From the NCBI RefSeq assembly GCF_036785885.1, contig NC_092320.1:12029557-12093556 (forward strand): 64,000 nt of DNA, in the 5' to 3' direction. Made by a program: the position numbers and the translations under genes. The stretch's first letter is position 1; every line of letters starts with the position of its first letter. Of the stretch, positions 1 through 64,000 are shown piece after piece. Source of the stretch: Coffea arabica (lineage: Eukaryota > Streptophyta > Magnoliopsida > Gentianales > Rubiaceae). The notes beneath the pieces were generated by a model. It saw only the letters and a list, made by a program, of their open reading frames with translations, had not been told where the DNA came from and made no database searches.

Positions 1-852
1 GTAGTCATCAAAGGCGGATGGTTATTAGGCCAGTTTACTGGGTAACTCCACGTAGAGGCTATAAGTTGAATTCAGATGGATGTTCTCGGGGGAACCCAGG
101 AAGGAGTGGGGGGGGTGGGCTTGTGCGGGATAGTCGAGGAAATTTTGTATTCGGCTACGCGGAGCCCTTCGGGGTGATAACCAGCATGCAGGCGGAACTT
201 CGAGCGTTGCTATGGGGCGGTAGACATTGTGTGATTCGAGGGTGCTTGGAGTTACACTTAGAGGCGGATTCTCTCACCCTGGTTCACATTGTTCAAGGGA
301 CTAGTGCTTGTCCTTGGCGTTTACAGAGAGATCTGGATGAGTTGATGATGTTCAAGCAATATTTCACATCGATCACACACTGCTACAGGGAAGCAAACGC
401 ACCTGCAGATCATTTGGCAAATTTTGGTGCTGATTCTAGTGCAGGTCATGTGTTTAATACATTCTCAGAATTGCCGCAATTGGTTAGGGGGGCTATTAGA
501 TTAGATCGATTAGGATTTCCTACGTTTCGTACACGGTGTCTGGCATGAATTGGAATAAGAAGCAGAAAAGGCCAATGAAGGTGAAAATGGCGGTTAGAAG
601 GACATCAAGGGAGGAAGATTGACTGCTAAAATCTTCAAAGATCATCCTTCAGATTCACTGGAAGACATCCTGATATGGAAAAATGAAGATTTAATCTTAA
701 TTTTAGTTTTTAAATGCTTAAACTTTCACTAGCTTGTAAATTTATTGTCAAATTGTGGTTTGATGGCAGGGAGTTTCGTCCTTTTTTAAGGGGAAACTCT
801 GCCGAAATTTTTATAAAATAATAAAATTTCAATTAAAAAAAAAAAAAAAAAA
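1..852 (+). mobile_element. LINE retrotransposon, 3' end (copy 1, cut by the window start)
   Basis: The window opens inside a non-LTR retrotransposon. Bases 1-548 encode the C-terminal RNase H-like domain (RVT_3 type) found at the end of plant LINE ORF2. Its acidic residues are visible in the motifs NSDGCSRGNP, AELRALL and LEADS. The ORF stops at 546-548 and is followed by a roughly 290-base 3' UTR ending in a poly(A) tail at about 835-852. Position 1 aligns with 2486 of the second copy at constant offset 2485 through the stop codon, with only scattered substitutions. In the last catalytic motif this copy has ADHLAN where copy 2 has ADRLAN. The 5' extent is unknown. Confidence 0.9.
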
Positions 853-1328
853 CATTGCATGGTCGTCCATCCACATTGTTTCAAAGAATTGAACTCCAAA
901 ATAGTTCTCCGACCATCACATCTCCAAATAAGTTCACTTGTGCTTCAAACAATTCGGCAGTACTTGTTCACAAGAAAGACTAATTAAAGAAAATTCTACT
1001 ACATATTTGAAATTGGATTTTTTGTCAGCACAATTATCATCCTTTTCTTTTGATTCTTGTGGTTAATCGCACTATTGTTGTCTAGATAATAGGAGACGCC
1101 TGCATACAGCCGCCAAATGACAAATCTCTTAAGTTCCTTGACTAGAGAAAGCAAATTTACAAATGCTTTTGTAAATTAAAGGATGCAGTATAATTTTTAA
1201 GTTTTTTAAATAAATTCGGGTATCTCCAATTCAAATTTGAAAGTGATTTAGATTTCTGTAAGTCTAATAATCAAATTTATCAAATTCATATAACCGAATT
1301 ACCGAATATGCACCGTTGCTCATCCCTA
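853..1328. other. A+T-rich spacer between the first LINE tail and block A
   Basis: No ORF with recognisable content. Short A+T-rich non-coding sequence follows the poly(A) tail of LINE copy 1. From about 1329 the sequence becomes homologous to 13170 onward (block A/B duplication). Confidence 0.5.
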
Positions 1329-1595
1329 ACAGAAATTATGCTAGCACCAGATAGTGAACCTTGCTGAAAAATAAGCCTGTTTCTTGCTTTCCACAATTGG
1401 TACACCACTAGCAAACACAAGTCTCTTCACCTGGTCCGTAAAAGAGTTTGAGAGGTACAATGATCGCGAGCATGGGATTTTTTTCGGATCTTTCTATTTT
1501 TTGACAAAATAAGGAGAAACTCAAGGCTATCATTAGCGACCCGGTCTTTTTGCCATGTGTCCCAATTATCCGGTAAATCTCACAATCATTGAAAC

Positions 1596-1612
1596 AATAG
1601 TTGCAAGGTACT
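1596..1612 (+). repeat. Target-site duplication, left, of LINE copy 2
   Basis: The 17 bases aatagttgcaaggtact recur at 3501-3517 with one mismatch (g to a). The related block B has a single uninterrupted version at 13436-13452. Confidence 0.85.
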
Positions 1613-3329
1613 GCCATCCGGGATCCCAAGTTTGGCAGAGGATGGTCACAATGCAGCATTTTGGGGAGGATAATATTAGCTGGGTAGTTCGGGAGGGGGC
1701 TTTGGACTTTTGGCATGATAATTGGATGGGGTCAGGTGCGCTTTGTGACAAGGTTGAGGTCTTCCATGATCATTCGGTGGTTGATTTTGTAGATCGGCGG
1801 GCTTGGAATGTGGACATGCTCCATCAATTCTTGGATGGAGAATTGGTTACGCAGGTTTTGGAGATTGACCCTCCTACCGATAGGGGAAATGATACAATGG
1901 TATGGGCATTGACGAACTCGGGTGTTTTTTCCACTGCATCGGCTTACTCATTGATCCGTCAATCCAATGACAATTCTTGGCTTTTTGGTCGTATATGGCA
2001 GCAGGGTCTTCCAGTCAAGGTTTCTTTCTTTATGCTGCGACTACTACAGGGGAGGCTTCCTCTTATGGATCGCCTAAAGAGGTTTGGGGTTTGTGGCCCA
2101 TCTAGATGCTTGTGTTGTCAGAATCCCCAAGAGGAGGATTTGAATCATGTGTTTTGCTCAGGAGAAGGGGCACGATTGGTCTGGCGACACTTCGAGAGTA
2201 CTGCTGGTGAGTTTAGTGGGGTGCATACGGTGCGTCATATGGTGTGGTCTTGTTGGTTAAGGAGGGGGACTAATGATCGTGTAAAGTTTTTGCATAATAT
2301 ACTTCCTTCGGTGGTATGCTGGGTTTTATGGAAGGCTAGGAATGAAGGGGTGTTTGAAGGTCGGAAGATGAGGATCAGGCCTACGGTGAATCGGATTGTT
2401 CAGTTTCTGCATGATTTCCTTCAGTCACGGTTCCCGGGGGTGCAGCCTTCTGCCCCTACATGGGAAGGGTTGCTTCTCGAATTAGGTAGTCATCAAAGGC
2501 GGATGGTTATTAGGCCAGTTTACTGGGTAACTCCACGTAGAGGCTATAAGTTGAATTCAGATGGATGTTCTCGGGGGAACCCAGGAAGGAGTGGGGGGGG
2601 TGGGCTTGTGCGGGATAGTCGAGGAAATTTTGTATTCGGCTACGCGGAGCCCTTCGGGGTGATAACCAGCATGCAGGCGGAACTTCGAGCGTTGCTATGG
2701 GGCGTTAGACATTGTGTGATTCGAGGGTGCTTGGAGTTACACTTAGAGGCGGATTCTCTCACCCTGGTTCACATTGTTCAAGGGACTAGTGCTTGTCCTT
2801 GGCGTTTACAAAGAGATCTGGATGAGTTGATGATGTTCAAGCAATATTTCACATCGATCACACACTACTACAGGGAAGCAAACGCACCTGCAGATCGTTT
2901 GGCAAATTTTGGTGCTGATTCTAGTACAGGTCATGTGTTTAATACATTCTCAGAATTGCCGCAATTGGTTAGGGGGGCTATTAGATTAGATCGATTAGGA
3001 TTTCCTACGTTTCGTACACGGTGTCTGGCATGAATTGGAATAAGAAGCAGAAAAGGCCAATGAAGGTGAAAATGGCGGTTAGAAGGACATCAAGGGAGGA
3101 AGATTGACTGCTAAAATCTTCAAAGATCATCCTTCAGATTCACTGGAAGACATCCTGATATGGAAAAATGAAGATTTAATCTTAATTTCAGTTTTTAAAT
3201 GCTTAAACTTTCACTAGCTTGTAAATTTATTGTCAAATTGTGGTTTGATGGCAGGGAGTTTCGTCCTTTTTTAAGGGGAAACTCTGCCGAAATTTTTATA
3301 AAATAATAAAATTTCAATTAAAAAAAAAA
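1613..3329 (+). mobile_element. LINE retrotransposon copy 2, 5'-truncated
   Basis: This non-LTR element begins abruptly right after its left target-site duplication, in the region just downstream of the reverse transcriptase domain, so it lacks the endonuclease and RT. The open frame runs to a stop at 3031-3033. Counting from 1555 (about 19 residues are host flank), it holds a zf-RVT domain (about residues 144-215, with C187, C188, H198, C201) and an RNase H domain (about 330-455) with D336, E376, D400 and D447. The 3' UTR carries aataaaa-type signals and ends in a short poly(A) at 3320-3329. It is nearly identical to copy 1, which points to recent insertion. It cannot move itself because the RT is missing. 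Confidence 0.9.
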
Positions 3330-3500
3330 GAATTCTTAAAAACCCTTGTGATTTTGGATTCGAATCTTATCCTAAACTTGAATCCCTTTAACTCGTCCGG
3401 GATAGTTGCGTGGGGCCGTGGCGCACTCCTCCGATTTGATATGCCGACTTGGATCTTAAGGGTTCAAGTCGAGAGGCATGTTCCGGATTACAAAATAAAA
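3330..3500 (+). other. 171-bp segment between the LINE poly(A) and the right target-site duplication: candidate 3' transduction
   Basis: This sequence lies inside the two 17-bp target-site repeats but outside the LINE proper, so it arrived with the LINE or with it as one unit. It ends in an A-rich run (caaaataaaa). It holds two stretches resembling a tRNA-type B box: ggattcgaatc near 3356 and ggttcaagtcg near 3460. It could be genomic DNA carried by read-through past a weak LINE poly(A) site, or a SINE co-inserted at the same site. No homologous segment was seen after LINE copy 1 in this window. Confidence 0.6.
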
Positions 3501-4016
3501 AATAGTTGCAAGATACTATATTGAAAGATATACTCTTTTCCATGGGATCATGATTCTGAAAAACTAAAAACAATAGTTCTTTAATTTTCCTTTGATATCA
3601 ACACACTTCACCCGTTTAAAATGATAAAAGATGAGAATAAGTTTTCATGAAAGTAATTTTTTTTCCATGCTACTCATTCCCGGTATCCACATATAATGGG
3701 TTTGCATTATCTTTTTTTCTTGTTGATTTAATCTCCATTAAAAAGCATACGCCGTTGATTCAATTCCCATTAAAAAGTTTCTTTTCATTTTTTTTGTTCC
3801 CCTCGATAGCAATGCTATCATACAAGTGGAACTGAAAATGAGAGACATGCAACAAAAAGTAGGAAGGGATAGGTGAAAGATTGGGACACATGACAAAAAC
3901 ACATGGGAAAGGGGGCCGAGGATTGGAACTGCAGCGAACTTGGGTATATGTCAAATCATATAAGAATGCAAATTCTAATTTTACAATGATTGTGTTAAAC
4001 AAAATTGATCCAAAAC

Positions 4017-4223
4017 GGAAGGGAGGATTATATTAAAAGGTGGATTTGCTTCAAAAATCTAGGCAAGTGTATAGTATATTCGTTTGATCCAGTTCTTTTC
4101 GAGTTACCTCTAAATCTTCTTAGGTCCACTCTCTCTCCCTAGTATAGGATAGATTAAGATATACTACAGTTATCGTTTCCGATAAAAAAAAAAAAAAAAA
4201 AAAAAGGGAAGGGAGGATTATAT
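4017..4223 (+). mobile_element. SINE-like retroposon with a perfect 17-bp target-site duplication (block A)
   Basis: The bases ggaagggaggattatat occur at 4017-4033 and again at 4207-4223. They bracket about 170 bp that ends in a long poly(A) run (about 4184-4205). This is the structure of a retroposed short element. No ORF is present. Block B has the same insertion at 13966-14165, while blocks C, D and E read straight through the site (about 30567, 36815 and 63186). A tRNA-like internal promoter is only weakly suggested, so SINE is the best but not the only reading. Confidence 0.75.
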
Positions 4224-5108
4224 ACTTGATACATCCTCGGAAATAAATACATGTTATCACTTCTGCATAAGCTTTCGCTTGAACATTGAGCCAAATACAA
4301 ACATATTATCATAGTTTTGCCATAATTTTGTGAGAAAGATCTTAAATTGCTGTCAAGTGGCATAAAACTTACCAATAGAATATCAAAAGTTGGTTTGTGG
4401 CAAAGATCTTTTTCTTATTTTTTTTTTCTTTTCTTAGGTATGGAGTAGTCATTTTGAAACGCAGATGAAAAGAAGAGAACCAAAAAATAAAAAAGAACAA
4501 GAACTACCAAGAAGTCGTACATATATTTGCCCAACTATATACATCTTCTGCATACACAATTGCACCCACACCCGTACACATACAAACACCAACCGGATTG
4601 TTGTAATTTACCTGCACACATGACGCGAATGTTTGATAACTAATCTTGATTTGAATTTAAATTTAATGTTTTATATATTTAATATGTACGCGCTTCTATT
4701 AAAGTATATACTGTCAATATAAAGCTCGTTAAATATTAACTAATTAATGAAAATATTTGAGCTTTTAAAAACTATGTAACTTCGTTGTCATTTGACTCTC
4801 GTTGTCTTTAATTTGCTTGGCCTCCCTGCCTCTTCCTTTTTACTCCTCCTCTGCTTATAAAAACCTTGAAATTAAAACATAACATAAAATAAAAGGAACA
4901 CACGGACTAGCATGCAGTTATTAGGTGGCTTCAAATTAAAAAACCTTGATGCAGGTACTTAATTTGTGTTTTATGGGTACACTTTGGAGAAAGACCAAGT
5001 CCCAGAACGAAAAAATTAATCAAGGATGAGTACCTCTATTGAATGAAACAAACTTTGATCAGGTTCAATCAGATTCAGCAAAGCTCTCGATCGAACTTCG
5101 GCACTTAC

Positions 5109-5329
5109 TCAAGAAGTACTTAGACAGATTAAGATGCATCTTCCAGCGTCATTGCACAGCTCAAAGCAATTCTTGATGTTGCAACTCTGAGGAGAGCCAG
5201 AGTTGTAACAAAGAATCTTCCACGAACAAAACAGCAAAATGACTTGAAATAGAACCAACATGACCAAGCAGAACATAGAAGTAATTCGTCCCCTTTCGCG
5301 TTTCTCTTTCAGAAAAGGTGGCATGACCA
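5109..5329 (-). pseudogene. C-terminal remnant of the three-segment membrane protein family
   Basis: The minus strand encodes the third hydrophobic segment and Cys-rich tail (GSPQSCNIKNCFELCNDAG, ending in LICLSTS), closely matching the intact gene at 15002-15628. Upstream the homology stops abruptly at about 5329 and continues with what is 5' flanking sequence in the intact copy. Most of the protein, about residues 1-140 including the first two hydrophobic segments, is therefore deleted. A stub of the 5' region with the ATG context appears separately near 5510-5560. It is a broken paralogue in block A. Confidence 0.8.
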
Positions 5330-6589
5330 GTAAACATAGAACACTATCTTTATGTCACTCACTATACTTCACTAATACTTCTGCAGGTGACAGACAGACT
5401 ATACACTTAATGACTTAATGGCATAATCATGCTAAAGGTTACAATATTCTGATGAATATTGTTCGTCAATTATGATACAAGTTGGGTTGAGACAGAACAG
5501 CCTTTTCCTCCTCCTCTTCCTCCTTCCATGGCTAATGATTCAATCAATGATTTGTTCTTAAGAAGCAAAAATCTTTATGTCACTCCACTTCACTATACTT
5601 CTGCATGTGACAAAGTATACACAATGACTTGATGACATAAATCACAATCAAGTTAAAGGTACAATATTCTGACGGATGCTGTTCATGAATCCTATCACAT
5701 CCTAAACTGCGTAAAGCGGGGTAAGGGTAAGGCTTACACTCTACAGTTGATTCGTCGCGGTTAAATTGTAATTCCTCCATTTATTTTGTGCCGTTTAATC
5801 CTTTTCGGACTCTATAACCCTCTTGTCTTGGTTATGCTATTATTTTTTTTTTGTCGTAAATGGTTATGCTATTATTTGTGTGCATCGATTTGTCTACATT
5901 TGATCCTTTTACATTTTTTCAAAATATATTTTTAAATATATTTTTGTATCTCATACTGAAATTCATCATTTTTTACTTGTTACTTCTAAAAGGTTTAGAT
6001 TTTCATCGTTTACATGATATAGAGGCACAAAGTATCAAGTAATTTTTTATCAACCTCACGCGATTGTCTTGAGGCACAATATAACTAGCGGTATTAAAAC
6101 CAAAACCTTGGTTCATCTGACGCTCATCATCCATATTGTTTGTAGCTTAGCCTCGGCTAAAAGTCGTTTCAGCCTTTAGGTCCTCGCCAGTTGCGGCGAC
6201 TTTCGAACCCACAGAGTTGGCCGGAGATACATACAATTGACATCACCTCTATATGCCCTCATTAGGGTGGGATATGAGATTAATTATTAATACTCATCGA
6301 TCTTTGGGAATGATTGTGATAATACACACAAAAAAAAAATAAAAGAAAGAAAGACAAATTATTGGAGCTTGATTTAATACGCTAACATGCATGATGATTG
6401 ACATGACTGAGAGAGAGAAGCCTCAAAAATGAATGACACCACAAATGACCGTGAGAAGCAGTGGTTCCCTCGTATGAGAATGCCTTGGTAGCAAAGTTTG
6501 CAATCAAATGGTAGAGCGGTTGGGAAGGGATGGATTAGGCGTAAATAACATGTCTCGAATTCGAGTTTACACTAACAAAAAAGTTTTAA

Positions 6590-6840
6590 AAAAGGCAAAT
6601 GTTACTTTACTCCCCTATGATTTAGTACCTTTTACATAACCTTTCTATGATTTCAAAAGTTTAACCTAACTTTCTCATGATTTGAATTAAAATATTAAAG
6701 TGACGGGATTTGTAATCCATAATGGAGTCAACTAAAATATAAAAAATATCCTTATATAAAGTTGAAAATTATTTGTTAACTACAGGGGTCTTATATATAC
6801 ATTATGAAAATCATAAGGGGTCTTCTATAAGGCAAGAAGC
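6590..6840. mobile_element. Truncated MITE of the 19940-20422 family
   Basis: The sequence resembles the terminal and internal parts of the element at 19940-20422 (ttactcccctatgatttag and following), but its right terminal repeat is missing. Homology with block B resumes at tctataaggcaagaag (about 6828). The loss of the right end distinguishes block A from block B. Confidence 0.5.
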
Positions 6841-7399
6841 ATATGTAGGCTCTGGATTAACCGCTAAACCATCTCCCAAAGTTGCTTCTTTTATACCAAA
6901 AAAAATCATCAACAAATAAACAATAAAAGCTCTCTCTTTCTTAGCACTTGCCATTGTTTTCCTTTCGTCCTAGTCCCGACATCCATCCCAAACAAGTGTA
7001 ATTTTTTAATCCCAAAATTAAAAAGATATCCTAGAAAAACCTCAACCAAGCAACAGCGATGCGAAGCAAATAATAAGAGCAAATGAATTAATTGAAGGCG
7101 AGAACATGATTAAAGTCATGATCCCAACATGCATGCATATGATTGGTTCAATTTATATACTATGTAGGATCATGAGATCAGGCACAACGTACAAAGTCAA
7201 TTTACAGAAGAAACAAATTATGTGAAGCAAATAACAAAGAGCAAATGAATCGGATTGAGTTGGATGTTAAGATGAAGGGACTGTAAGTAGGAGGTTTTGA
7301 GTTTAAAACTTTCTAGTTATCAAAGAAAAAAAAAAGAAGCAATTAAATTAAGGTGTAATGTCATCTTGACAAGTTTGAACGGCCCAATTTATGAAGAAT

Positions 7400-7700
7400 T
7401 ATAAGACCAGGTACAACGTAAAACACCACATCACTTGCGAGGTTCATAACACATACGACCTCCTTAAACTAGAAATACATCGTTCAACTAGAAATATGAA
7501 AAAAAAAACATGTATAAAATGACTGCTACAATTTACTAGCCCACTTTTGCCAAAGATTCTGCGCCACCATTCTTTTATCCATCCAGAAACGACTGCAGGG
7601 AACTTCACAGAGATTTTGGCCCTTCATTTCCCGCGCCTCTTCCGGTCTGAACTAGAGGAATGAGGAAGCTTCGAGGGTGGACTGTTGGAGATAATACACA
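7400..7700 (-). other. Exon-like segment conserved between blocks A and B, function unknown
   Basis: The minus strand of this stretch matches 22020-22337 better than neighbouring non-coding DNA appears to. A possible acceptor (ttatctccaacag on the minus strand) precedes a short open stretch ending in a basic Lys/Arg-rich tail. The frame is not consistently open in both copies, so it may be a terminal exon with 3' UTR or only a conserved non-coding piece. Confidence 0.25.
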
Positions 7701-8904
7701 AGTGAATCAGATACTTCAAAAAAGTATGGCGTACGTTTACCATTAGGGTTAACTAACGCCTGCCGAGACACAATAACAAATAATAGCTGAAGTCAAAAGC
7801 GTCTCGCCCAATTAATTTTCCGCCTTTTAAGTCAAAAGGATTACGCATGCTGTCTGCAGAAGATAGACTATGCATGGATCAAATGTTTCACTCAGTTTGT
7901 AGTATTAAATTTGGTGTCTACAGTATTAAAAGGTAAAAATCATCCTTTAAGTATTAATAATCATTTTCACATCCTTGCGTGTGAATCGTGACAGATAATA
8001 ATTGGCTTTAAACTTGATCCAACAAACTTTAATCTGTCTCTCCAGCTCAGCCACTCTTCCACTGTTATGTGGTGTTAAAGCAATATTAACAGAGCCTTGT
8101 TTAGATCAACACAGCATTCTCTATCTTACGACAATAATAGAACATATATTTTTATTAGCGAGAATCCAAAAAGTCTTCTTTTTTTTTTTTTTGTAAACTA
8201 AAAGAAAAATATTCGTTAAGAAAATAAGAGAAAAGTTATTTGAAAGAAAAAAGGAAAATGAATACCACCATTCTGAACCTGGTAATGTCCATTAATCATT
8301 TGCATTCAAAAATTTTATAAATTGATTAGAACCTGCTTATTTTCCAACAACTTTAGCATGTATAACTCTAAATCAAGCATTAGCGCAGACTAATTGCTTC
8401 ATCGGGTACCGTTGAATGGGTCAATGATGGGCCATCGATTGTCAAAAATGGATTTTTTGGTTCTCAACAGTCCATGGCCTCAAAATCGTTGTTAGACTTC
8501 CAATTCAGGAACACTAAAATCATTTACGCGTGTGTGTGTCTGTATACACACACACACACATATAGTTGACATCGCACATAATATTATCCAAAATCTTAAT
8601 ATTTTACTGATCAACAACGTATAATTGAAGACACATGTTGGCTATTAGATATGGACCCAAATTTCGTGTTTTGTTACATTAGAAGTGAACGTAAAATGTA
8701 CGATATTTTACGCACTTATCATATTGGTTCCTCATACTAAAATGTATAAACATCCCGTGATTTCGGATTTGATTGTCTTTAAATATATATTTGATATTAT
8801 GCATTATTTATTTGAAAAAAATGGATTTCTGTAAATTTAAGTTATTTGTGTACTTTCAACCTATTTTACAAAGGAGAAAGCCAAAGAAGAAATTTAGTCA
8901 ATGC

Positions 8905-9127
8905 TCACCGAGATACTGTCCCCGACATCTTCCAATCATAGCAACCGCCATTAGCATCGTCTCTTATTTTTTCCAAATCCAGGCCGTTACGATTCCTTCA
9001 AGAAATCAAATACCAAACCAAAGCCGCCATTGCTAAGAATTTTGTCAGCATTTTTTTAAACTAAAAGTACAAAATTAACAACGGAAAATGAAAGGGAACT
9101 AAGCTATATATATGGTCATATTATATA

Positions 9128-9173
<46 letters not shown>

Positions 9174-9602
9174 CTATTATCATCGGAGGGATCGAGATTA
9201 TAAGTAACCATGTAGAGTATTACTAAAGACTAACCTTGGTACATCACCGTCCTTCAACTTATGCACCTTTACTTCGTTTTTGTCAACGGCGGCAACAAAT
9301 TTAGAGTCCATAAGATCGCCCTGCGAGACCTTCAAGTTAGTTGGATTGCCATCTACTGTGAAGAAGTAATCTGGAGCATAACCCAAATGTTCAGCAACAC
9401 GCAGCAATTCATGTCTGCAGAACTTTACTTCATTAATTTGGGGGAGTGGATTGTGCTCTAGTAACTTAGCATTGGCCATACGTCGATCTACATCGGGGGC
9501 ACTTTTAATGGCCTTCAAACCGACATATTTGCCGGATAGACAAACAATTGATGTCTCAGTTTTATCATTGCCCATCTTTAGAAAAGGGATACTATGCAAC
9601 AC
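8905..9602 (-). CDS. Unrecognised small two-exon gene, copy in block A (5' end unresolved)
   Basis: Function unknown. On the minus strand one exon runs from at least 9602 down to 9235 and the last exon from 8995 to the stop at 8905-8907. They are joined across a 239-bp intron (donor AG|GTTAGT, acceptor TTGAAG|GA). The model rests on the paralogues at 23030-23695 and 28055-28626, which keep the same splice sites, phase and C-terminal sequence. From the first ATG (9575) the product is about 143 residues. The homologous frame extends upstream of that ATG in all copies (FLK before MGN), and a possible acceptor (cacaattttag) sits just upstream, so an additional 5' exon is likely. The sequence has no signal peptide or membrane segment that I can see. 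The middle contains VDGNPTNLKVSQGDL, aligning with VDGEPTELEVEGYNL in the copy near 28.4 kb. No known domain is recognised. Confidence 0.6.
9129..9170. repeat. (AT)n microsatellite
   Basis: An almost uninterrupted run of alternating a and t, inside the 3' flank of the two-exon gene. Block B has a much shorter run at the equivalent place (about 23253-23263). Confidence 0.9.
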
Positions 9603-9929
9603 ACAAAACTAAAATTGTGAAAAAAAAGACGGGTTAATCAGAGCTTGATTTAATACGCTAATAGAAATGATAATGACAAGAGAGAGGCCTCCCCAAGTTC
9701 AATGACACCAAAATGAGCAGTGGTTTTTCGTGTCGAAGGATGGGTTGGTACTATTTATAGAGAAGGATGGGTTAATGCAATGGTACTAGTTAGTGTGTGT
9801 GTGTGTGGACATGCTGGGAAATTCATTAGCAATTCACTTGGCTTAACTCTGAAGCACAAGGACGTGCAACTGATTTTCGTTTTGACACCGACATGCAACT
9901 GCCCGAAAATATTAATATGTGAATTGAAA

Positions 9930-10060
9930 GGATAAACTTGGACAACCCTTAAGGCCTTTGACGTCAGCGGTGAAATTCTGCCAAAGATTACCTGAAAAGA
10001 GAAACCCAAAATTAGAAACATCGAGCTACTCTCCTGCCAATGCGAATTGGTTGTCATCGT
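9930..10060 (-). other. Terminal-exon-like segment, one of three paralogous copies
   Basis: The minus strand shows an acceptor-like site (ttctcttttcag) and then sequence sharing a gggttgtccaag core with about 26800-26880 and, more loosely, 21340-21400. The surrounding sequence also aligns. It may be the last exon and 3' UTR of a gene whose other exons I could not define. The three copies differ in frame, so some are probably not coding. Confidence 0.3.
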
Positions 10061-10324
10061 GTTCCCTAATGGAATTTCCCTCTCCCAACTGCTTAATTTC
10101 CTGCCACAAGGTTGGGTTGGAAAAATTGCACTTGATGGGCACAGCACCAATTTTCCATTTTGGCGGGTTGACCACTACCATCATATATTTACTGGGCACA
10201 CAATATATTCTTCAAAGAATTCTCTCAAGTCTAAACTGTGATGGCAACAAATGCATGGTATATTGCGGCTCAAGAAACTTTATCGTCGCGTCATTATAGT
10301 GACAATTTGTCTTTTCCATTCACA

Positions 10325-10460
10325 TTTTAGGATAAATTATCTTTTACCTTCCGTAATTTTATATTTTATCACGTAACCCCCACTATTGTTTAAAAACTTA
10401 TATATAACCCCTTCGTGATATGAATTAATATATCACCGTTGGTTTTTCTTCTTCTTGCAG
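10325..10460. mobile_element. MITE fragment (19940-20422 family)
   Basis: About 130 bp resembling one end of the element at 19940-20422 (ttatcttttaccttccgtaat, then taaccccc and tatataacccc phrases). The opposite terminal repeat was not found. Confidence 0.45.
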
Positions 10461-11600
10461 TATTAGTTCTTGGCCAGGATTCTTAGAAATGTTGAGTTTT
10501 TTTTTTTTTTTTTTAATCAAACCATGCTTCGGACAGTTTTTTTGCTTCGTCTCTGTTGCAACCAACTGATTACATGTACTTGTTCAACTCTGCACCAGTC
10601 TGTGTGATACTTAGCAGAATACAGTAGTTATTAACATATATTTCTGAAATCAGTAGAAACTTTGCCACCTTAAAAAATTTAGGGAAATAAATATTTTCTG
10701 CGCCTTGACAACAGAGAGATATTGCACATATACACGTCAAATAATAAAGTGGATTAACATTAAAAATTGGAAAAAAAAATAACAAAGTAAATGTGATTTT
10801 AAATGTGACAGACATTTTTCAACAATTGGTAATTTTTTAAGGAAATAGTAGTATTTTAGAAATGTTCGGTACTCAATGTAGAATTTGAACAAATCAATAT
10901 TTCTTCTACTTTTAACATTTTCCAATTATTCCTAATCCTTTTGATTTCAGAGACTCCAATCACTAGGTAGCTTTCACTAGCTACGATGTATGTCCAAATC
11001 TTACTCCGATTAAAATTTTTTTATTGTGCTTCAGGACTGTGTACGTACTTGAATCTTTGAGCACACCCAAATTAACATAAGATTAATTACTCAAAGCTTT
11101 CAAATCCAAACAGGATTGAAGTTTCAAATATCTAGCATGCACCGTTAAAAGTATTAATTTTGGAGTTTGCGGATATTAAGAAGAGATCAACGGCGTGATG
11201 CATTGATCCTAACTCTCCAAACGATATGGTATATATCCGAATCCTATATCTTGTTCGTTAAAGAATTTTCTACAGAACTTGCTTCAAGACCAGAAGTCAT
11301 ACAAAGTCTAAGCATTTTTACTCGTTGGTATAGCGTGTTTTACTCGTTATACCAACTTACTCCTAGTTGGTATATTGTGTCGATATTTTACTCGTTATAT
11401 AGTCTATTGCATCGTAGTCGTGGTTCAACACGTTTTTTCAAATTCAAAGGACTTCTGAACAAAAAGATTAAAAGAAGTAGTCTCAGGAAGCAAAAAGTTC
11501 CTTTCTCATCGGATGATCCTATAGTTTGTTCTCAAGGGTCATCTGCTTAAATCCTAATTTCAGTACCCAATTAATTAGAATCCACAAAAGAAGAAGTCTC
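10461..11600. other. Non-coding stretch, partly homologous to 27000-28050
   Basis: No supported gene. The part at 10900-11110 and 11400-11470 aligns with 27120-27310 and 27960-28010, so it belongs to the second duplicated segment pair (9930-12170 with 26800-28680). A small degenerate repeat built on actcgtt and ttggtat lies at 11320-11400. The 127-codon plus-strand frame over 11167-11550 has no recognisable content and overlaps sequence that is non-coding in the paralogous block. Confidence 0.45.
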
Positions 11601-11610
11601 ATTTAAATGG

Positions 11611-12160
11611 TCACCGCGTCCATATATAGTCTTCGGCTTCTTTTACATTCTTCCAACCCTGGTCATCGCCATCCCTTCAAGAAATTAATCGAGTACAAGA
11701 CCAAAGCCACTATCAATAATTATGTGAACCCGGAAATTGAAAGATTGTGTACTATTCTTTAGCCTAGACAGACTACAATCGTGGGTTCTCTACCGTACTC
11801 TATCCATCCCATGCATCATTATTTATTGACCCTTTTACAAATAATGAGAGCGCAGTTGGTAAGGTTATATTGGTGTACCCCTAGTCTTGTTAGTTTGCCA
11901 TCCACCTTCGTCCTGAATATTGGAGGACGAAGCTGAATACTTTGCAACATCGGTTTCGATCTGCGCCAGGTTTTGTTGCCTCTAGAGAGACGTTTATATT
12001 GATTGGCCTGTAAATAATACGAGCAAACAATAATATGTCTTCTCATGACCCATTCTTTCAATTTTTAAGGTGGGAAATCATGAACAATTGAAGTCGTCGG
12101 GCCGATGAGAGTTCGAGGCCTGAATATTACTTACTACTTATGGGCTTGAGTTAATTTGTT
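11611..12160 (-). pseudogene. Broken copy of the two-exon gene family
   Basis: The last exon is recognisable at 11611-11674 on the minus strand (acceptor TTGAAG|GG, then DGDDQGWKNVKEAEDY and a stop). It matches the last exon of the gene at 28055-28626. The preceding exon (about 11790-12075) has lost roughly 80-90 bases from its middle, its frame shifts between the N-terminal part (SLEATKPGAD) and the later part (FRTKVDGKLTRLGVHQYNL), and the donor GT seen in the paralogue is altered. It therefore cannot make the family protein. The flank beyond 12075 still aligns with 28610-28660. Confidence 0.75.
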
Positions 12161-12439
12161 TGAAACTCAGCTTCCGGTGAGCTACAATTTCGTGTAAAAC
12201 TACCCAGATGTCAATTTAGTTAATCTTTCTATAGATGAGCACTTTTTCTTTTTCTGAATTTACTATAAATCGAGATGGTCGTGTTGTAAAAGAAATACTA
12301 TATAGAATGACCAATTCTAGGATTGAAGCACAGAATGAAAGTAGGAGTCCTCAAACAAATCCATCACTTGTCGTCGTCTATCATTCGCAGATAAAGATAA
12401 TGACGATTAACTTTTGTGTCTAATAATATGGCGTACTTT

Positions 12440-13019
12440 TGTAATTATAAGGAAAATGTATCAAATTTTTCATGTCCGTACCTACTATTTGATAAATAAC
12501 TATAATAATAATTTTATAACCATGATAGGATACTTTTATGGTATTTTATTTATAAGATAGAAAATAAAATGTTGAAATAATTGATTCAGAGTTTATGAAT
12601 TTTTTGAGTGGTGAGATTATCATAATTTAGTAGTGATTTTGGGCATTTCCTTTTAATTTATTGTTAATTTTAATACCGAAAAAAGAAAAGAAAGATTAAC
12701 AAAAAACATCGGATTACGTATAAAGCTAACTCATCAAAAAATTCATTAGTTCGCCGTTTAGTTACAATAGAAACTAGAGATAATAGTGGTAATTTTACAA
12801 TTTTATTGGCAAAAAATTAAAATAAAAAGGAATAAGAATGAAAAAATAATTTTAAAGTCATTCTAAGCATAAGCATATCAAATAAGGGAAATTCATTAAA
12901 ATATTGAAGGGTAGTATTATCATTTTAAATGACAAGGGAGGTATGCGCAATTTTTCAAATTTCATGGGAGCTCAGTGAAATTGTCAAAAAACCTCAGGGG
13001 AGGTTTCTGAAATTATCCC
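12440..13019. mobile_element. Truncated MITE or MULE-derived element, right terminus intact
   Basis: The right end (ggtttctgaaattatccc, ending 13019) equals the terminal repeat of the complete element at 25254-26040, and internal phrases align too. No left terminal repeat was found, so this copy is truncated on the left. Confidence 0.6.
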
Positions 13020-13965
13020 AATATTTATACCTAAATCATCAGTCAGCCAGAATGCTCATCCATTGAAACACACATGAGGTAGCCTCAGCTCCACAGCCAA
13101 GTCCTAGTTTTGCCTTGTTAAAGGCGTGCGTCTCCAACTTGCAACTGCATCCTTCACAGAATCAAGGACAGCAGAAATTATGCTAACGGCAGATACTGAA
13201 CCTTGCTGAAAAATAGGCCAGTTTCTTGCCCTCCACAATTGGTACGCCACTAACAAACACAAGTCTCTTCACCTAGTCCGTAAAAGAGTTTGAGGTACAA
13301 TGATCCCGAGCATAGAATTTTTTTCGGATCTTCTATTTTTTGATAAAAAATAAGGAGAAACTCAAGGCTATTATTTGCGACCTGGTCTTTTTGCCATGTG
13401 TCCCAATTATCAGGTAAATCTCACAATCATTGAAACAATAGTTGTAATGTACTGTATTGAAATATATACTCTTTTCCATGGGATCATGCATTCTGGAAAA
13501 CTAAAAACAATAGTTCTTTAATTTTCCTTTGATATCAACACACTTCACCCATTTAAAATGATGAAAGATGAGAATAAGTTTTCATGAAAGTAATTTTTTT
13601 TCCATGCTACTCATTCCCAGCATCAACATATAATGGGTTTGCTTTATCTTTTTTTCTTGTTGATTTAATCCCCATTAAAAAGCATACGCTGTCGATTTAG
13701 TCCCTATTAAAAAGTTTCTTTTCATTTTTTTTTTTGGTTCCCCTCAATAGCAAATTAGCAATGCTATTATACAAGTGGAACTGAAAATGAGAGACATGCA
13801 ACAAAAAGTAGGAAGGGATAGGTGAAAGATTGGGACACATGACAAAAACGCGTGGAAAATGGGGCCGAGGATTGGAACTGCAGCGAACTTGGGTCTATGT
13901 CAAATCATATAAGAATGCAAATTCGAATTTTACAATGATTGTGTTAAACAAAATTGATCCAAAAC

Positions 13966-14165
13966 GGAAGGGAGGATTATATTAAAAGGTGGATTTCCTT
14001 CAAAAATCTAGGCGGGTGTATAGTACATTCGTTTGATCCAATCCCTTTCGAGTTATCTCTGGACTTCCTTAGGTCCACTCTCTCCCTCTAGTATAAAATA
14101 GATTAAAATATACTACAGTTATCGTTTCCGGTAAAAAAAAAAAAAAAGGGAAGGGAGGATAATAT
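13966..14165 (+). mobile_element. SINE-like retroposon, block B copy
   Basis: The counterpart of the insertion at 4017-4223. The 17-bp repeats at 13966-13982 and 14149-14165 have one mismatch, and a poly(A) run ends at about 14147. Sharing the insertion with block A shows it was present before blocks A and B separated. Confidence 0.75.
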
Positions 14166-15001
14166 ACTTGATACATCCTCGGAAATAAATACATGTTATC
14201 ACTTTCTGCATAAGCTTTCGCTTGAACATTGAGCCAAATACAAACATATTATCACACCTTTGCCATAATTTTGTGAGAAAGATCTTAAATTGCTGTCAAG
14301 TGGCATAAAACATACCAATCGAATATCAAAAGTTGGTTTGTGGCAAAGATCTTTTTCTTATTTTTTTTTTTCTTTTCTTGGGTATGGAGTAGTCATTTTG
14401 AAACGCAGATGAAAAGAAGAGAACCAAAAAATAAAAAAGAACAAGAACTACCGAGAAGGCGTACATATATTTGCCCAACTATATACATCTTCTGCATACA
14501 CAATTGCACCCACACCCGTACACATACAAACACCAACCGGTGCCAATGTTTTGATAACTAATCTCAATTTGAATTTAAATTTAATGTTTTATATTTTAAT
14601 ATATCTGAACTCCTATTAGTGTATATATTGTCAATGTAACTTGTTAAATGTTAACTAATTAACGAAAATGTCATGGCCATTTGACTCTCATTGTCTTTAA
14701 TTTTCTCGTCCTCCCTGCCTCTTCCTTCCGCTCCTCCTCTGCTTATAAAAACCTTGAAACTAAAACATAAAATAAAATAAAATAAAAGGAACACACGGAC
14801 TAGCATGCAGTTATTAGGTAGTGCAAATTAAAAAAACCTTGATGCAGGTACTTAATTTGTGTTTTATGGGTACACTTTGGAGAAAGACCAAGTCCCAGAA
14901 CGAAATAATTAATCAAGGATGAGTACCTCTATTGAATGAAACAAACTTTGATCAGGTTCAATCAGATTCAGCAAAGCACTCGATCGAACTTCGGCACGTA
15001 C

Positions 15002-15628
15002 TCAAGAAGTACTTAGACAGATTAAGATGCATCTTCCAGCGTCATTGCACAGCTCAAAGCAATTCTTGATGTTGCAACTCTGAGGAAAGCCAGAGTGGTA
15101 GCAAAGAATCTTCCACGAACCAAACAGCAAAATGACTAGAAACAGAACGAACAAAACAAAGCAAATCATAAACATCATTTGTCGGCTTTCGCGTCTCTCG
15201 GTCAGAATAGATGGCACTTGTCGACCGCCGACTCCAGCAAGATCCAATTCTCTTTCGTAGGTTAATCGATCATACTTTCGAGTCAAATGTATCAAAATTG
15301 ATAGATTAAGTATGCCCGCAATCAAAGAGAGGGAAACGGGGAGCCAACGGTATTGGCATTTGAGGGGTGAGGGATTACCAAAGATGGATGTGAAAATGAC
15401 ACCTTGGAAGACTAAGTAGTAATTTGCAAGCGGGAAAATGTCCCTCAATAACTGTCGAATTTCCGCCTCTCCTTTCTCCATTCTCTTTTTCTCTTCGGAT
15501 CTTGAATCTTCAGTTGCAGCATTGGTCCTTCCATCGGCAGCAGACAATTGTGAGACAGAAGAGAATGAAGAGAGCTGTAGCCCATCAGGGACAGAATAGC
15601 CTCCTCCTCCTCCTTTTCCCCCTTCCAT
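15002..15628 (-). CDS. Unrecognised single-exon protein with three hydrophobic segments and a Cys-rich tail (block B)
   Basis: An open frame of 208 residues from the ATG at 15626-15628. The frame stays open 13 codons further upstream but has no ATG there. Order: a Gly- and Ser-rich N-terminus (GGKGGGGGYSV), a charged stretch (SRSEEKKRMEKGEAEIRQLL), hydrophobic segment 1 (about 68-84, NYYLVFQGVIF), segment 2 (about 96-114, LPVSLSLIAGILNLSILIHL), a charged loop (RKYDRLTYERELDLAG), segment 3 (about 151-174), and a C-terminal region with about six Cys. Likely a membrane protein, but location and role are unknown. The paralogue at 31128-31748 keeps the same architecture, with differences spread through the protein and few indels, which supports a real gene. 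A third copy at 5109-5329 is broken. No promoter could be defined. Confidence 0.75.
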   Translation of the reverse strand: MEGGKGGGGGYSVPDGLQLSSFSSVSQLSAADGRTNAATEDSRSEEKKRMEKGEAEIRQLLRDIFPLANYYLVFQGVIFTSIFGNPSPLKCQYRWLPVSLSLIAGILNLSILIHLTRKYDRLTYERELDLAGVGGRQVPSILTERRESRQMMFMICFVLFVLFLVILLFGSWKILCYHSGFPQSCNIKNCFELCNDAGRCILICLSTS

Positions 15629-15799
15629 GGCTAATGATTCAATCAATGATTTGTTCTTAAGAAGCAAAAAATCTTTATGTCACTCACTCTACTTCACTAA
15701 TACTTCTGCATGTGACGGACAGACTAAACACAACGACTTAATGGCATAATCATGTTAGAGGTACAATATTCTGATGAATATTGTTCATAAATTACGATA

Positions 15800-15910
15800 C
15801 AAGTTGGGTTGAGACAGAATAGCCTCCTCTTCTTCCTCTTCCTCCTTCCATGGCTAATGAATCAATGATTTGGTTTTGATTGAGAAGCAAAAATCTTTAT
15901 GTCACTCCAC
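15800..15910 (-). pseudogene. Stub of the membrane-protein gene's 5' end
   Basis: On the minus strand this repeats the 5' flank, ATG context and a few codons of the gene at 15002-15628 (ccttccatggctaatga) without the rest of the ORF. An equivalent stub is in block A near 5510-5560. It indicates an older partial tandem duplication that predates the A/B split. Confidence 0.55.
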
Positions 15911-16154
15911 TTCACCAGTACTTCTGCATGTGACAAAGTATACACAATGACTTGATGACATAAATCACAATCAAGTTAAAGGTGCAATATTCTGACGGAT
16001 GCTGTTCATGAATCCTATCCTACCTAAACCACGCAAAGCGGGGTAAGGCTTACACTTACGGTTGATTTGTCGCGGTTAAATTGTAATTCCTCCATTTATT
16101 TTGTCCTGTTTAATCCTTTTTGGACTCTGTAACCCTCTTGCCTTGGTTATGCTA

Positions 16155-16525
16155 TTTTTTTTTTTTTTTTTGTCACCAACGACATTGTGGAGGCCAATTG
16201 TGTATTTGTCCGCCTCGACATCGTCTTAGGCTAGGGCCGTGGTAGTAGCTCAAATGGTACCAAGAAGCATTCCCAAGACCCTTTATCCTAAAGGACCAGG
16301 GATCGAATCCTGACCTGCCTTTTGTGGAGGCCAATTGTGTATTTGTCACCTCGGCACCATCTTGGGCTAGGGCCTGAGTGGTACCAGGAAGCATCCCCAA
16401 GACTCCTTATACAAGGGATCAGGGATCGAATTCTGGGAAGACCCTCCAAGGCACCACGAGGCCCTAATCCAAGATGGTGCCGAGGTGACAAATACACAAT
16501 TGACCTCCACAGATACATTTGTAGA
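16155..16525 (+). mobile_element. tRNA-derived SINE-like repeat with a partial second and inverted copy
   Basis: A run of about 18 T and then sequence with tRNA-type promoter boxes: TAGCTCAAATGG (16246-16257, A-box-like) and GGGATCGAATCC (16299-16310, B-box-like), at tRNA-like spacing. A second copy starts at about 16321 (tggaggccaattgtgtattt repeated). The end at 16465-16510 is its reverse complement, giving a nested inverted structure. Block A lacks it. Best read as one or more SINEs inserted into each other. Confidence 0.6.
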
Positions 16526-16725
16526 ACCTAGTCTATCCTAATTTAGAGAAAAGGGGAGCCTAAGAAGGCTGTGGTAGGAAGCTAATGGATATACAGATCC
16601 AACTAGACTAAAGAAATACTATGACATAATTCTTAAATTTTTTTCACTGCAAGTGATTTAAATTCTCACCTACAGCCCATAGAGGAACTTAAGTCCTCCC
16701 TGATTGCCAATGAGCCATTGGCCCA

Positions 16726-17136
16726 GTGGTCGGTTATTATTTGTGTGCATCGATTTGTCTACACTTGATCTGTCTAGTGCTTCAGGGTGGGGTGCGCCAC
16801 ATGGTTCTGTCTCCTTTGGTCCCCACACATGCCGCACGTTTCTTACATGGTAGTAGTTCTTTTTGCTCTTGGTCTATCGCGGCCATTTTTAGCTACTTAC
16901 CCACAATGCCCTTTCTCGTGTGGGCAGTCACTCTCCTTTTTTAAAAAAAAAAAAATTATCATGTTTGAATTGTTTTTTTTTTGAAGAAAATTTTTACATT
17001 TTTATAAATATATTTTTAAATTATTTTTTTATTTCATAAATATTAAATCACTACAATATATTGTATAAAAATTTCAAAAAATACAATCCAAACAGACATT
17101 TTTATGTAATTATAATAAATGAAAAGGGAAAACTCA
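16726..17136. other. Non-coding A+T-rich stretch with no supported gene
   Basis: It follows the SINE cluster. Short open frames here have no recognisable domains. The segment 16990-17060 resembles 5905-5955 of block A. Confidence 0.4.
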
Positions 17137-17140
17137 GCTG

Positions 17141-17400
17141 CATGGTAGGTGCATGTCTTTTATTAACCTTTTTATTTGACTCTTATTACAGCTGGGTCTG
17201 CCTCATCTCCATTTAATATTTGACATGAGGCATCAAGATTATTTGTCAGCTGCATGGCGCGTCTGCTTTGCATGGTAGGTGCATGTCTTTTATTAACCTT
17301 TTTATTTGACTCTTATTACAGCTGGGTCTGCCTCATCTCCATTTGATATTGACATCAGGCATCAAGATTGTTTGGTCCTTTTTAGTAATGTTCGTTGGAT
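17141..17400 (+). repeat. Tandem duplication of 130 bp
   Basis: The phrase catggtaggtgcatgtcttt begins at 17141 and again at 17271, and both copies continue similarly for about 105 bases (through ctgggtctgcctcatctcc and ggcatcaagatt). They differ by a few substitutions and a 1-base indel. It is not present in block A. Confidence 0.85.
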
Positions 17401-17469
17401 CTCTGCTCTTTGGCAAGACTTTCTCGTTGCCCACACCGCCGCCCCCGCTTCCTCCACGGGTATTTTCGC

Positions 17470-17940
17470 ATGGTTAATAAAAATTTAGTATATAATTTAA
17501 TTATAATTAAATTTTAATAAATAATTAAGTATTAAAATATCAATATATTATCAAATTATTATTCATTATGATTTCATAATTGAAACTTATAAAAATAATT
17601 AAACAAAAGTTATTTGAATACAATCTAACATGATAAAACAAATATAATTAAAGTATTCAAATTTTCACTTTTGACACAAATACAATTACTAAGTCATTAT
17701 TGTATTTTTTTTAGAAAAAAAGTGTTATTGTATTAAGTGTAATTAGAAATTTAGTATAAATGTATTAGTAAATTTAGTATAACTAATTAATAATTTCTAT
17801 TAGCAAACATATATAATTATTAGTATAATTGATAATATCAATTATATTACATATACTAATATCCATTATATAATACATATAACTAATAATAACATTATTA
17901 TAAGTTTGTAACTAATTAAATTAAATATTATATATATTAA
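17470..17940. other. Extremely A+T-rich stretch
   Basis: Nearly pure a/t sequence with many short ata/taa repeats and no ORF of interest. It lies in the block B-specific insertion between a duplicated segment and a short G+C-rich patch (17950-18110). Confidence 0.6.
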
Positions 17941-18299
17941 TCTTTTTTACTGGGTGGCGGGACGGGGGATGGGGTGAGGGTATACTCCCCATGTCCTGTC
18001 CTATTTCTAAACAGGGGAAAAAAATTCCCCTCCCCTCAGGGCTCCGCCCCACCACCCATCCCATTAGCTCCCTGCAGGCACCCGCCCTAATGGTCATCCC
18101 TAGTAATGATGATCAATGCTGGTGTGTTATTTTATTTTTATGCTTTATTTTACTTTTGTTCTTGTTTTGTTATATGAACCTTTTTGGTCCTTCATTCTTC
18201 TCTATGTCATCTTTGTGCTCTACTTTAAAGTTTAAACACGGTAGGGTCTCTGAGGATTTCTCTCCTTTTTGGCTTTTTCCCAGCTAACTATTATTGTCT

Positions 18300-19220
18300 C
18301 AGCATTTAATTATCTATATATATATATATATATATATTGTACATTGTAATTAAAAAAAAAACACAAGATAAAAAACAAGAAGGAAAAAAGAAAAAGGAAT
18401 AAGCAAGTATAAACGATTTGCACTTTCATCTTTTCAACCCAAAAACAATTTGAATGTCATCCTGCAGGTTAAGGCAAGGCACCTTTATTTATCAGTTATC
18501 ATTTTGTAAGATAAAGGTGTTCAAGTGCCAAATAAAAAAAGAATGAAAAGAAAAAAAAAACAGCAGGAAAGGCAGGCGTCAAAGGATGAAAAGACCAAAA
18601 GAGGAGAACTGCAACCAATATAACCGTCAATGAAAGATTAAAAAAAGGAATGCAAAATTTGCATACGATTTGCTTTTGAGCTTCCTTTGGTGCTCTATAA
18701 CGTGCGAGGAAAACTTTCCCACTGTTTGAACTATTTGCATTTGTAGAAATGATTTTAGATTCTAATTGAATATCTATTCTTGCATTAGATTTTTGTTTTA
18801 TTTTGATATTTTTTGTTTTGCGATTTAATGATTGATATTTAGTGATTTTATCAGCTAAATTGCAATTGGATTTTAGCAAAATATTAGAAAAGCAAAAGGG
18901 GTTGTTATAGTTTTGATTCCATAGAAGAATATTATGTACTATAAAGTATATTTTTGGTGAAATTGACCCTTTTTAACTTTTTACCACTCATCTCACAATT
19001 TGTACCTAGCTAACCCTAAACTTTCATCTCATTAATTTTTTTTTTATAGTTCATGTGAAATATAGGAAATAATTTTGTAATTACATTAATAAGTTGTATT
19101 TATCTACTATTCTTCTCGAATCCATTCTTAGACTAAGGTATTAAATGTAAAAGTGTGGTCAATAGGTAATTAAGTTTGCACTATTATTATTGTTAGAAGA
19201 CATTTGTACTACCTGTTTGG
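18300..19220. other. Non-coding stretch with no supported gene
   Basis: It contains an (AT)n run at 18315-18337 and low-complexity a-rich sequence. The 126-codon minus-strand frame at 18499-18879 is composed of low-complexity sequence and matches no recognised protein. Homology to block A resumes at about 19225. Confidence 0.4.
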
Positions 19221-19939
19221 GTTCCAGTTATCTGAAATTCATCATTTTTACTTGTTACTTCTAAAGGTTTAGATTTTCATCGTTTCCATGATATAGAGGA
19301 GTACGTGTCGAACATCACAAAGTATCAAGTAATTTTTGGGCAACCTCACGCGATTGTCTCGAGGCACATATTAAAGCCAAAACCTTGATTCATCTCACGC
19401 TCACCATCCATATTGCTTGGTCATTAATTTGAGGGGCTCGATTATACGCTTGTAACTTAGCCTCGGCTAAAAGTCGTTTCAGCCTTTAGGTCCTCGCCAC
19501 TTGCGGCGACCTTCGGACCCACAGAGGTGGCCGGAGACACGTACAATTGACATCACCTTTATATGCCCTCATTAGGGTGGGATATGAGATGAGATTAATT
19601 ATTAATACTCATCGATCTTTGGGAATGATTGTGATAATACACACAAAAAAAAAAAAAGAAAGACAAATTATTGGAGCTTGATTTAATACGCTAACATGCA
19701 TGATGATTGACATGACTGAGAGAGAAAAGGCTCTAAAATGAACGACACCACAAATGAGCGTGATAGAAGCAGTGGTTACCTCGTATGAGAATGCCACGGT
19801 TATGAAAGCCTTATATTTAGGGTCCCTCGCATGAGAATGCCTTGGCAGCAAAGTTTGCAATCAAATGGCAGAGCGTTTGGGGAGGGATGGATTAGGTATA
19901 AATAACAGGTCGGGAATTCGAGTTTACACTAAAAAAAAA

Positions 19940-20422
19940 GGGCAAATTATAATTTTCCCCGGTAGTTTAGTACCTTTTTTACATAAATTTTCTATGGTTT
20001 CAAAACTATACATAACCCCCTGTTGATTTGGATTAAAGTGCCAAAGTGACAGAATTTACACTTCGTAATGGATTTAACTAAAATATCAAAAATACCATTA
20101 TGTAAAGTTAAAAATTATTTATTAACCATAGGAGAGTTATGTATATATTTTAAAAGTCATAAAGGGGTTATATGACAAAATATAAAATCATATAGGATTA
20201 GAGTGTGATGCATATTATATTTATATATTTTAGTTACTTTAGCCATTTTAGTTTTTAAATAAGGAAAATTTCAACATTGTCGTAGGTTTCGTTAATAATG
20301 ATTATTTCCATCATTTTGATACTTTAATCCAAACTATAAGAGAATTATATATAGTTTTTAAAATTATAGGGGAGTTATATGAAAAATAACTATACCACAT
20401 GGAGGTAAAGTGTAATTTGTCC
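19940..20422. mobile_element. MITE with about 20-bp inverted termini in block B
   Basis: The left end gggcaaattataattttccc and the right end (reverse complement ggacaaattacactttacct) form imperfect terminal inverted repeats, flanked on both sides by runs of A. About 480 bp, non-coding. Similar partial copies lie at 6590-6840 and 10325-10460. The long termini and A-run flanks suggest a Mutator-type MITE, but the superfamily is uncertain. Confidence 0.55.
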
Positions 20423-21339
20423 AAAAAAAAAAAAAAAGTAGGGCAGTCAAAGCGGTTGGTTGGGATTGATATGATGAGGAAATTATTAGGACAAAAAAAA
20501 AAAAGAAATTAAGAGCAATAATAGAGTAAAGGTTAGTTATTTGTTTAATACTACAATCTCATTGATCCGTCTTGGCAATTGAAATAAATAACTATTCTAT
20601 AAGGCAAGAAGCATATGTAGGCTCTGGATTAACCGCTAAACCATCTCCCAAAGTTTCTTCTTTTATACCAAAAAAATCATCAACAAATAAACAATAAAAG
20701 CTCTCTCTTTCTTAGCACTCGCCATTGTTTTCTTTTCGTCCTAGTCCCGACATCCATCCCAAACAAGTGTAATTTTTTAATCCCAAAATTAAAAAGATAT
20801 CCTAGAAAATCCTCAACCAAGCAACAGCGATGCGAAGCAAATAATAAGAGCAAATGAATTAATTGAAGGCGAGAACATGATTAAAGTCATGATCCCAACA
20901 TGCATGCATATGATTGGTTCAATTTATATACTATGTAGGATCAGGAGATCAGGCACAACGTACAACGTCAATTTACAGAAGAAACTTTTTAAGAAACTTT
21001 TCAAGTTGGTGATCAATTCAAATTGACTTCTTCTGCTGGTCAATGAATTCTGTTCGTAGAGTCATCATCATCAGCATGATAATCAATAGAAGATAGTCAT
21101 CATCAGCATGATAACCACAGACATTAACGAACGAAATCACAAAAACTGTCATAGCCAATCTTCAAAGATGTAAACACCACAGACGAAACAAATAAGAAAT
21201 GGATTTCTCTCCACATAAAATGTCCCGAACCAGATGCATTACATAATTACGATTCTCAAAACATATTTCCAGAAGGTTCAACTTGTTGCTCGAAGTACAA
21301 CTAGAGAAGCCACAAAGCACATAATCCACTAACTAAGCT

Positions 21340-21420
21340 TGGAACAACCCATGAGAAGTGAGAACTTGATCGTCGATATCTGCAAAAAATCACCTGAAAA
21401 GCGAAATCGGAAAATTAGAA
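21340..21420 (-). other. Terminal-exon-like segment, paralogue of 9930-10060 and 26740-26930
   Basis: On the minus strand an acceptor-like tract (tttcgcttttcag) and then a second (gattttttgcag) precede sequence with the core gggttgttccaag and a similar 3' flank to that at 26.7 kb. Coding status is not resolved. Confidence 0.3.
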
Positions 21421-22019
21421 ATGTCAAACAAAAACTTTGCCAACTTCAATATTTTTATGTCTTTGAGAGCTATGAAGGAAGTGAAACATATACTTTTTAC
21501 CAAAAAAAGTTTTAGTCTCGTAAACGAAAACTAACCAAAGTTTGTAAATATACATATATATGTGTGTGCGCGCGTGTGTGTGAAGATTTCGTTTGGACAT
21601 CATTCTTCTTCGACTGATTTTATTAATTCCGTGGCAATGTAAATTTTTTTCCTTTAAAGCTTAGACTTCAAATGTTGATAGTTTTTAAAGCCCAAGGAGT
21701 ATAATGAATTTATTTTAAACGGAAAAGGTTTTGCTGTAAAAGATATGTATAGAATCACAAATTCTAGGATTTTAAGGAGAGAAGGAAATCCATGACTTAT
21801 CCTCTAAAAAATAAAGATGATGTCAATTGACTTTTTTTTTTCTAATATTTTGAGCTCTACTTTTTAAACATATGACCAAAGGCAAAAAAAAAAAATTTTT
21901 TTTTTGTGACCAAAGGAAGCAACGCTTATACACAAGTGAAAAACATCAAGCCACTTTATTACTAACAATAGATTCAAAAAGATACAAGATAGATAATATA
22001 CAATGCCACATCACTTAAA

Positions 22020-22337
22020 CTAGAAATATAGACATACACCCGACATCCTTAAAACTAAAGTATAAAAATACAGGATTACTGTCCTTTGATGCAACCTAGG
22101 TTCAAAAACATGAAATGACAAATACAATTTAGAAGTATTCTTTTGCCAAAGTTTTAGCATTCTTTTACCCATCCGCAAACTACTGCAGGTTGGAGTCTGA
22201 AACTTCACGTAGATTTTTTTGTCCTTCATTTGCCATGCCTCTTCGGGTTTGAACTCGAGGAAGCTTCTGCCGTGGAGTGCTGTTCGAGATAATATCCAAA
22301 TGAAGCAGATACTTGAGGTATGACATACGTTTACCAT
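22020..22337 (-). other. Exon-like segment conserved with 7400-7700
   Basis: The minus strand is open for about 105 codons here but has no recognisable domain, and the equivalent in block A is interrupted in that frame. Similarity between blocks continues into its flanks. Treat it as an unassigned conserved segment. Confidence 0.25.
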
Positions 22338-23029
22338 TAGATTTAGCTAAGGTTTTTTTAAGTCCAAAAGATTACGCATGTTGTTTGCACCAAAAAAAAA
22401 AAAAAAAAGACTTTGATCAAGTGTTAAATCACTTGTTTTGTAGCATTAGATATAGCCATTATTTGTCAAAACAAGAATTTTGACTTCTTTAGTCCACGTT
22501 TGTTAGACTTCCACTTCATCGTGAACATTAAAATCATTTATGTGTTCGGATCTTGAATGTACAAAAAGTTTATATATTTACTGTGTTGACGTCACAAAAT
22601 TTACGGTCAATGTATCACTGAAAACATATGTTACAAAATCTGATGGTACTAGATATTTCTATATTTTTGCCAAATTGGCTGTTAGATATGAACCCAAATT
22701 TCATGCTTATTATATTAGAATAAATGAATGTAAAATGTATGATATTTTACACACTTATCATGTTGGTTCCTGATATTAAAATGTATAAATATCCCGTGAT
22801 ATCAAATTTGACTGCCTTTAAATATTTGATATTTTGTATTAATTATTTGGAAAAAATGGATTTTTGTAAATGTAAGTTATTTGTGAAAATATTATCTTGT
22901 GCTTTATCGTTCTTGCAAATTGTACGGTAGGAATAAGTATCAACTATCAAATTCTTAATTAGAGGCTGTGGGAGGATAAATAATTATGCTTTCAATCTAT
23001 TTTTCAAAGGAGAAAGCCAAAGTAGAAAA

Positions 23030-23695
23030 TTAATCAATGCTCACCGAAATAGTTCCTGAACCCATATTCCAATCATAGCAACTGCGAACAGCATCGTCTC
23101 TTATTTTTTCCAAATCCAGGCCATTACGATTCCTTCAAGAGATCAACTTCCAAACCAAAGCCTCCATTGTTAAGAATTTTGACAGCTTTTTTCTTTTTCA
23201 CTAAAGATACAAAATTAACAACTGAAAATGAAAGGGAACTAAGCTGTAGTCATATATATATATGAGCTATCATCATCGGAGGGATCGAGATTATAAGTAA
23301 CCATGTAGAGTGTTACTAAAGACTAACCTTGGTACATCACCGTCCTTCAACTTATGCACCTTTACTTCGTTTTTGTCAACGGCGGCAACAAATTTAGAGT
23401 CCATAAGATCGCCCTGCGAGACCTTCAAGTTAGTTGGATTGCCATCTACTGTGAAGAAGTAATCTGGAGCACAACGCACATGCTTAGCAACACGCCGCAA
23501 TTGTTTTCTACTGAACCTTTGTTCATTAATTTTAGGGTTTGGATTGTGCTCTCGTAACTTAGCCTTGGCCATACGTAGCTCTACATCCTTGCCACTTTCA
23601 GTGGCCCTCAAACCTACAGATTGGCGGGATAGACAAACAATTGATGTCGAACTGTGTTTATTACCCCTCTTTAGAAAAGGGATACTATGCAACAC
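23030..23695 (-). CDS. Unrecognised small two-exon gene, copy in block B (5' end unresolved)
   Basis: Paralogue of 8905-9602. The upstream exon runs from at least 23695 to 23328 and the last exon from 23132 to the stop at 23030-23032, with the same donor (AG|GTTAGT), acceptor and phase. The last exon encodes NRNGLDLEKIRDDA and then CYDWNMGSGTISVSID, four codons longer than block A's because the stop is shifted. The methionine used as first ATG in block A is Arg here (FLKRGN). This supports the view that the real start lies in an unidentified upstream exon, unless this copy has lost its start. The frame is otherwise open. The middle part (residues near CRHELLRV in block A) is changed at many positions, while the last third of the upstream exon is identical. 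Confidence 0.55.
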
Positions 23696-23952
23696 ACAAA
23701 ACTCAAATTGTGAAAAAAAAAAAAGACGGGTTAATCAGAGCTTGATTTAATACGCTAATAGAAATGATAATGACGAGAGAGAAGCCTTTCAAGTTCAATG
23801 ACACCAAAAATGAGCGTGAGAAGCAGTGGTTTTTGGTTGAGCGGTCAAGGGATGGGTTGGTACTATTTATACGACTTTGGAGGAGGGAAGTAATGTTACT
23901 CATAAGTGATTCTAGAGTAATTCAATATTATGTATTTGAGTGATACAAATTT

Positions 23953-24180
23953 GGCCTTGAATCTTCTGTTACACAATTATGTATTATATCCCTGTTAGAG
24001 TGTACGTAAGTTTTACAAATATTTGGTGTAATGTTCTATTCGATTGGTGTAAAACAATATTTGGTAATTGTACTAAATATTGTTTTACACCAATTCATTG
24101 ACAAGATGTATCGAATATTATAAGAATTACACTAACTTAAGGAGATTAACGTGCACTTGTGTAATAGAAGATTTGTTGCC
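23953..24180. mobile_element. Fold-back MITE, 228 bp
   Basis: The ends ggccttgaatcttctgttac and, in reverse complement, ggcaacaaatcttctattac are inverted repeats that continue as near-complementary arms to the centre. There a strong hairpin is visible (ttggtgtaaaacaatatttg against its complement, 24043-24093). Flanking 9-base repeats tacaaattt (23944-23952) and tacaatttt (24181-24189) fit a Mutator-type target duplication. Non-coding. Confidence 0.7.
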
Positions 24181-24189
24181 TACAATTTT

Positions 24190-25244
24190 GTCGATCCCCT
24201 CTTAGCTATCTTGGTGTATATATATTTGATCTTTCTTCTTTGTGAAGAATCCCTAATATGAAAACATGAAAGCTCTATCTTTCTTGCCAGTTGCGATTTC
24301 TTTTCTTTCCAATCCCCACTGCGTATAATGTCAAGTTTCAGAAGAAACTTGTCAGAAATTGGAAGGCTACGTGAGTAATTAATTAGAGACCAATCTCAAG
24401 TCTGATCGTATAAAAATAACAAAAAATTAAAAAAAAAAGGATAAAAGAAAGATACCCAATCTCCTCGACAGCCAAAACAAGATTTTCATTCTCGCTCATG
24501 ACGGTACGAAACTGATTATCAACTCAAGGAATGCATTAATTATTGCCAAGCTGCTTGTATCATGAATTAAGAACTAAAATTAATGGCTCGTACACTGAAA
24601 AGCAATGTGTGCTTATTGCGTGTCCATGCAAAATATTTTGATCGCTCAAGCCGATAAGGTTATCACTTACTAGTTTAGTTCATTTTCATTGGTTCATGTG
24701 TGGAACAACTTGGTTCTGCAGGCTCTCCCGACGACAGATTTATTACAATCTCATGTTTCTGTTGAGACCGAATGGCCCCTGAATTTTGAGAAAAGCCAAC
24801 TTCTACATTTTTATTAAATATAACCAATTGAATTAGTGATATATATTTGACAAATTTTCAATTATGTTATCACGTTTCTGCGCCTAACTGCCAAGCTAAA
24901 AAAATGCAACCACGAGAAAAACCTTTTTTTAAAAAAAAAAAAATATAGGAAAATATTGGTCCACCCCTCGACAATAATGGGCTAGACTAACCATTACCTA
25001 AGGGGAGAGAGAAGGCCCCCCTCGTCCACAAAATGGAGGAATGAATCTCTCCTACCACCAGTTTGCAAGACAACATGGGGGAACTCTGGGAAAATCACTA
25101 GTATTAACACTCTTATTGTTCGTTACAAAGGAAGCATATTTAAAAAGTTATGGAAGTATAGCTCCACATTTGAGATTCCAACCTAAAGTTACAATTTGTT
25201 TAATTATTCCTGATTCTTGGCTCAAAATATCTTGCTTTCTAAAA
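24190..25244. other. Intergenic stretch with no supported gene
   Basis: A+T-rich, with no ORF showing domain content. The 69-codon frame near 25041-25250 has no recognisable features. Confidence 0.4.
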
Positions 25245-25253
25245 TTTTGAGAT

Positions 25254-26040
25254 GGGATAATTTTAGAAACCTTCCTTGAGGTTTCTTACTATTTCACTTA
25301 GTTTGTTTGACGTTTTAAAAATTACACTTACCTCTTTTGATTTGACACTTTGGCAACCAAACTTTAAAATAGAGTAAAAAATTTAATGAATAACCTAAAA
25401 TACCTTTATCTTACAAAGTTCAATTTGTTCTTCTAAACAAAAAGAGTGTCAAGTTTTTCATACTAATATTTGTTATTTGATAATCAATTATAACAATAAA
25501 TCTTTTGCTATAATATGGTATTTTTCATAGTGCTTTTTTGGAAATATAAATTCTTTTTAAGATAGAGAAGAAAGTGCTATTTTATTTTCTTTAAAGTTTA
25601 TGGACTATTTTTTAATAAAAATTTATGGACTAATTTAGTGGTGGAACTATCATAATATGTTAGTGATTTTGGACCATTTGGTTTTAATCATTGTTGACTT
25701 ATCCTTGATTTTGATACCAGATAAAACAGCTACAAAAATATTGGAGGATATTAAAAGTTATCAAAAAAATATTATTTGTTTAACGTTTAATTTGAATAGA
25801 TATTAGGGACAACATTGATATTTCTTCTATACTTCTGATGAAATATAAAAGAAAAGAATAAGAAGGAAAAAGGTCAAAAAAAATACTGGCATAAACATGG
25901 TAACAAAAGAGTTTTATTAAGAATACTAATGTTAGTATTATCATTTTAAATGGGCAAGGGAGGTAGATGTAATTTTTGAAACCTTAGGGGAGCCAAGTGA
26001 AATTATTAGAATCCTCATAGGAGATTTCTGAAATTATCCC
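25254..26040. mobile_element. Complete MITE or MULE-derived element, 787 bp
   Basis: The left terminus gggataattttagaaacc and the right terminus (reverse complement gggataatttcagaaatc) are inverted repeats of about 28 bp with few mismatches. Flanks ttttgagat (25245-25253) and ttttgaaaa (26041-26049) make a plausible diverged 9-bp target duplication. No transposase frame. Related fragments are at 12440-13019 and 27640-27735. Confidence 0.7.
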
Positions 26041-26049
26041 TTTTGAAAA

Positions 26050-26740
26050 CGAAGACAGTAGTATCGTTTCAAGCTTTTGGACAGTTTTTCCAAGATCATT
26101 AATCATTATAGCATGAGAAAATTATAGAGCTAAATGGAAGTCTGGGAAGGACCATAGTTGTCATCTGCGCAGCAATATCGGCAAGCTTCCCGACGTACAC
26201 CAGATGCCCAAATATGGGACTCAGTTTAGAAATCAATGAAGAGATGGCGTAACCAATGATGCATAATCTTGACGTGAGATTAAGGTCGGTTCAAGTGATT
26301 AATAGCAAGTTAATATGTGTAGAGTCCAAGAATACAGTTGTTCCAGATGTCGGAGAACCATAAGATTTGCATCTCCACACGAGAAATCTGATTATCATAC
26401 CTAATATATATATATATATGCTTCCGTTTTTCCAGTCGAACCTAGCATGCAATGTCATTGGCTGGTTGATTGTAAACTAAGTTTGCTAACCAATTGAATT
26501 TGTTGGTGGAGAGGACATGTTTCGCGATCATTGGAAATTGACCTCTTCTGGCGATCCATTGAATATGTTCGTAGAGTCAAAGAACATATGTAATCATTCT
26601 CAAGGACCATGTACATAAATAAACAAACGCAAAAAACTTTGGCAGTCAATCTTCAAAGATTCAAACAACAGAGAAGCAGCGAACTTAAAATGTTCCAAAC
26701 CAAATAAATGTATTACATAACTATAATTCTCATAACTTAG
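26050..26740. other. Intergenic stretch with no supported gene
   Basis: Non-coding, with a short (AT)n run at 26403-26420. From about 26640 it becomes similar to the region near 21200 (3' flank of the exon-like segment). Confidence 0.4.
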
Positions 26741-26935
26741 TTTATAACTTGGCGGACGACAAACAACTGGAAGCAACCACAAAACATCAATCTACTAAGC
26801 TTGGAAACTTGGACAACCCTTGTTGAAGCTTTAATATTTAGCACTGACCAATTTATCTTGCCGTTCACCATGTCTGCAAAAAAAAAAAAAAAAAAAAAAA
26901 GACCAGAAAAGTGAAATTCAAAAATCATAAATACT
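26740..26935 (-). other. Terminal-exon-like segment with a strong acceptor
   Basis: On the minus strand a run of about 21 T followed by GCAG is a convincing 3' splice site. It is followed by an open stretch reading MVNGKINWSVLNIKAS and onward to a stop near 26737. Its downstream flank resembles that at 21200-21340. It could be the last exon of a gene starting upstream on the minus strand, perhaps related to the two-exon gene at 28055-28626, but no connecting exon was identified. Confidence 0.35.
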
Positions 26936-27639
26936 GAAAAAAAAAATTGCCATCTTCAAAATTTATTAGCACAAATTCAGCTGTACTGGAATAAACTACT
27001 AGAATAGTTCCAACAGTATGCATACTTATAATAAGTAACCTTATGTATTAAAGAAAACAATTCAGTATCTGATAGATCAATGCAGAAGGTGAAAGCTGAA
27101 CAAATCATATTTCTTTCACTTTGAATTTTTGCAATTATTCAATTCTTTTTAGACTGCAATCAATAGTTAGTTTTCATGATGACGTGTGTTTATTTTTTGC
27201 TGAAGTAAAACTTTCAAAGTATATTTTAAACTGTGCTTTGGGACTGTTTACTTGAGTTGTTAACTGCATACAACATAAGATTAATTACTCAATTTAAAGC
27301 TTCAGAACCAATTAGGATTGAAGCTTCAAATATTTCTTGTGCGCTTTTAGGGGCATCTAGAAACGAATATCTTCATTTGAAGCTTTAACCTGGTACTGCT
27401 CTTAAGTCTTTCTAAACATGAAACTTTAGATTTTCAATTCACTCAATGACTTTCTTAAGATTTACCTTATTTGTTTGTCATAAATAATTTTTTTAGATCA
27501 ACTTGTATCCTTTTTATTGGATTTACCTAATCTCTTTTTTTTAGTCTAAATTATACGAGTACTCAATGGTACTTTGGCAAACAAAATGCTTTTACCATTT
27601 ATATGATGTTTCTAGACATATGGACTAACTTTTTTATAG

Positions 27640-27735
27640 TGAAATTCAGAGTAGGGGAGGTAGCTAGGTGTAATATTCAAAACTTTAGGGGAGCCAAGTG
27701 AAAGGTTTGTAAACCTCAAGAGAGGTTTATCCAGA
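27640..27735. mobile_element. Fragment of the 25254-26040 MITE family
   Basis: About 95 bp resembling the right end of the complete element (ggggagccaagtgaaa, then cctcaagagaggtttatcc). The other end is absent. Confidence 0.5.
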
Positions 27736-28054
27736 ATCAACAAGAATATTCTAGGGTAAATTTTTAATTTTAGATTTTTTTCTATTAAAAGTTTCAAAAT
27801 TTAATTAACAAGCTAAAAAAAGGATATAAAAAATGATATGTGGTAATCAAAATCTTAAAGTAGATGGAATAATCAAAACAAAATATGCCCATAATGTTTA
27901 ACATTAATTCCTGTTGGCATAGGATGTTCATAAATTTACTCGTTCTGTAGTCTGTGGTGTCATATGTAATCGTGGTTCAAAAATTTTTCAGCGTCCAGTG
28001 TCTTCTGAGCAAATACTCTACTAACAGAAATATAAGTAAAAGGAGAAATCTCAC

Positions 28055-28626
28055 CTAGATGGTCCCCGTGCCCAAATTCCATCCATAATCATTGGCTTCC
28101 ATTATGTTCTCCCAATCCAGGTCATCGCCATCCCTTCAAGAAATCAGTCAAGTACCACTTTTAAGTATTATATGAACCCGGAAATAGAATGATTTTGTGT
28201 ACTAGTTATGGACTAGTGGTATTTCGAAAGCATATATAGCCAGCATAAACGAACTCACCACGGTTCTCTACCCTCCTTTATGCCATGCAGCATTATTTTT
28301 TGACCCTCCACTTTCACAATAATGAGATGGTAGCTGATAAGGTTATATCCCTCGACCTCTAATTCTGTTGGTTCGCCATCCACCTTGATCTTGAATGTTA
28401 GAGAAGAATTTAAATACTCTGCAAGATCAAGAAGCCGGTTTCGATCAACCCTCAGTACATTGATTCCCGGATACGGAGAGTAATTTCGGGAAGCCCTAGC
28501 TATCCTTCCCTCCAGATCGGCGGCAGATTTGGGTGCTTCTAGAGAGACACATTGGCCTGTTATACAAGCAAGTAATGTCTTTTGAGGGCTCATTTTTCCA
28601 ATTTTTAAGGTGGGAAATCGAGACAA
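28055..28626 (-). CDS. Unrecognised small two-exon gene, third member (5' end unresolved)
   Basis: Minus strand. The upstream exon ends at 28259 with donor CCGTG|GTGAGT, and the last exon runs from 28133 (acceptor TTGAAG|GG) to the stop at 28055-28057, across a 125-bp intron. The joined C-terminus reads PWDGDDLDWENIMEANDYG and then WNLGTGTI. It aligns with the family members at 9 kb and 23 kb in exon boundary and phase, though it is clearly more diverged. From the first ATG (28593) it is about 137 residues. The frame stays open upstream to about 28672 (EETWLKISPALEYLSRFPTL), again suggesting an upstream exon. No known domain is recognised. Its closest relative here is the pseudogene at 11611-12160. 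Confidence 0.6.
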
Positions 28627-28909
28627 ATATTCAAGGGCCGGCGAGATTTTGAGCCAGGTTTCCTCACGACTGATGAGCTAGACTTAATTTGATTGAAGCT
28701 GGTTTTCTCGGGTGCTGTCAACTTTTATAGAGCTTCGAGTCAGGTCATCCAAACCTGAAAGAAAACCCCAGTCACGCTGTTCCGTGTTCAGCCAGATATT
28801 CAATTTTAAACTTGCTTGGAAAACCATCAGCAATTTCATTGCCATTGCTAACCAACTAGTCGAAGCTAAATTGACCATCAGAAAAAAAAATTTAGACGGT
28901 ACGTAGTGA

Positions 28910-28960
28910 TAGTAATGTGTGTGTGCATGTGTGGGTGTGTGTGTGGGTGTGGGTGAGTAC
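28910..28960. repeat. GT-rich microsatellite
   Basis: Imperfect (GT)n and GGGTGT repeats on the plus strand. Confidence 0.8.
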
Positions 28961-29040
28961 TTTGGCTAGACTTTGAATTTTGGACATGCTCGGAAATCCA
29001 TTAGCAATATACTTGGCTTAACTGGACTTGACTTGACTTT

Positions 29041-31920
29041 AATTTTCACCGGGTAACTTCGGAGTGCAGAGAAAGGTAACCATGCTTGTGTGTTTGTGTG
29101 GGGGACGTATAAGAGCAAAAGCTATGCACGGGCACTGCAAGGAGCAGCTGATTTTCGTCATAACCAAAACAAAATTTCTATACATAATGAATTTTGACAC
29201 TGACATTCAGCTGGATTTTTTAATGGAGAAAGGTCATATACATAGCATCATCAGTTAGCGTCACCATACTTGCATCATGTGCATGCAGAACGTATGGAAG
29301 ATGACGGGAAATATATGCAAGGTTGATGCCTGAAAATATAATATATGTGAACTTAAAAGGATAAACGTAGAAATTTTGTTACCCATAGAAAGATTAATAT
29401 GTATATATTTTGGAAGGCATCTTCAAAGCCCAGACCAGTGTTATTTACCCTAATACTCTAAATTCCTTAATTTTTTTTTTTTCATTCCTCTCATGGCTTA
29501 ATTAACACTGAAAAGAACGAACGCCAGAAAGATTTTCTGTGAATGTATTTTAAGGATGACCAAACTATTTAACTATCAATTCATTCCAATTCCCTAAAAC
29601 CCAATGTTTCCTACTTTTACGATTTTTTGGAAGACGAGAGAAGGATATTTTCTTTTCAATTCTTTATATATATTTTTTGACAGAATAAGGAAAAACTCAA
29701 GGGCTGTTAGTGTTCTTTGAGACCTGGTCTGCAGCCATATAGACGTGGTTTGCACCGCGTAGATGCTGATAGCACGAATGCGACATCACAGAGGAAAGGA
29801 TGCACTGCAACTTAAAATTTGTAGTTGATTTTGAGCAGTCGCATGTATGAACGGAGAAAAACGTACGTGTTAGGTACTTTTATATTAACCAAATTGTGAT
29901 CAGACAAACGATGCATTGGTTACACTTCAATTTGTGTACATTCAGTCTCTAGCACCTGACTGACTTTTAGTCAGTGGAAACATTAAGACAATAATCATGA
30001 GTTCTTTGATTAGATTCTGAAATTTTTTTTCATTTTTTTTTCCTTTTTAAGGCTATAAAAATGAAAGAAAAAAATCTTCACAAACTCGAAAATTGTGGTT
30101 CCATGTTCCAGAATTGTGCTGCTCTTCGAAAGTATTCTTAATGTAGGACAAATAAGGCATTGCGCATGCGTTATGTTGCAGAGGCAGCTTTCCGTTTCAT
30201 AGTTTTATGTTTATGTTGGAAACTAAACCAAACCGGACGGTCCCTTCGGGGACATCGGATAGACCAAATCCGACGAGACTTGGGAGCTTCAATTGATTGA
30301 CCCCGTGACGAATGCTTGATTTACTTATAAGGAAACTTGGGTGGCAGTTGTTTTAAACTTCTTTCTTCAGAAACTTATGGTTGGTCTACTAACTCGACTT
30401 GAAAAGAAATAAAACTTGCATGGGCAGTAACCAAAAAAAAGAAAGTAGAGTTTCCTTTTTTGCCAGAAAATTTTTTACATGGGCAAACCTGGGTGCATAT
30501 GTCAAATCATACAAGAATACAAATTCTAATTTTACAATGATTGTGTTAAACAAAATTTATCCAAAACGGAAGGGAGAATCATATACATGTCATCACTTTC
30601 TGTATAATTAAGCTTTCCCTTGACTGTGGAGTCAAGTAGCACAAAACTTACCACTAGAATATCAGAAGTTGGGTTTATGGTGAGTTAATTACTCTTTGCG
30701 AAGCACACCTTATTTTTATCTTTTCTTGGGTACGGAGCAGTCAATTTCATAATTTGAATTTAAATTTTAAATTTGATATATTTAACATGTATCCACTGTT
30801 ATGCTTTAAAAATATGTAATTTTGTAGCCATTTGATTCTCAAACTTCCTTGTCCTCCCTGCTTCTTCCTTCCTCTCCTCCTCTGCCTATAAAAACTGTAA
30901 ATTAAAAAATAAAACAAAAGGAACACATGGACTGGCATGCAATTATTAGCTAGGTGCGAATTACTAATTAAAAACCTTGTTAAAAAAGAAAGTACTCTTA
31001 TGTTCTATTCGGTGCTACATTTTAGCAAAAACCTCAAGTCACAGAATGAAGGCGGAGTACCTCTACTAATGAAAGAAATCTTTGAGCTTCAATCAAATTC
31101 AGCAAAGCCCTCGAACCTCTGCACTTACTATGAAGTACGAAGACAGATCGAGGTGCATCTTCCGTTGTCGTTGTTGCACAGCTCAATGCAGTTCCTGAAG
31201 TCGTAACTCTGACAATCGTCACATTTGTCGCAAAGAATCACCAACGAACCAGACACCAAAATGACTAGAAACACAACAAACACAACCAAGATGAACATAG
31301 AAAAAATTCGTCCCCTTTCGTGTTTCTCTTTCAGAAAAGGTGGCACTGGTCGACCACCAACTCCGGCAAGATCCAGTTCTCTTTCGCGCGTTAATCGATC
31401 ATACTTCCGAGTCAATTTTATCAAAATTGATAGATTAAGTAAGCCCGCAATTAAAGAGAGGGAAATGGGGAGCCAAAGGTATTGGCATTTGAGGGGTGAG
31501 GGATTACCAGAGATGGATTTGAAAATGACACCTTGGAAGACTAAGTAGTAATTTGCATGCTGGAAAATGTCCTTCAATAATTGTCGAATTTCCTTCTCTC
31601 CTCTCTCCATTCTCTTTTTCTCTTCGACTCTTGAATCTTCATTTGCAGGATTGGTCCCTGCATCGGCAGCAGACAATCGCGAGACAGAAGAGAACGGAGA
31701 GAGTTGTAGCCCATCAGGGACAGAATAGCCTCCTCCTCCTTCTTCCATGGCTAATGATTCAATCAATGATTTGTTTTTGAGAACCAAAAATCTTTATGTC
31801 ACTCACTCTACTTCACTAGTGCTTCTGCATGTGACAGACTATACACTAAATGACTTAATGGCATAATCATGTTAAAGGTTACAATATTCTGATGAATATT
31901 GTTCATAAATTATGATAAAA
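29041..31920. repeat. Segmental duplication block C
   Basis: Bases 29041-30660 match block D (34957-36913) closely, and about 29990-30860 match block E (62636-64000). The right part (30700-31920) is homologous to 14640-15790 of block B and contains the intact membrane-protein gene. It lacks the MITEs of blocks D and E and the SINE-like retroposon of A and B, so it gives the empty sites. Confidence 0.8.
31128..31748 (-). CDS. Unrecognised three-segment membrane protein with Cys-rich tail (block C)
   Basis: Paralogue of 15002-15628. It has 206 residues from the ATG at 31746-31748, and the upstream in-frame codons contain no ATG. The layout is the same: Gly-rich start (MEEGGGGYSVPDG), charged segment, hydrophobic segment 1 (NYYLVFQGVIFKSI), segment 2 (LPISLSLIAGLLNLSILIKL), charged loop (RKYDRLTRERELDLAG), segment 3 (ILVVFVVFLVILVSGSLVIL), and a Cys-rich tail with a slightly different pattern (CDKCDDCQSYDFRNC and then CNNDNGRC). 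Most differences from the block B copy are substitutions that keep the hydrophobic profile, which suggests the protein has been under selection. Membrane location is inferred from hydrophobicity only. Function unknown. Confidence 0.75.
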   Translation of the reverse strand: MEEGGGGYSVPDGLQLSPFSSVSRLSAADAGTNPANEDSRVEEKKRMERGEKEIRQLLKDIFQHANYYLVFQGVIFKSISGNPSPLKCQYLWLPISLSLIAGLLNLSILIKLTRKYDRLTRERELDLAGVGGRPVPPFLKEKHERGRIFSMFILVVFVVFLVILVSGSLVILCDKCDDCQSYDFRNCIELCNNDNGRCTSICLRTS

Positions 31921-32163
31921 GTTGTACGAGGGTCAAATTGAAAGCACCATTTGGACAGTGGAAGACAAATAACGACTACGATAAAAAAAATGCACCCAAT
32001 TAACTTGAACCATTCTCCAAGATGCCCATATTTTTGTGACGTTGTCAATTTTCATATTCTGTCGTTTTCTGATTACCTGCCCCTCTATAGTGGCTGCCTA
32101 TAATCATAGGCTAATTATTTAGACAGTAAAATAATTAAATAAATAAAAGATCCCTACTAGAAG

Positions 32164-32412
32164 CACTATCGAAGATAACCACCATCCTATGGTCACCACT
32201 AAGCCATTTAAGATTTGATGAAGTGGGAGACAAGGTTTCACAATTATCACATTAAGTGGTTTCTTAAAAAATTCAGACCGGTCTGGTAGTGGTTCAGGCC
32301 CCACTAACTCCCCTTAGATCCAATTGAATCTCTCCCTTAAATTAAGATAGTGTAGAATACTATAAATAAAAAATGACAATTAACCAAAAAAAAAAAAAAA
32401 CACTGTCGAAGA
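32164..32412 (+). mobile_element. SINE-like retroposon with 12-bp target-site duplication
   Basis: The repeats cactatcgaaga (32164-32175) and cactgtcgaaga (32401-32412), with one mismatch, bracket about 225 bp that ends in a poly(A) run (32386-32400). Its 3' part (cttagatcc, then ctctcccttaaattaagata) resembles the 3' part of the retroposons at 4034 and 13983, so all three may belong to one family. Non-coding. Confidence 0.65.
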
Positions 32413-32419
32413 CGTAAGG

Positions 32420-33327
32420 GGTGACGGATTGGAAATTTGGCAGGGCTTTTGGATTCCCGGTAGGTCGAATGTTATGCATTATCGTTAATTAATTTTGAGA
32501 AACATATAAAACGTACATGAATAAGATCATTTCTTAGTTGGCCTGGCTGCATATTTAAACATATGAAACAATGAATTCCTTCAGGGAAAAAAAATAAAAT
32601 CGAAATCAATGCAATTCATTTCTTATTTACTCACCTAGATGTAATGTCGAATTATTTACTTTCTACAACTTTTAATCTGTCAACAGTGTCTGCGTGTGTG
32701 TGTCTAAGGGATTAAGGGTCATTACAATTATCAATAGCAATTGCATGGTGCCCTACAAACACTATTAGAACAAATTTAGCATAAAAATAACAAAAATGGA
32801 CATTGACATGGCATAAAATAACAGTAAAAGTACAATAAATTTCTCTATCATTGAAATTTGTTGTGTTCTTACATATTGTTATGTTAATATCTAATTTCAT
32901 TGTTCTAATATTTATATTTACTGCCCTGGTGCTTATGTTGTACGGTGCAATTGTCACTGGTAATGCAGATGCTCCTAATCCATGTCTAAGGGTGCACTTA
33001 CCAGTTACCATTCCCAACATAACAAGGCCTCAAAAATCAAAATTGGACACGAGGAACACTTGAGCTGTTCCATTTTTTTTGGAGGGGCTTTTCTCATGTG
33101 TATTTGACAATTTATTGGCTGTTGTGTAAGGTGCGAATTGTGGCCATCTAGAGCTTGCAAAAAGAATAACAATGAAACAAGAGATCGTCAAAAGTTATGC
33201 ACTTTAGGTACAAATAATATTAGACGTCTTCCACAACACAAATACTTATTCTTGCTTAAAGCCATAAAAATATTGATGTTGCAATATTAATGTAGCACGC
33301 AAACAAGTACTCTTTGTTATGCATACC
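32420..33327. other. Intergenic stretch with no supported gene
   Basis: A+T-rich non-coding sequence. The frames near 32712-33063 overlap on both strands and show no domains. Confidence 0.4.
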
Positions 33328-33330
33328 TTA

Positions 33331-34031
33331 AGTTCTGTTTGGATTAGTTGTTTTTAGGGGTTGTTTTTGAAAAACTTTACTATAACTGTATATGTGAAAA
33401 ACTTTTTCTGCAAATATTTTTAGGATGTTTTTAGAAGTATTTTTAGGGGTTTTTAAAATATTTTTTGGGATATTTTACAATTTATCACTTTTGGGGTATT
33501 TTTTAAAAAAATTTTACACCACCACCCCTTCCTTCCTCTCCCCTCTTTCCTCTCTCACTCTCCCTTTCCTCCTTCTTTCCTCTTCCTTCTCCCATCTCCT
33601 CTTCTTTCCATCCGCTTCCAAACCCCTCTCCTATTCATAGGTGGATTGCAGCCACCACTCTAGCCGCGACCTTATTGGTCGCGGTTAATGGAGAGGAGGG
33701 GGTATTGGGAGAGAAGAAAATGAAGGGAGAACGGAGGAAGGAGAACGAGAGGGAAGGGAGGAGAGAGGGAGAAGGGGAGAGAGAGAGAGAGAGAGAGGAG
33801 GGAGGGTTGTTGGTGTAAGGGTGATGGCGATGACAGTGGAGAGTGATAGGCGGTGGTAATGATAGTGCTGGTGGTAGGTAGTGTGTGGAAGAAGAAAGAG
33901 AGAATTTTTTTCAAGTATTTGAGATGTGGTGTAATTTTTTTAAATTGTTTTTGAAGTTGTTTTTAGAGTTTAATACTGTTGATGTGAAAGACAAATAGTT
34001 CTTCAAAAAAATGTTAAATCCAAACGGAGCC
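33331..34031. mobile_element. Tourist-like (PIF/Harbinger-type) MITE, 701 bp
   Basis: The left end agttctgtttggatt and the right end (reverse complement ggctccgtttggattt) are inverted termini of the common tccgtttggatt type, flanked by TTA on both sides (33328-33330 and 34032-34034). The interior is built of C/T-rich sequence on the left and G/A-rich sequence on the right, so the arms are largely complementary. At about 33663-33687 there is a perfect small palindrome, gccgcgacc-ttatt-ggtcgcggt. No transposase. Confidence 0.65.
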
Positions 34032-34034
34032 TTA

Positions 34035-34560
34035 GTATTTTAAACCGATTTCAAGCATTGAGAATATGAAATTAGCTCATAATTTCTTTCTACTCATTTA
34101 TTCTTTTTAGTTCATTTGCCATTTGTCATTATACCGTACAGTCGATAGATGCAAAACATACTAGTTGGTGCAAGATTGGATTCCAATTTTCTATTAAAAA
34201 ATTTGTTACATATTACGTGAACACATTTTCTTTTTCTTTTTTTTTTACCTCACATACATCAAATTGTTACATTAGATTTTTCTATAAGAAAAAAATCCAA
34301 AAACAACAATTGAAAAACGGGACCTAAGTTTTTCATGTGCAATTAGTAAGTAATCACATATAGCACACTTAGATCTTTGCAACTAAAATGCTGATATCCT
34401 AGGATTAATCATACTAGTGTTTTTTTTTTTTTTGTCAGTGATCACGTGTGGTATTCTGAATCACCAGATTAATCCACACGTGTCTCACACCAACCTGCCC
34501 AAGTCGTGTGGGTTGTTTCACCGCAGATTCGATTTTTTGTAGTAATACTCACCTAACTAG
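34035..34560. other. Intergenic stretch with no supported gene
   Basis: A+T-rich. A short inverted pair (cacgtgtgg and ccacacgtg) lies near 34443-34482. No coding signal. Confidence 0.4.
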
Positions 34561-34564
34561 GCTA

Positions 34565-34960
34565 CTACCACCAGACCAAAGCCCCAGGGCGATTAATCAG
34601 ACTCGTATAACTTTTCTCAGTTTTACTAAGGAGTGTTCCTCGGATGTGATATACCCATGCCCAATCTGAGATCTCATTGATGCATGCCAAAGTTGGCTTA
34701 TTGCCCACTTGCAATTGCCCATACCCAGAATCACGGAAGCCCACAGTGGCCCAAAAGTCCGCTGACCGTTTGTCCACTTGGCAAAGAAAAAGTGCAGAAG
34801 ATCTTTCCTCCTCCTTAAATTCCAAGTCCAAAATAAAAATCGAAAAAGGAAACGGATATTTCTTTCAATTTTCATGTGCGAGTGCCATCCCGTGAAAATA
34901 TCAAATCTGGGTACAACACCCCTTCCACGGTGTACAATATCAGTTGCCTTAGTATTTTCA
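34565..34960 (-). other. Possible gene fragment, unrecognised
   Basis: Two overlapping minus-strand frames are open here (34565-34831 and 34597-35055). The shorter reads EFKEEERSSALFLCQVDKRS and onward, with a composition resembling coding sequence. No domain or paralogue was found in the window. The segment sits immediately outside block D. It may be a remnant of a captured exon or chance openness. Confidence 0.25.
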
Positions 34961-36913
34961 CCGGGTAACTTTGGAGAGCAGAGAAAGTCAGAAAGGTAAC
35001 CATGCTTGTGTGTTTGTGTGGGGGACGTATAAGAGCAAAAGCTATGCACGGGCACTGCAAGGAGCAGCTGATTTTCGTCATAACCAAAACAAAATTTCTA
35101 TACATAATGAATTATGACACTGACATTCAGCTGGATTTTTTAATGGAGAAAGGTCATATACATAGCATCATCAATTAGCTTCACCATACTTGCATCATGT
35201 GCATGCAGAACGTATGGAAGATGACAGGAAATATATGCAAGGTTGATACCTGAAAATATAATATATGTGAACTAAAAGGATACACGTAGAAATTTTGTTA
35301 CCCATAGAAAGATTAATATGTATATATTTGGAAGGCAGCTTCAAAGCCCAGACCAGTGTTATTTACCCTAATACTCTAATTCCTTAATTTTTTTTTTCAT
35401 TCCTCTCATAGCTTAATTAACACTGAAAAGAACGAATGCCAGAAAGATTTCTGCAAATGTATTTTGAGGATGACCAAACTATTTAACTATCAATTCATTC
35501 CAATTCCATATATCCCAATGTTTCCTATTACGATTTTCTGGAAGATGAGCGAAGGATTTTTTTTTCAATTCTTTCTATATATTTTTTGACAGAATAAGGA
35601 AAAACTCAAGGGCTATTTGAGACCAGGTCTGCAGCCATATAGACCTGGTTAATTTGCACAGCGTAGGTGCTGATAGCACGAATACGACATCACAGAGGAA
35701 AGGATGCACTGCAACTTAAAATTTGTAGTTGATTTTGAACGGTTGCATGCATGAATGGAGAAAAACGTATGTGTTATTAGCGTGATTCAAAGTCATGGTC
35801 GCGGTTGCGGTCATGGGCCAAACCGTTCCATATCGGTCGCGGTCTCGGCGAGACGCGAATTTTTAAAATATTTAATATTCTAAAAATTGTAAAAAATATG
35901 ATAAACAAAGATAATTTAAAAATTAGTAAAAATAATAAAAATTCAAGTTGACTTGGGATGACTCGAAGTCATTCGGTGTGACACGGTCGTTTCAACCTTT
36001 TACGGTAATGTTTCGGTGAGTCAAGTATCTCGGAATCGTATGGTCCCGATATCGTATCGAAAGGGCTCAAAATGGTGACGACTCAGACTCGGCCGAGTCT
36101 TTGAACCATGGTTATTAGCTACTTTTATATTAACTAAATTGTGATCAGGCAAACAATGCGTTGGTTACACTTCAATTTGTGTACATTCAGTCTTTAGCAC
36201 CTGACTTTTAGTCAGTGGAAACGTTAAGACAATAATCATGAGTTCTTTGATTAGATTCTGAATTTTTTTTCATTTTTTTCCCTTTTCAAGGCTATAAAAA
36301 TGAAAGAAAAAAATCTTCACAAACACGAAAATTGTGGTTCCATGTTCCAGAATTGTGATTCTTCAGCATTGTGCTGCTCTTCGAAAGTATTCTTAATGTA
36401 GGACAAATATGGCATTGCGCATGCATTATGTTGCAAAGGCAGTTTTCCGTTTCATAGTTTTATGTTTATGTTGGAAACTAAACCAAACCGGACGGTCATT
36501 CGGGGACATCGGATAGACCAAATCCGACGAGACTTAGAAGCTTCAATTGATTGACCCCGTGACGAATGCTTGATTTACTTAGGAAACTTGAGTGGGAGTT
36601 GTTTTAAACTTCTTTCTTCAGAAACTTGTGGTTGGTCTGCTAACTCGACTTGAAAAGAAATAAAACTTGCACGGGCAGTAACAAAAAGAAGAAAGAAGAG
36701 TTTCCTTTTTTGTTAGAAAATTTTTTACATTAGCAAACTTGGGTGCATATGCCAAATCATATGAGAATACAAATTCTAATTTTACAACGATTGTGTTAAA
36801 CAAAATTGATCCTAAACGGAAGGGAGAATCATATTCATGCCATCGCTTTCTGTATAAGCTTTCCCTTGACTATGGAGTCAAGCAGCATAAAACTTACCAC
36901 TAGAATATCAGAA
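34957..36913. repeat. Segmental duplication block D, cut at its right end by the RAD51-bearing locus
   Basis: Nearly collinear with block C (29041-30660). Homology runs to agaatatcagaa (about 36902-36913), after which block C and block E continue with gttgg while this copy switches directly to a RAD51 exon. It contains a 330-bp MITE (35781-36110) not present in C. Confidence 0.85.
35781..36110. mobile_element. hAT-type MITE, 330 bp, with 8-bp target-site duplication
   Basis: Flanked by gttattag at 35773-35780 and 36111-36118. The termini cgtgattcaaag and (reverse complement) catggttcaaag are short inverted repeats. G+C-rich ends with cg-rich phrases surround an A+T-rich centre. Block C reads through the site (gtgttaggtac near 29871), confirming an insertion. 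Non-coding. Confidence 0.75.
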
Positions 36914-36914
36914 A

Positions 36915-37499
36915 TTTGCTCTTACGATTGTGGATAGTGCTACAGCTCTCTATAGGACAGATTTTTCTGGGAGGGGAGAGTTGTCAGCCAGGCAAATGCA
37001 TTTAGCAAAGTTCTTGAGGAGCCTTCAGAAATTAGCAGATGAGGTACAGTTCTTTATCCACTTTTGACTTTAGAATTCATACTAGGGGCCTGTCTAAACG
37101 TTAGCTTCAATTGGAGTTTTGTGCTCAACTGTTGGAAGACTTGATATTCATTCAACATCCTAGTTCTGTTTGCAGTTTGGCGTGGCTGTTGTGATTACCA
37201 ACAAGTTGTTGCCCAAGTGGATGGTTCTGCCATTTTTGCTGGGCCACAAATCAAACCTATTGGTGGCAACATCATGGCCCATGCTACAACAACAAGGTAT
37301 GCATATGCTTCTAGTGATTTTTTTTTGCTGATACACCGCTGAAGAATTAAAAACGTTTCGGTATCCTACTGACAGGCTTGCTCTTAGAAAGGGAAGGGCT
37401 GAGGAGCGCATTTGTAAAGTAATTAGCTCTCCATGCTTAGCTGAAGCTAAAGCTAGGTTTCAAATTTCTCCTGAGGGCGTAACTGATGTCAAGGACTAA
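36915..37499 (+). pseudogene. RAD51: RAD51 3' fragment: last three coding exons, frameshifted
   Basis: RAD51 is the eukaryotic RecA-like recombinase for homologous recombination. Three exons are readable: 36915-37043 (Walker-B-type [20 protein letters not shown] through KLADE), 37176-37296 (FGVAVVITN, then after the frameshift the RAD51 residues from [17 protein letters not shown] to AHATTTR) and 37376-37499 ([18 protein letters not shown] through EGVTDVKD and stop). Exon junctions have GT donors and AG acceptors. The second exon is 121 bases instead of the expected 122: after ATT ACC AAC one base is missing before the codons for QVVAQ, so the frame breaks. All upstream RAD51 exons (N-terminal domain and Walker A) are absent. 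It directly abuts block D. It is a captured gene piece, not a functional RAD51. Confidence 0.92.
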
Positions 37500-37556
37500 T
37501 CCTCTTTATTGAACGTTGCCAAAGATCTTACCCCCCCCCCCTTTTTTTTTGCTTTT

Positions 37557-40500
37557 CAGTTTAGCTTTGTGCATTCTATTGTAAAAGGTACAGTTTCTGT
37601 CACTTTTTAAGATTTTTTTTTCTGGGTAAAGAGGATCTGTTTTTGTATCATTGAGCATATTACATCTTGGTGCTGATTTTTACTTGTAACTACAAGAAGG
37701 CAAATTGAAAATCTTGTAGATTTGTCCTTGTAAATGCTATTTGCTGTTCTTCATTACTTGTCGGTCTTCTGTAACACAAGTTTCTTCTACTACTAAATGC
37801 TCGAGATTCAGTAATAGTAGTATTGTATGTATCAAGATAAAAAGATCTGGTATTTTGCTTGAAAATAAGAAAGACAGAAACAGAGTACAACAAGACTTTT
37901 AAGGAGGAGGGGATTCTGAAATTTTAGTCCATTATCGTTAGATCCACAGCCATTCAAGAGTCTCGATAAGACACCAATGGCCATTCAAGAAAAACAACTC
38001 TTGCACCCTATCCTCAAAGCATAAATAAACTCCGTCAGCAATCAGTTTCCTTTCTCAATATCCACAACTATCATCTTGGAAAAAAGTGCTACAATTCTTA
38101 ACCTCCAAACATTTTAAATTATGTCCAACCAAAGCTTGCCTTCATATGGTGTCTCATTCATTAACAAACATGTGCAATTTTATTTTTGAATTAACTCTGT
38201 GGAATATAAGAGCAAACTCAACCCATATGCAGAAAATATAAGAGTCTAAGGTTTATTTGGACTGATTATTACCATTTGAAGAATATGTATATGAAAGATA
38301 TCTAGACTAGCAATCTTTTAGAGTGAGTAATGCATAAAGAACTTCAGGTTCCACAGACGAGTATTCCTCGTGCATAAGCATTTGCAGTAATGGAAAGCAA
38401 AATTGACCAAACCAACTTCATTGCCATCCATAATTGCCCAATAGATACTCAGTAACACATCAAGTAAAAATCAAGTAAGCAAGAGAGGTCAAAAAAAGGA
38501 AAAATATATCATTACGAAGAGTCTGACGAGTTTAACAGTGCATTCATTTACAGCCATAACATTACCATTTCTCAGAGATAACATCAGCAAACAGATACCA
38601 ACACGAATTTTAACACTGGACCTGCAACTTATGGATTAGCTCGCTCGCCTTCAAAAAAACACATAATACCTGCATGAACACATTAAAAAACAGGAATCAG
38701 CCATCCCAGCAGAATTTACAACAGAATTACAGTACCTTGTACTTTGTGTACCAGTGGCACCACCAGGGAAGCCATCCCAGCAGCTGTCTCGGTGTCAGCA
38801 ACCCTTTCCGCAGCAGAGGGTCCTGGACTCGACAGCGGCCACAACAGCAGCAATAGCAGCAGGTTCCACGTATGGAATGATAGCGGAAGAAGGATCCATG
38901 AATACAATTTTAGATCCGCCCAACTCCCGGATTTGTTCACTAAGCACCGTGAGCTGCTGATGCCTAGGGTTCAGCCTCTGCATCAAGTCCGCCAATTCAG
39001 AAACCAAAGATTCCGGAACGGCATCATTGCCATCCAGAAGAAGTGCCTTTTGGTTCAACTCTTCAATAACTTCATCGGTCTCCGACAGAAGTCGGACGAC
39101 CTAATTCCTCGTATTCATGGTTGACTGCACTCTACCAGCGATTGCATCCATCTTCCGTTTTCTTTCCATTTGATCATGAAGTACAGTGAATTTTCTTAAC
39201 AGATCCTCAGCATCAGAACGCAGGACCCTAAGCCCTTCCATCATTATCTCTCTGCTCTGCCGGACTTCTCCGGGTAGTTCGTACGCCTGAAATCAGTTTA
39301 GCTTTGTGCATTCTATTGTAAAAGGTACAGTTTCTGTCACTTTTTAAGATTTTTTTTTCTGGGTAAAGAGGATCTGTTTTTGTATCATTGAGCATATTAC
39401 ATCTTGGTGCTGATTTTTACTTGTAACTACAAGAAGGCAAATTGAAAATCTTGTAGATTTGTCCTTGTAAATGCTATTTGCTGTTCTTCATTACTTGTCG
39501 GTCTTCTGTAACACAAGTTTCTTCTACTACTAAATGCTCGAGATTCAGTAATAGTAGTATTGTATGTATCAAGATAAAAAGATCTGGTATTTTGCTTGAA
39601 AATAAGAAAGACAGAAACAGAGTACAACAAGACTTTTAAGGAGGAGGGGATTCTGAAATTTTAGTCCATTATCGTTAGATCCACAGCCATTCAAGAGTCT
39701 CGATAAGACACCAATGGCCATTCAAGAAAAACAACTCTTGCACCCTATCCTCAAAGCATAAATAAACTCCGTCAGCAATCAGTTTCCTTTCTCAATATCC
39801 ACAACTATCATCTTGGAAAAAAGTGCTACAATTCTTAACCTCCAAACATTTTAAATTATGTCCAACCAAAGCTTGCCTTCATATGGTGTCTCATTCATTA
39901 ACAAACATGTGCAATTTTATTTTTGAATTAACTCTGTGGAATATAAGAGCAAACTCAACCCATATGCAGAAAATATAAGAGTCTAAGGTTTATTTGGACT
40001 GATTATTACCATTTGAAGAATATGTATATGAAAGATATCTAGACTAGCAATCTTTTAGAGTGAGTAATGCATAAAGAACTTCAGGTTCCACAGACGAGTA
40101 TTCCTCGTGCATAAGCATTTGCAGTAATGGAAAGCAAAATTGACCAAACCAACTTCATTGCCATCCATAATTGCCCAATAGATACTCAGTAACACATCAA
40201 GTAAAAATCAAGTAAGCAAGAGAGGTCAAAAAAAGGAAAAATATATCATTACGAAGAGTCTGACGAGTTTAACAGTGCATTCATTTACAGCCATAGCATT
40301 ACCATTTCTCAGAGATAACATCAGCAAACAGATACCAACACGAATTTTAACACTGGACCTGCAACTTATGGATTAGCTCGCTCGCCTTCAAAAAAACACA
40401 TAATACCTGCATGAACACATTAAAAAACAGGAATCAGCCATCCCAGCAGAATTTACAACAGAATTACAGTACCTTGTACTTTGTGTACCAGTGGCACCAC

Positions 40501-41030
40501 CAGGGAAGCCATCCCAGCAGCTGTCTCGGTGTCAGCAACCCTTTCCGCAGCAGAGGGTCCTGGACTCGACAGCGGCCATAACAGCAGCAACAGCAGCAGG
40601 TTCCACGTATGGAATGATAGCGGAAGAAGGATCCATGAATACAATTTTAGATCCGCCCAACTCCCGGATTTGTTCACTAAGCACCGTGAGCTGCTGATGC
40701 CTAGGGTTCAGCCTCTGCATCAAGTCCGCCAATTCAGAAACCAAAGATTCCGGAACGGCATCATTGCCATCCAGAAGAAGTGCCTTTTGGTTCAACTCTT
40801 CAATAACTTCATCGGTCTCCGACAGAAGTCGGACGACCTAATTCCTCGTATTCATGGTTGACTGCACTCTACCAGCGATTGCATCCATCTTCCGTTTTCT
40901 TTCCATTTGATCATGAAGTACAGTGAATTTTCTTAACAGATCCTCAGCATCAGAACGCAGGACCCTAAGCCCTTCCATCATTATCTCTCTGCTCTGCCGG
41001 ACTTCTCCGGGTAGTTCGTACGCCTGAAAT
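37557..41030 (+). repeat. Direct tandem duplication, two 1737-bp units
   Basis: Unit 1 is 37557-39293 and unit 2 is 39294-41030. They are almost identical, with only a handful of substitutions noticed over 1.7 kb. At the junction the module sequence ...gcctgaaat is joined to cagtttagctttg, which is the RAD51 3' flank. Unit 2 then continues past the breakpoint into the rest of the module. The near-identity implies a recent event or gene conversion. Confidence 0.9.
38629..39293 (-). pseudogene. Coiled-coil-like module 1 (minus, N-terminally cut)
   Basis: Derived from an unrecognised gene encoding a helical, charged protein (family motifs RQSREIMMEGL, LLRKFTVLHDR, VRLLSETDEVIEELNQKALL, LADLMQRLNPRHQQL). 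This copy begins at the 1737-bp duplication breakpoint, so it lacks the first about 20 residues. It has a stop in place of Gln (TRN-stop-VV). A short intron and a C-terminal exon ending in FEGERANP-stop are recognisable downstream. Confidence 0.8.
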
Positions 41031-41076
41031 CGGGGTATGAAAGTATCGATTTGTTCAATTAAAGAACCGAGTGCAG
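40366..41076 (-). pseudogene. Coiled-coil-like module 2 (minus)
   Basis: Almost identical to module 1 and carries the same Gln-to-stop change, but extends to the N-terminal boundary at the head-to-head spacer. It pairs with module 3, which is inverted relative to it. Confidence 0.8.
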
Positions 41077-41183
41077 AAAAAAATCACAGCGATGATAGTC
41101 GGTCCTTTCTCATGAGTTGTGACTACTAGTGTCGACCCTATTAATGATTCCGACTATGATTAGAGACTGTTTGAAGTGAAAAT
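41077..41183. repeat. Head-to-head spacer of modules 2/3, inverted relative to all other spacers
   Basis: This 107-bp spacer equals the reverse complement of the spacer at 43341-43447 between modules 4 and 5, with few differences. It begins aaaaaaatcacagcgatgat here, where the other spacers end with the complement of that sequence. Confidence 0.88.
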
Positions 41184-41894
41184 CTGCACTTGATTCTTCA
41201 ATTGAACAAATCGATACTTTCATACCCCGATTTCAGGAGTACGAACTGCCCGGAGACGTCCGACAGAGCAGAGAGATAATAATGGAAGGGCTTAGGGTCC
41301 TGCGTTCTGATGCTGAGGATCTGTTAAAAAAATTCACTGTACTTCATGATTGAATGGAAAGAAAACGGAAGATGGATGCAATCGCAGGTAGAGTGCAGTC
41401 AACCATGAATACGAGGAATCAGGTCGTTCGACTTCTGTCGGAGACCGATGAAATTATTGAAGAGTTGAACCAAAAGGCGCTTCTTCTGGATGGCAATGAT
41501 GCAGTTTCGGAATCTTTGGATTCTGAATTGGCGGACTTGATGCAGAGGTTGAACCCTAGGCATCAGCTGCTTACGGTGCTTAGTGAACAAATCCGGGAGT
41601 TGGGCAGATCTGAAATAGTATTCGTGGATCATTCTTCCGCTATCATTCCATACGTGGAACCTGCTGCTATTGCTGCTGTTGTGGCCGCTGTCGAGTCCAG
41701 GACCCTCTGCTGTGGAGAGGGTTGCTGACACCGAGACAGCTGCTGGAATGGCTTCCCTGGTGGTGCCACTGGTACACAAAGTACAAGGTACTCTAATTCT
41801 GTTGTAAATTCTGCTGGGATGGCTGATTCCTGTTTTTTAATGTGTTCATGCAGGTATTATGTGTTTTTTTGAAGGCGAGCAAGCTAATCCATAA
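41184..41894 (+). pseudogene. Coiled-coil-like module 3 (plus)
   Basis: Plus-strand copy. A CGA-to-TGA change stops the frame after LHD (just before MERKRKMD at 41354). The downstream part remains open to the shared frame break near the C-terminus. A tail-to-tail junction with module 4 is at about 42040/42041. Confidence 0.8.
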
Positions 41895-42638
41895 GATGCA
41901 GGTCCAGTGTTAAAATTCGTATTGGTATCTGTTTGCTGATGTTATCTCTGAGAAATGGTAATGTTATGGCTGTAAATGAATACACTGTTAAACTCGTCAG
42001 TTTCTTCGTAATAATCTATTTTTCCTTTTTTTGACCTCACTCCGTCAGCAATCAGTTTCCTTTCTCAATATCCACAACTATCATCCTGGAAAAAAGTGCT
42101 ACAATTCTTAACCTCCAAGCATTTTAAATTATGTCCAACCAAAGCTTGCCTTCATATGGTGTCTCATTCATTAACAAACACGTGCAATTTTATTTTTGAA
42201 TTAACTCTGTGAAATATAAGAGCAAACTCAACCCATATGCAGAAAACATAAGAGTCTAAGGTTTATTTGGACTGATTATTACCATTTGAAGAATATGTAC
42301 ATGAAAGATATCAAGACTAGCAATCTTTTAGAGTGAGTAATGCATAAAGAACTTCAGGTTCCACAGACGAGTATTCCTCGTGCATAAGCATTTGCAGTAA
42401 TGGAAAGTAAAGTTGACCAAACCAACTTCATTGCCATCCACAATTGCCCAATAGATACTCAGTAACACATCAAGTAAAAATCAAGTAAGCAAGAGAGGTC
42501 AAAAAAAGAAAAAATAGATCATTACGAAGAGTCTGACGAGTTTAACAGTGCATTCATTTACAGCCATAGCATTACCATTTCTCAGAGATAACATCAGCAA
42601 ACAGATACCAACACGAATTTTAACACTGAACCTGCAAC

Positions 42639-43340
42639 TTATGGATTAGCTCGCTCGCCTTCAAAAAAACACATAATACCTGCATGAACACATTAAAAAA
42701 CAGGAATCAGCCATCCCAGCAGAATTTACAACAGAATTACAGTACCTTGTACTTTGTGTACCAGTGGCACCACCAGGGAAGCCATCCCAGCAGCTGTCTC
42801 GGTGTCAGCAACCCTCTCCCCAGCAGAGGGCCCGGGACTCGACAGCGGCCACATCAGCAGCAGGTTCCACGTATGGAATGATAGCGGAAGAAGGATCCAC
42901 GAATACTATTTCAGATCCGCCCAACTCCCGAATTTGTTCACTAAGCACCGTGAGCTGCTGATGCCTAGGGTTCAGCCTCTGCATCAAGTCCGCCAATTCA
43001 GAATCCAAAGATTCCGGAACGGCATCATTGCCATCCAGAAGAAGCGCCTTTTGGTTCAACTCTTCAATAACTTCATCGGTCTCCGATAGAAGTCGGACGA
43101 CCTGATTCCTCGTATTCATGGTTGACTGCACTCTACCAGCGATTGCATCCATCTTCCGTTTTCTTTCCATTCGATCATGAAGTACAGTGAATTTTCTTAA
43201 CAGATCCTCAGCATCAGAACGCAGGACCCTAAGCCCTTCCATCATTATCTCTCTGCTCTGTCGGACGTCTCCGGGCAATTCGTACGCCTGAAATCGGGGT
43301 AGGAAAGTATCGATTTGTTCAATTAAAGAACCAAGTGCAG
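42639..43340 (-). pseudogene. Coiled-coil-like module 4 (minus), longest-frame type
   Basis: The main exon frame is fully open from the spacer through ALGSLIEQIDTFLPRF, YELPGDVRQSREIMMEGLRV and DAEDLLRKFTVLHDRMER to VDPSSAIIPYVEPAA, and ends ...RALCWGEGC-stop. That stop is probably not the original C-terminus: another frame continues as ERVADTETAAGMASLVVPLV and, after a GT-AG intron of about 65 bases, GIMCFFEGERANP-stop. The helical, charged composition suggests a coiled coil. No family is recognised. An open frame continues about 17 codons into the spacer. Confidence 0.7.
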
Positions 43341-43447
43341 ATCTCCACTTCAAACAGTCTCTAATCATAGTCGGAATCATTAATAGGGTCGACACTAGTA
43401 GTCACAATTCACGAGAAAGGACCGACTATCATCGCTGGGGTTTTTTT

Positions 43448-44144
43448 CTGCAATTGGTTCTTTAATTGAACAAATCGATACTTTCATACCCTGATTTCAG
43501 GCGTACGAACTGCCCCGAGACGTCCGGCAGAGCAGAGAGATAATGATGGAAGGGCTTAGGGTCCTGCGTTCTGACAAGAAAATTCACTGTACTTCATAAT
43601 CGAATGGAAAGAAAATGGAAGATGGATGCAATCGCTGGTAGAGTGCAGTCAACCATGAATACGAGGAATCAGGTCGTCCGACTTCTGTCGGAGACCGATG
43701 AAGTTATTAAAGAGTTGAACCAAAAGGCGCTTCTTCTGGATGGCAATTATGCTGTTCCGGAATCTTTGGATTATGAATTGGCGGACTTGATGCAGAGGCT
43801 GAACCGTAGGCATTAGCTGCTCACGGTGCTTAGTGAACAAATCCGGGAGTTGGGCGGATCTGAAATAGAATTCGTGGATCCTTCTTCCGCTATCATTGCA
43901 TACGTGGAACCTGCTGCTGTTGCGGCTGTTGTGGCCGCTGTCGAGTCCAGGACCCTCTGCCGGGGAGAGGGTTGCTGACACCGAGACAGATGCTGGGATG
44001 GCTTCCCTGGTGGTGCCACTGGTACACAAAGTACAAGGTACTGTAATTCTATTGTAAATTCTGCTGGGATGGCTGATTCCTGTTTTTTAATGTGTTCATG
44101 CAGGTATTATGTGTTTTTTTTAAGGCGAGCGAGCTAATCCATAA
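43448..44144 (+). pseudogene. Coiled-coil-like module 5 (plus), degraded
   Basis: A 14-base deletion removes the codons after LRSD (cgttctgacaagaaaattc), and CAG-to-TAG gives a stop after NRRH. Both lesions recur in module 13, so modules 5 and 13 share an ancestor. Confidence 0.8.
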
Positions 44145-44888
44145 GTTGCAGGTCCAGTGTTAAAATTCGTGTTTGTATCTGTTTGCTGATGTTATCTCTG
44201 AGAAATGGTAATGCTATGGCTGTAAATGAATGCACTGTTAAACTCGTCAGACTATTCGTAATGATCTATTTTTCCTTTTTTTGACCTCACTCCGTCAGCA
44301 ATCAGTTTTCTTTCTCAATATCCGCAACTATCATCCTGAAAAAAAGTGCTACAATTCTTAATCTCCAAGCATTTTAAATTATGTCCAACCAAAGCTTGCC
44401 TTCATATGGTGTCTCATTCATTAACAAACATGTGCAATTTTATTTTTGAATTAATTCTGTGGAATATAAGAGCAAACTCAACCCATATGCAGAAAACATA
44501 AGAGTCTAAGGTTTATTTGGACTGATTATTACCATTTGAAGAATATGTATATGAAAGATATCTAGACTAGCAATCTTTTAGAGTGAGTAATGCATAAAGA
44601 ACTTCAGGTTCCACCGACGAGTATTCCTCGTGCATAAGCATTTGCAGTAATGGAAAGCAACGTTGACCAAACCAACTTCATTGCCATCCACAATTGGCCA
44701 ATAGATACTCAGTAACACATCAAGTAAAAATCAAGTAAGCAAGAGAGGTCAAAAAAAGGAAAAATATATCATTACGAAGAGTCTGACGAGTTTAACAGTG
44801 CATTCATTTACAGCCATAGCATTACCATTTCTCAAAGATAACATCGGCAAACAGATACCAGCACGAATTTTAACACTGGACCTGCAAC

Positions 44889-45590
44889 TTATGGATTAGC
44901 TCGCTCGCCTTCAAAAAAACACATAATACCTGCATGAACACATTAAAAAACAGGAATCAGCCATCCCAGCAGAATTTACAACAGAATTACAGTACCTTGT
45001 ACTTTGTGTACCAGTGGCACCACCAGGGAAGCCATCCCAGCAGCTGTCTCGGTGTCAGCAACCCTCTCCCCAGCAGAGGGTCCTGGACTCGACAGCGGCC
45101 ACATCAGCAGCAGGTTCCACGTATGGAATGATAGCGGAAGAAGAATCCACGAATACTATTTCAGATCCGTCCAACTCCCGGATTTGTTCACCAAACATCG
45201 TGAGCTGCTGATGCCTAGGGTTCAGCCTCTGCATCAAGTCCGCCAATTCAGAATCCAAAGATTCCGGAACGGCGTCATTGCCTTGTAGAAGAAGCGCCTT
45301 TTGGTTCAACTCTTCAATAACTTCATCGGTCTCCGACAAAAGTCGGACAACCTGATTCCTCGTATTCATGGTTGACTGCACTCTACCAGCGATTGCATCC
45401 ATCTTCCGTTTTCTTTCCATTCGATCATGAAATACAGTGAATTTTCTTAATAGATCCTCAGCATCAGAACGCAGGACCATAAGCCCTTCCATCATTATCT
45501 CTCTGCTCTGCCGGACGTCTCCGGGCAGTTCGTATGCCTGAAATCGGGGTATGAAAGTATCGATTTGTTCAATTAAAGAACCAAGTGCAG
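44889..45590 (-). pseudogene. Coiled-coil-like module 6 (minus), open main frame
   Basis: Open like module 4, but with the variant LDGSEIVFVDSSSAI shared with module 12, and LLQGNDAV where most copies have LLDGNDAV. It ends with the common frame-breaking C-terminus. Confidence 0.75.
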
Positions 45591-45697
45591 ATCTCCACTT
45601 CAAACAGTCTATAATCATAGTCGAAATCAATAATAGGGTCGACACTAGCAGTCACAACTCCCGAGAAAGGACCGACTATCATCGTTGGGGTTTTTTT

Positions 45698-46408
45698 CTG
45701 CACTTGGTTCTTTAATTGAACAAATCGATACTTTCGTACCCCGATTTCAGGCGTACGAACTGCCCGGAGACGTCCGTCAGAGCAGAGAGATAATGATGGA
45801 AGGGCTTAGGGTCATGCGTTCTGATGCTGAGGATCTGTTAAGAAAATTCACTGTACTTCATGATCGAATCGAAAGAAAACGGAAGATGGATGCAATCGCT
45901 GGTAGAGTGCAGTCAACCATGAATAGGAGGAATCAGGTCGTCCGACTTCTGTCGGAGACCGATGAAATTATTGAAGAGTTGAACCAAAAGGCGCTTCTTC
46001 CGGATGGCAATGATGCCGTTCCGGAATCTTTGGATTCTGAATTGGCGGACTTGATGCAGAGGCTGAACCCTAGGCATCAGCTGCTCACGGTGCTTAGTGA
46101 ACAAATCCGGGAGTTGGGCGGATCTGAAATTGTATTCGTGGATCCTTCTTCCGCTATCATTCCATACGTGGAACCTGCTGCTGTTGCTGCTGTTATGGCC
46201 GCTGTCGAGTCCAGGACCCTCTGCTGCGGAAAGGGTTGCTGACACCGAGACAGCTGCTGGGATGGCTTCCCTGGTGGTGCCACTGGTACACAAAGTACAA
46301 GGTACTGTAATTCTATTGTAAATTCTGCTGGGATGGCTGATTCCTGTTTTTTAATGTGTTCATGCAGGTATTATGGGTTTTTTTGAAGGCGAGCGAGCTA
46401 ATCCATAA
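45698..46408 (+). pseudogene. Coiled-coil-like module 7 (plus), open main frame
   Basis: Open from SALGSLIEQIDTF to the common frame break. It carries the variants MNRRN and LLPDGNDAV that also mark module 9. The alternative C-terminal frame continues through VADTETAAGMASLVVPLVHK. Confidence 0.75.
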
Positions 46409-47152
46409 GTTGCAGGTCCAGTGTTAAAATTCGTGTTGGTATCTGTTTGCTGATGTTATCTCTGAGAAATGGTAATGCTATGGCTGTAAATGAATGCACT
46501 GTTAAACTCGTCAGACTCTTCGTAATGATTTATTTTTCCTTTTTTTGACATCACTCCGTCAGCAATCAGTTTCCTTTCTCAATATCCGCAACTATCATCC
46601 TGAAAAAAAGTGCTACAATTCTTAATCTCCAAGCATTTTAAATTATGTCCAACCAAAGCTTGCCTTCATATGGTGTCTCATTCATTAACAAACACGTGCA
46701 ATTTTATTTTTGAATTAACTCTGTGAAATATAAGAGCAAACTCAACCCATATGCAGAAAACATAAGAGTCTAAGATTTATTTGGACTGATTCTTACCATT
46801 TGAAGAATATGTATATGAAAGATATCAAGACTAGCAATCTTTTAAAGTGAGTAATGCATAATGAACTTCAGGTTCCACAGACGAGTATTCCCCGTGCATA
46901 AGCATTTGCAGTAATGGAAAGTAAAGTTGACCAAACCAACTTCATTGCCATCCACAATTGCCCAATAGATACTCAGTAACACATCAAATAAAAATCAAGT
47001 AAGCAAGAGAGGTCAAAAAAAGGAAAAATAGATCATTACGAAGAGTCTGACGAGTTTAACAGTGCATTCATTTACAGCCATAGCATTACCATTTCTCAGA
47101 GATAACATCAGCAAACAGATACCAACACGAATTTTAACACTGAACCTGTAAC

Positions 47153-47854
47153 TTATGGATTAGCTCGTTCGCCTTCAAAAAAACACATAATACCTGCATG
47201 AACACATTAAAAAACAGGAATCAGCCATCCCAGCAGAATTTACAACAGAATTACAGTAACTTGTACTTTTTGTACCAGTGGCACCACCAGGGAAGCCATC
47301 CCAGCAGCTGTCTCGGTGTCAGCAACCCTCTCCCCAGCAGAGGGCCCGGGACTCGACAGCGGCCACATCAGCAGCAGGTTCCACGTATGGAATGATAGCG
47401 GAAGAAGGATCCACGAATACTATTTCAGATCCGCCCAACTTCCGGATTTGTTCACTAAGCACCGTGAGCTGCTGATGCCTAGGGTTCAGCCTCTGCATCA
47501 AGTCCGCCAATTCAGAATCCAAAGATTCCGGAACGGCATCATTGCCATCCAGAAGAAGCGCCTTTTGGTTCAACTCTTCAATAACTTCATCGGTCTCCGA
47601 CAGAAGTCGGACGACCTGATTCCTCGTATTCATGGTTGACTTCACTCTACCAGCGATTGCATTCGTCTTCCGTTTTCTTTCCATTCGATCATGAAGTACA
47701 GGGAATTTTCTTAACAGATCCTCAGCATCAGAACGCAGGATCCTAAGCCCTTCCATCATTATCTCTCTGCTCTGCCGGACGTCTCCGGGCAGTTCGTACG
47801 CCTGAAATCGGGGTATGAAAGTATCGATTTGTTCAATTAAAGAACCAAGTGCAG
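47153..47854 (-). pseudogene. Coiled-coil-like module 8 (minus), beside the hAT insertion
   Basis: Open main frame with the RALCWGEGC end shared with modules 4 and 10, and with RKTNAIAGRVKS substitutions. The spacer that should follow it is split by the hAT element at 47905-52787. Confidence 0.75.
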
Positions 47855-48179
47855 ATCTCCACTTCAAACAGTCTCTAATCATAGTCGGAATCATTAATAG
47901 GGTCTAGGGGTGTGCAAAGTCGAAAAATTTCGATTTCGAAATCGATTTCGAATTGAATTCGGAAGTTCGAATTCGGAAGTTCGGTAATTCGGAAGTGAAT
48001 TCGGTAATTCCGATTTCGAATATGTCGAAATCGGATCGAATTCGAAAATAAGAAATTTGAAATCGGAATTACCGAATTCGAAATAGGAATTCGAAATAGG
48101 AAATTCGATATCGAATTCGAATTAATATAATTAATATATTATATTCGAATTATATATATACATATATATTATATAACAT

Positions 48180-48525
48180 AAAATAAGTTAATAACTGAAA
48201 TTAAAATTGAAACCCAAAAACCCTACTCTTTTCAGTTTTCACTTACTCACGCCAGTCACCTTAGCTCTTCCGCCGCCCTCTTCCTCATCGCCTCTTCCTC
48301 CGACTCAGCTTACTCTCTCACTCTCTCGGTTTCGCCTTCATATTTCTCCCCTTCTTCAAGCCCGACAGAGACATAAAGTGTTGGCACACGTTCTTCTCTA
48401 CGAGACTCCCTCGGCATCTGGATTCTGGAAGATACCTCTGCACCGACTGCCGAGAGCGTTCTTCATCGTGGTGAAGTGGTTGAAATCTTGGCCAAACTCT
48501 TTCCAAAGTATCCAATTCCAACAAA
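48180..48525 (+). other. Probable 5' exon (untranslated) of the hAT transposase gene
   Basis: A C/T-rich region follows the A+T-rich left end and ends in a good donor (aaa|GTAAGTTC at 48526). The matching acceptor is tttgcatatcag at 49612-49623, just before the transposase ATG, giving an intron of about 1.1 kb in the 5' leader. The transcription start was not determined. Confidence 0.5.
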
Positions 48526-49628
48526 GTAAGTTCACTTGCTCAATCATTCTGATTCTAGTCCAATTCACTGTAACATTATTCATTATTTTTAGGTAAAAGT
48601 AAAACCCAAAAAAACGAAAGTGGTAAATCAAATTTATGCTGTAGAAAATTGATGAGCCCACAAATTAATTTGGTGGCCGTTTGACTAATGTTAAGTGAAA
48701 TGGTTTACACCTAAGATTTTTTTTCACTAGTTCGAATTATTCTTTTGAATATGCAGAAATTTAGCTCTTAAAAAAACTTAAATAAGTTCTTGAAAGTAGG
48801 TAATCTGGACACGATACCTGCAAAGTGTGCCCACATATGATTTGGGAGTGTTGGGAGGTTAACTAAGGTAGCGGAGGTCCGAGGAGAATTGAGACTTGGA
48901 AGGTATAAGTGTCCTGTAGTGTAGTGTTGGTAAAAGTTGTATTATACAAGAAGTATGGTCCAGATATGATTGAAGCTTCATTTCGACACCTTGCTGTTTC
49001 TTTAAGTTGTCAGCTGTGAAAATCTTATCAACATACTTTTTGCACCAAGAAGCAATTTGTCACACGGTGTGGTGTTGATTAATTTGCCAAGTTTTTTATG
49101 CTTGTTGTAATATAAATGCAAAGGCAAAAGTACAAACATGACTGGGTGCAAAGGATTCCTTTTTTTTTTCTTTTTTTTTGGGGGTTTTGTTTATCCTGTT
49201 GACCATGGCACATCTTGTATCTGGTAGTTATGGTACCATACACTTATAAGAGGTGCTTGGCAAAAAGAAACGGGAGAGAGTGTGTTAGTTAAAAAATGTA
49301 AAAACATCCTCTATGACTATAAATCCTTTATATAAAATAACTTTTTTTCTTGAAAATCATTTAACTGCATTGATTTCACTATTTTGATGAGGTTCAGCTG
49401 AAGATATTTTAGTTGTATACTGAATTTATAAATCGCAAAACTTTATATTTGCTGCTATGTTTGGCTCCATCTTCTTACTTTCTATGCTAAATTGGAAACA
49501 AGTTCTCCAGGAAACTGCATTATGTGATTCAAACTCTCAATATTTCTTCATTTTATTGTCTAATCTATTGCATATATTGGGAAACATATCTTCATTTTAT
49601 TTCCATTTTCTTTTGCATATCAGTAAAC

Positions 49629-51832
49629 ATGTCCACTTTTGAGATAGAAGGTTCAAGTGATTCAACACCATCTTCAAGTCCAGCTCCTATTTCCGGCAGC
49701 TGTGAAGAATCTGGCCTTGGTGTTAAGAAAAAGAGAGGCGAGTACAAGAAAAGGTCACCAGCTTGGGATCATTTTCAGCCTCACTATGTCCAAGGTGTTC
49801 GTCATGGCATATGTAATTACTGTACGAAAATGATAGCTGCTGATCCGAAGTCTAATGGTACTAGTCCTCTCTTATCCCATGTTAAATCATGTGAAATGAA
49901 TCCTACAAATAAGTCTAAGGGGCAAGGTACATTATGCTTGGGTGAGGTTGGTGGTTTTGGGGGGGATGTTAAGAGTGCACTTATTAGTTGGAAGTATGAC
50001 GCTGATGCAATTAGAAAAAGCATTGCTTATATGTTGATTGTTGATGAATTGCCATTCAAACATGTAGAAGGTAAAGGATTTCAGCATGTCATGAGAACTG
50101 CTTGTCCTTCTTTTCAAATTCCTTCAAGGTGGACAATTACTAGAGATTGCTATCAACTTTATTTAGATGAAAAAATTAAGTTGAAGAATATGCTGAGGCG
50201 TAGAGCTGTTAGAGTTTGTCTTACCACTGATTGTTGGACATCTATCCAGCGAATAAATTATATGTGTTTGACAGCTCACTTTATTGACTGTGATTGGCAA
50301 TTGAACAAAAGAATTTTAAATTTTTGTCCAATTAGTAGTCATAAAGGGACTGAAATTGGGAAGAGTATTGAGAAATGCTTATTAGAGTGGGGGATTGATG
50401 ATATTTTCACAGTAACAGTTGACAATGCTGCTTCAAATGACACGGCTGTGCAATATTTGGTTGAAAAATTGCAAAATTGGGGTAAATCTCTATTAGGAGG
50501 AAAGTGGATTCATATAAGATGTGTAGCTCACATAATCAATTTGATTGTGAGTGATGGCCTAAAAAAATTTGGGGGGTCCGTTGATTCTATCCGAACAGCT
50601 GTGAGATACATTACGCAATCACCTTCTCGTTTGAAAAAATTCAAGGAATGTGCTGAAATTGAAAAAATTGACAGTAAAAGGTTACTAAGTTTAGATGTGG
50701 CAACTAGGTGGAACTCAACCTACTTAATGTTAGACAGTGCTCATAGGTTTGAGAGGGCATTTGAGAGGTTTGAGGAGCAAGATCCATATATGCTGCATGA
50801 GCTAGAGCACTTGCCAACAAAAAGTGATTGGGAAAAGGCAAGATTCTTAACTTTATTTTTGGAGAACTTTTATGATCTCACAGTAAAGGTTTCTGGTTCC
50901 AAATATGTGACATCTAATAATCTTATCAATGAGCTTAGTCACATTAATGGCATCCTAAAGGAAATGGCAGAAAGTGCTAATCCCGACTTGTGTGGAATGG
51001 CAAAAATAATGAAAGAGAAGTATGACAAGTATTGGGGAAGATTGGAGAAAATGAACATGTTGATTTTCATTGCTTACATGCTTGATCCTAGGACAAAGTT
51101 TGAGTACTTTGAATTCATTGCTTGTAAAATGTATGGTGATACCGAAGGTGCTGTTGTGGCTCATGTAGCCAAGGATGCAATGTATGAATTGTTTAATGAT
51201 TACAAGAGACTCAATACTCCTGCTGGATCTTCTCAATCCTCTATTTCTTCACTTTCTAGTGGATCTGAAAATAGCATCTCTTCCTTTGATGGAGAAGTCT
51301 CCAAAAAAATAAATGATAGATACAGAATTGAGTTCAAGAAAAGAAAAGTTGAACTTGGAGGAAAGAATGCTAAATCTGAACTTGACAAATATTTGAGTGA
51401 GGATTGTGAGGATGAGGATCCCGAGTTCGATATCTTGAATTGGTGGAAAGGTAATAGTCTTCGGTTGCCAATACTTTCGCAAATGGCTCGTGATGTGTTG
51501 GCTGTCCCGGTCTCTACGGTTGCTTCCGAATCTGCCTTTAGTACCGGAGGACGTGTTCTTGACCCATTCAGAAGCTCTTTAACTCCAAGGATTGTGCAAG
51601 CCTTGATTTGTGCTCAAGACTGGTTTCGGGCATCCGAAAATGAGTTGAATGTAGAAGAAAAATTGGAGGATCTTGAGGAATTTGAATCTGGTAAATTATC
51701 TTCTTTTTTATTGACAAACTTGAAATATTTTTTCTATTCATAAATGCAATTAAGCTACTTCATTATTTTTTTCTTTCTTGAATAATAGGTTTGATCAAAG
51801 GAGGTGCAGAAGCCACAATTGTTGATGTTTGA
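49629..51832 (+). CDS. hAT transposase, BED zinc finger / RICESLEEPER-like
   Basis: Catalyses cut-and-paste transposition of its element by binding the ends. The chosen start ATG (49629) lies 5 bases after a strong 3' splice site. The frame is open further upstream, but that stretch is intron-like. It has about 701 residues in two coding exons: 49629-51690 and 51789-51832, joined across a 98-bp GT-AG intron. This gives the C-terminus ESGLIKGGAEATIVDV instead of reading into the intron. Domains: BED finger about 43-90 (C62, C65, H84, C88), RNase H-like core with D201 in TTDCWTS and D265 in TVDNAASND, the RCVAHIINL motif near 297-305, ATRWNSTYL near 358, and the hAT C-terminal dimerisation region about 583-667, where E633 in ASESAFSTGG is a candidate third acidic residue. 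No internal stop was seen, so it may be active. Confidence 0.92.
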
Positions 51833-52852
51833 ATTTTCTAATGGTGATTCTGATTTGGTGCTCATAGAAATTCAAGTTTGAAATGTTGTCAAACTGAAAT
51901 GTTGTCTTATTTGTTTGAAAGGCACTTTGGTTACATTTGTATAACAGTATAAGTATTCTCGTATGAAAGACTGGAATTGTTTGATAATAGTTTATTTGTA
52001 TTATTTACTGGAATTGTTTTGTATTTGAAATTTGGACTGGAATGGTTGTATAAGTATTCTCGTATGAAGTGGTAGAGTTCTTGTGATTTATGGTATTGAA
52101 TAGGCACTCTGGAATGTGGAGTTGAATGTGGAATTGTTATTCAGCTTCATCCTTTCCTCTTGAATTTGAGACAACTGACCTGTGGAATGTGGAATCCAAG
52201 GGGACTGCATTTACTTTGAACAGATTTTCTGTTTTTGATTTGTTATTATCCTTATGATTGTTTCATTGTGGGTCTTGAACGAATTTCATTTCATTCCAAG
52301 TCACAAAATTGAAACTTTAATTTGATTGAAGAACTTTTTTGGTAGATGGTCTGTTGTTTCCTTGATTTGTGGTTTATAGTATCTACAAATGCTTTGAGTT
52401 GCTTTGTTCAAAGCATATCCTAAGCTTTATTTGGCTTTTTGATTGTTTGGCCTATTTTTAAGTTGATTAGTCGTGGAATATGTGCTGAAGGTGTTCTATG
52501 ACTTTATTCTGGTTAACAACCTGTTTTGGTTTGGAGGAGGAACAGCTTTCAAATCTTCTATTAAATAGAAGCGAAATTATGTTTCTTGCAAGAAAGGAGA
52601 GGGCAAAAAAAAAAAAAAAATCGGAATTCGGAATTTACCGAATTCCGAATTCAATTCGGTATCGAATTCGAATTCGGAATTCGTCATTTCGAATTCGAAT
52701 TCGGTCGGTAAAATTGAAGCCAAATTTTCGAAAAATTCCGAATTCAAACTTCCGAATTACCGAATTCGAATTCGATGCACACCCCTAATAGGGTCGACAC
52801 TAGTAGTCACAATTCACGAGAAAGGACCGACTATCATCGCTGGGGTTTTTTT

Positions 52853-54888
52853 CTGCACTTGGTTCTTTAATTTGAACAAATCGATACTTTCGTACCCCGA
52901 TTTCAGGTGTACGAACTGCCCGGAGACGTCCGGCAGAGCAAAGAGATAATGATGGAAGGGCTTAGGGTCATGCGTTCTGATGCTGAGGATCTGTTAAGAA
53001 AATTCACTGTACTTCATGATCGAATCGAAAGAAAACGGAAGATGGATGCAATCGCTGGTAGAGTGCAGTCAACCATGAATAGGAGGAATCAGGTCGTCCG
53101 ACTTCTGTCGGAGACCGATGAAATTATTGAAGAGTTGAACCAAAAGGCGCTTCTTCCGGATGGCAATGATGGCGTTCCGGAATCTTTGGATTCTGAATTG
53201 GCGGACTTGATGCAGAGGCTGAACCCTAGGCATCAGCTGCTCACGGTGCTTAGTGAACAAATCCGGGAGTTGGGCGGATCTGAAATTGTATTCGTGGATC
53301 CTTCTTCCGCTATCATTCCATACGTGGAACCTGCTGCTGTTGCTGCTGTTATGGCCGCTGTCGAGTCCAGGACCCTCTGCTGCGGAAAGGGTTGCTGACA
53401 CCGAGACAGCTGCTGGTAGAAGTGGCAAAATGGATATATGGTTGATAAATGGTTTTAGTTAAATGGATTGTGGATCAAATTGATCCAATCCAATTAAAAC
53501 CATTTAATAAATGGTTATAAATGGATGTCATTTAAATGGATAGTGTAAACCATGATCCATCCATTTATCCATTTACTCTCCCAAATCCTAAATTTAAGAT
53601 CAAAATATTTTTTTTCAAAAAATACAGATCCCCAAAGTTCTATCCTTAAATCACCTAAAACCTTTTGGTAATAACAAATGCTTGTACTACTACTCTATTT
53701 CAGTTCTTCATAAAATTAGTTTAATTCCAAGAAAATTTAACTGTTGTAGTCAATTTAACCTTTCGTCATTACTTTAAGTATCATTTTGTAAAGTAATGAA
53801 CAATTAAGAACTTGACTATATTTTTATAACTTTTGAATGAATTGAATACGGCTTTACAGTGAAAAAAAGTTTACGTTTCCAATTTTTTGCACTCCTGTTC
53901 AAGAGTGATGTCTTGAATAAAAGTGGAGTTCTAATAAGAAATCTTATGTTATTTGACAAGTAAAATATTTGCATCACATGTGCACGTAGTACCTAAAAAT
54001 GTATGAAACTCCTTATTATACCATTGATATACCAGCTACCTTATATTACTTAGTAAATTAGGTGTCTTTTGTTTTTTGGATAGTTGAGTTGGGTGATAAG
54101 GGGAGAGGGATTGCAAGTATGAGGATTTGGAAAAAAAAAAAAAAAAGGTGTCATTTACATATTTTAACCAATGTTGCGGGGACACTCGTTAGAAAATTTT
54201 TTTTTATAAATAAAAGAATTAAAAAAATAAAAATTATTTTGACACTGCATGATGCATTCTCGCTTTTTCTTTACTTAAGAATATAAATGTTTGCAATCAT
54301 TACTACATGTGAGTATAATTTAAAAAAAACAAGAGTAGAGACTAAAATATAATTTTGAAAAGGATGGAAGAAGTCTAGGAACTAGAAACAAATAAAATGC
54401 AATTAATGTTATTGGCAACTTGGCATGTGAGAAAGTTATGAAGAAAAGAATAGGTGGTCCCACAAAATTAATTTGACATATGAGGAAGTTATGAAGAAAA
54501 GAATAGATGGTCCCACAAGATTTTATCTCACATTTTTATAAATGTGTTTTCTATTTTTTAAATTAAATGGATGTATATGGATAAGATGGATAATCCATTT
54601 AAATCCACTAACATAATTGGATTTAAATGGTTATCCATTTAAAACCATTGAATTTATATGGATCATCCAAATCCATTTAAGGTTGGTTTATATGGATGGA
54701 TTAGTGGATATGAATCCATTTTGCCACTTCTAGCTGCTGGGATGGCTTCCCTGGTGGTGCCACTGGTACACAAAGTACAAGGTACTGTAATTCTATTGTA
54801 AATTCTGCTGGGATGGCTGATTCCTGTTTTTTAATGTGTTCATGCAGGTATTATGGGTTTTTTTGAAGGCGAGCGAGCTAATCCATAA
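52853..54888 (+). pseudogene. Coiled-coil-like module 9 (plus), split by a MITE
   Basis: The main exon at 52853-53398 is open to the common frame break, with the MNRRN and LLPDGND variants shared with module 7. The sequence is then interrupted at 53417 by the 1316-bp element and resumes at 54741 with the rest of the C-terminal frame and the last exon. Without the insertion it would match module 7 closely. Confidence 0.8.
53417..54732. mobile_element. Non-autonomous hAT-type element, 1316 bp
   Basis: The inverted termini TAGAAGTGGCAAAATGGAT are perfect over 19 bp (53417-53435, complement at 54714-54732). They are flanked by the 8-bp target duplication gctgctgg (53409-53416 and 54733-54740). 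Subterminal sequence is rich in repeated aaatgg/ccattt phrases on both sides. No transposase frame. The interior contains a near-duplicate of about 50-60 bp (ttatgaagaaaagaatag at about 54437 and 54490). Confidence 0.9.
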
Positions 54889-55632
54889 GTTGCAGGTCCA
54901 GTGTTAAAATTCGTGTTGGTATCTGTTTGCTGATGTTATCTCTGAGAAATGGTAATGCTATGACTGTAAATGAATGCACTGTTAAACTCGTCAAACTCTT
55001 CTTAATGATCTATTTTTCCTTTTTTTGACCTCACTCCGTCAGCAATCAGTTTTCTTGCTCAATATCCGCAACTATCATCCTGAAAAAAAGTGCTACAATT
55101 CTTAATCTCCAAGCATTTTAAATTATGTCCAACCAAAGCTTGCCTTCATATGGTGTCTCATTCATTAACAAACACGTGCAATTTTATTTTTGAATTAACT
55201 CTGTGAAATATAAGAGCAAACTCAACCCATATGCTGAAAACATAAGAGTCTAAGGTTTATTTGGACTGATTATTACCATTTGAAGAATATGTATATGAAA
55301 GATATCAAGACTAGCAATCTTTTAAAGTGAGTAAGGCATAAAGAACTTCAGGTTCCACAGACGAGTATTCCTCGTGCATAAGCATTTGCAGTAATGGAAA
55401 GTAAAGTTGACCAAACCAACTTCATTGCCATCCACAATTGCCCAATAGATACTCAGTAACACATCAAGTAAAAATCAAGTAAGCAAGAGAGGTCAAAAAA
55501 AGGAAAAATAGATCATTACGAAGAGTCTGACGAGTTTAACAGTGCATTCATTTACAGCCATAGCATTACCATTTCTCAGAGATAACATCAGCAAACAGAT
55601 ACCAACACGAATTTTAACACTGAACCTGCAAC

Positions 55633-56334
55633 TTATGGATTAGCTCGTTCGCCTTCAAAAAAACACATAATACCTGCATGAACACATTAAAAAACAGGAA
55701 TCAGCCATCCCAGCAGAATTTACAACAGAATTACAGTACCTTGTACTTTGTGTACCAGTGGCACCACCAGGGAAACCATCCCAGCAGCTGTCTCGGTGTC
55801 AGCAACCCTCTCCCCAGCAGAGGGCCCGGGACTCGACAGCGGCCACATCAGCAGCAGGTTCCACGTATGGAATGATAGCGGAAGAAGGATCCACGAATAC
55901 TATTTCAGATCCGCCCAACTCTCGGATTTGTTCACTAAGCACCGTGAGCTGCTGATGCCTAGGGTTCAGCCTCTGCATCAAGTCCGCCAATTCAGAATCC
56001 AAAGATTCCGGAACGGCATCATTGCCATCCAGAAGAAGCGCCTTTTGGTTCAACTCTTCAATAACTTCATCGGTCTCCGACAGAAGTCGGACGACCTGAT
56101 TCCTCGTATTCATGGTTGACTGCACTCTACCAGTGATTGCATCCATCTTCCGTTTTCTTTCCATTCGATCATGAAGTACAGTGAATTTTCTTAACAGATC
56201 CTCAGCATCAGAACGCAGGATCCTAAGCCCTTCCATCATTATCTCTCTGCTCTGTCGGACGTCTCCGGGCAGTTCGTACGCCTGAAATCGGGGTATGAAA
56301 GTATCGATTTGTTCAATTAAAGAACCAAGTGCAG
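55633..56334 (-). pseudogene. Coiled-coil-like module 10 (minus), open main frame
   Basis: Open as in modules 4 and 8, with the RALCWGEGC end. It has MDAITGRVQ where the others have MDAIAGRVQ. Confidence 0.75.
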
Positions 56335-56441
56335 ATCTCCACTTCAAACAGTCTCTAATCATAGTCGGAATCATTAATAGGGTCGACACTAGTAGTCACA
56401 ATTCACGAGAAAGGACCGACTATCATCGCTGGGGTTTTTTT

Positions 56442-57144
56442 CTGCACTTGGTTCTTTAATTTGAACAAATCGATACTTTCGTACCCCGATTTCAGGTGTA
56501 CGAACTGCCCGGAGACGTCCGGCAGAGCAGAGAGATAATGATGGAAGGGCTTAGGGTCATGCGTTCTGATGCTGAGGATCTGTTAAGAAAATTCACTGTA
56601 CTTCATGATCGAATAGAAAGAAAATGGAAGATGGATGCAATCGCTGGTAGAGTGCAGTCAACCATGAATACGAGGAATCAGGTCGTCCGACTTCTGTCGG
56701 AGACCGATGAAGTTATTAAAGAGTTGAACCAAAAGGCGCTTCTTCTGGATGGCAATGATGCCGTTCCGGAATCTTTGGATTCTGAATTGGCGGACTTGAT
56801 GCAGAGGCTGAACCCTAGGCATCAGCTGCTCACGGTGCTTAGTAAACAAATCCGGGAGTTGGACGGATCTGAAATAGTATTCGTGGATCCTTCTTCCGAT
56901 ATCATTCCATACGCGGAACCTGCTGCTGATGTGGCCGCTGTCGAGTCCAGGACCCTCTGCTGGGGAGAGGGTTGCTGACACCGAGACAGCTGCTGGTATG
57001 GCTTCCCTGGTGGTGCCACTAGAACACAAAGTACAAGGTACTGTAATTCTGTTGTAAATTCTGCTGGGATGGCTGATTCCTGTTTTTTAATATGTTCATG
57101 CATGTATTATGTGTTTTTTTGAAGGCGAGCGAGCTAATCCATAA
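56442..57144 (+). pseudogene. Coiled-coil-like module 11 (plus), open main frame
   Basis: Open to the common frame break. It carries VIKELNQ (shared with module 5) and PSSDIIPYAEPAADV, so it resembles a chimera of plus and minus module variants. This is consistent with gene conversion. Confidence 0.75.
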
Positions 57145-57888
57145 GTTGCAGGTCCAGTGTTAAAATTCGTGTTGGTATCTGTTTGCTGATGTTATCTCTG
57201 AGAAATGGTAATGCTATTGCTGTAAATGAATGCACAGTTAAACTCGTCAGACTCTTCGTAATGATTTATTTTTCCTTTTTTTGACCTCACTCCGTCAGCA
57301 ATCAGTTTCCTTTCTCAATATCCGCAACTATCATCCTTGAAAAAAGTGCTATAATTCTTAACCTCCAAGCAATTTAAATTATGTCCAACCAAAACTTGCC
57401 TTCATATGGTGTCTCATTCATTAACAAACATGTGCAATTTTATTTTTGAATTAACTCTGTGGAATATAAGAGCAAACTCAACCCATATGCAGAAAACACA
57501 AGAGTCTAAGGTTTATTTGGACTGATTATTACCATTTGAAAAATATGTATATGAAAGATATCAAGACTAGCAATCTTTTAGAGTGAGTAATGCATAAAGA
57601 ACTTCTGGTTCCACAGACGAGTATTCCTCGTGCATAAGCATTTGCAGTAATGGAAAGCAAAGTTGACCAAACCAACTTCATTGCCATCCACAATTGCCCA
57701 ATAGATACTCAGTAACACATCAAGTAAAAATCAAGTAAGCAAGAGAGGTCAAAAAAAGGAAAAATATATCATTACGAAGAGTCTGACGAGTTTAACAGTG
57801 CATTCATTTACAGCCATAGCATTACCATTTCTCAGAGATAACATCGGCAAACAGATACCAGCACGAATTTTAACACTGGACCTGCAAC

Positions 57889-58590
57889 TTATGGATTAGC
57901 TCGCTCGCCTTCAAAAAAACACATAATACCTGCATGAACACATTAAAAAACAGGAATCAGCCATCCCAGCAGAATTTACAACAGAATTACAGTACTTTGT
58001 ACTTTGTGTACCAGTGGCACCACCAGGGAAGCCATCCCAGCAGCAATCTCGGTGTCAGCAACCCTCTCCCCAGCAGAGGGTCCTGGACTCGACAGCGGCC
58101 ACATCAGCAGCAGGTTCCACGTATGGAATGATAGCGGAAGAAGAATCCACGAATACTATTTCAGATCCGTCCAACTCCCGGATTTGTTCACTAAGCACCG
58201 TGAGCTGCTGATGCCTAGGGTTCAGCCTCTGCATCAAGTCCGCCAATTCAGAATCCAAAGATTCCGGAACGGCATCATTGCCATCCAGAAGAAGCGCCTT
58301 TTGGTTCAACTCTTCAATAACTTCATCGGTCTCCGACAGAAGTCGGACGACCTGATTCCGCGTATTCATGGTTGACTGCACTCTAACAGCGATTGCATTC
58401 ATCTTCCGTTTTCTTTCCATTCGATCATGAAGTACAGGGAATTTTCTTAACAGATCCTCAGGATCAGAACGCAGGATCCTAAGCCCTTCCATCATTATCT
58501 CTCTGCTCTGCCGGACGTCTCCGGGCAGTTCGTACACCTGAAATCGGGGTATGAAAGTATCGATTTGTTCAATTAAAGAACCAAGTGCAG
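57889..58590 (-). pseudogene. Coiled-coil-like module 12 (minus), open main frame
   Basis: Open main frame. It shares LDGSEIVFVDSSSAI with module 6 and has SDPEDLLRKFPV and IAVRVQS substitutions. Confidence 0.75.
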
Positions 58591-58697
58591 ATCTCCACTT
58601 CAAACAGTCTCTAATCATAGTCGGAATCATTAATAGGGTCGACACTAGTAGTCACAATTCACGAGAAAGGACCGACTATCATCGCTGGGGTTTTTTT

Positions 58698-59381
58698 CTG
58701 CAATTGATTCTTTAATTGAACAAATCGATACTTTCATACCCCGATTTCAGGCGTACGAATTGCCCGGAGACGTCCGGCAGAGCAGAGAGATAATGATGGA
58801 AGGGCTTAGGGTCCTGCGTTCTGATAAGAAAATTCACTGTATTTCATGATCGAATGGAAAGAAAATGGAAGATGGATGCAATCGCTGGTAGAGTGCAGTC
58901 AACCATGAATACGAGGAATCAGGTCGTCCGACTTCTGTCGGAGACCGATGAAGTTATTGAAGAGTTGAACCAAAAGGCGCTTCTTCTGGATGGCAATGAT
59001 GCTGTTCCGGAATCTTTGGATTCTGAATTGGCGGACTTGATGCAGAGGCTGAACCGTAGGCATTAGCTGCTCACGGTGCTTAGTGAACAAATCCGGGAGT
59101 TGGGCGGATCTGAAATAGTATTCGTGGATCCTTCTTCCGCTATCATTCCATACGTGGAACCTGCTGTTGTTGCCGCTGTCGAGTCCAGGACCCTCTGCTG
59201 GGGAAAGGGTTGCTGACACCGAGACAGTGGCTGGGATGGCTTCCCTGGTGGTGCCACTGGTACACAAAGTACAAGGTACTGTAATTCTGTTGTAAATTCT
59301 GCTGGGAAGGCTGATTCCTGTTTTTTAATGTGTTCATGCAGGTATTATGTGTTTTTTTAAGGCGAGCGAACTAATCCATAA
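58698..59381 (+). pseudogene. Coiled-coil-like module 13 (plus), degraded, start of the right arm
   Basis: It has the same 14-base deletion (cgttctgataagaaaattc) and the same stop after NRRH as module 5. It continues without the tail-to-tail junction directly into the mirrored RAD51 3' flank (59520 onward). Confidence 0.8.
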
Positions 59382-60099
59382 GTTGCAAGTCCAGTGTTAA
59401 AATTCGTGTTGGTATCTGTTTGCTGATGTTATCTCTGAGAAATGGTAATGCTATGGCTGTAAATGAATGCACTGTTAAACACTTCAGACTCTTCGTAATG
59501 ATCTATTTTTCCTTTTTTTGACCTCTCTTGCTTACTTGATTTTTACTTGATGTGTTACTGAGTATCTATTGGGCAATTGTGGATGGCAATGAAGTTGGTT
59601 TGGTCAACTTTGCTTTCCATTACTGCAAATGCTTATGGACGAGGAATACTCGTCTGTGGAACCTGAAATTTTTTATGCATTACTCACTCTAAAAGATTGC
59701 TAGTCTTGATATCTTTCATATACATATTCTTCAAATCGTAATAATCAGTCCAAATAAACCTTAGACTCTTATGTTTTCTGCATATGGGTTGAGTTTGCTC
59801 TTATATTCCACAGAGTTAATTCAAAAATAAAATTGCACATGTTTGTTAATGAATGAGACACCATATGAAGGCAAGCTTTGGTTGGACATAATTTAAAATG
59901 CTTAGAGATTAAGAATTGTAGCACTTTTTTCCAGGATGATAGTTATGGATATTGAGAAAGGAAACTGATTGCTGACGGAGTTTATTTATGCTATGAGGAT
60001 AGGGTGCAAGAGTTGTTTTTCTTGAATGGCCATTGGTGTCTTATCGAGACTCTTGAATGGCTGTGGATCTAACGATAATGGACTAAAATTTCAGAATCC

Positions 60100-60325
60100 C
60101 CTCCTCCTTAAAAGTCTTGTTGTACTATGTTTCTGTCTTTCTTATTTTCAGGCAAAATACCAGATCTTTTTATCTTGATACATACAATACTACTATTACT
60201 GAATCTCGAGCATTTAGTAGCAGAAGAAACTTGTGTTACAGAAGACCGACAAGTAATGAAGAACAGCAAATAGCATTTACAAGGACAAATCTGCAAGATT
60301 TTCAATTTGCCTTCTTGTAGTTACA
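60100..60325 (+). other. Mirrored segment between the module and RAD51, possible exon or UTR
   Basis: This is the inverted counterpart of 37685-37900 and 39422-39640. An acceptor-like site (tttcttattttcag, to about 60150) is followed by a frame reading NTRSFYLDTYNTTITESRAF and onward to a stop near 60320. It could be a terminal exon or 3' UTR of the coiled-coil gene, convergent with RAD51. No ATG starts it and no domain is recognised. Confidence 0.3.
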
Positions 60326-60565
60326 AGTAAAAATCAGCACCAAGATGTGATATGCTCTTCTCAAGGGCTGAATTGTTCTTCCTGTATCCCTTCTTGTAAA
60401 CTGATTCACAAACTGAAATGATACAAAAACAGATCCTCTTTACCCAGAAAAAAAAATCTTAAAAAGTGACAGAAACTATACCTTTTACAATAGAATGCAC
60501 AAAGCTAAACTGAAAAGCAAAAAAAAGGGGGGGGTAAGATCTTTGGCAACGTTCAATGAAGAGGA

Positions 60566-60889
60566 TCAGTCCTTGACATCAGTTACGCCCTCAGGAGAAA
60601 TTTGAAACCTAGCTTCAGCTTCAGCTAAGCATGAAGAGCTAATTACTTTACAAATGCGCTCCTCAGCCCTTCCCTTTCTAAGAGCAAGCCTGTCAGTAGG
60701 ATACCGAAACGTTTTTAATTCTTCAGCGGTGTATCAGCAAAAAAAAATCACTAGAAGCATATGCATACCTTGTTGTTGTAGCATGGGCCATGATGTTGCC
60801 ACCAATAGGTTTGATTTGTGGCCCAGCAAAAATGGCAGAACCATCCACTTGGGCAACAACTTGTTGGTAATCACAACAGCTACACCAAA
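60566..60889 (-). pseudogene. RAD51: RAD51 3' fragment, inverted copy (last two coding exons)
   Basis: Minus-strand mirror of 37176-37499. The last exon at 60566-60689 encodes [20 protein letters not shown] through EGVTDVKD and ends in TGA rather than the TAA of the left copy. The previous exon at 60769-60889 is again 121 bases, with the same missing base after ATT ACC AAC, so both copies descend from one frameshifted ancestor. LAEAEARF here is closer to typical plant RAD51 than LAEAKARF in the left copy. The exon with the Walker-B-type motif is absent: the arm ends in the preceding intron at 60984. Confidence 0.92.
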
Positions 60890-60984
60890 CTGCAAACAGA
60901 ACTAGGATGTTGAATGAATATCAAGTCTTCCAACAGTTGAGCACAAAACTCCAACTGAAGCTAACGTTTAGACAGGCCCCTAGT

Positions 60985-62635
60985 TAGTTAGTTAATTACT
61001 TAATTAGTTTAACATACATAAAATAATTAATGATACCAAAACTTATCCTTAGTGTTTGGGATTTGCACTCTTATTCAAATCTAATGTCAAATTTGGGTCA
61101 GATATATACAAATTAAGTAGTATTTTAGGGTTGAATGTTCTATATCTTTCTCTAAAATTACAATGTTACTTTTTTAAAATTTTTTGATAGAATTGGTGTT
61201 GTTATTATCATTATTTTTTTATCAAAAATGAATATTTCAAAAAAAATCACGTTAAAAGGCTAGTAGTACTTTGTTTTTGATTTTGTGATTTCATAATTTG
61301 GATTTCATGAATAATACCGTTCTTGATTTTTTAAATCCACGATATTATTTCCTTTTTGTTTTCTATTTAATTTTGCCCTTTTACTTATGATTACTAAGTT
61401 AAAAGATAAAATATTATCATTTACTTTTCTACTTTTACTAAGTTTGGCAATGCTTTCTTTTTATTTACCCTTCCACTAATAAATTTCGAACCAAATTCCT
61501 ATATAAGCGGAGTTACTACTTTTTTAAATTAGAAAGGCATGGAAGCCAATTCTTACTTAAAAAAATGTTATTTGCACTCCATTTTTTTATTATTTGCAAT
61601 TCCACCATTTTTTTAATCATATAGTCTAATTAATGAAAATTATATGATCAAAATGATTATTGAAGTGTGAATAACAAAAATGGAGTGTAAATAATCTTAC
61701 TTATTTAAATTAATAAGAAAACATGAAAGGATGCCATATTTATTATCTCTTGTTATGGTCTTATGGCAGTTTTAATTGTTGTAGCAGTCTTATATCTCTT
61801 CTTATCATGGAATTGGAAGAGTTTTAATGTAAGTGGGGGTTAACTTCTTGTTTGAGGGAAATGTGGGAGTGTTAGTTGGAGTTAACTTCTTGATTGAGGG
61901 AAACGTGGGGGTGTAATGTGTCCATAATATTTTTTACGAAATAAATTAAATGTAAAATACTAGAAAAATAGAGTTGAGAGTGGGAAGGGTTGTGAAGGCT
62001 TGTTGTTAAAAATATCTTCTCAAATTTATATAGATATAGATATACATATACATATAGATTTCTCCTCTGATTTTGCCACTCCTCTCTGGATCAATCTTTT
62101 CTTTCGTTTTTGACCCTTGCTAATATTTCCCCTATCTTCCCTACCACTCATTCATTTTCCTCAACCCACACAACTGCAGCCCCTCTCCCAAACTGCCTCA
62201 CCAGAAACAAACCCAACCCTAAATAACTCAAGAAGTTGACTATTTCGGTATTGTGGACAACTGTAATTTTGACACAAATTATGTAGTTTACGATCCAATT
62301 GCCCAGAAACAAGATAAGAATTGAATAAATTAATTCGTATGATCAACTGCTAACTTCGAACGCTTCAACGCTCCTAAAAACTAACAAGCGATCTCAGGCC
62401 ATTGCCCCCCTCCCCGCGCTTCCCCCTTCCCCTGGCTCTCCTTGAATTTTGAAGCGTTTCTGCTACCTCCAAAATTGTTCAAATTTTACAGTTACTCACA
62501 AAAAAAAAATAGTATAAGTGGGAGAATTTGAACTTAAAACCTCTATCTTATACTCCATTCTCCCTACCTCCAATATTTAGATAATAGAATTTGGAAATAA
62601 AACAAATTAGACCATGCTATTGTTATTTTTTTAAT
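60985..62635. other. A+T-rich spacer with no supported gene
   Basis: Starts with tagttag repeats right at the palindrome edge and continues as A+T-rich non-coding DNA. It holds a partly repeated phrase near 61845 and 61885 (gttaacttcttg, then gagggaaa, gtgggggt). No ORF with domain content. It does not match the sequence that follows blocks C or E. Confidence 0.5.
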
Positions 62636-64000
62636 AACGATGAGTTCTTTGATTAGATTCTGAAAATTTTTCATTTTCCCCTCTTTTTAAGGCTACAAAA
62701 ATCTTCTCGAACTCGAAAATTGTGGTTCCAAGTTCCAGAATCGTGATTCTTCAGAACTGTGCTGTTCTTCGAAAGTATTCTTAATATAGGACAAATATGG
62801 CATTGCGCATGCGTTATGTTGCAGAGGCAGTTTTCCATTTCATAGTTTTATGTTTATGTTGGAAACTAAACCAAACCGGACGGTCCCTTCGGGGACATCG
62901 GATAGATCAAATCCGACGAGGCTTATGTGACGAATGCTTGATTTACTTGGGAAACTTGAGTGGCAGTTGTTTTAAACTTCTTTCTTCAGAAACTTGTGGT
63001 TGATCTGCTAACTCGACTTGAAAAGAAATAAAACTTGCATGGGCAGTAACCAAAAAAAAAGAAAGTAGAGTTCTCTTTTTTGTCAGAAAATTTTTTACAT
63101 TAGCAAACTTGGATGCATATACCAAATCATATAAGAATACAAATTCTAATTTTACAATGATTGTGTTAAACAAAATTTATCCAAAACGGAAGGGAGAATC
63201 ATTTGCATATCATCACTTTCTGTATAAGCTTTCCCTTGACTGTGGAGTCAAGTAGCATTAAACCAGTGGCGGGCCAGAAAAAATTTTCAGTGGGGATAAA
63301 AGTAATACTAAAATTTTTTTCCTATTCTTTTGTTAGTTTTTAAGTAAAAAAAATATTCACCAACAAGTTAAAATGAAAAAGATTTTTTGAACTTATTTCA
63401 AATGGAATTTTATGACCTACATATTCTTTTAAAATATTAGTTCATAAATCAATTTAAAAGATCACATAATCTTTCACTTATTTCATAAAAAAATTTTGGG
63501 GACGCACTTAAGATAATATCAAAATTCTATACATATTGTAGGAATTTAAGGGGAACACTGGGGGCTCGTGGCCCGAGTGCCCCCACCTTAAATCCTCCCG
63601 TGCATTAAACTTACCACTAGAATATCAGAAGTTGGTTTATGGTGAGTTAATTACTCTTTGCGAAGCATACCTTATTTTTATCTTTTCTTGGGTACGGAGC
63701 AGTCAATTTCAGAAAACAAATGAAAGGAAAAGACAAAAAATAAAAAAGAACCAATAAGTTAAGTTATATCCATATTGACCCATTTGCCCAACTATGTACA
63801 TCTTCTGCATAAACACTTGCGCCCACCCTCCGCATACAAACACCAATCTACACAAGTCAAACATATGATTGATATTTTCTAATATATGATCTGAATGCAC
63901 GATAATTACTAGTCATAATTTGAATTTAAATTTTAAATTTGATATATTTAACATGTATCCACTGTTATGCTTTAAAAATATGTAATTTTGTAGCCATTTG
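62636..64000. repeat. Segmental duplication block E (runs off the window)
   Basis: Homologous to 29990-30860 of block C and 36235-36913 of block D in the same orientation, continuing past the point where block D is cut. The last bases correspond to about 30832 of block C. If collinearity holds, a further copy of the membrane-protein gene should lie about 0.3-1 kb beyond the window end on the minus strand. Confidence 0.8.
63264..63601. mobile_element. MITE, 338 bp, with 8-9-bp target-site duplication
   Basis: Flanked by gcattaaac at 63255-63263 and 63602-63610. Left end cagtggcgggccag; right end G+C-rich with an imperfect complement (reverse complement starts cacgggaggatttaagg). The interior is A+T-rich. 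Blocks C and D read through (gcacaaaactt and gcataaaactt), confirming an insertion specific to block E. Resembles hAT-type cagtggcgg MITEs. Confidence 0.7.

Follow-up and report, generated by a model that had tools for sequence, protein, structure and literature searches.

The window analysed here, a stretch of 64,000 nucleotides from Coffea arabica that reads as plant nuclear DNA, carries at 36917-60984 an array assembled from a few recurring segments: the 3' part of RAD51 (denoted R), two spacers (Y and X), the body of a convergent coiled-coil gene (C) and a short centre (c). Segment mapping gave the order R-Y-X-C / Y-X-C-c-C' / [X-C-c-C'] x5 / X'-Y'-R', comprising 13 C, 8 X, 3 Y and 2 R segments. 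Self-BLAST detected inverted matches within the window of up to 2.65 kb at 91-98% identity, far above chance, and long near-identical inverted arms with a short spacer between them are present in the array. No description of such an array was found in the open-licence literature that we searched. The array is unusual and probably real, and it looks like amplified dead DNA, not a new kind of element.

Anatomy of the array and its flanks

The first-pass annotation had placed inward-pointing RAD51 3' parts at both ends with 13 coiled-coil pieces between them, and our mapping agrees, for the RAD51 parts almost to the base: R lies at 36917-37555 (+) and the inverted tail R' at 60514-60984 (-), 23 kb apart. 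The right arm is 164 bp shorter than the left, position 60984 pairing with 37081 within a RAD51 intron. From the left, R is followed by Y1, the spacer on the RAD51 3' side (37556-38028, +), the X1 spacer (38029-38481, +) and C01, the coiled-coil gene body and 3' part (38482-39294, -), which has an in-frame stop. Y2-X2-C02 (39293-41031, +) is a recent tandem copy of 37556-39294, with 99.83% identity over 1739 bases.

Six X-C-c-C' dyads follow. The centre is flipped in dyad 1 (39766-42041); dyad 3 (44289-46555) holds as its C' copy C07, with an open frame at 45685-46242; and dyad 4 (46553-55035) is broken by two insertions. Dyads 2 (42039-44291), 5 (55033-57291) and 6 (57289-59528) were delimited by self-BLAST and segment mapping. 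The right end consists of X8 (59529-59981, -), the sole inverted X, then inverted Y' (59982-60513, -), which contains ~60 bp not in Y1, and R'. The 13 coiled-coil copies were previously said to alternate in orientation; seven are indeed opposed to the other six, one of these split by an insertion, but there is no plain alternation. Seven of the eight X copies share one orientation, X-C-c-C' units follow one another head to tail, and X'-Y'-R' occurs at the right end only.

Both insertions in dyad 4 are later additions. A hAT element with an open transposase frame occupies the centre of the dyad (47905-52787, +) and is flanked by the 8-bp target duplication ATAGGGTC. The other, a 1.3-kb hAT-like insertion (53417-54732), has the ends TAGAAGTGGCAAAATGG and the 8-bp target duplication GCTGCTGG; the open-reading-frame list shows no frame over 74 codons within it.

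The left flank (36115-36916, +) is one of several paralogous cluster repeats, 91% identical to 29870-30670 and, over 36231-36893, 87% identical to 62633-63263; it is truncated at 36916 by the array. A clean empty site was sought from the paralogous flanks and not found, since the paralog, followed past the left cut, is not taken up again at 60985. The one exception is an AGTTAATTACT match, noted by eye, that may be due to chance.

Decay of the RAD51 tails and coiled-coil copies

R comprises three exons with introns kept. Two exon pieces match Pfam Rad51 (E 7.6e-18 and 7.9e-11) and their best PDB matches are RAD51, DMC1 ranking behind, identifying the sequence as RAD51 rather than DMC1 or RadA. 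The RAD51 frame is not intact: one break, fitting the loss of a single base, is common to R and R'. The coiled-coil gene has no Pfam family above the cut-off and no PDB match better than E 0.76. No relatives were confirmed in viral_contigs and genome_contigs.

A +1 frame offset is present in all 12 scorable coiled-coil copies of the 13, when set against the relatives P0003 and P0004, which continue in one frame. C01, C02, C03, C05 and C13 carry stops or 14-base deletions. Because C01 and X1 are near-copies of C02 and X2, they were left out of the substitution, selection and divergence counts. In the remaining 12 of 13 C copies, 25 of 88 distinct changes were synonymous against 27.3% expected (p 0.81), giving no sign of purifying selection. 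The shared frame breaks, together with this lack of any sign of purifying selection, indicate that the segment was already dead when it was amplified. Eight open frames of 160-196 codons persist within the copies and could be taken to mean that the array is functional and retained for gene dosage. We rejected this reading, which we consider very improbable, on the neutral pattern of changes and the common frame offset; the stops or deletions in five copies also speak against it.

Junctions and the origin of the dyads

One breakpoint, GACCTCACTCCGTCAGC, is found at all five C'-to-X joins, with a single base change in one of them, and the right end retains the mirrored C'-X' order of the left end. 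The six centres are one sequence, reversed in dyad 1 and, for dyad 4, compared after bridging its insertion; the spacer from GTGCAGA to TCTGCA measures 105 bases in all five uninterrupted centres. On the A side of the centre the relative P0005 aligns from residue 1 onwards (M...MI..CLKW), whereas its likeness to the B side starts only at the AL residues. This makes the A side the probable native 5' end and the B side the probable fold junction, as judged from one distant relative of 64% identity. It also makes it less likely that two genes natively stood head to head around a common centre.

Similarity among the coiled-coil copies is mosaic across positions (C07 and C09 differ by 1.1%, as do C04 and C10), and the tree pairs C06 with C12 and C05 with C13. 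Among the 12 C copies, 102 of 138 minor variants are singletons. Mean divergence is 3.0% for X and 3.7% for C, and the R+Y arms differ at 14 of 944 positions (12 transitions and 2 transversions; 1.5%), so that the outer arms are less diverged than the inner copies.

One breakpoint at five joins and one centre sequence point to one inversion and one dyad duplication, followed by unequal exchange, an order of events that we consider probable and to which a later duplication at the left and the two hAT insertions were added. The starting material would have been a pseudogenic segment, composed of the RAD51 3' end, ~0.9 kb of spacer and the convergent short coiled-coil gene, either resident in a tandem gene cluster or joined to it. 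A single inverted duplication would then have produced the palindrome R-Y-X-C-c-C'-X'-Y'-R', most simply by strand foldback just upstream of the coiled-coil gene over the ~105-base loop. The central dyad X-C-c-C' may next have been duplicated in tandem by a single illegitimate event, with unequal exchange among dyads raising their number to six and exchange between inverted arms flipping one centre. The recent tandem duplication of Y-X-C at the left would be a separate event, and the two hAT-type elements would have entered dyad 4. The anatomy, the common frame breaks and junctions, the lack of detectable selection and the insertions are shown directly; we infer capture of the segment from elsewhere, foldback as the initial event, amplification by unequal exchange and methylation of the array's DNA. 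The segment could instead be the broken original rather than a captured copy.

Inversion followed by amplification as dyads had been suggested in the first-pass annotation and fits the single centre type and the one tandem breakpoint used five times; the unequal exchange it proposed is supported, along with conversion, by the mosaic relationships of the copies and the flipped centre of dyad 1. Against this origin, a palindrome that predates the amplification of its core ought not to look younger than that core (1.5% for R+Y, 3.7% for C), and therefore either conversion between the outer arms or faster inner decay has to be assumed. The left arm also extends past the right by the 164 bp noted above, and the native side of the centre depends on P0005.

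Such inverted and tandem repeats are difficult to assemble, which favours an artefact, as do the 99.83% identity of the left Y-X-C duplication and the copy arrangements absent from the window that P0001 and P0002 indicate. The misassembly raised earlier, taken here as six dyads misjoined from a simpler palindrome or from two haplotypes, retains some chance, but we judge it unlikely: copies diverge by 3-4% on average, both insertions have proper target duplications, and P0001, a protein record from a separate 927-base ENA contig, starts with MGFFSALGSLIEQ, like the frame that crosses the centre's B side at 45685-46242. This record probably runs through the inverted junction. Over residues 21-182 it is identical to copy C04 (162 of 162 positions); in the window, C04 lies against the opposite side of the centre, so P0001 supports the junction and not the order. 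Long inverted ends, gene pieces inside and a resident hAT element would suit a foldback or gene-capturing transposon with very long inverted ends. Such an element is hardly credible here and was rejected: the ends are neither matched nor flush, given the shorter right arm, no target duplication is seen by eye at 36916/60985, and the array terminates in RAD51 exon and intron sequence.

Hairpin silencing and related systems

The array may in addition be a natural hairpin-RNA silencing locus, a tentative proposal compatible with the dyad-amplification origin. Dyad transcripts would fold into ~0.9-kb double-stranded stems and be diced to small RNAs, and the array would methylate itself; the small RNAs may also silence an intact coiled-coil gene, and RAD51 through the antisense tails. 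Folding the central 991 bases of dyad 3 gave -835 kcal/mol, whereas 20 shuffles averaged -283. C-to-T outnumbers A-to-G changes 91:15 in the array compared with 18:25 in two polarised flanking controls (Fisher p 2e-7), and 51:15 compared with 9:25 in the CHH context alone (p 1e-6). In the array the corresponding CHH rate ratio is about 7-9, compared with 0.5 and 1.7 in the polarised controls; in the first control, poorly polarised in that outgroup-branch directions are inseparable, CHH C-to-T ran at 1.2 and 1.9 times the A-to-G rate. The C-to-T enrichment suggests methylation of the array, although the flanking controls are small and array polarity was set by majority. A G:C-to-A:T bias is also the ordinary mutation bias of plants, transition:transversion in C is merely 1.41, and the RAD51 arms are widely separated; all weigh against silencing.

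According to one study (PMC9263138), inverted-repeat DNA of hairpin transgenes is methylated, which favours the proposal; counting against it, transgenes with mismatched arms escape self-silencing, and inverted-repeat methylation persisted in two RNA-directed methylation mutants. Plants also have long inverted small-RNA gene clusters, so the earlier statement that no named element type has this layout was too strong. The 27-kb inverted chalcone synthase cluster of the soybean I locus (CHS1-3-4 / CHS4-3-1), which acts through small RNAs, is of similar size, has inverted gene copies and changes copy number by exchange between repeats (PMC3804491; PMC6710647). It differs, in those accounts, in having two multi-gene arms round one centre, where the coffee array has six short tandem dyads of a dead gene; its small RNAs have been shown, while those of the coffee array would be a prediction. 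Rice inverted pseudogene pairs with hairpin small RNAs, as described in PMC2708354, likewise place adjoining opposite pseudogenes able to form a stem, but as two pairs with 185- and 155-base stems rather than six dyads with ~0.9-kb stems. ODIRA, or foldback tandem inverted duplication, as outlined in PMC4689423, shares the inverted junction and a loop between short inverted matches, although the matches GTGCAGA and TCTGCA of the array could be either template or product of the event; it yields inverted triplications (2n+1) in which the middle copy is reversed, whereas the array has one inversion and head-to-tail dyads. No inverted triplication with a flank continuing from the amplified segment was found: at E 1e-3 nothing in 60985-62632 matches the array, the right flank showing no return to R-Y-X-C.

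That the six tandem hairpin dyads, dead as genes from the outset, form a self-amplified natural RNA-interference locus that makes small RNAs against a lineage-specific coiled-coil family, with antisense to RAD51 and a dosage that unequal exchange adjusts via the number of dyads, is a speculative and rather improbable extension. The array is a well-preserved record of how a palindrome can arise in a plant chromosome and then multiply as hairpin dyads arranged head to tail, although the amplified DNA no longer coded for protein. Should it give rise to small RNAs, it would be a natural silencing locus of several hairpins, with a strength that may be tied to the number of dyads.

Layout of the array and its surroundings

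The array (36917-60984) is composed of a RAD51 3' part (R), two spacers (Y and X), a coiled-coil gene body (C) and a short centre (c); a prime marks an inverted copy. Self-comparison and segment mapping bore out the coordinates of the first-pass annotation and its 13 coiled-coil copies (C01-C13) flanked by inward RAD51 tails. The mapped order is R-Y-X-C, then Y-X-C-c-C', then five times X-C-c-C', then X'-Y'-R'. The repeat unit is a dyad, X-C-c-C', of about 2.25 kb, arranged head to tail, and the mirrored X'-Y'-R' is present at the right end only. Dyad 4, counted from the left, carries a hAT element (47905-52787; 8-bp target duplication ATAGGGTC) and a 1.3-kb hAT-like element (53417-54732; 8-bp target duplication GCTGCTGG). 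The former appears intact, its open transposase frame spanning the BED finger through to the dimerisation domain; it is possibly autonomous.

Plant nuclear DNA is suggested for the window by this hAT transposase (Dimer_Tnp_hAT, 1.5e-33), a non-LTR element and RAD51 exons whose introns are kept. The non-LTR frame (1537-3030) has the domains zf-RVT and RVT_3, and 847-bp direct copies (1-847 and 2486-3332; 99.2% identity) lie around it. Self-comparison resolved 3497-36916 and 62633-64000 as a tandem gene/intergenic cluster of paralogous blocks, 67-98% identical (e.g. pairs at 3.5/13.4, 8.9/23.0, 11.6/28.0, 29.0/35.0 and 30/36/62.6 kb). Its open frames at 9201-9608, 15005-15679, 28258-28677 and 31131-31793 matched no Pfam family above cut-off. 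By eye, the right cluster repeat carries an insertion of ~0.34 kb (63264-63601) that the 30.6-kb copy lacks, with GCATTAAAC at either side. A self-complementary stretch of ~127 bp (61568-61694; 74%) is perhaps a small inverted-repeat element.

Decay of the RAD51 and coiled-coil pieces

Two RAD51 exon pieces matched Pfam Rad51 (7.6e-18 and 7.9e-11), and RAD51 ranked above DMC1 among solved structures. The tails retain introns, indicating that the template was DNA and not a processed transcript. Both shift frame at the same spot, with VITN before it and QVVAQ after it, as the loss of a single base would produce.

The coiled-coil gene has neither a Pfam family above cut-off nor a credible PDB match; protein searches, the second of which scored the best 8000 candidates, found at least five relatives. 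Two of these, P0003 and P0004, continue into ...VADTETGMASVMGPLVHNVQG(Y/F)LGFLEG(R/G)RANP. The array copies reach a similar end (...EGERANP) only after a +1 frame offset plus an apparent GT-AG intron; 11 of the 13 copies carry its donor motif exactly as searched. The offset was found in all 12 scorable copies, the thirteenth (C05) having no detectable upstream marker. Since frame breaks are common to both RAD51 tails and to these 12 copies, the segment was already dead when copied. Excluding C01 as a near-duplicate, 12 copies show 88 distinct changes, of which 25 are synonymous, 60 non-synonymous and 3 stops, the shares expected under the array's own mutation spectrum being 27.3%, 68.3% and 4.4% (synonymous p 0.81). 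This pattern fits neutral decay, so that open frames in some copies are a sign of youth rather than selection.

Construction of the array

All five C'-to-X joins share one breakpoint (one has a single base change), and the right end retains the unbroken C'-X' order, mirroring the left end, suggesting that a dyad was duplicated once in tandem and then multiplied. A single spacer forms all six centres; in dyad 1 it is reversed, and exchange between inverted arms may have flipped it there. Copies appear mosaic, the groups C07-C09, C04-C08-C10, C06-C12 and C05-C13 varying by position. The left Y-X-C duplication is recent, as indicated by 99.83% identity over 1739 bases.

The alignment of the relative P0005 with one flank of the centre (A side) starts at residue 1; with the other (B side) it is convincing from AL onward only. 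From this pattern, the native 5' end probably lies on the A side, and the B side would be the fold junction, with a 105-base loop. Such a junction and loop are compatible with foldback or template-switch models (PMC4689423) and prove neither.

Some results fit poorly. Between the outer arms, 14 of 944 positions are different, with transitions at 1.3% and transversions at 0.2%; the corresponding mean differences are 2.1% and 0.9% among X copies and 2.2% and 1.5% among C copies; conversion between outer arms or faster inner decay is needed to explain the lower outer divergence. The right boundary does not fit the build-up model well, as the right arm is 164 bp shorter than the left and its flank (60985-62632) has no match anywhere in the array. 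At the left boundary, a paralogous cluster repeat is truncated at 36916.

Outside copies, possible silencing and known systems

P0001, encoded on a separate contig of 927 bases, begins with MGFFSALGSLIEQ, as does the B-side-spanning frame at 45685-46242, and its residues 21-182 are identical to C04 (162/162). Because C04 in the window faces the A side (42805-43395), P0001 points to another arrangement in another molecule, haplotype or assembly. It supports the inverted junction, provided that the B side is the fold junction, and not the exact window order. The array-like P0002, on another contig, is closest to C06 (97.4%); it combines variants split among different window copies, hinting at array copies or haplotypes beyond the window.

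The middle of dyad 3 folds into a single long stem (-835 kcal/mol; shuffle mean -283, sd 9, n=20). With C01 and X1 excluded as near-duplicates and polarity set by majority among copies, C and X together show 91 C-to-T versus 15 A-to-G changes, against 18 versus 25 in two small polarised flanking controls (odds ratio 8.4, p 2e-7; CHH alone 9.4, p 1e-6). This excess lies in the direction expected for methylated inverted repeats, but it is tempered by the small controls and majority-based polarity, and such bias is also ordinary in plants. Mismatches between arms blocked methylation in hairpin transgenes (PMC9263138), which speaks against strong present-day self-silencing of the diverged array arms.

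The nearest known kinds are plant inverted gene clusters, for example the soybean I locus (PMC6710647, PMC3804491), and rice inverted pseudogene pairs (PMC2708354). No array of such tandem hairpin dyads was found described in the open-licence literature searched. The array's own twist is that short pseudogene hairpin dyads stand in tandem, framed by the mirror-image tails that another pseudogene left at either end; it is probably real, an unusual case of amplified dead DNA.
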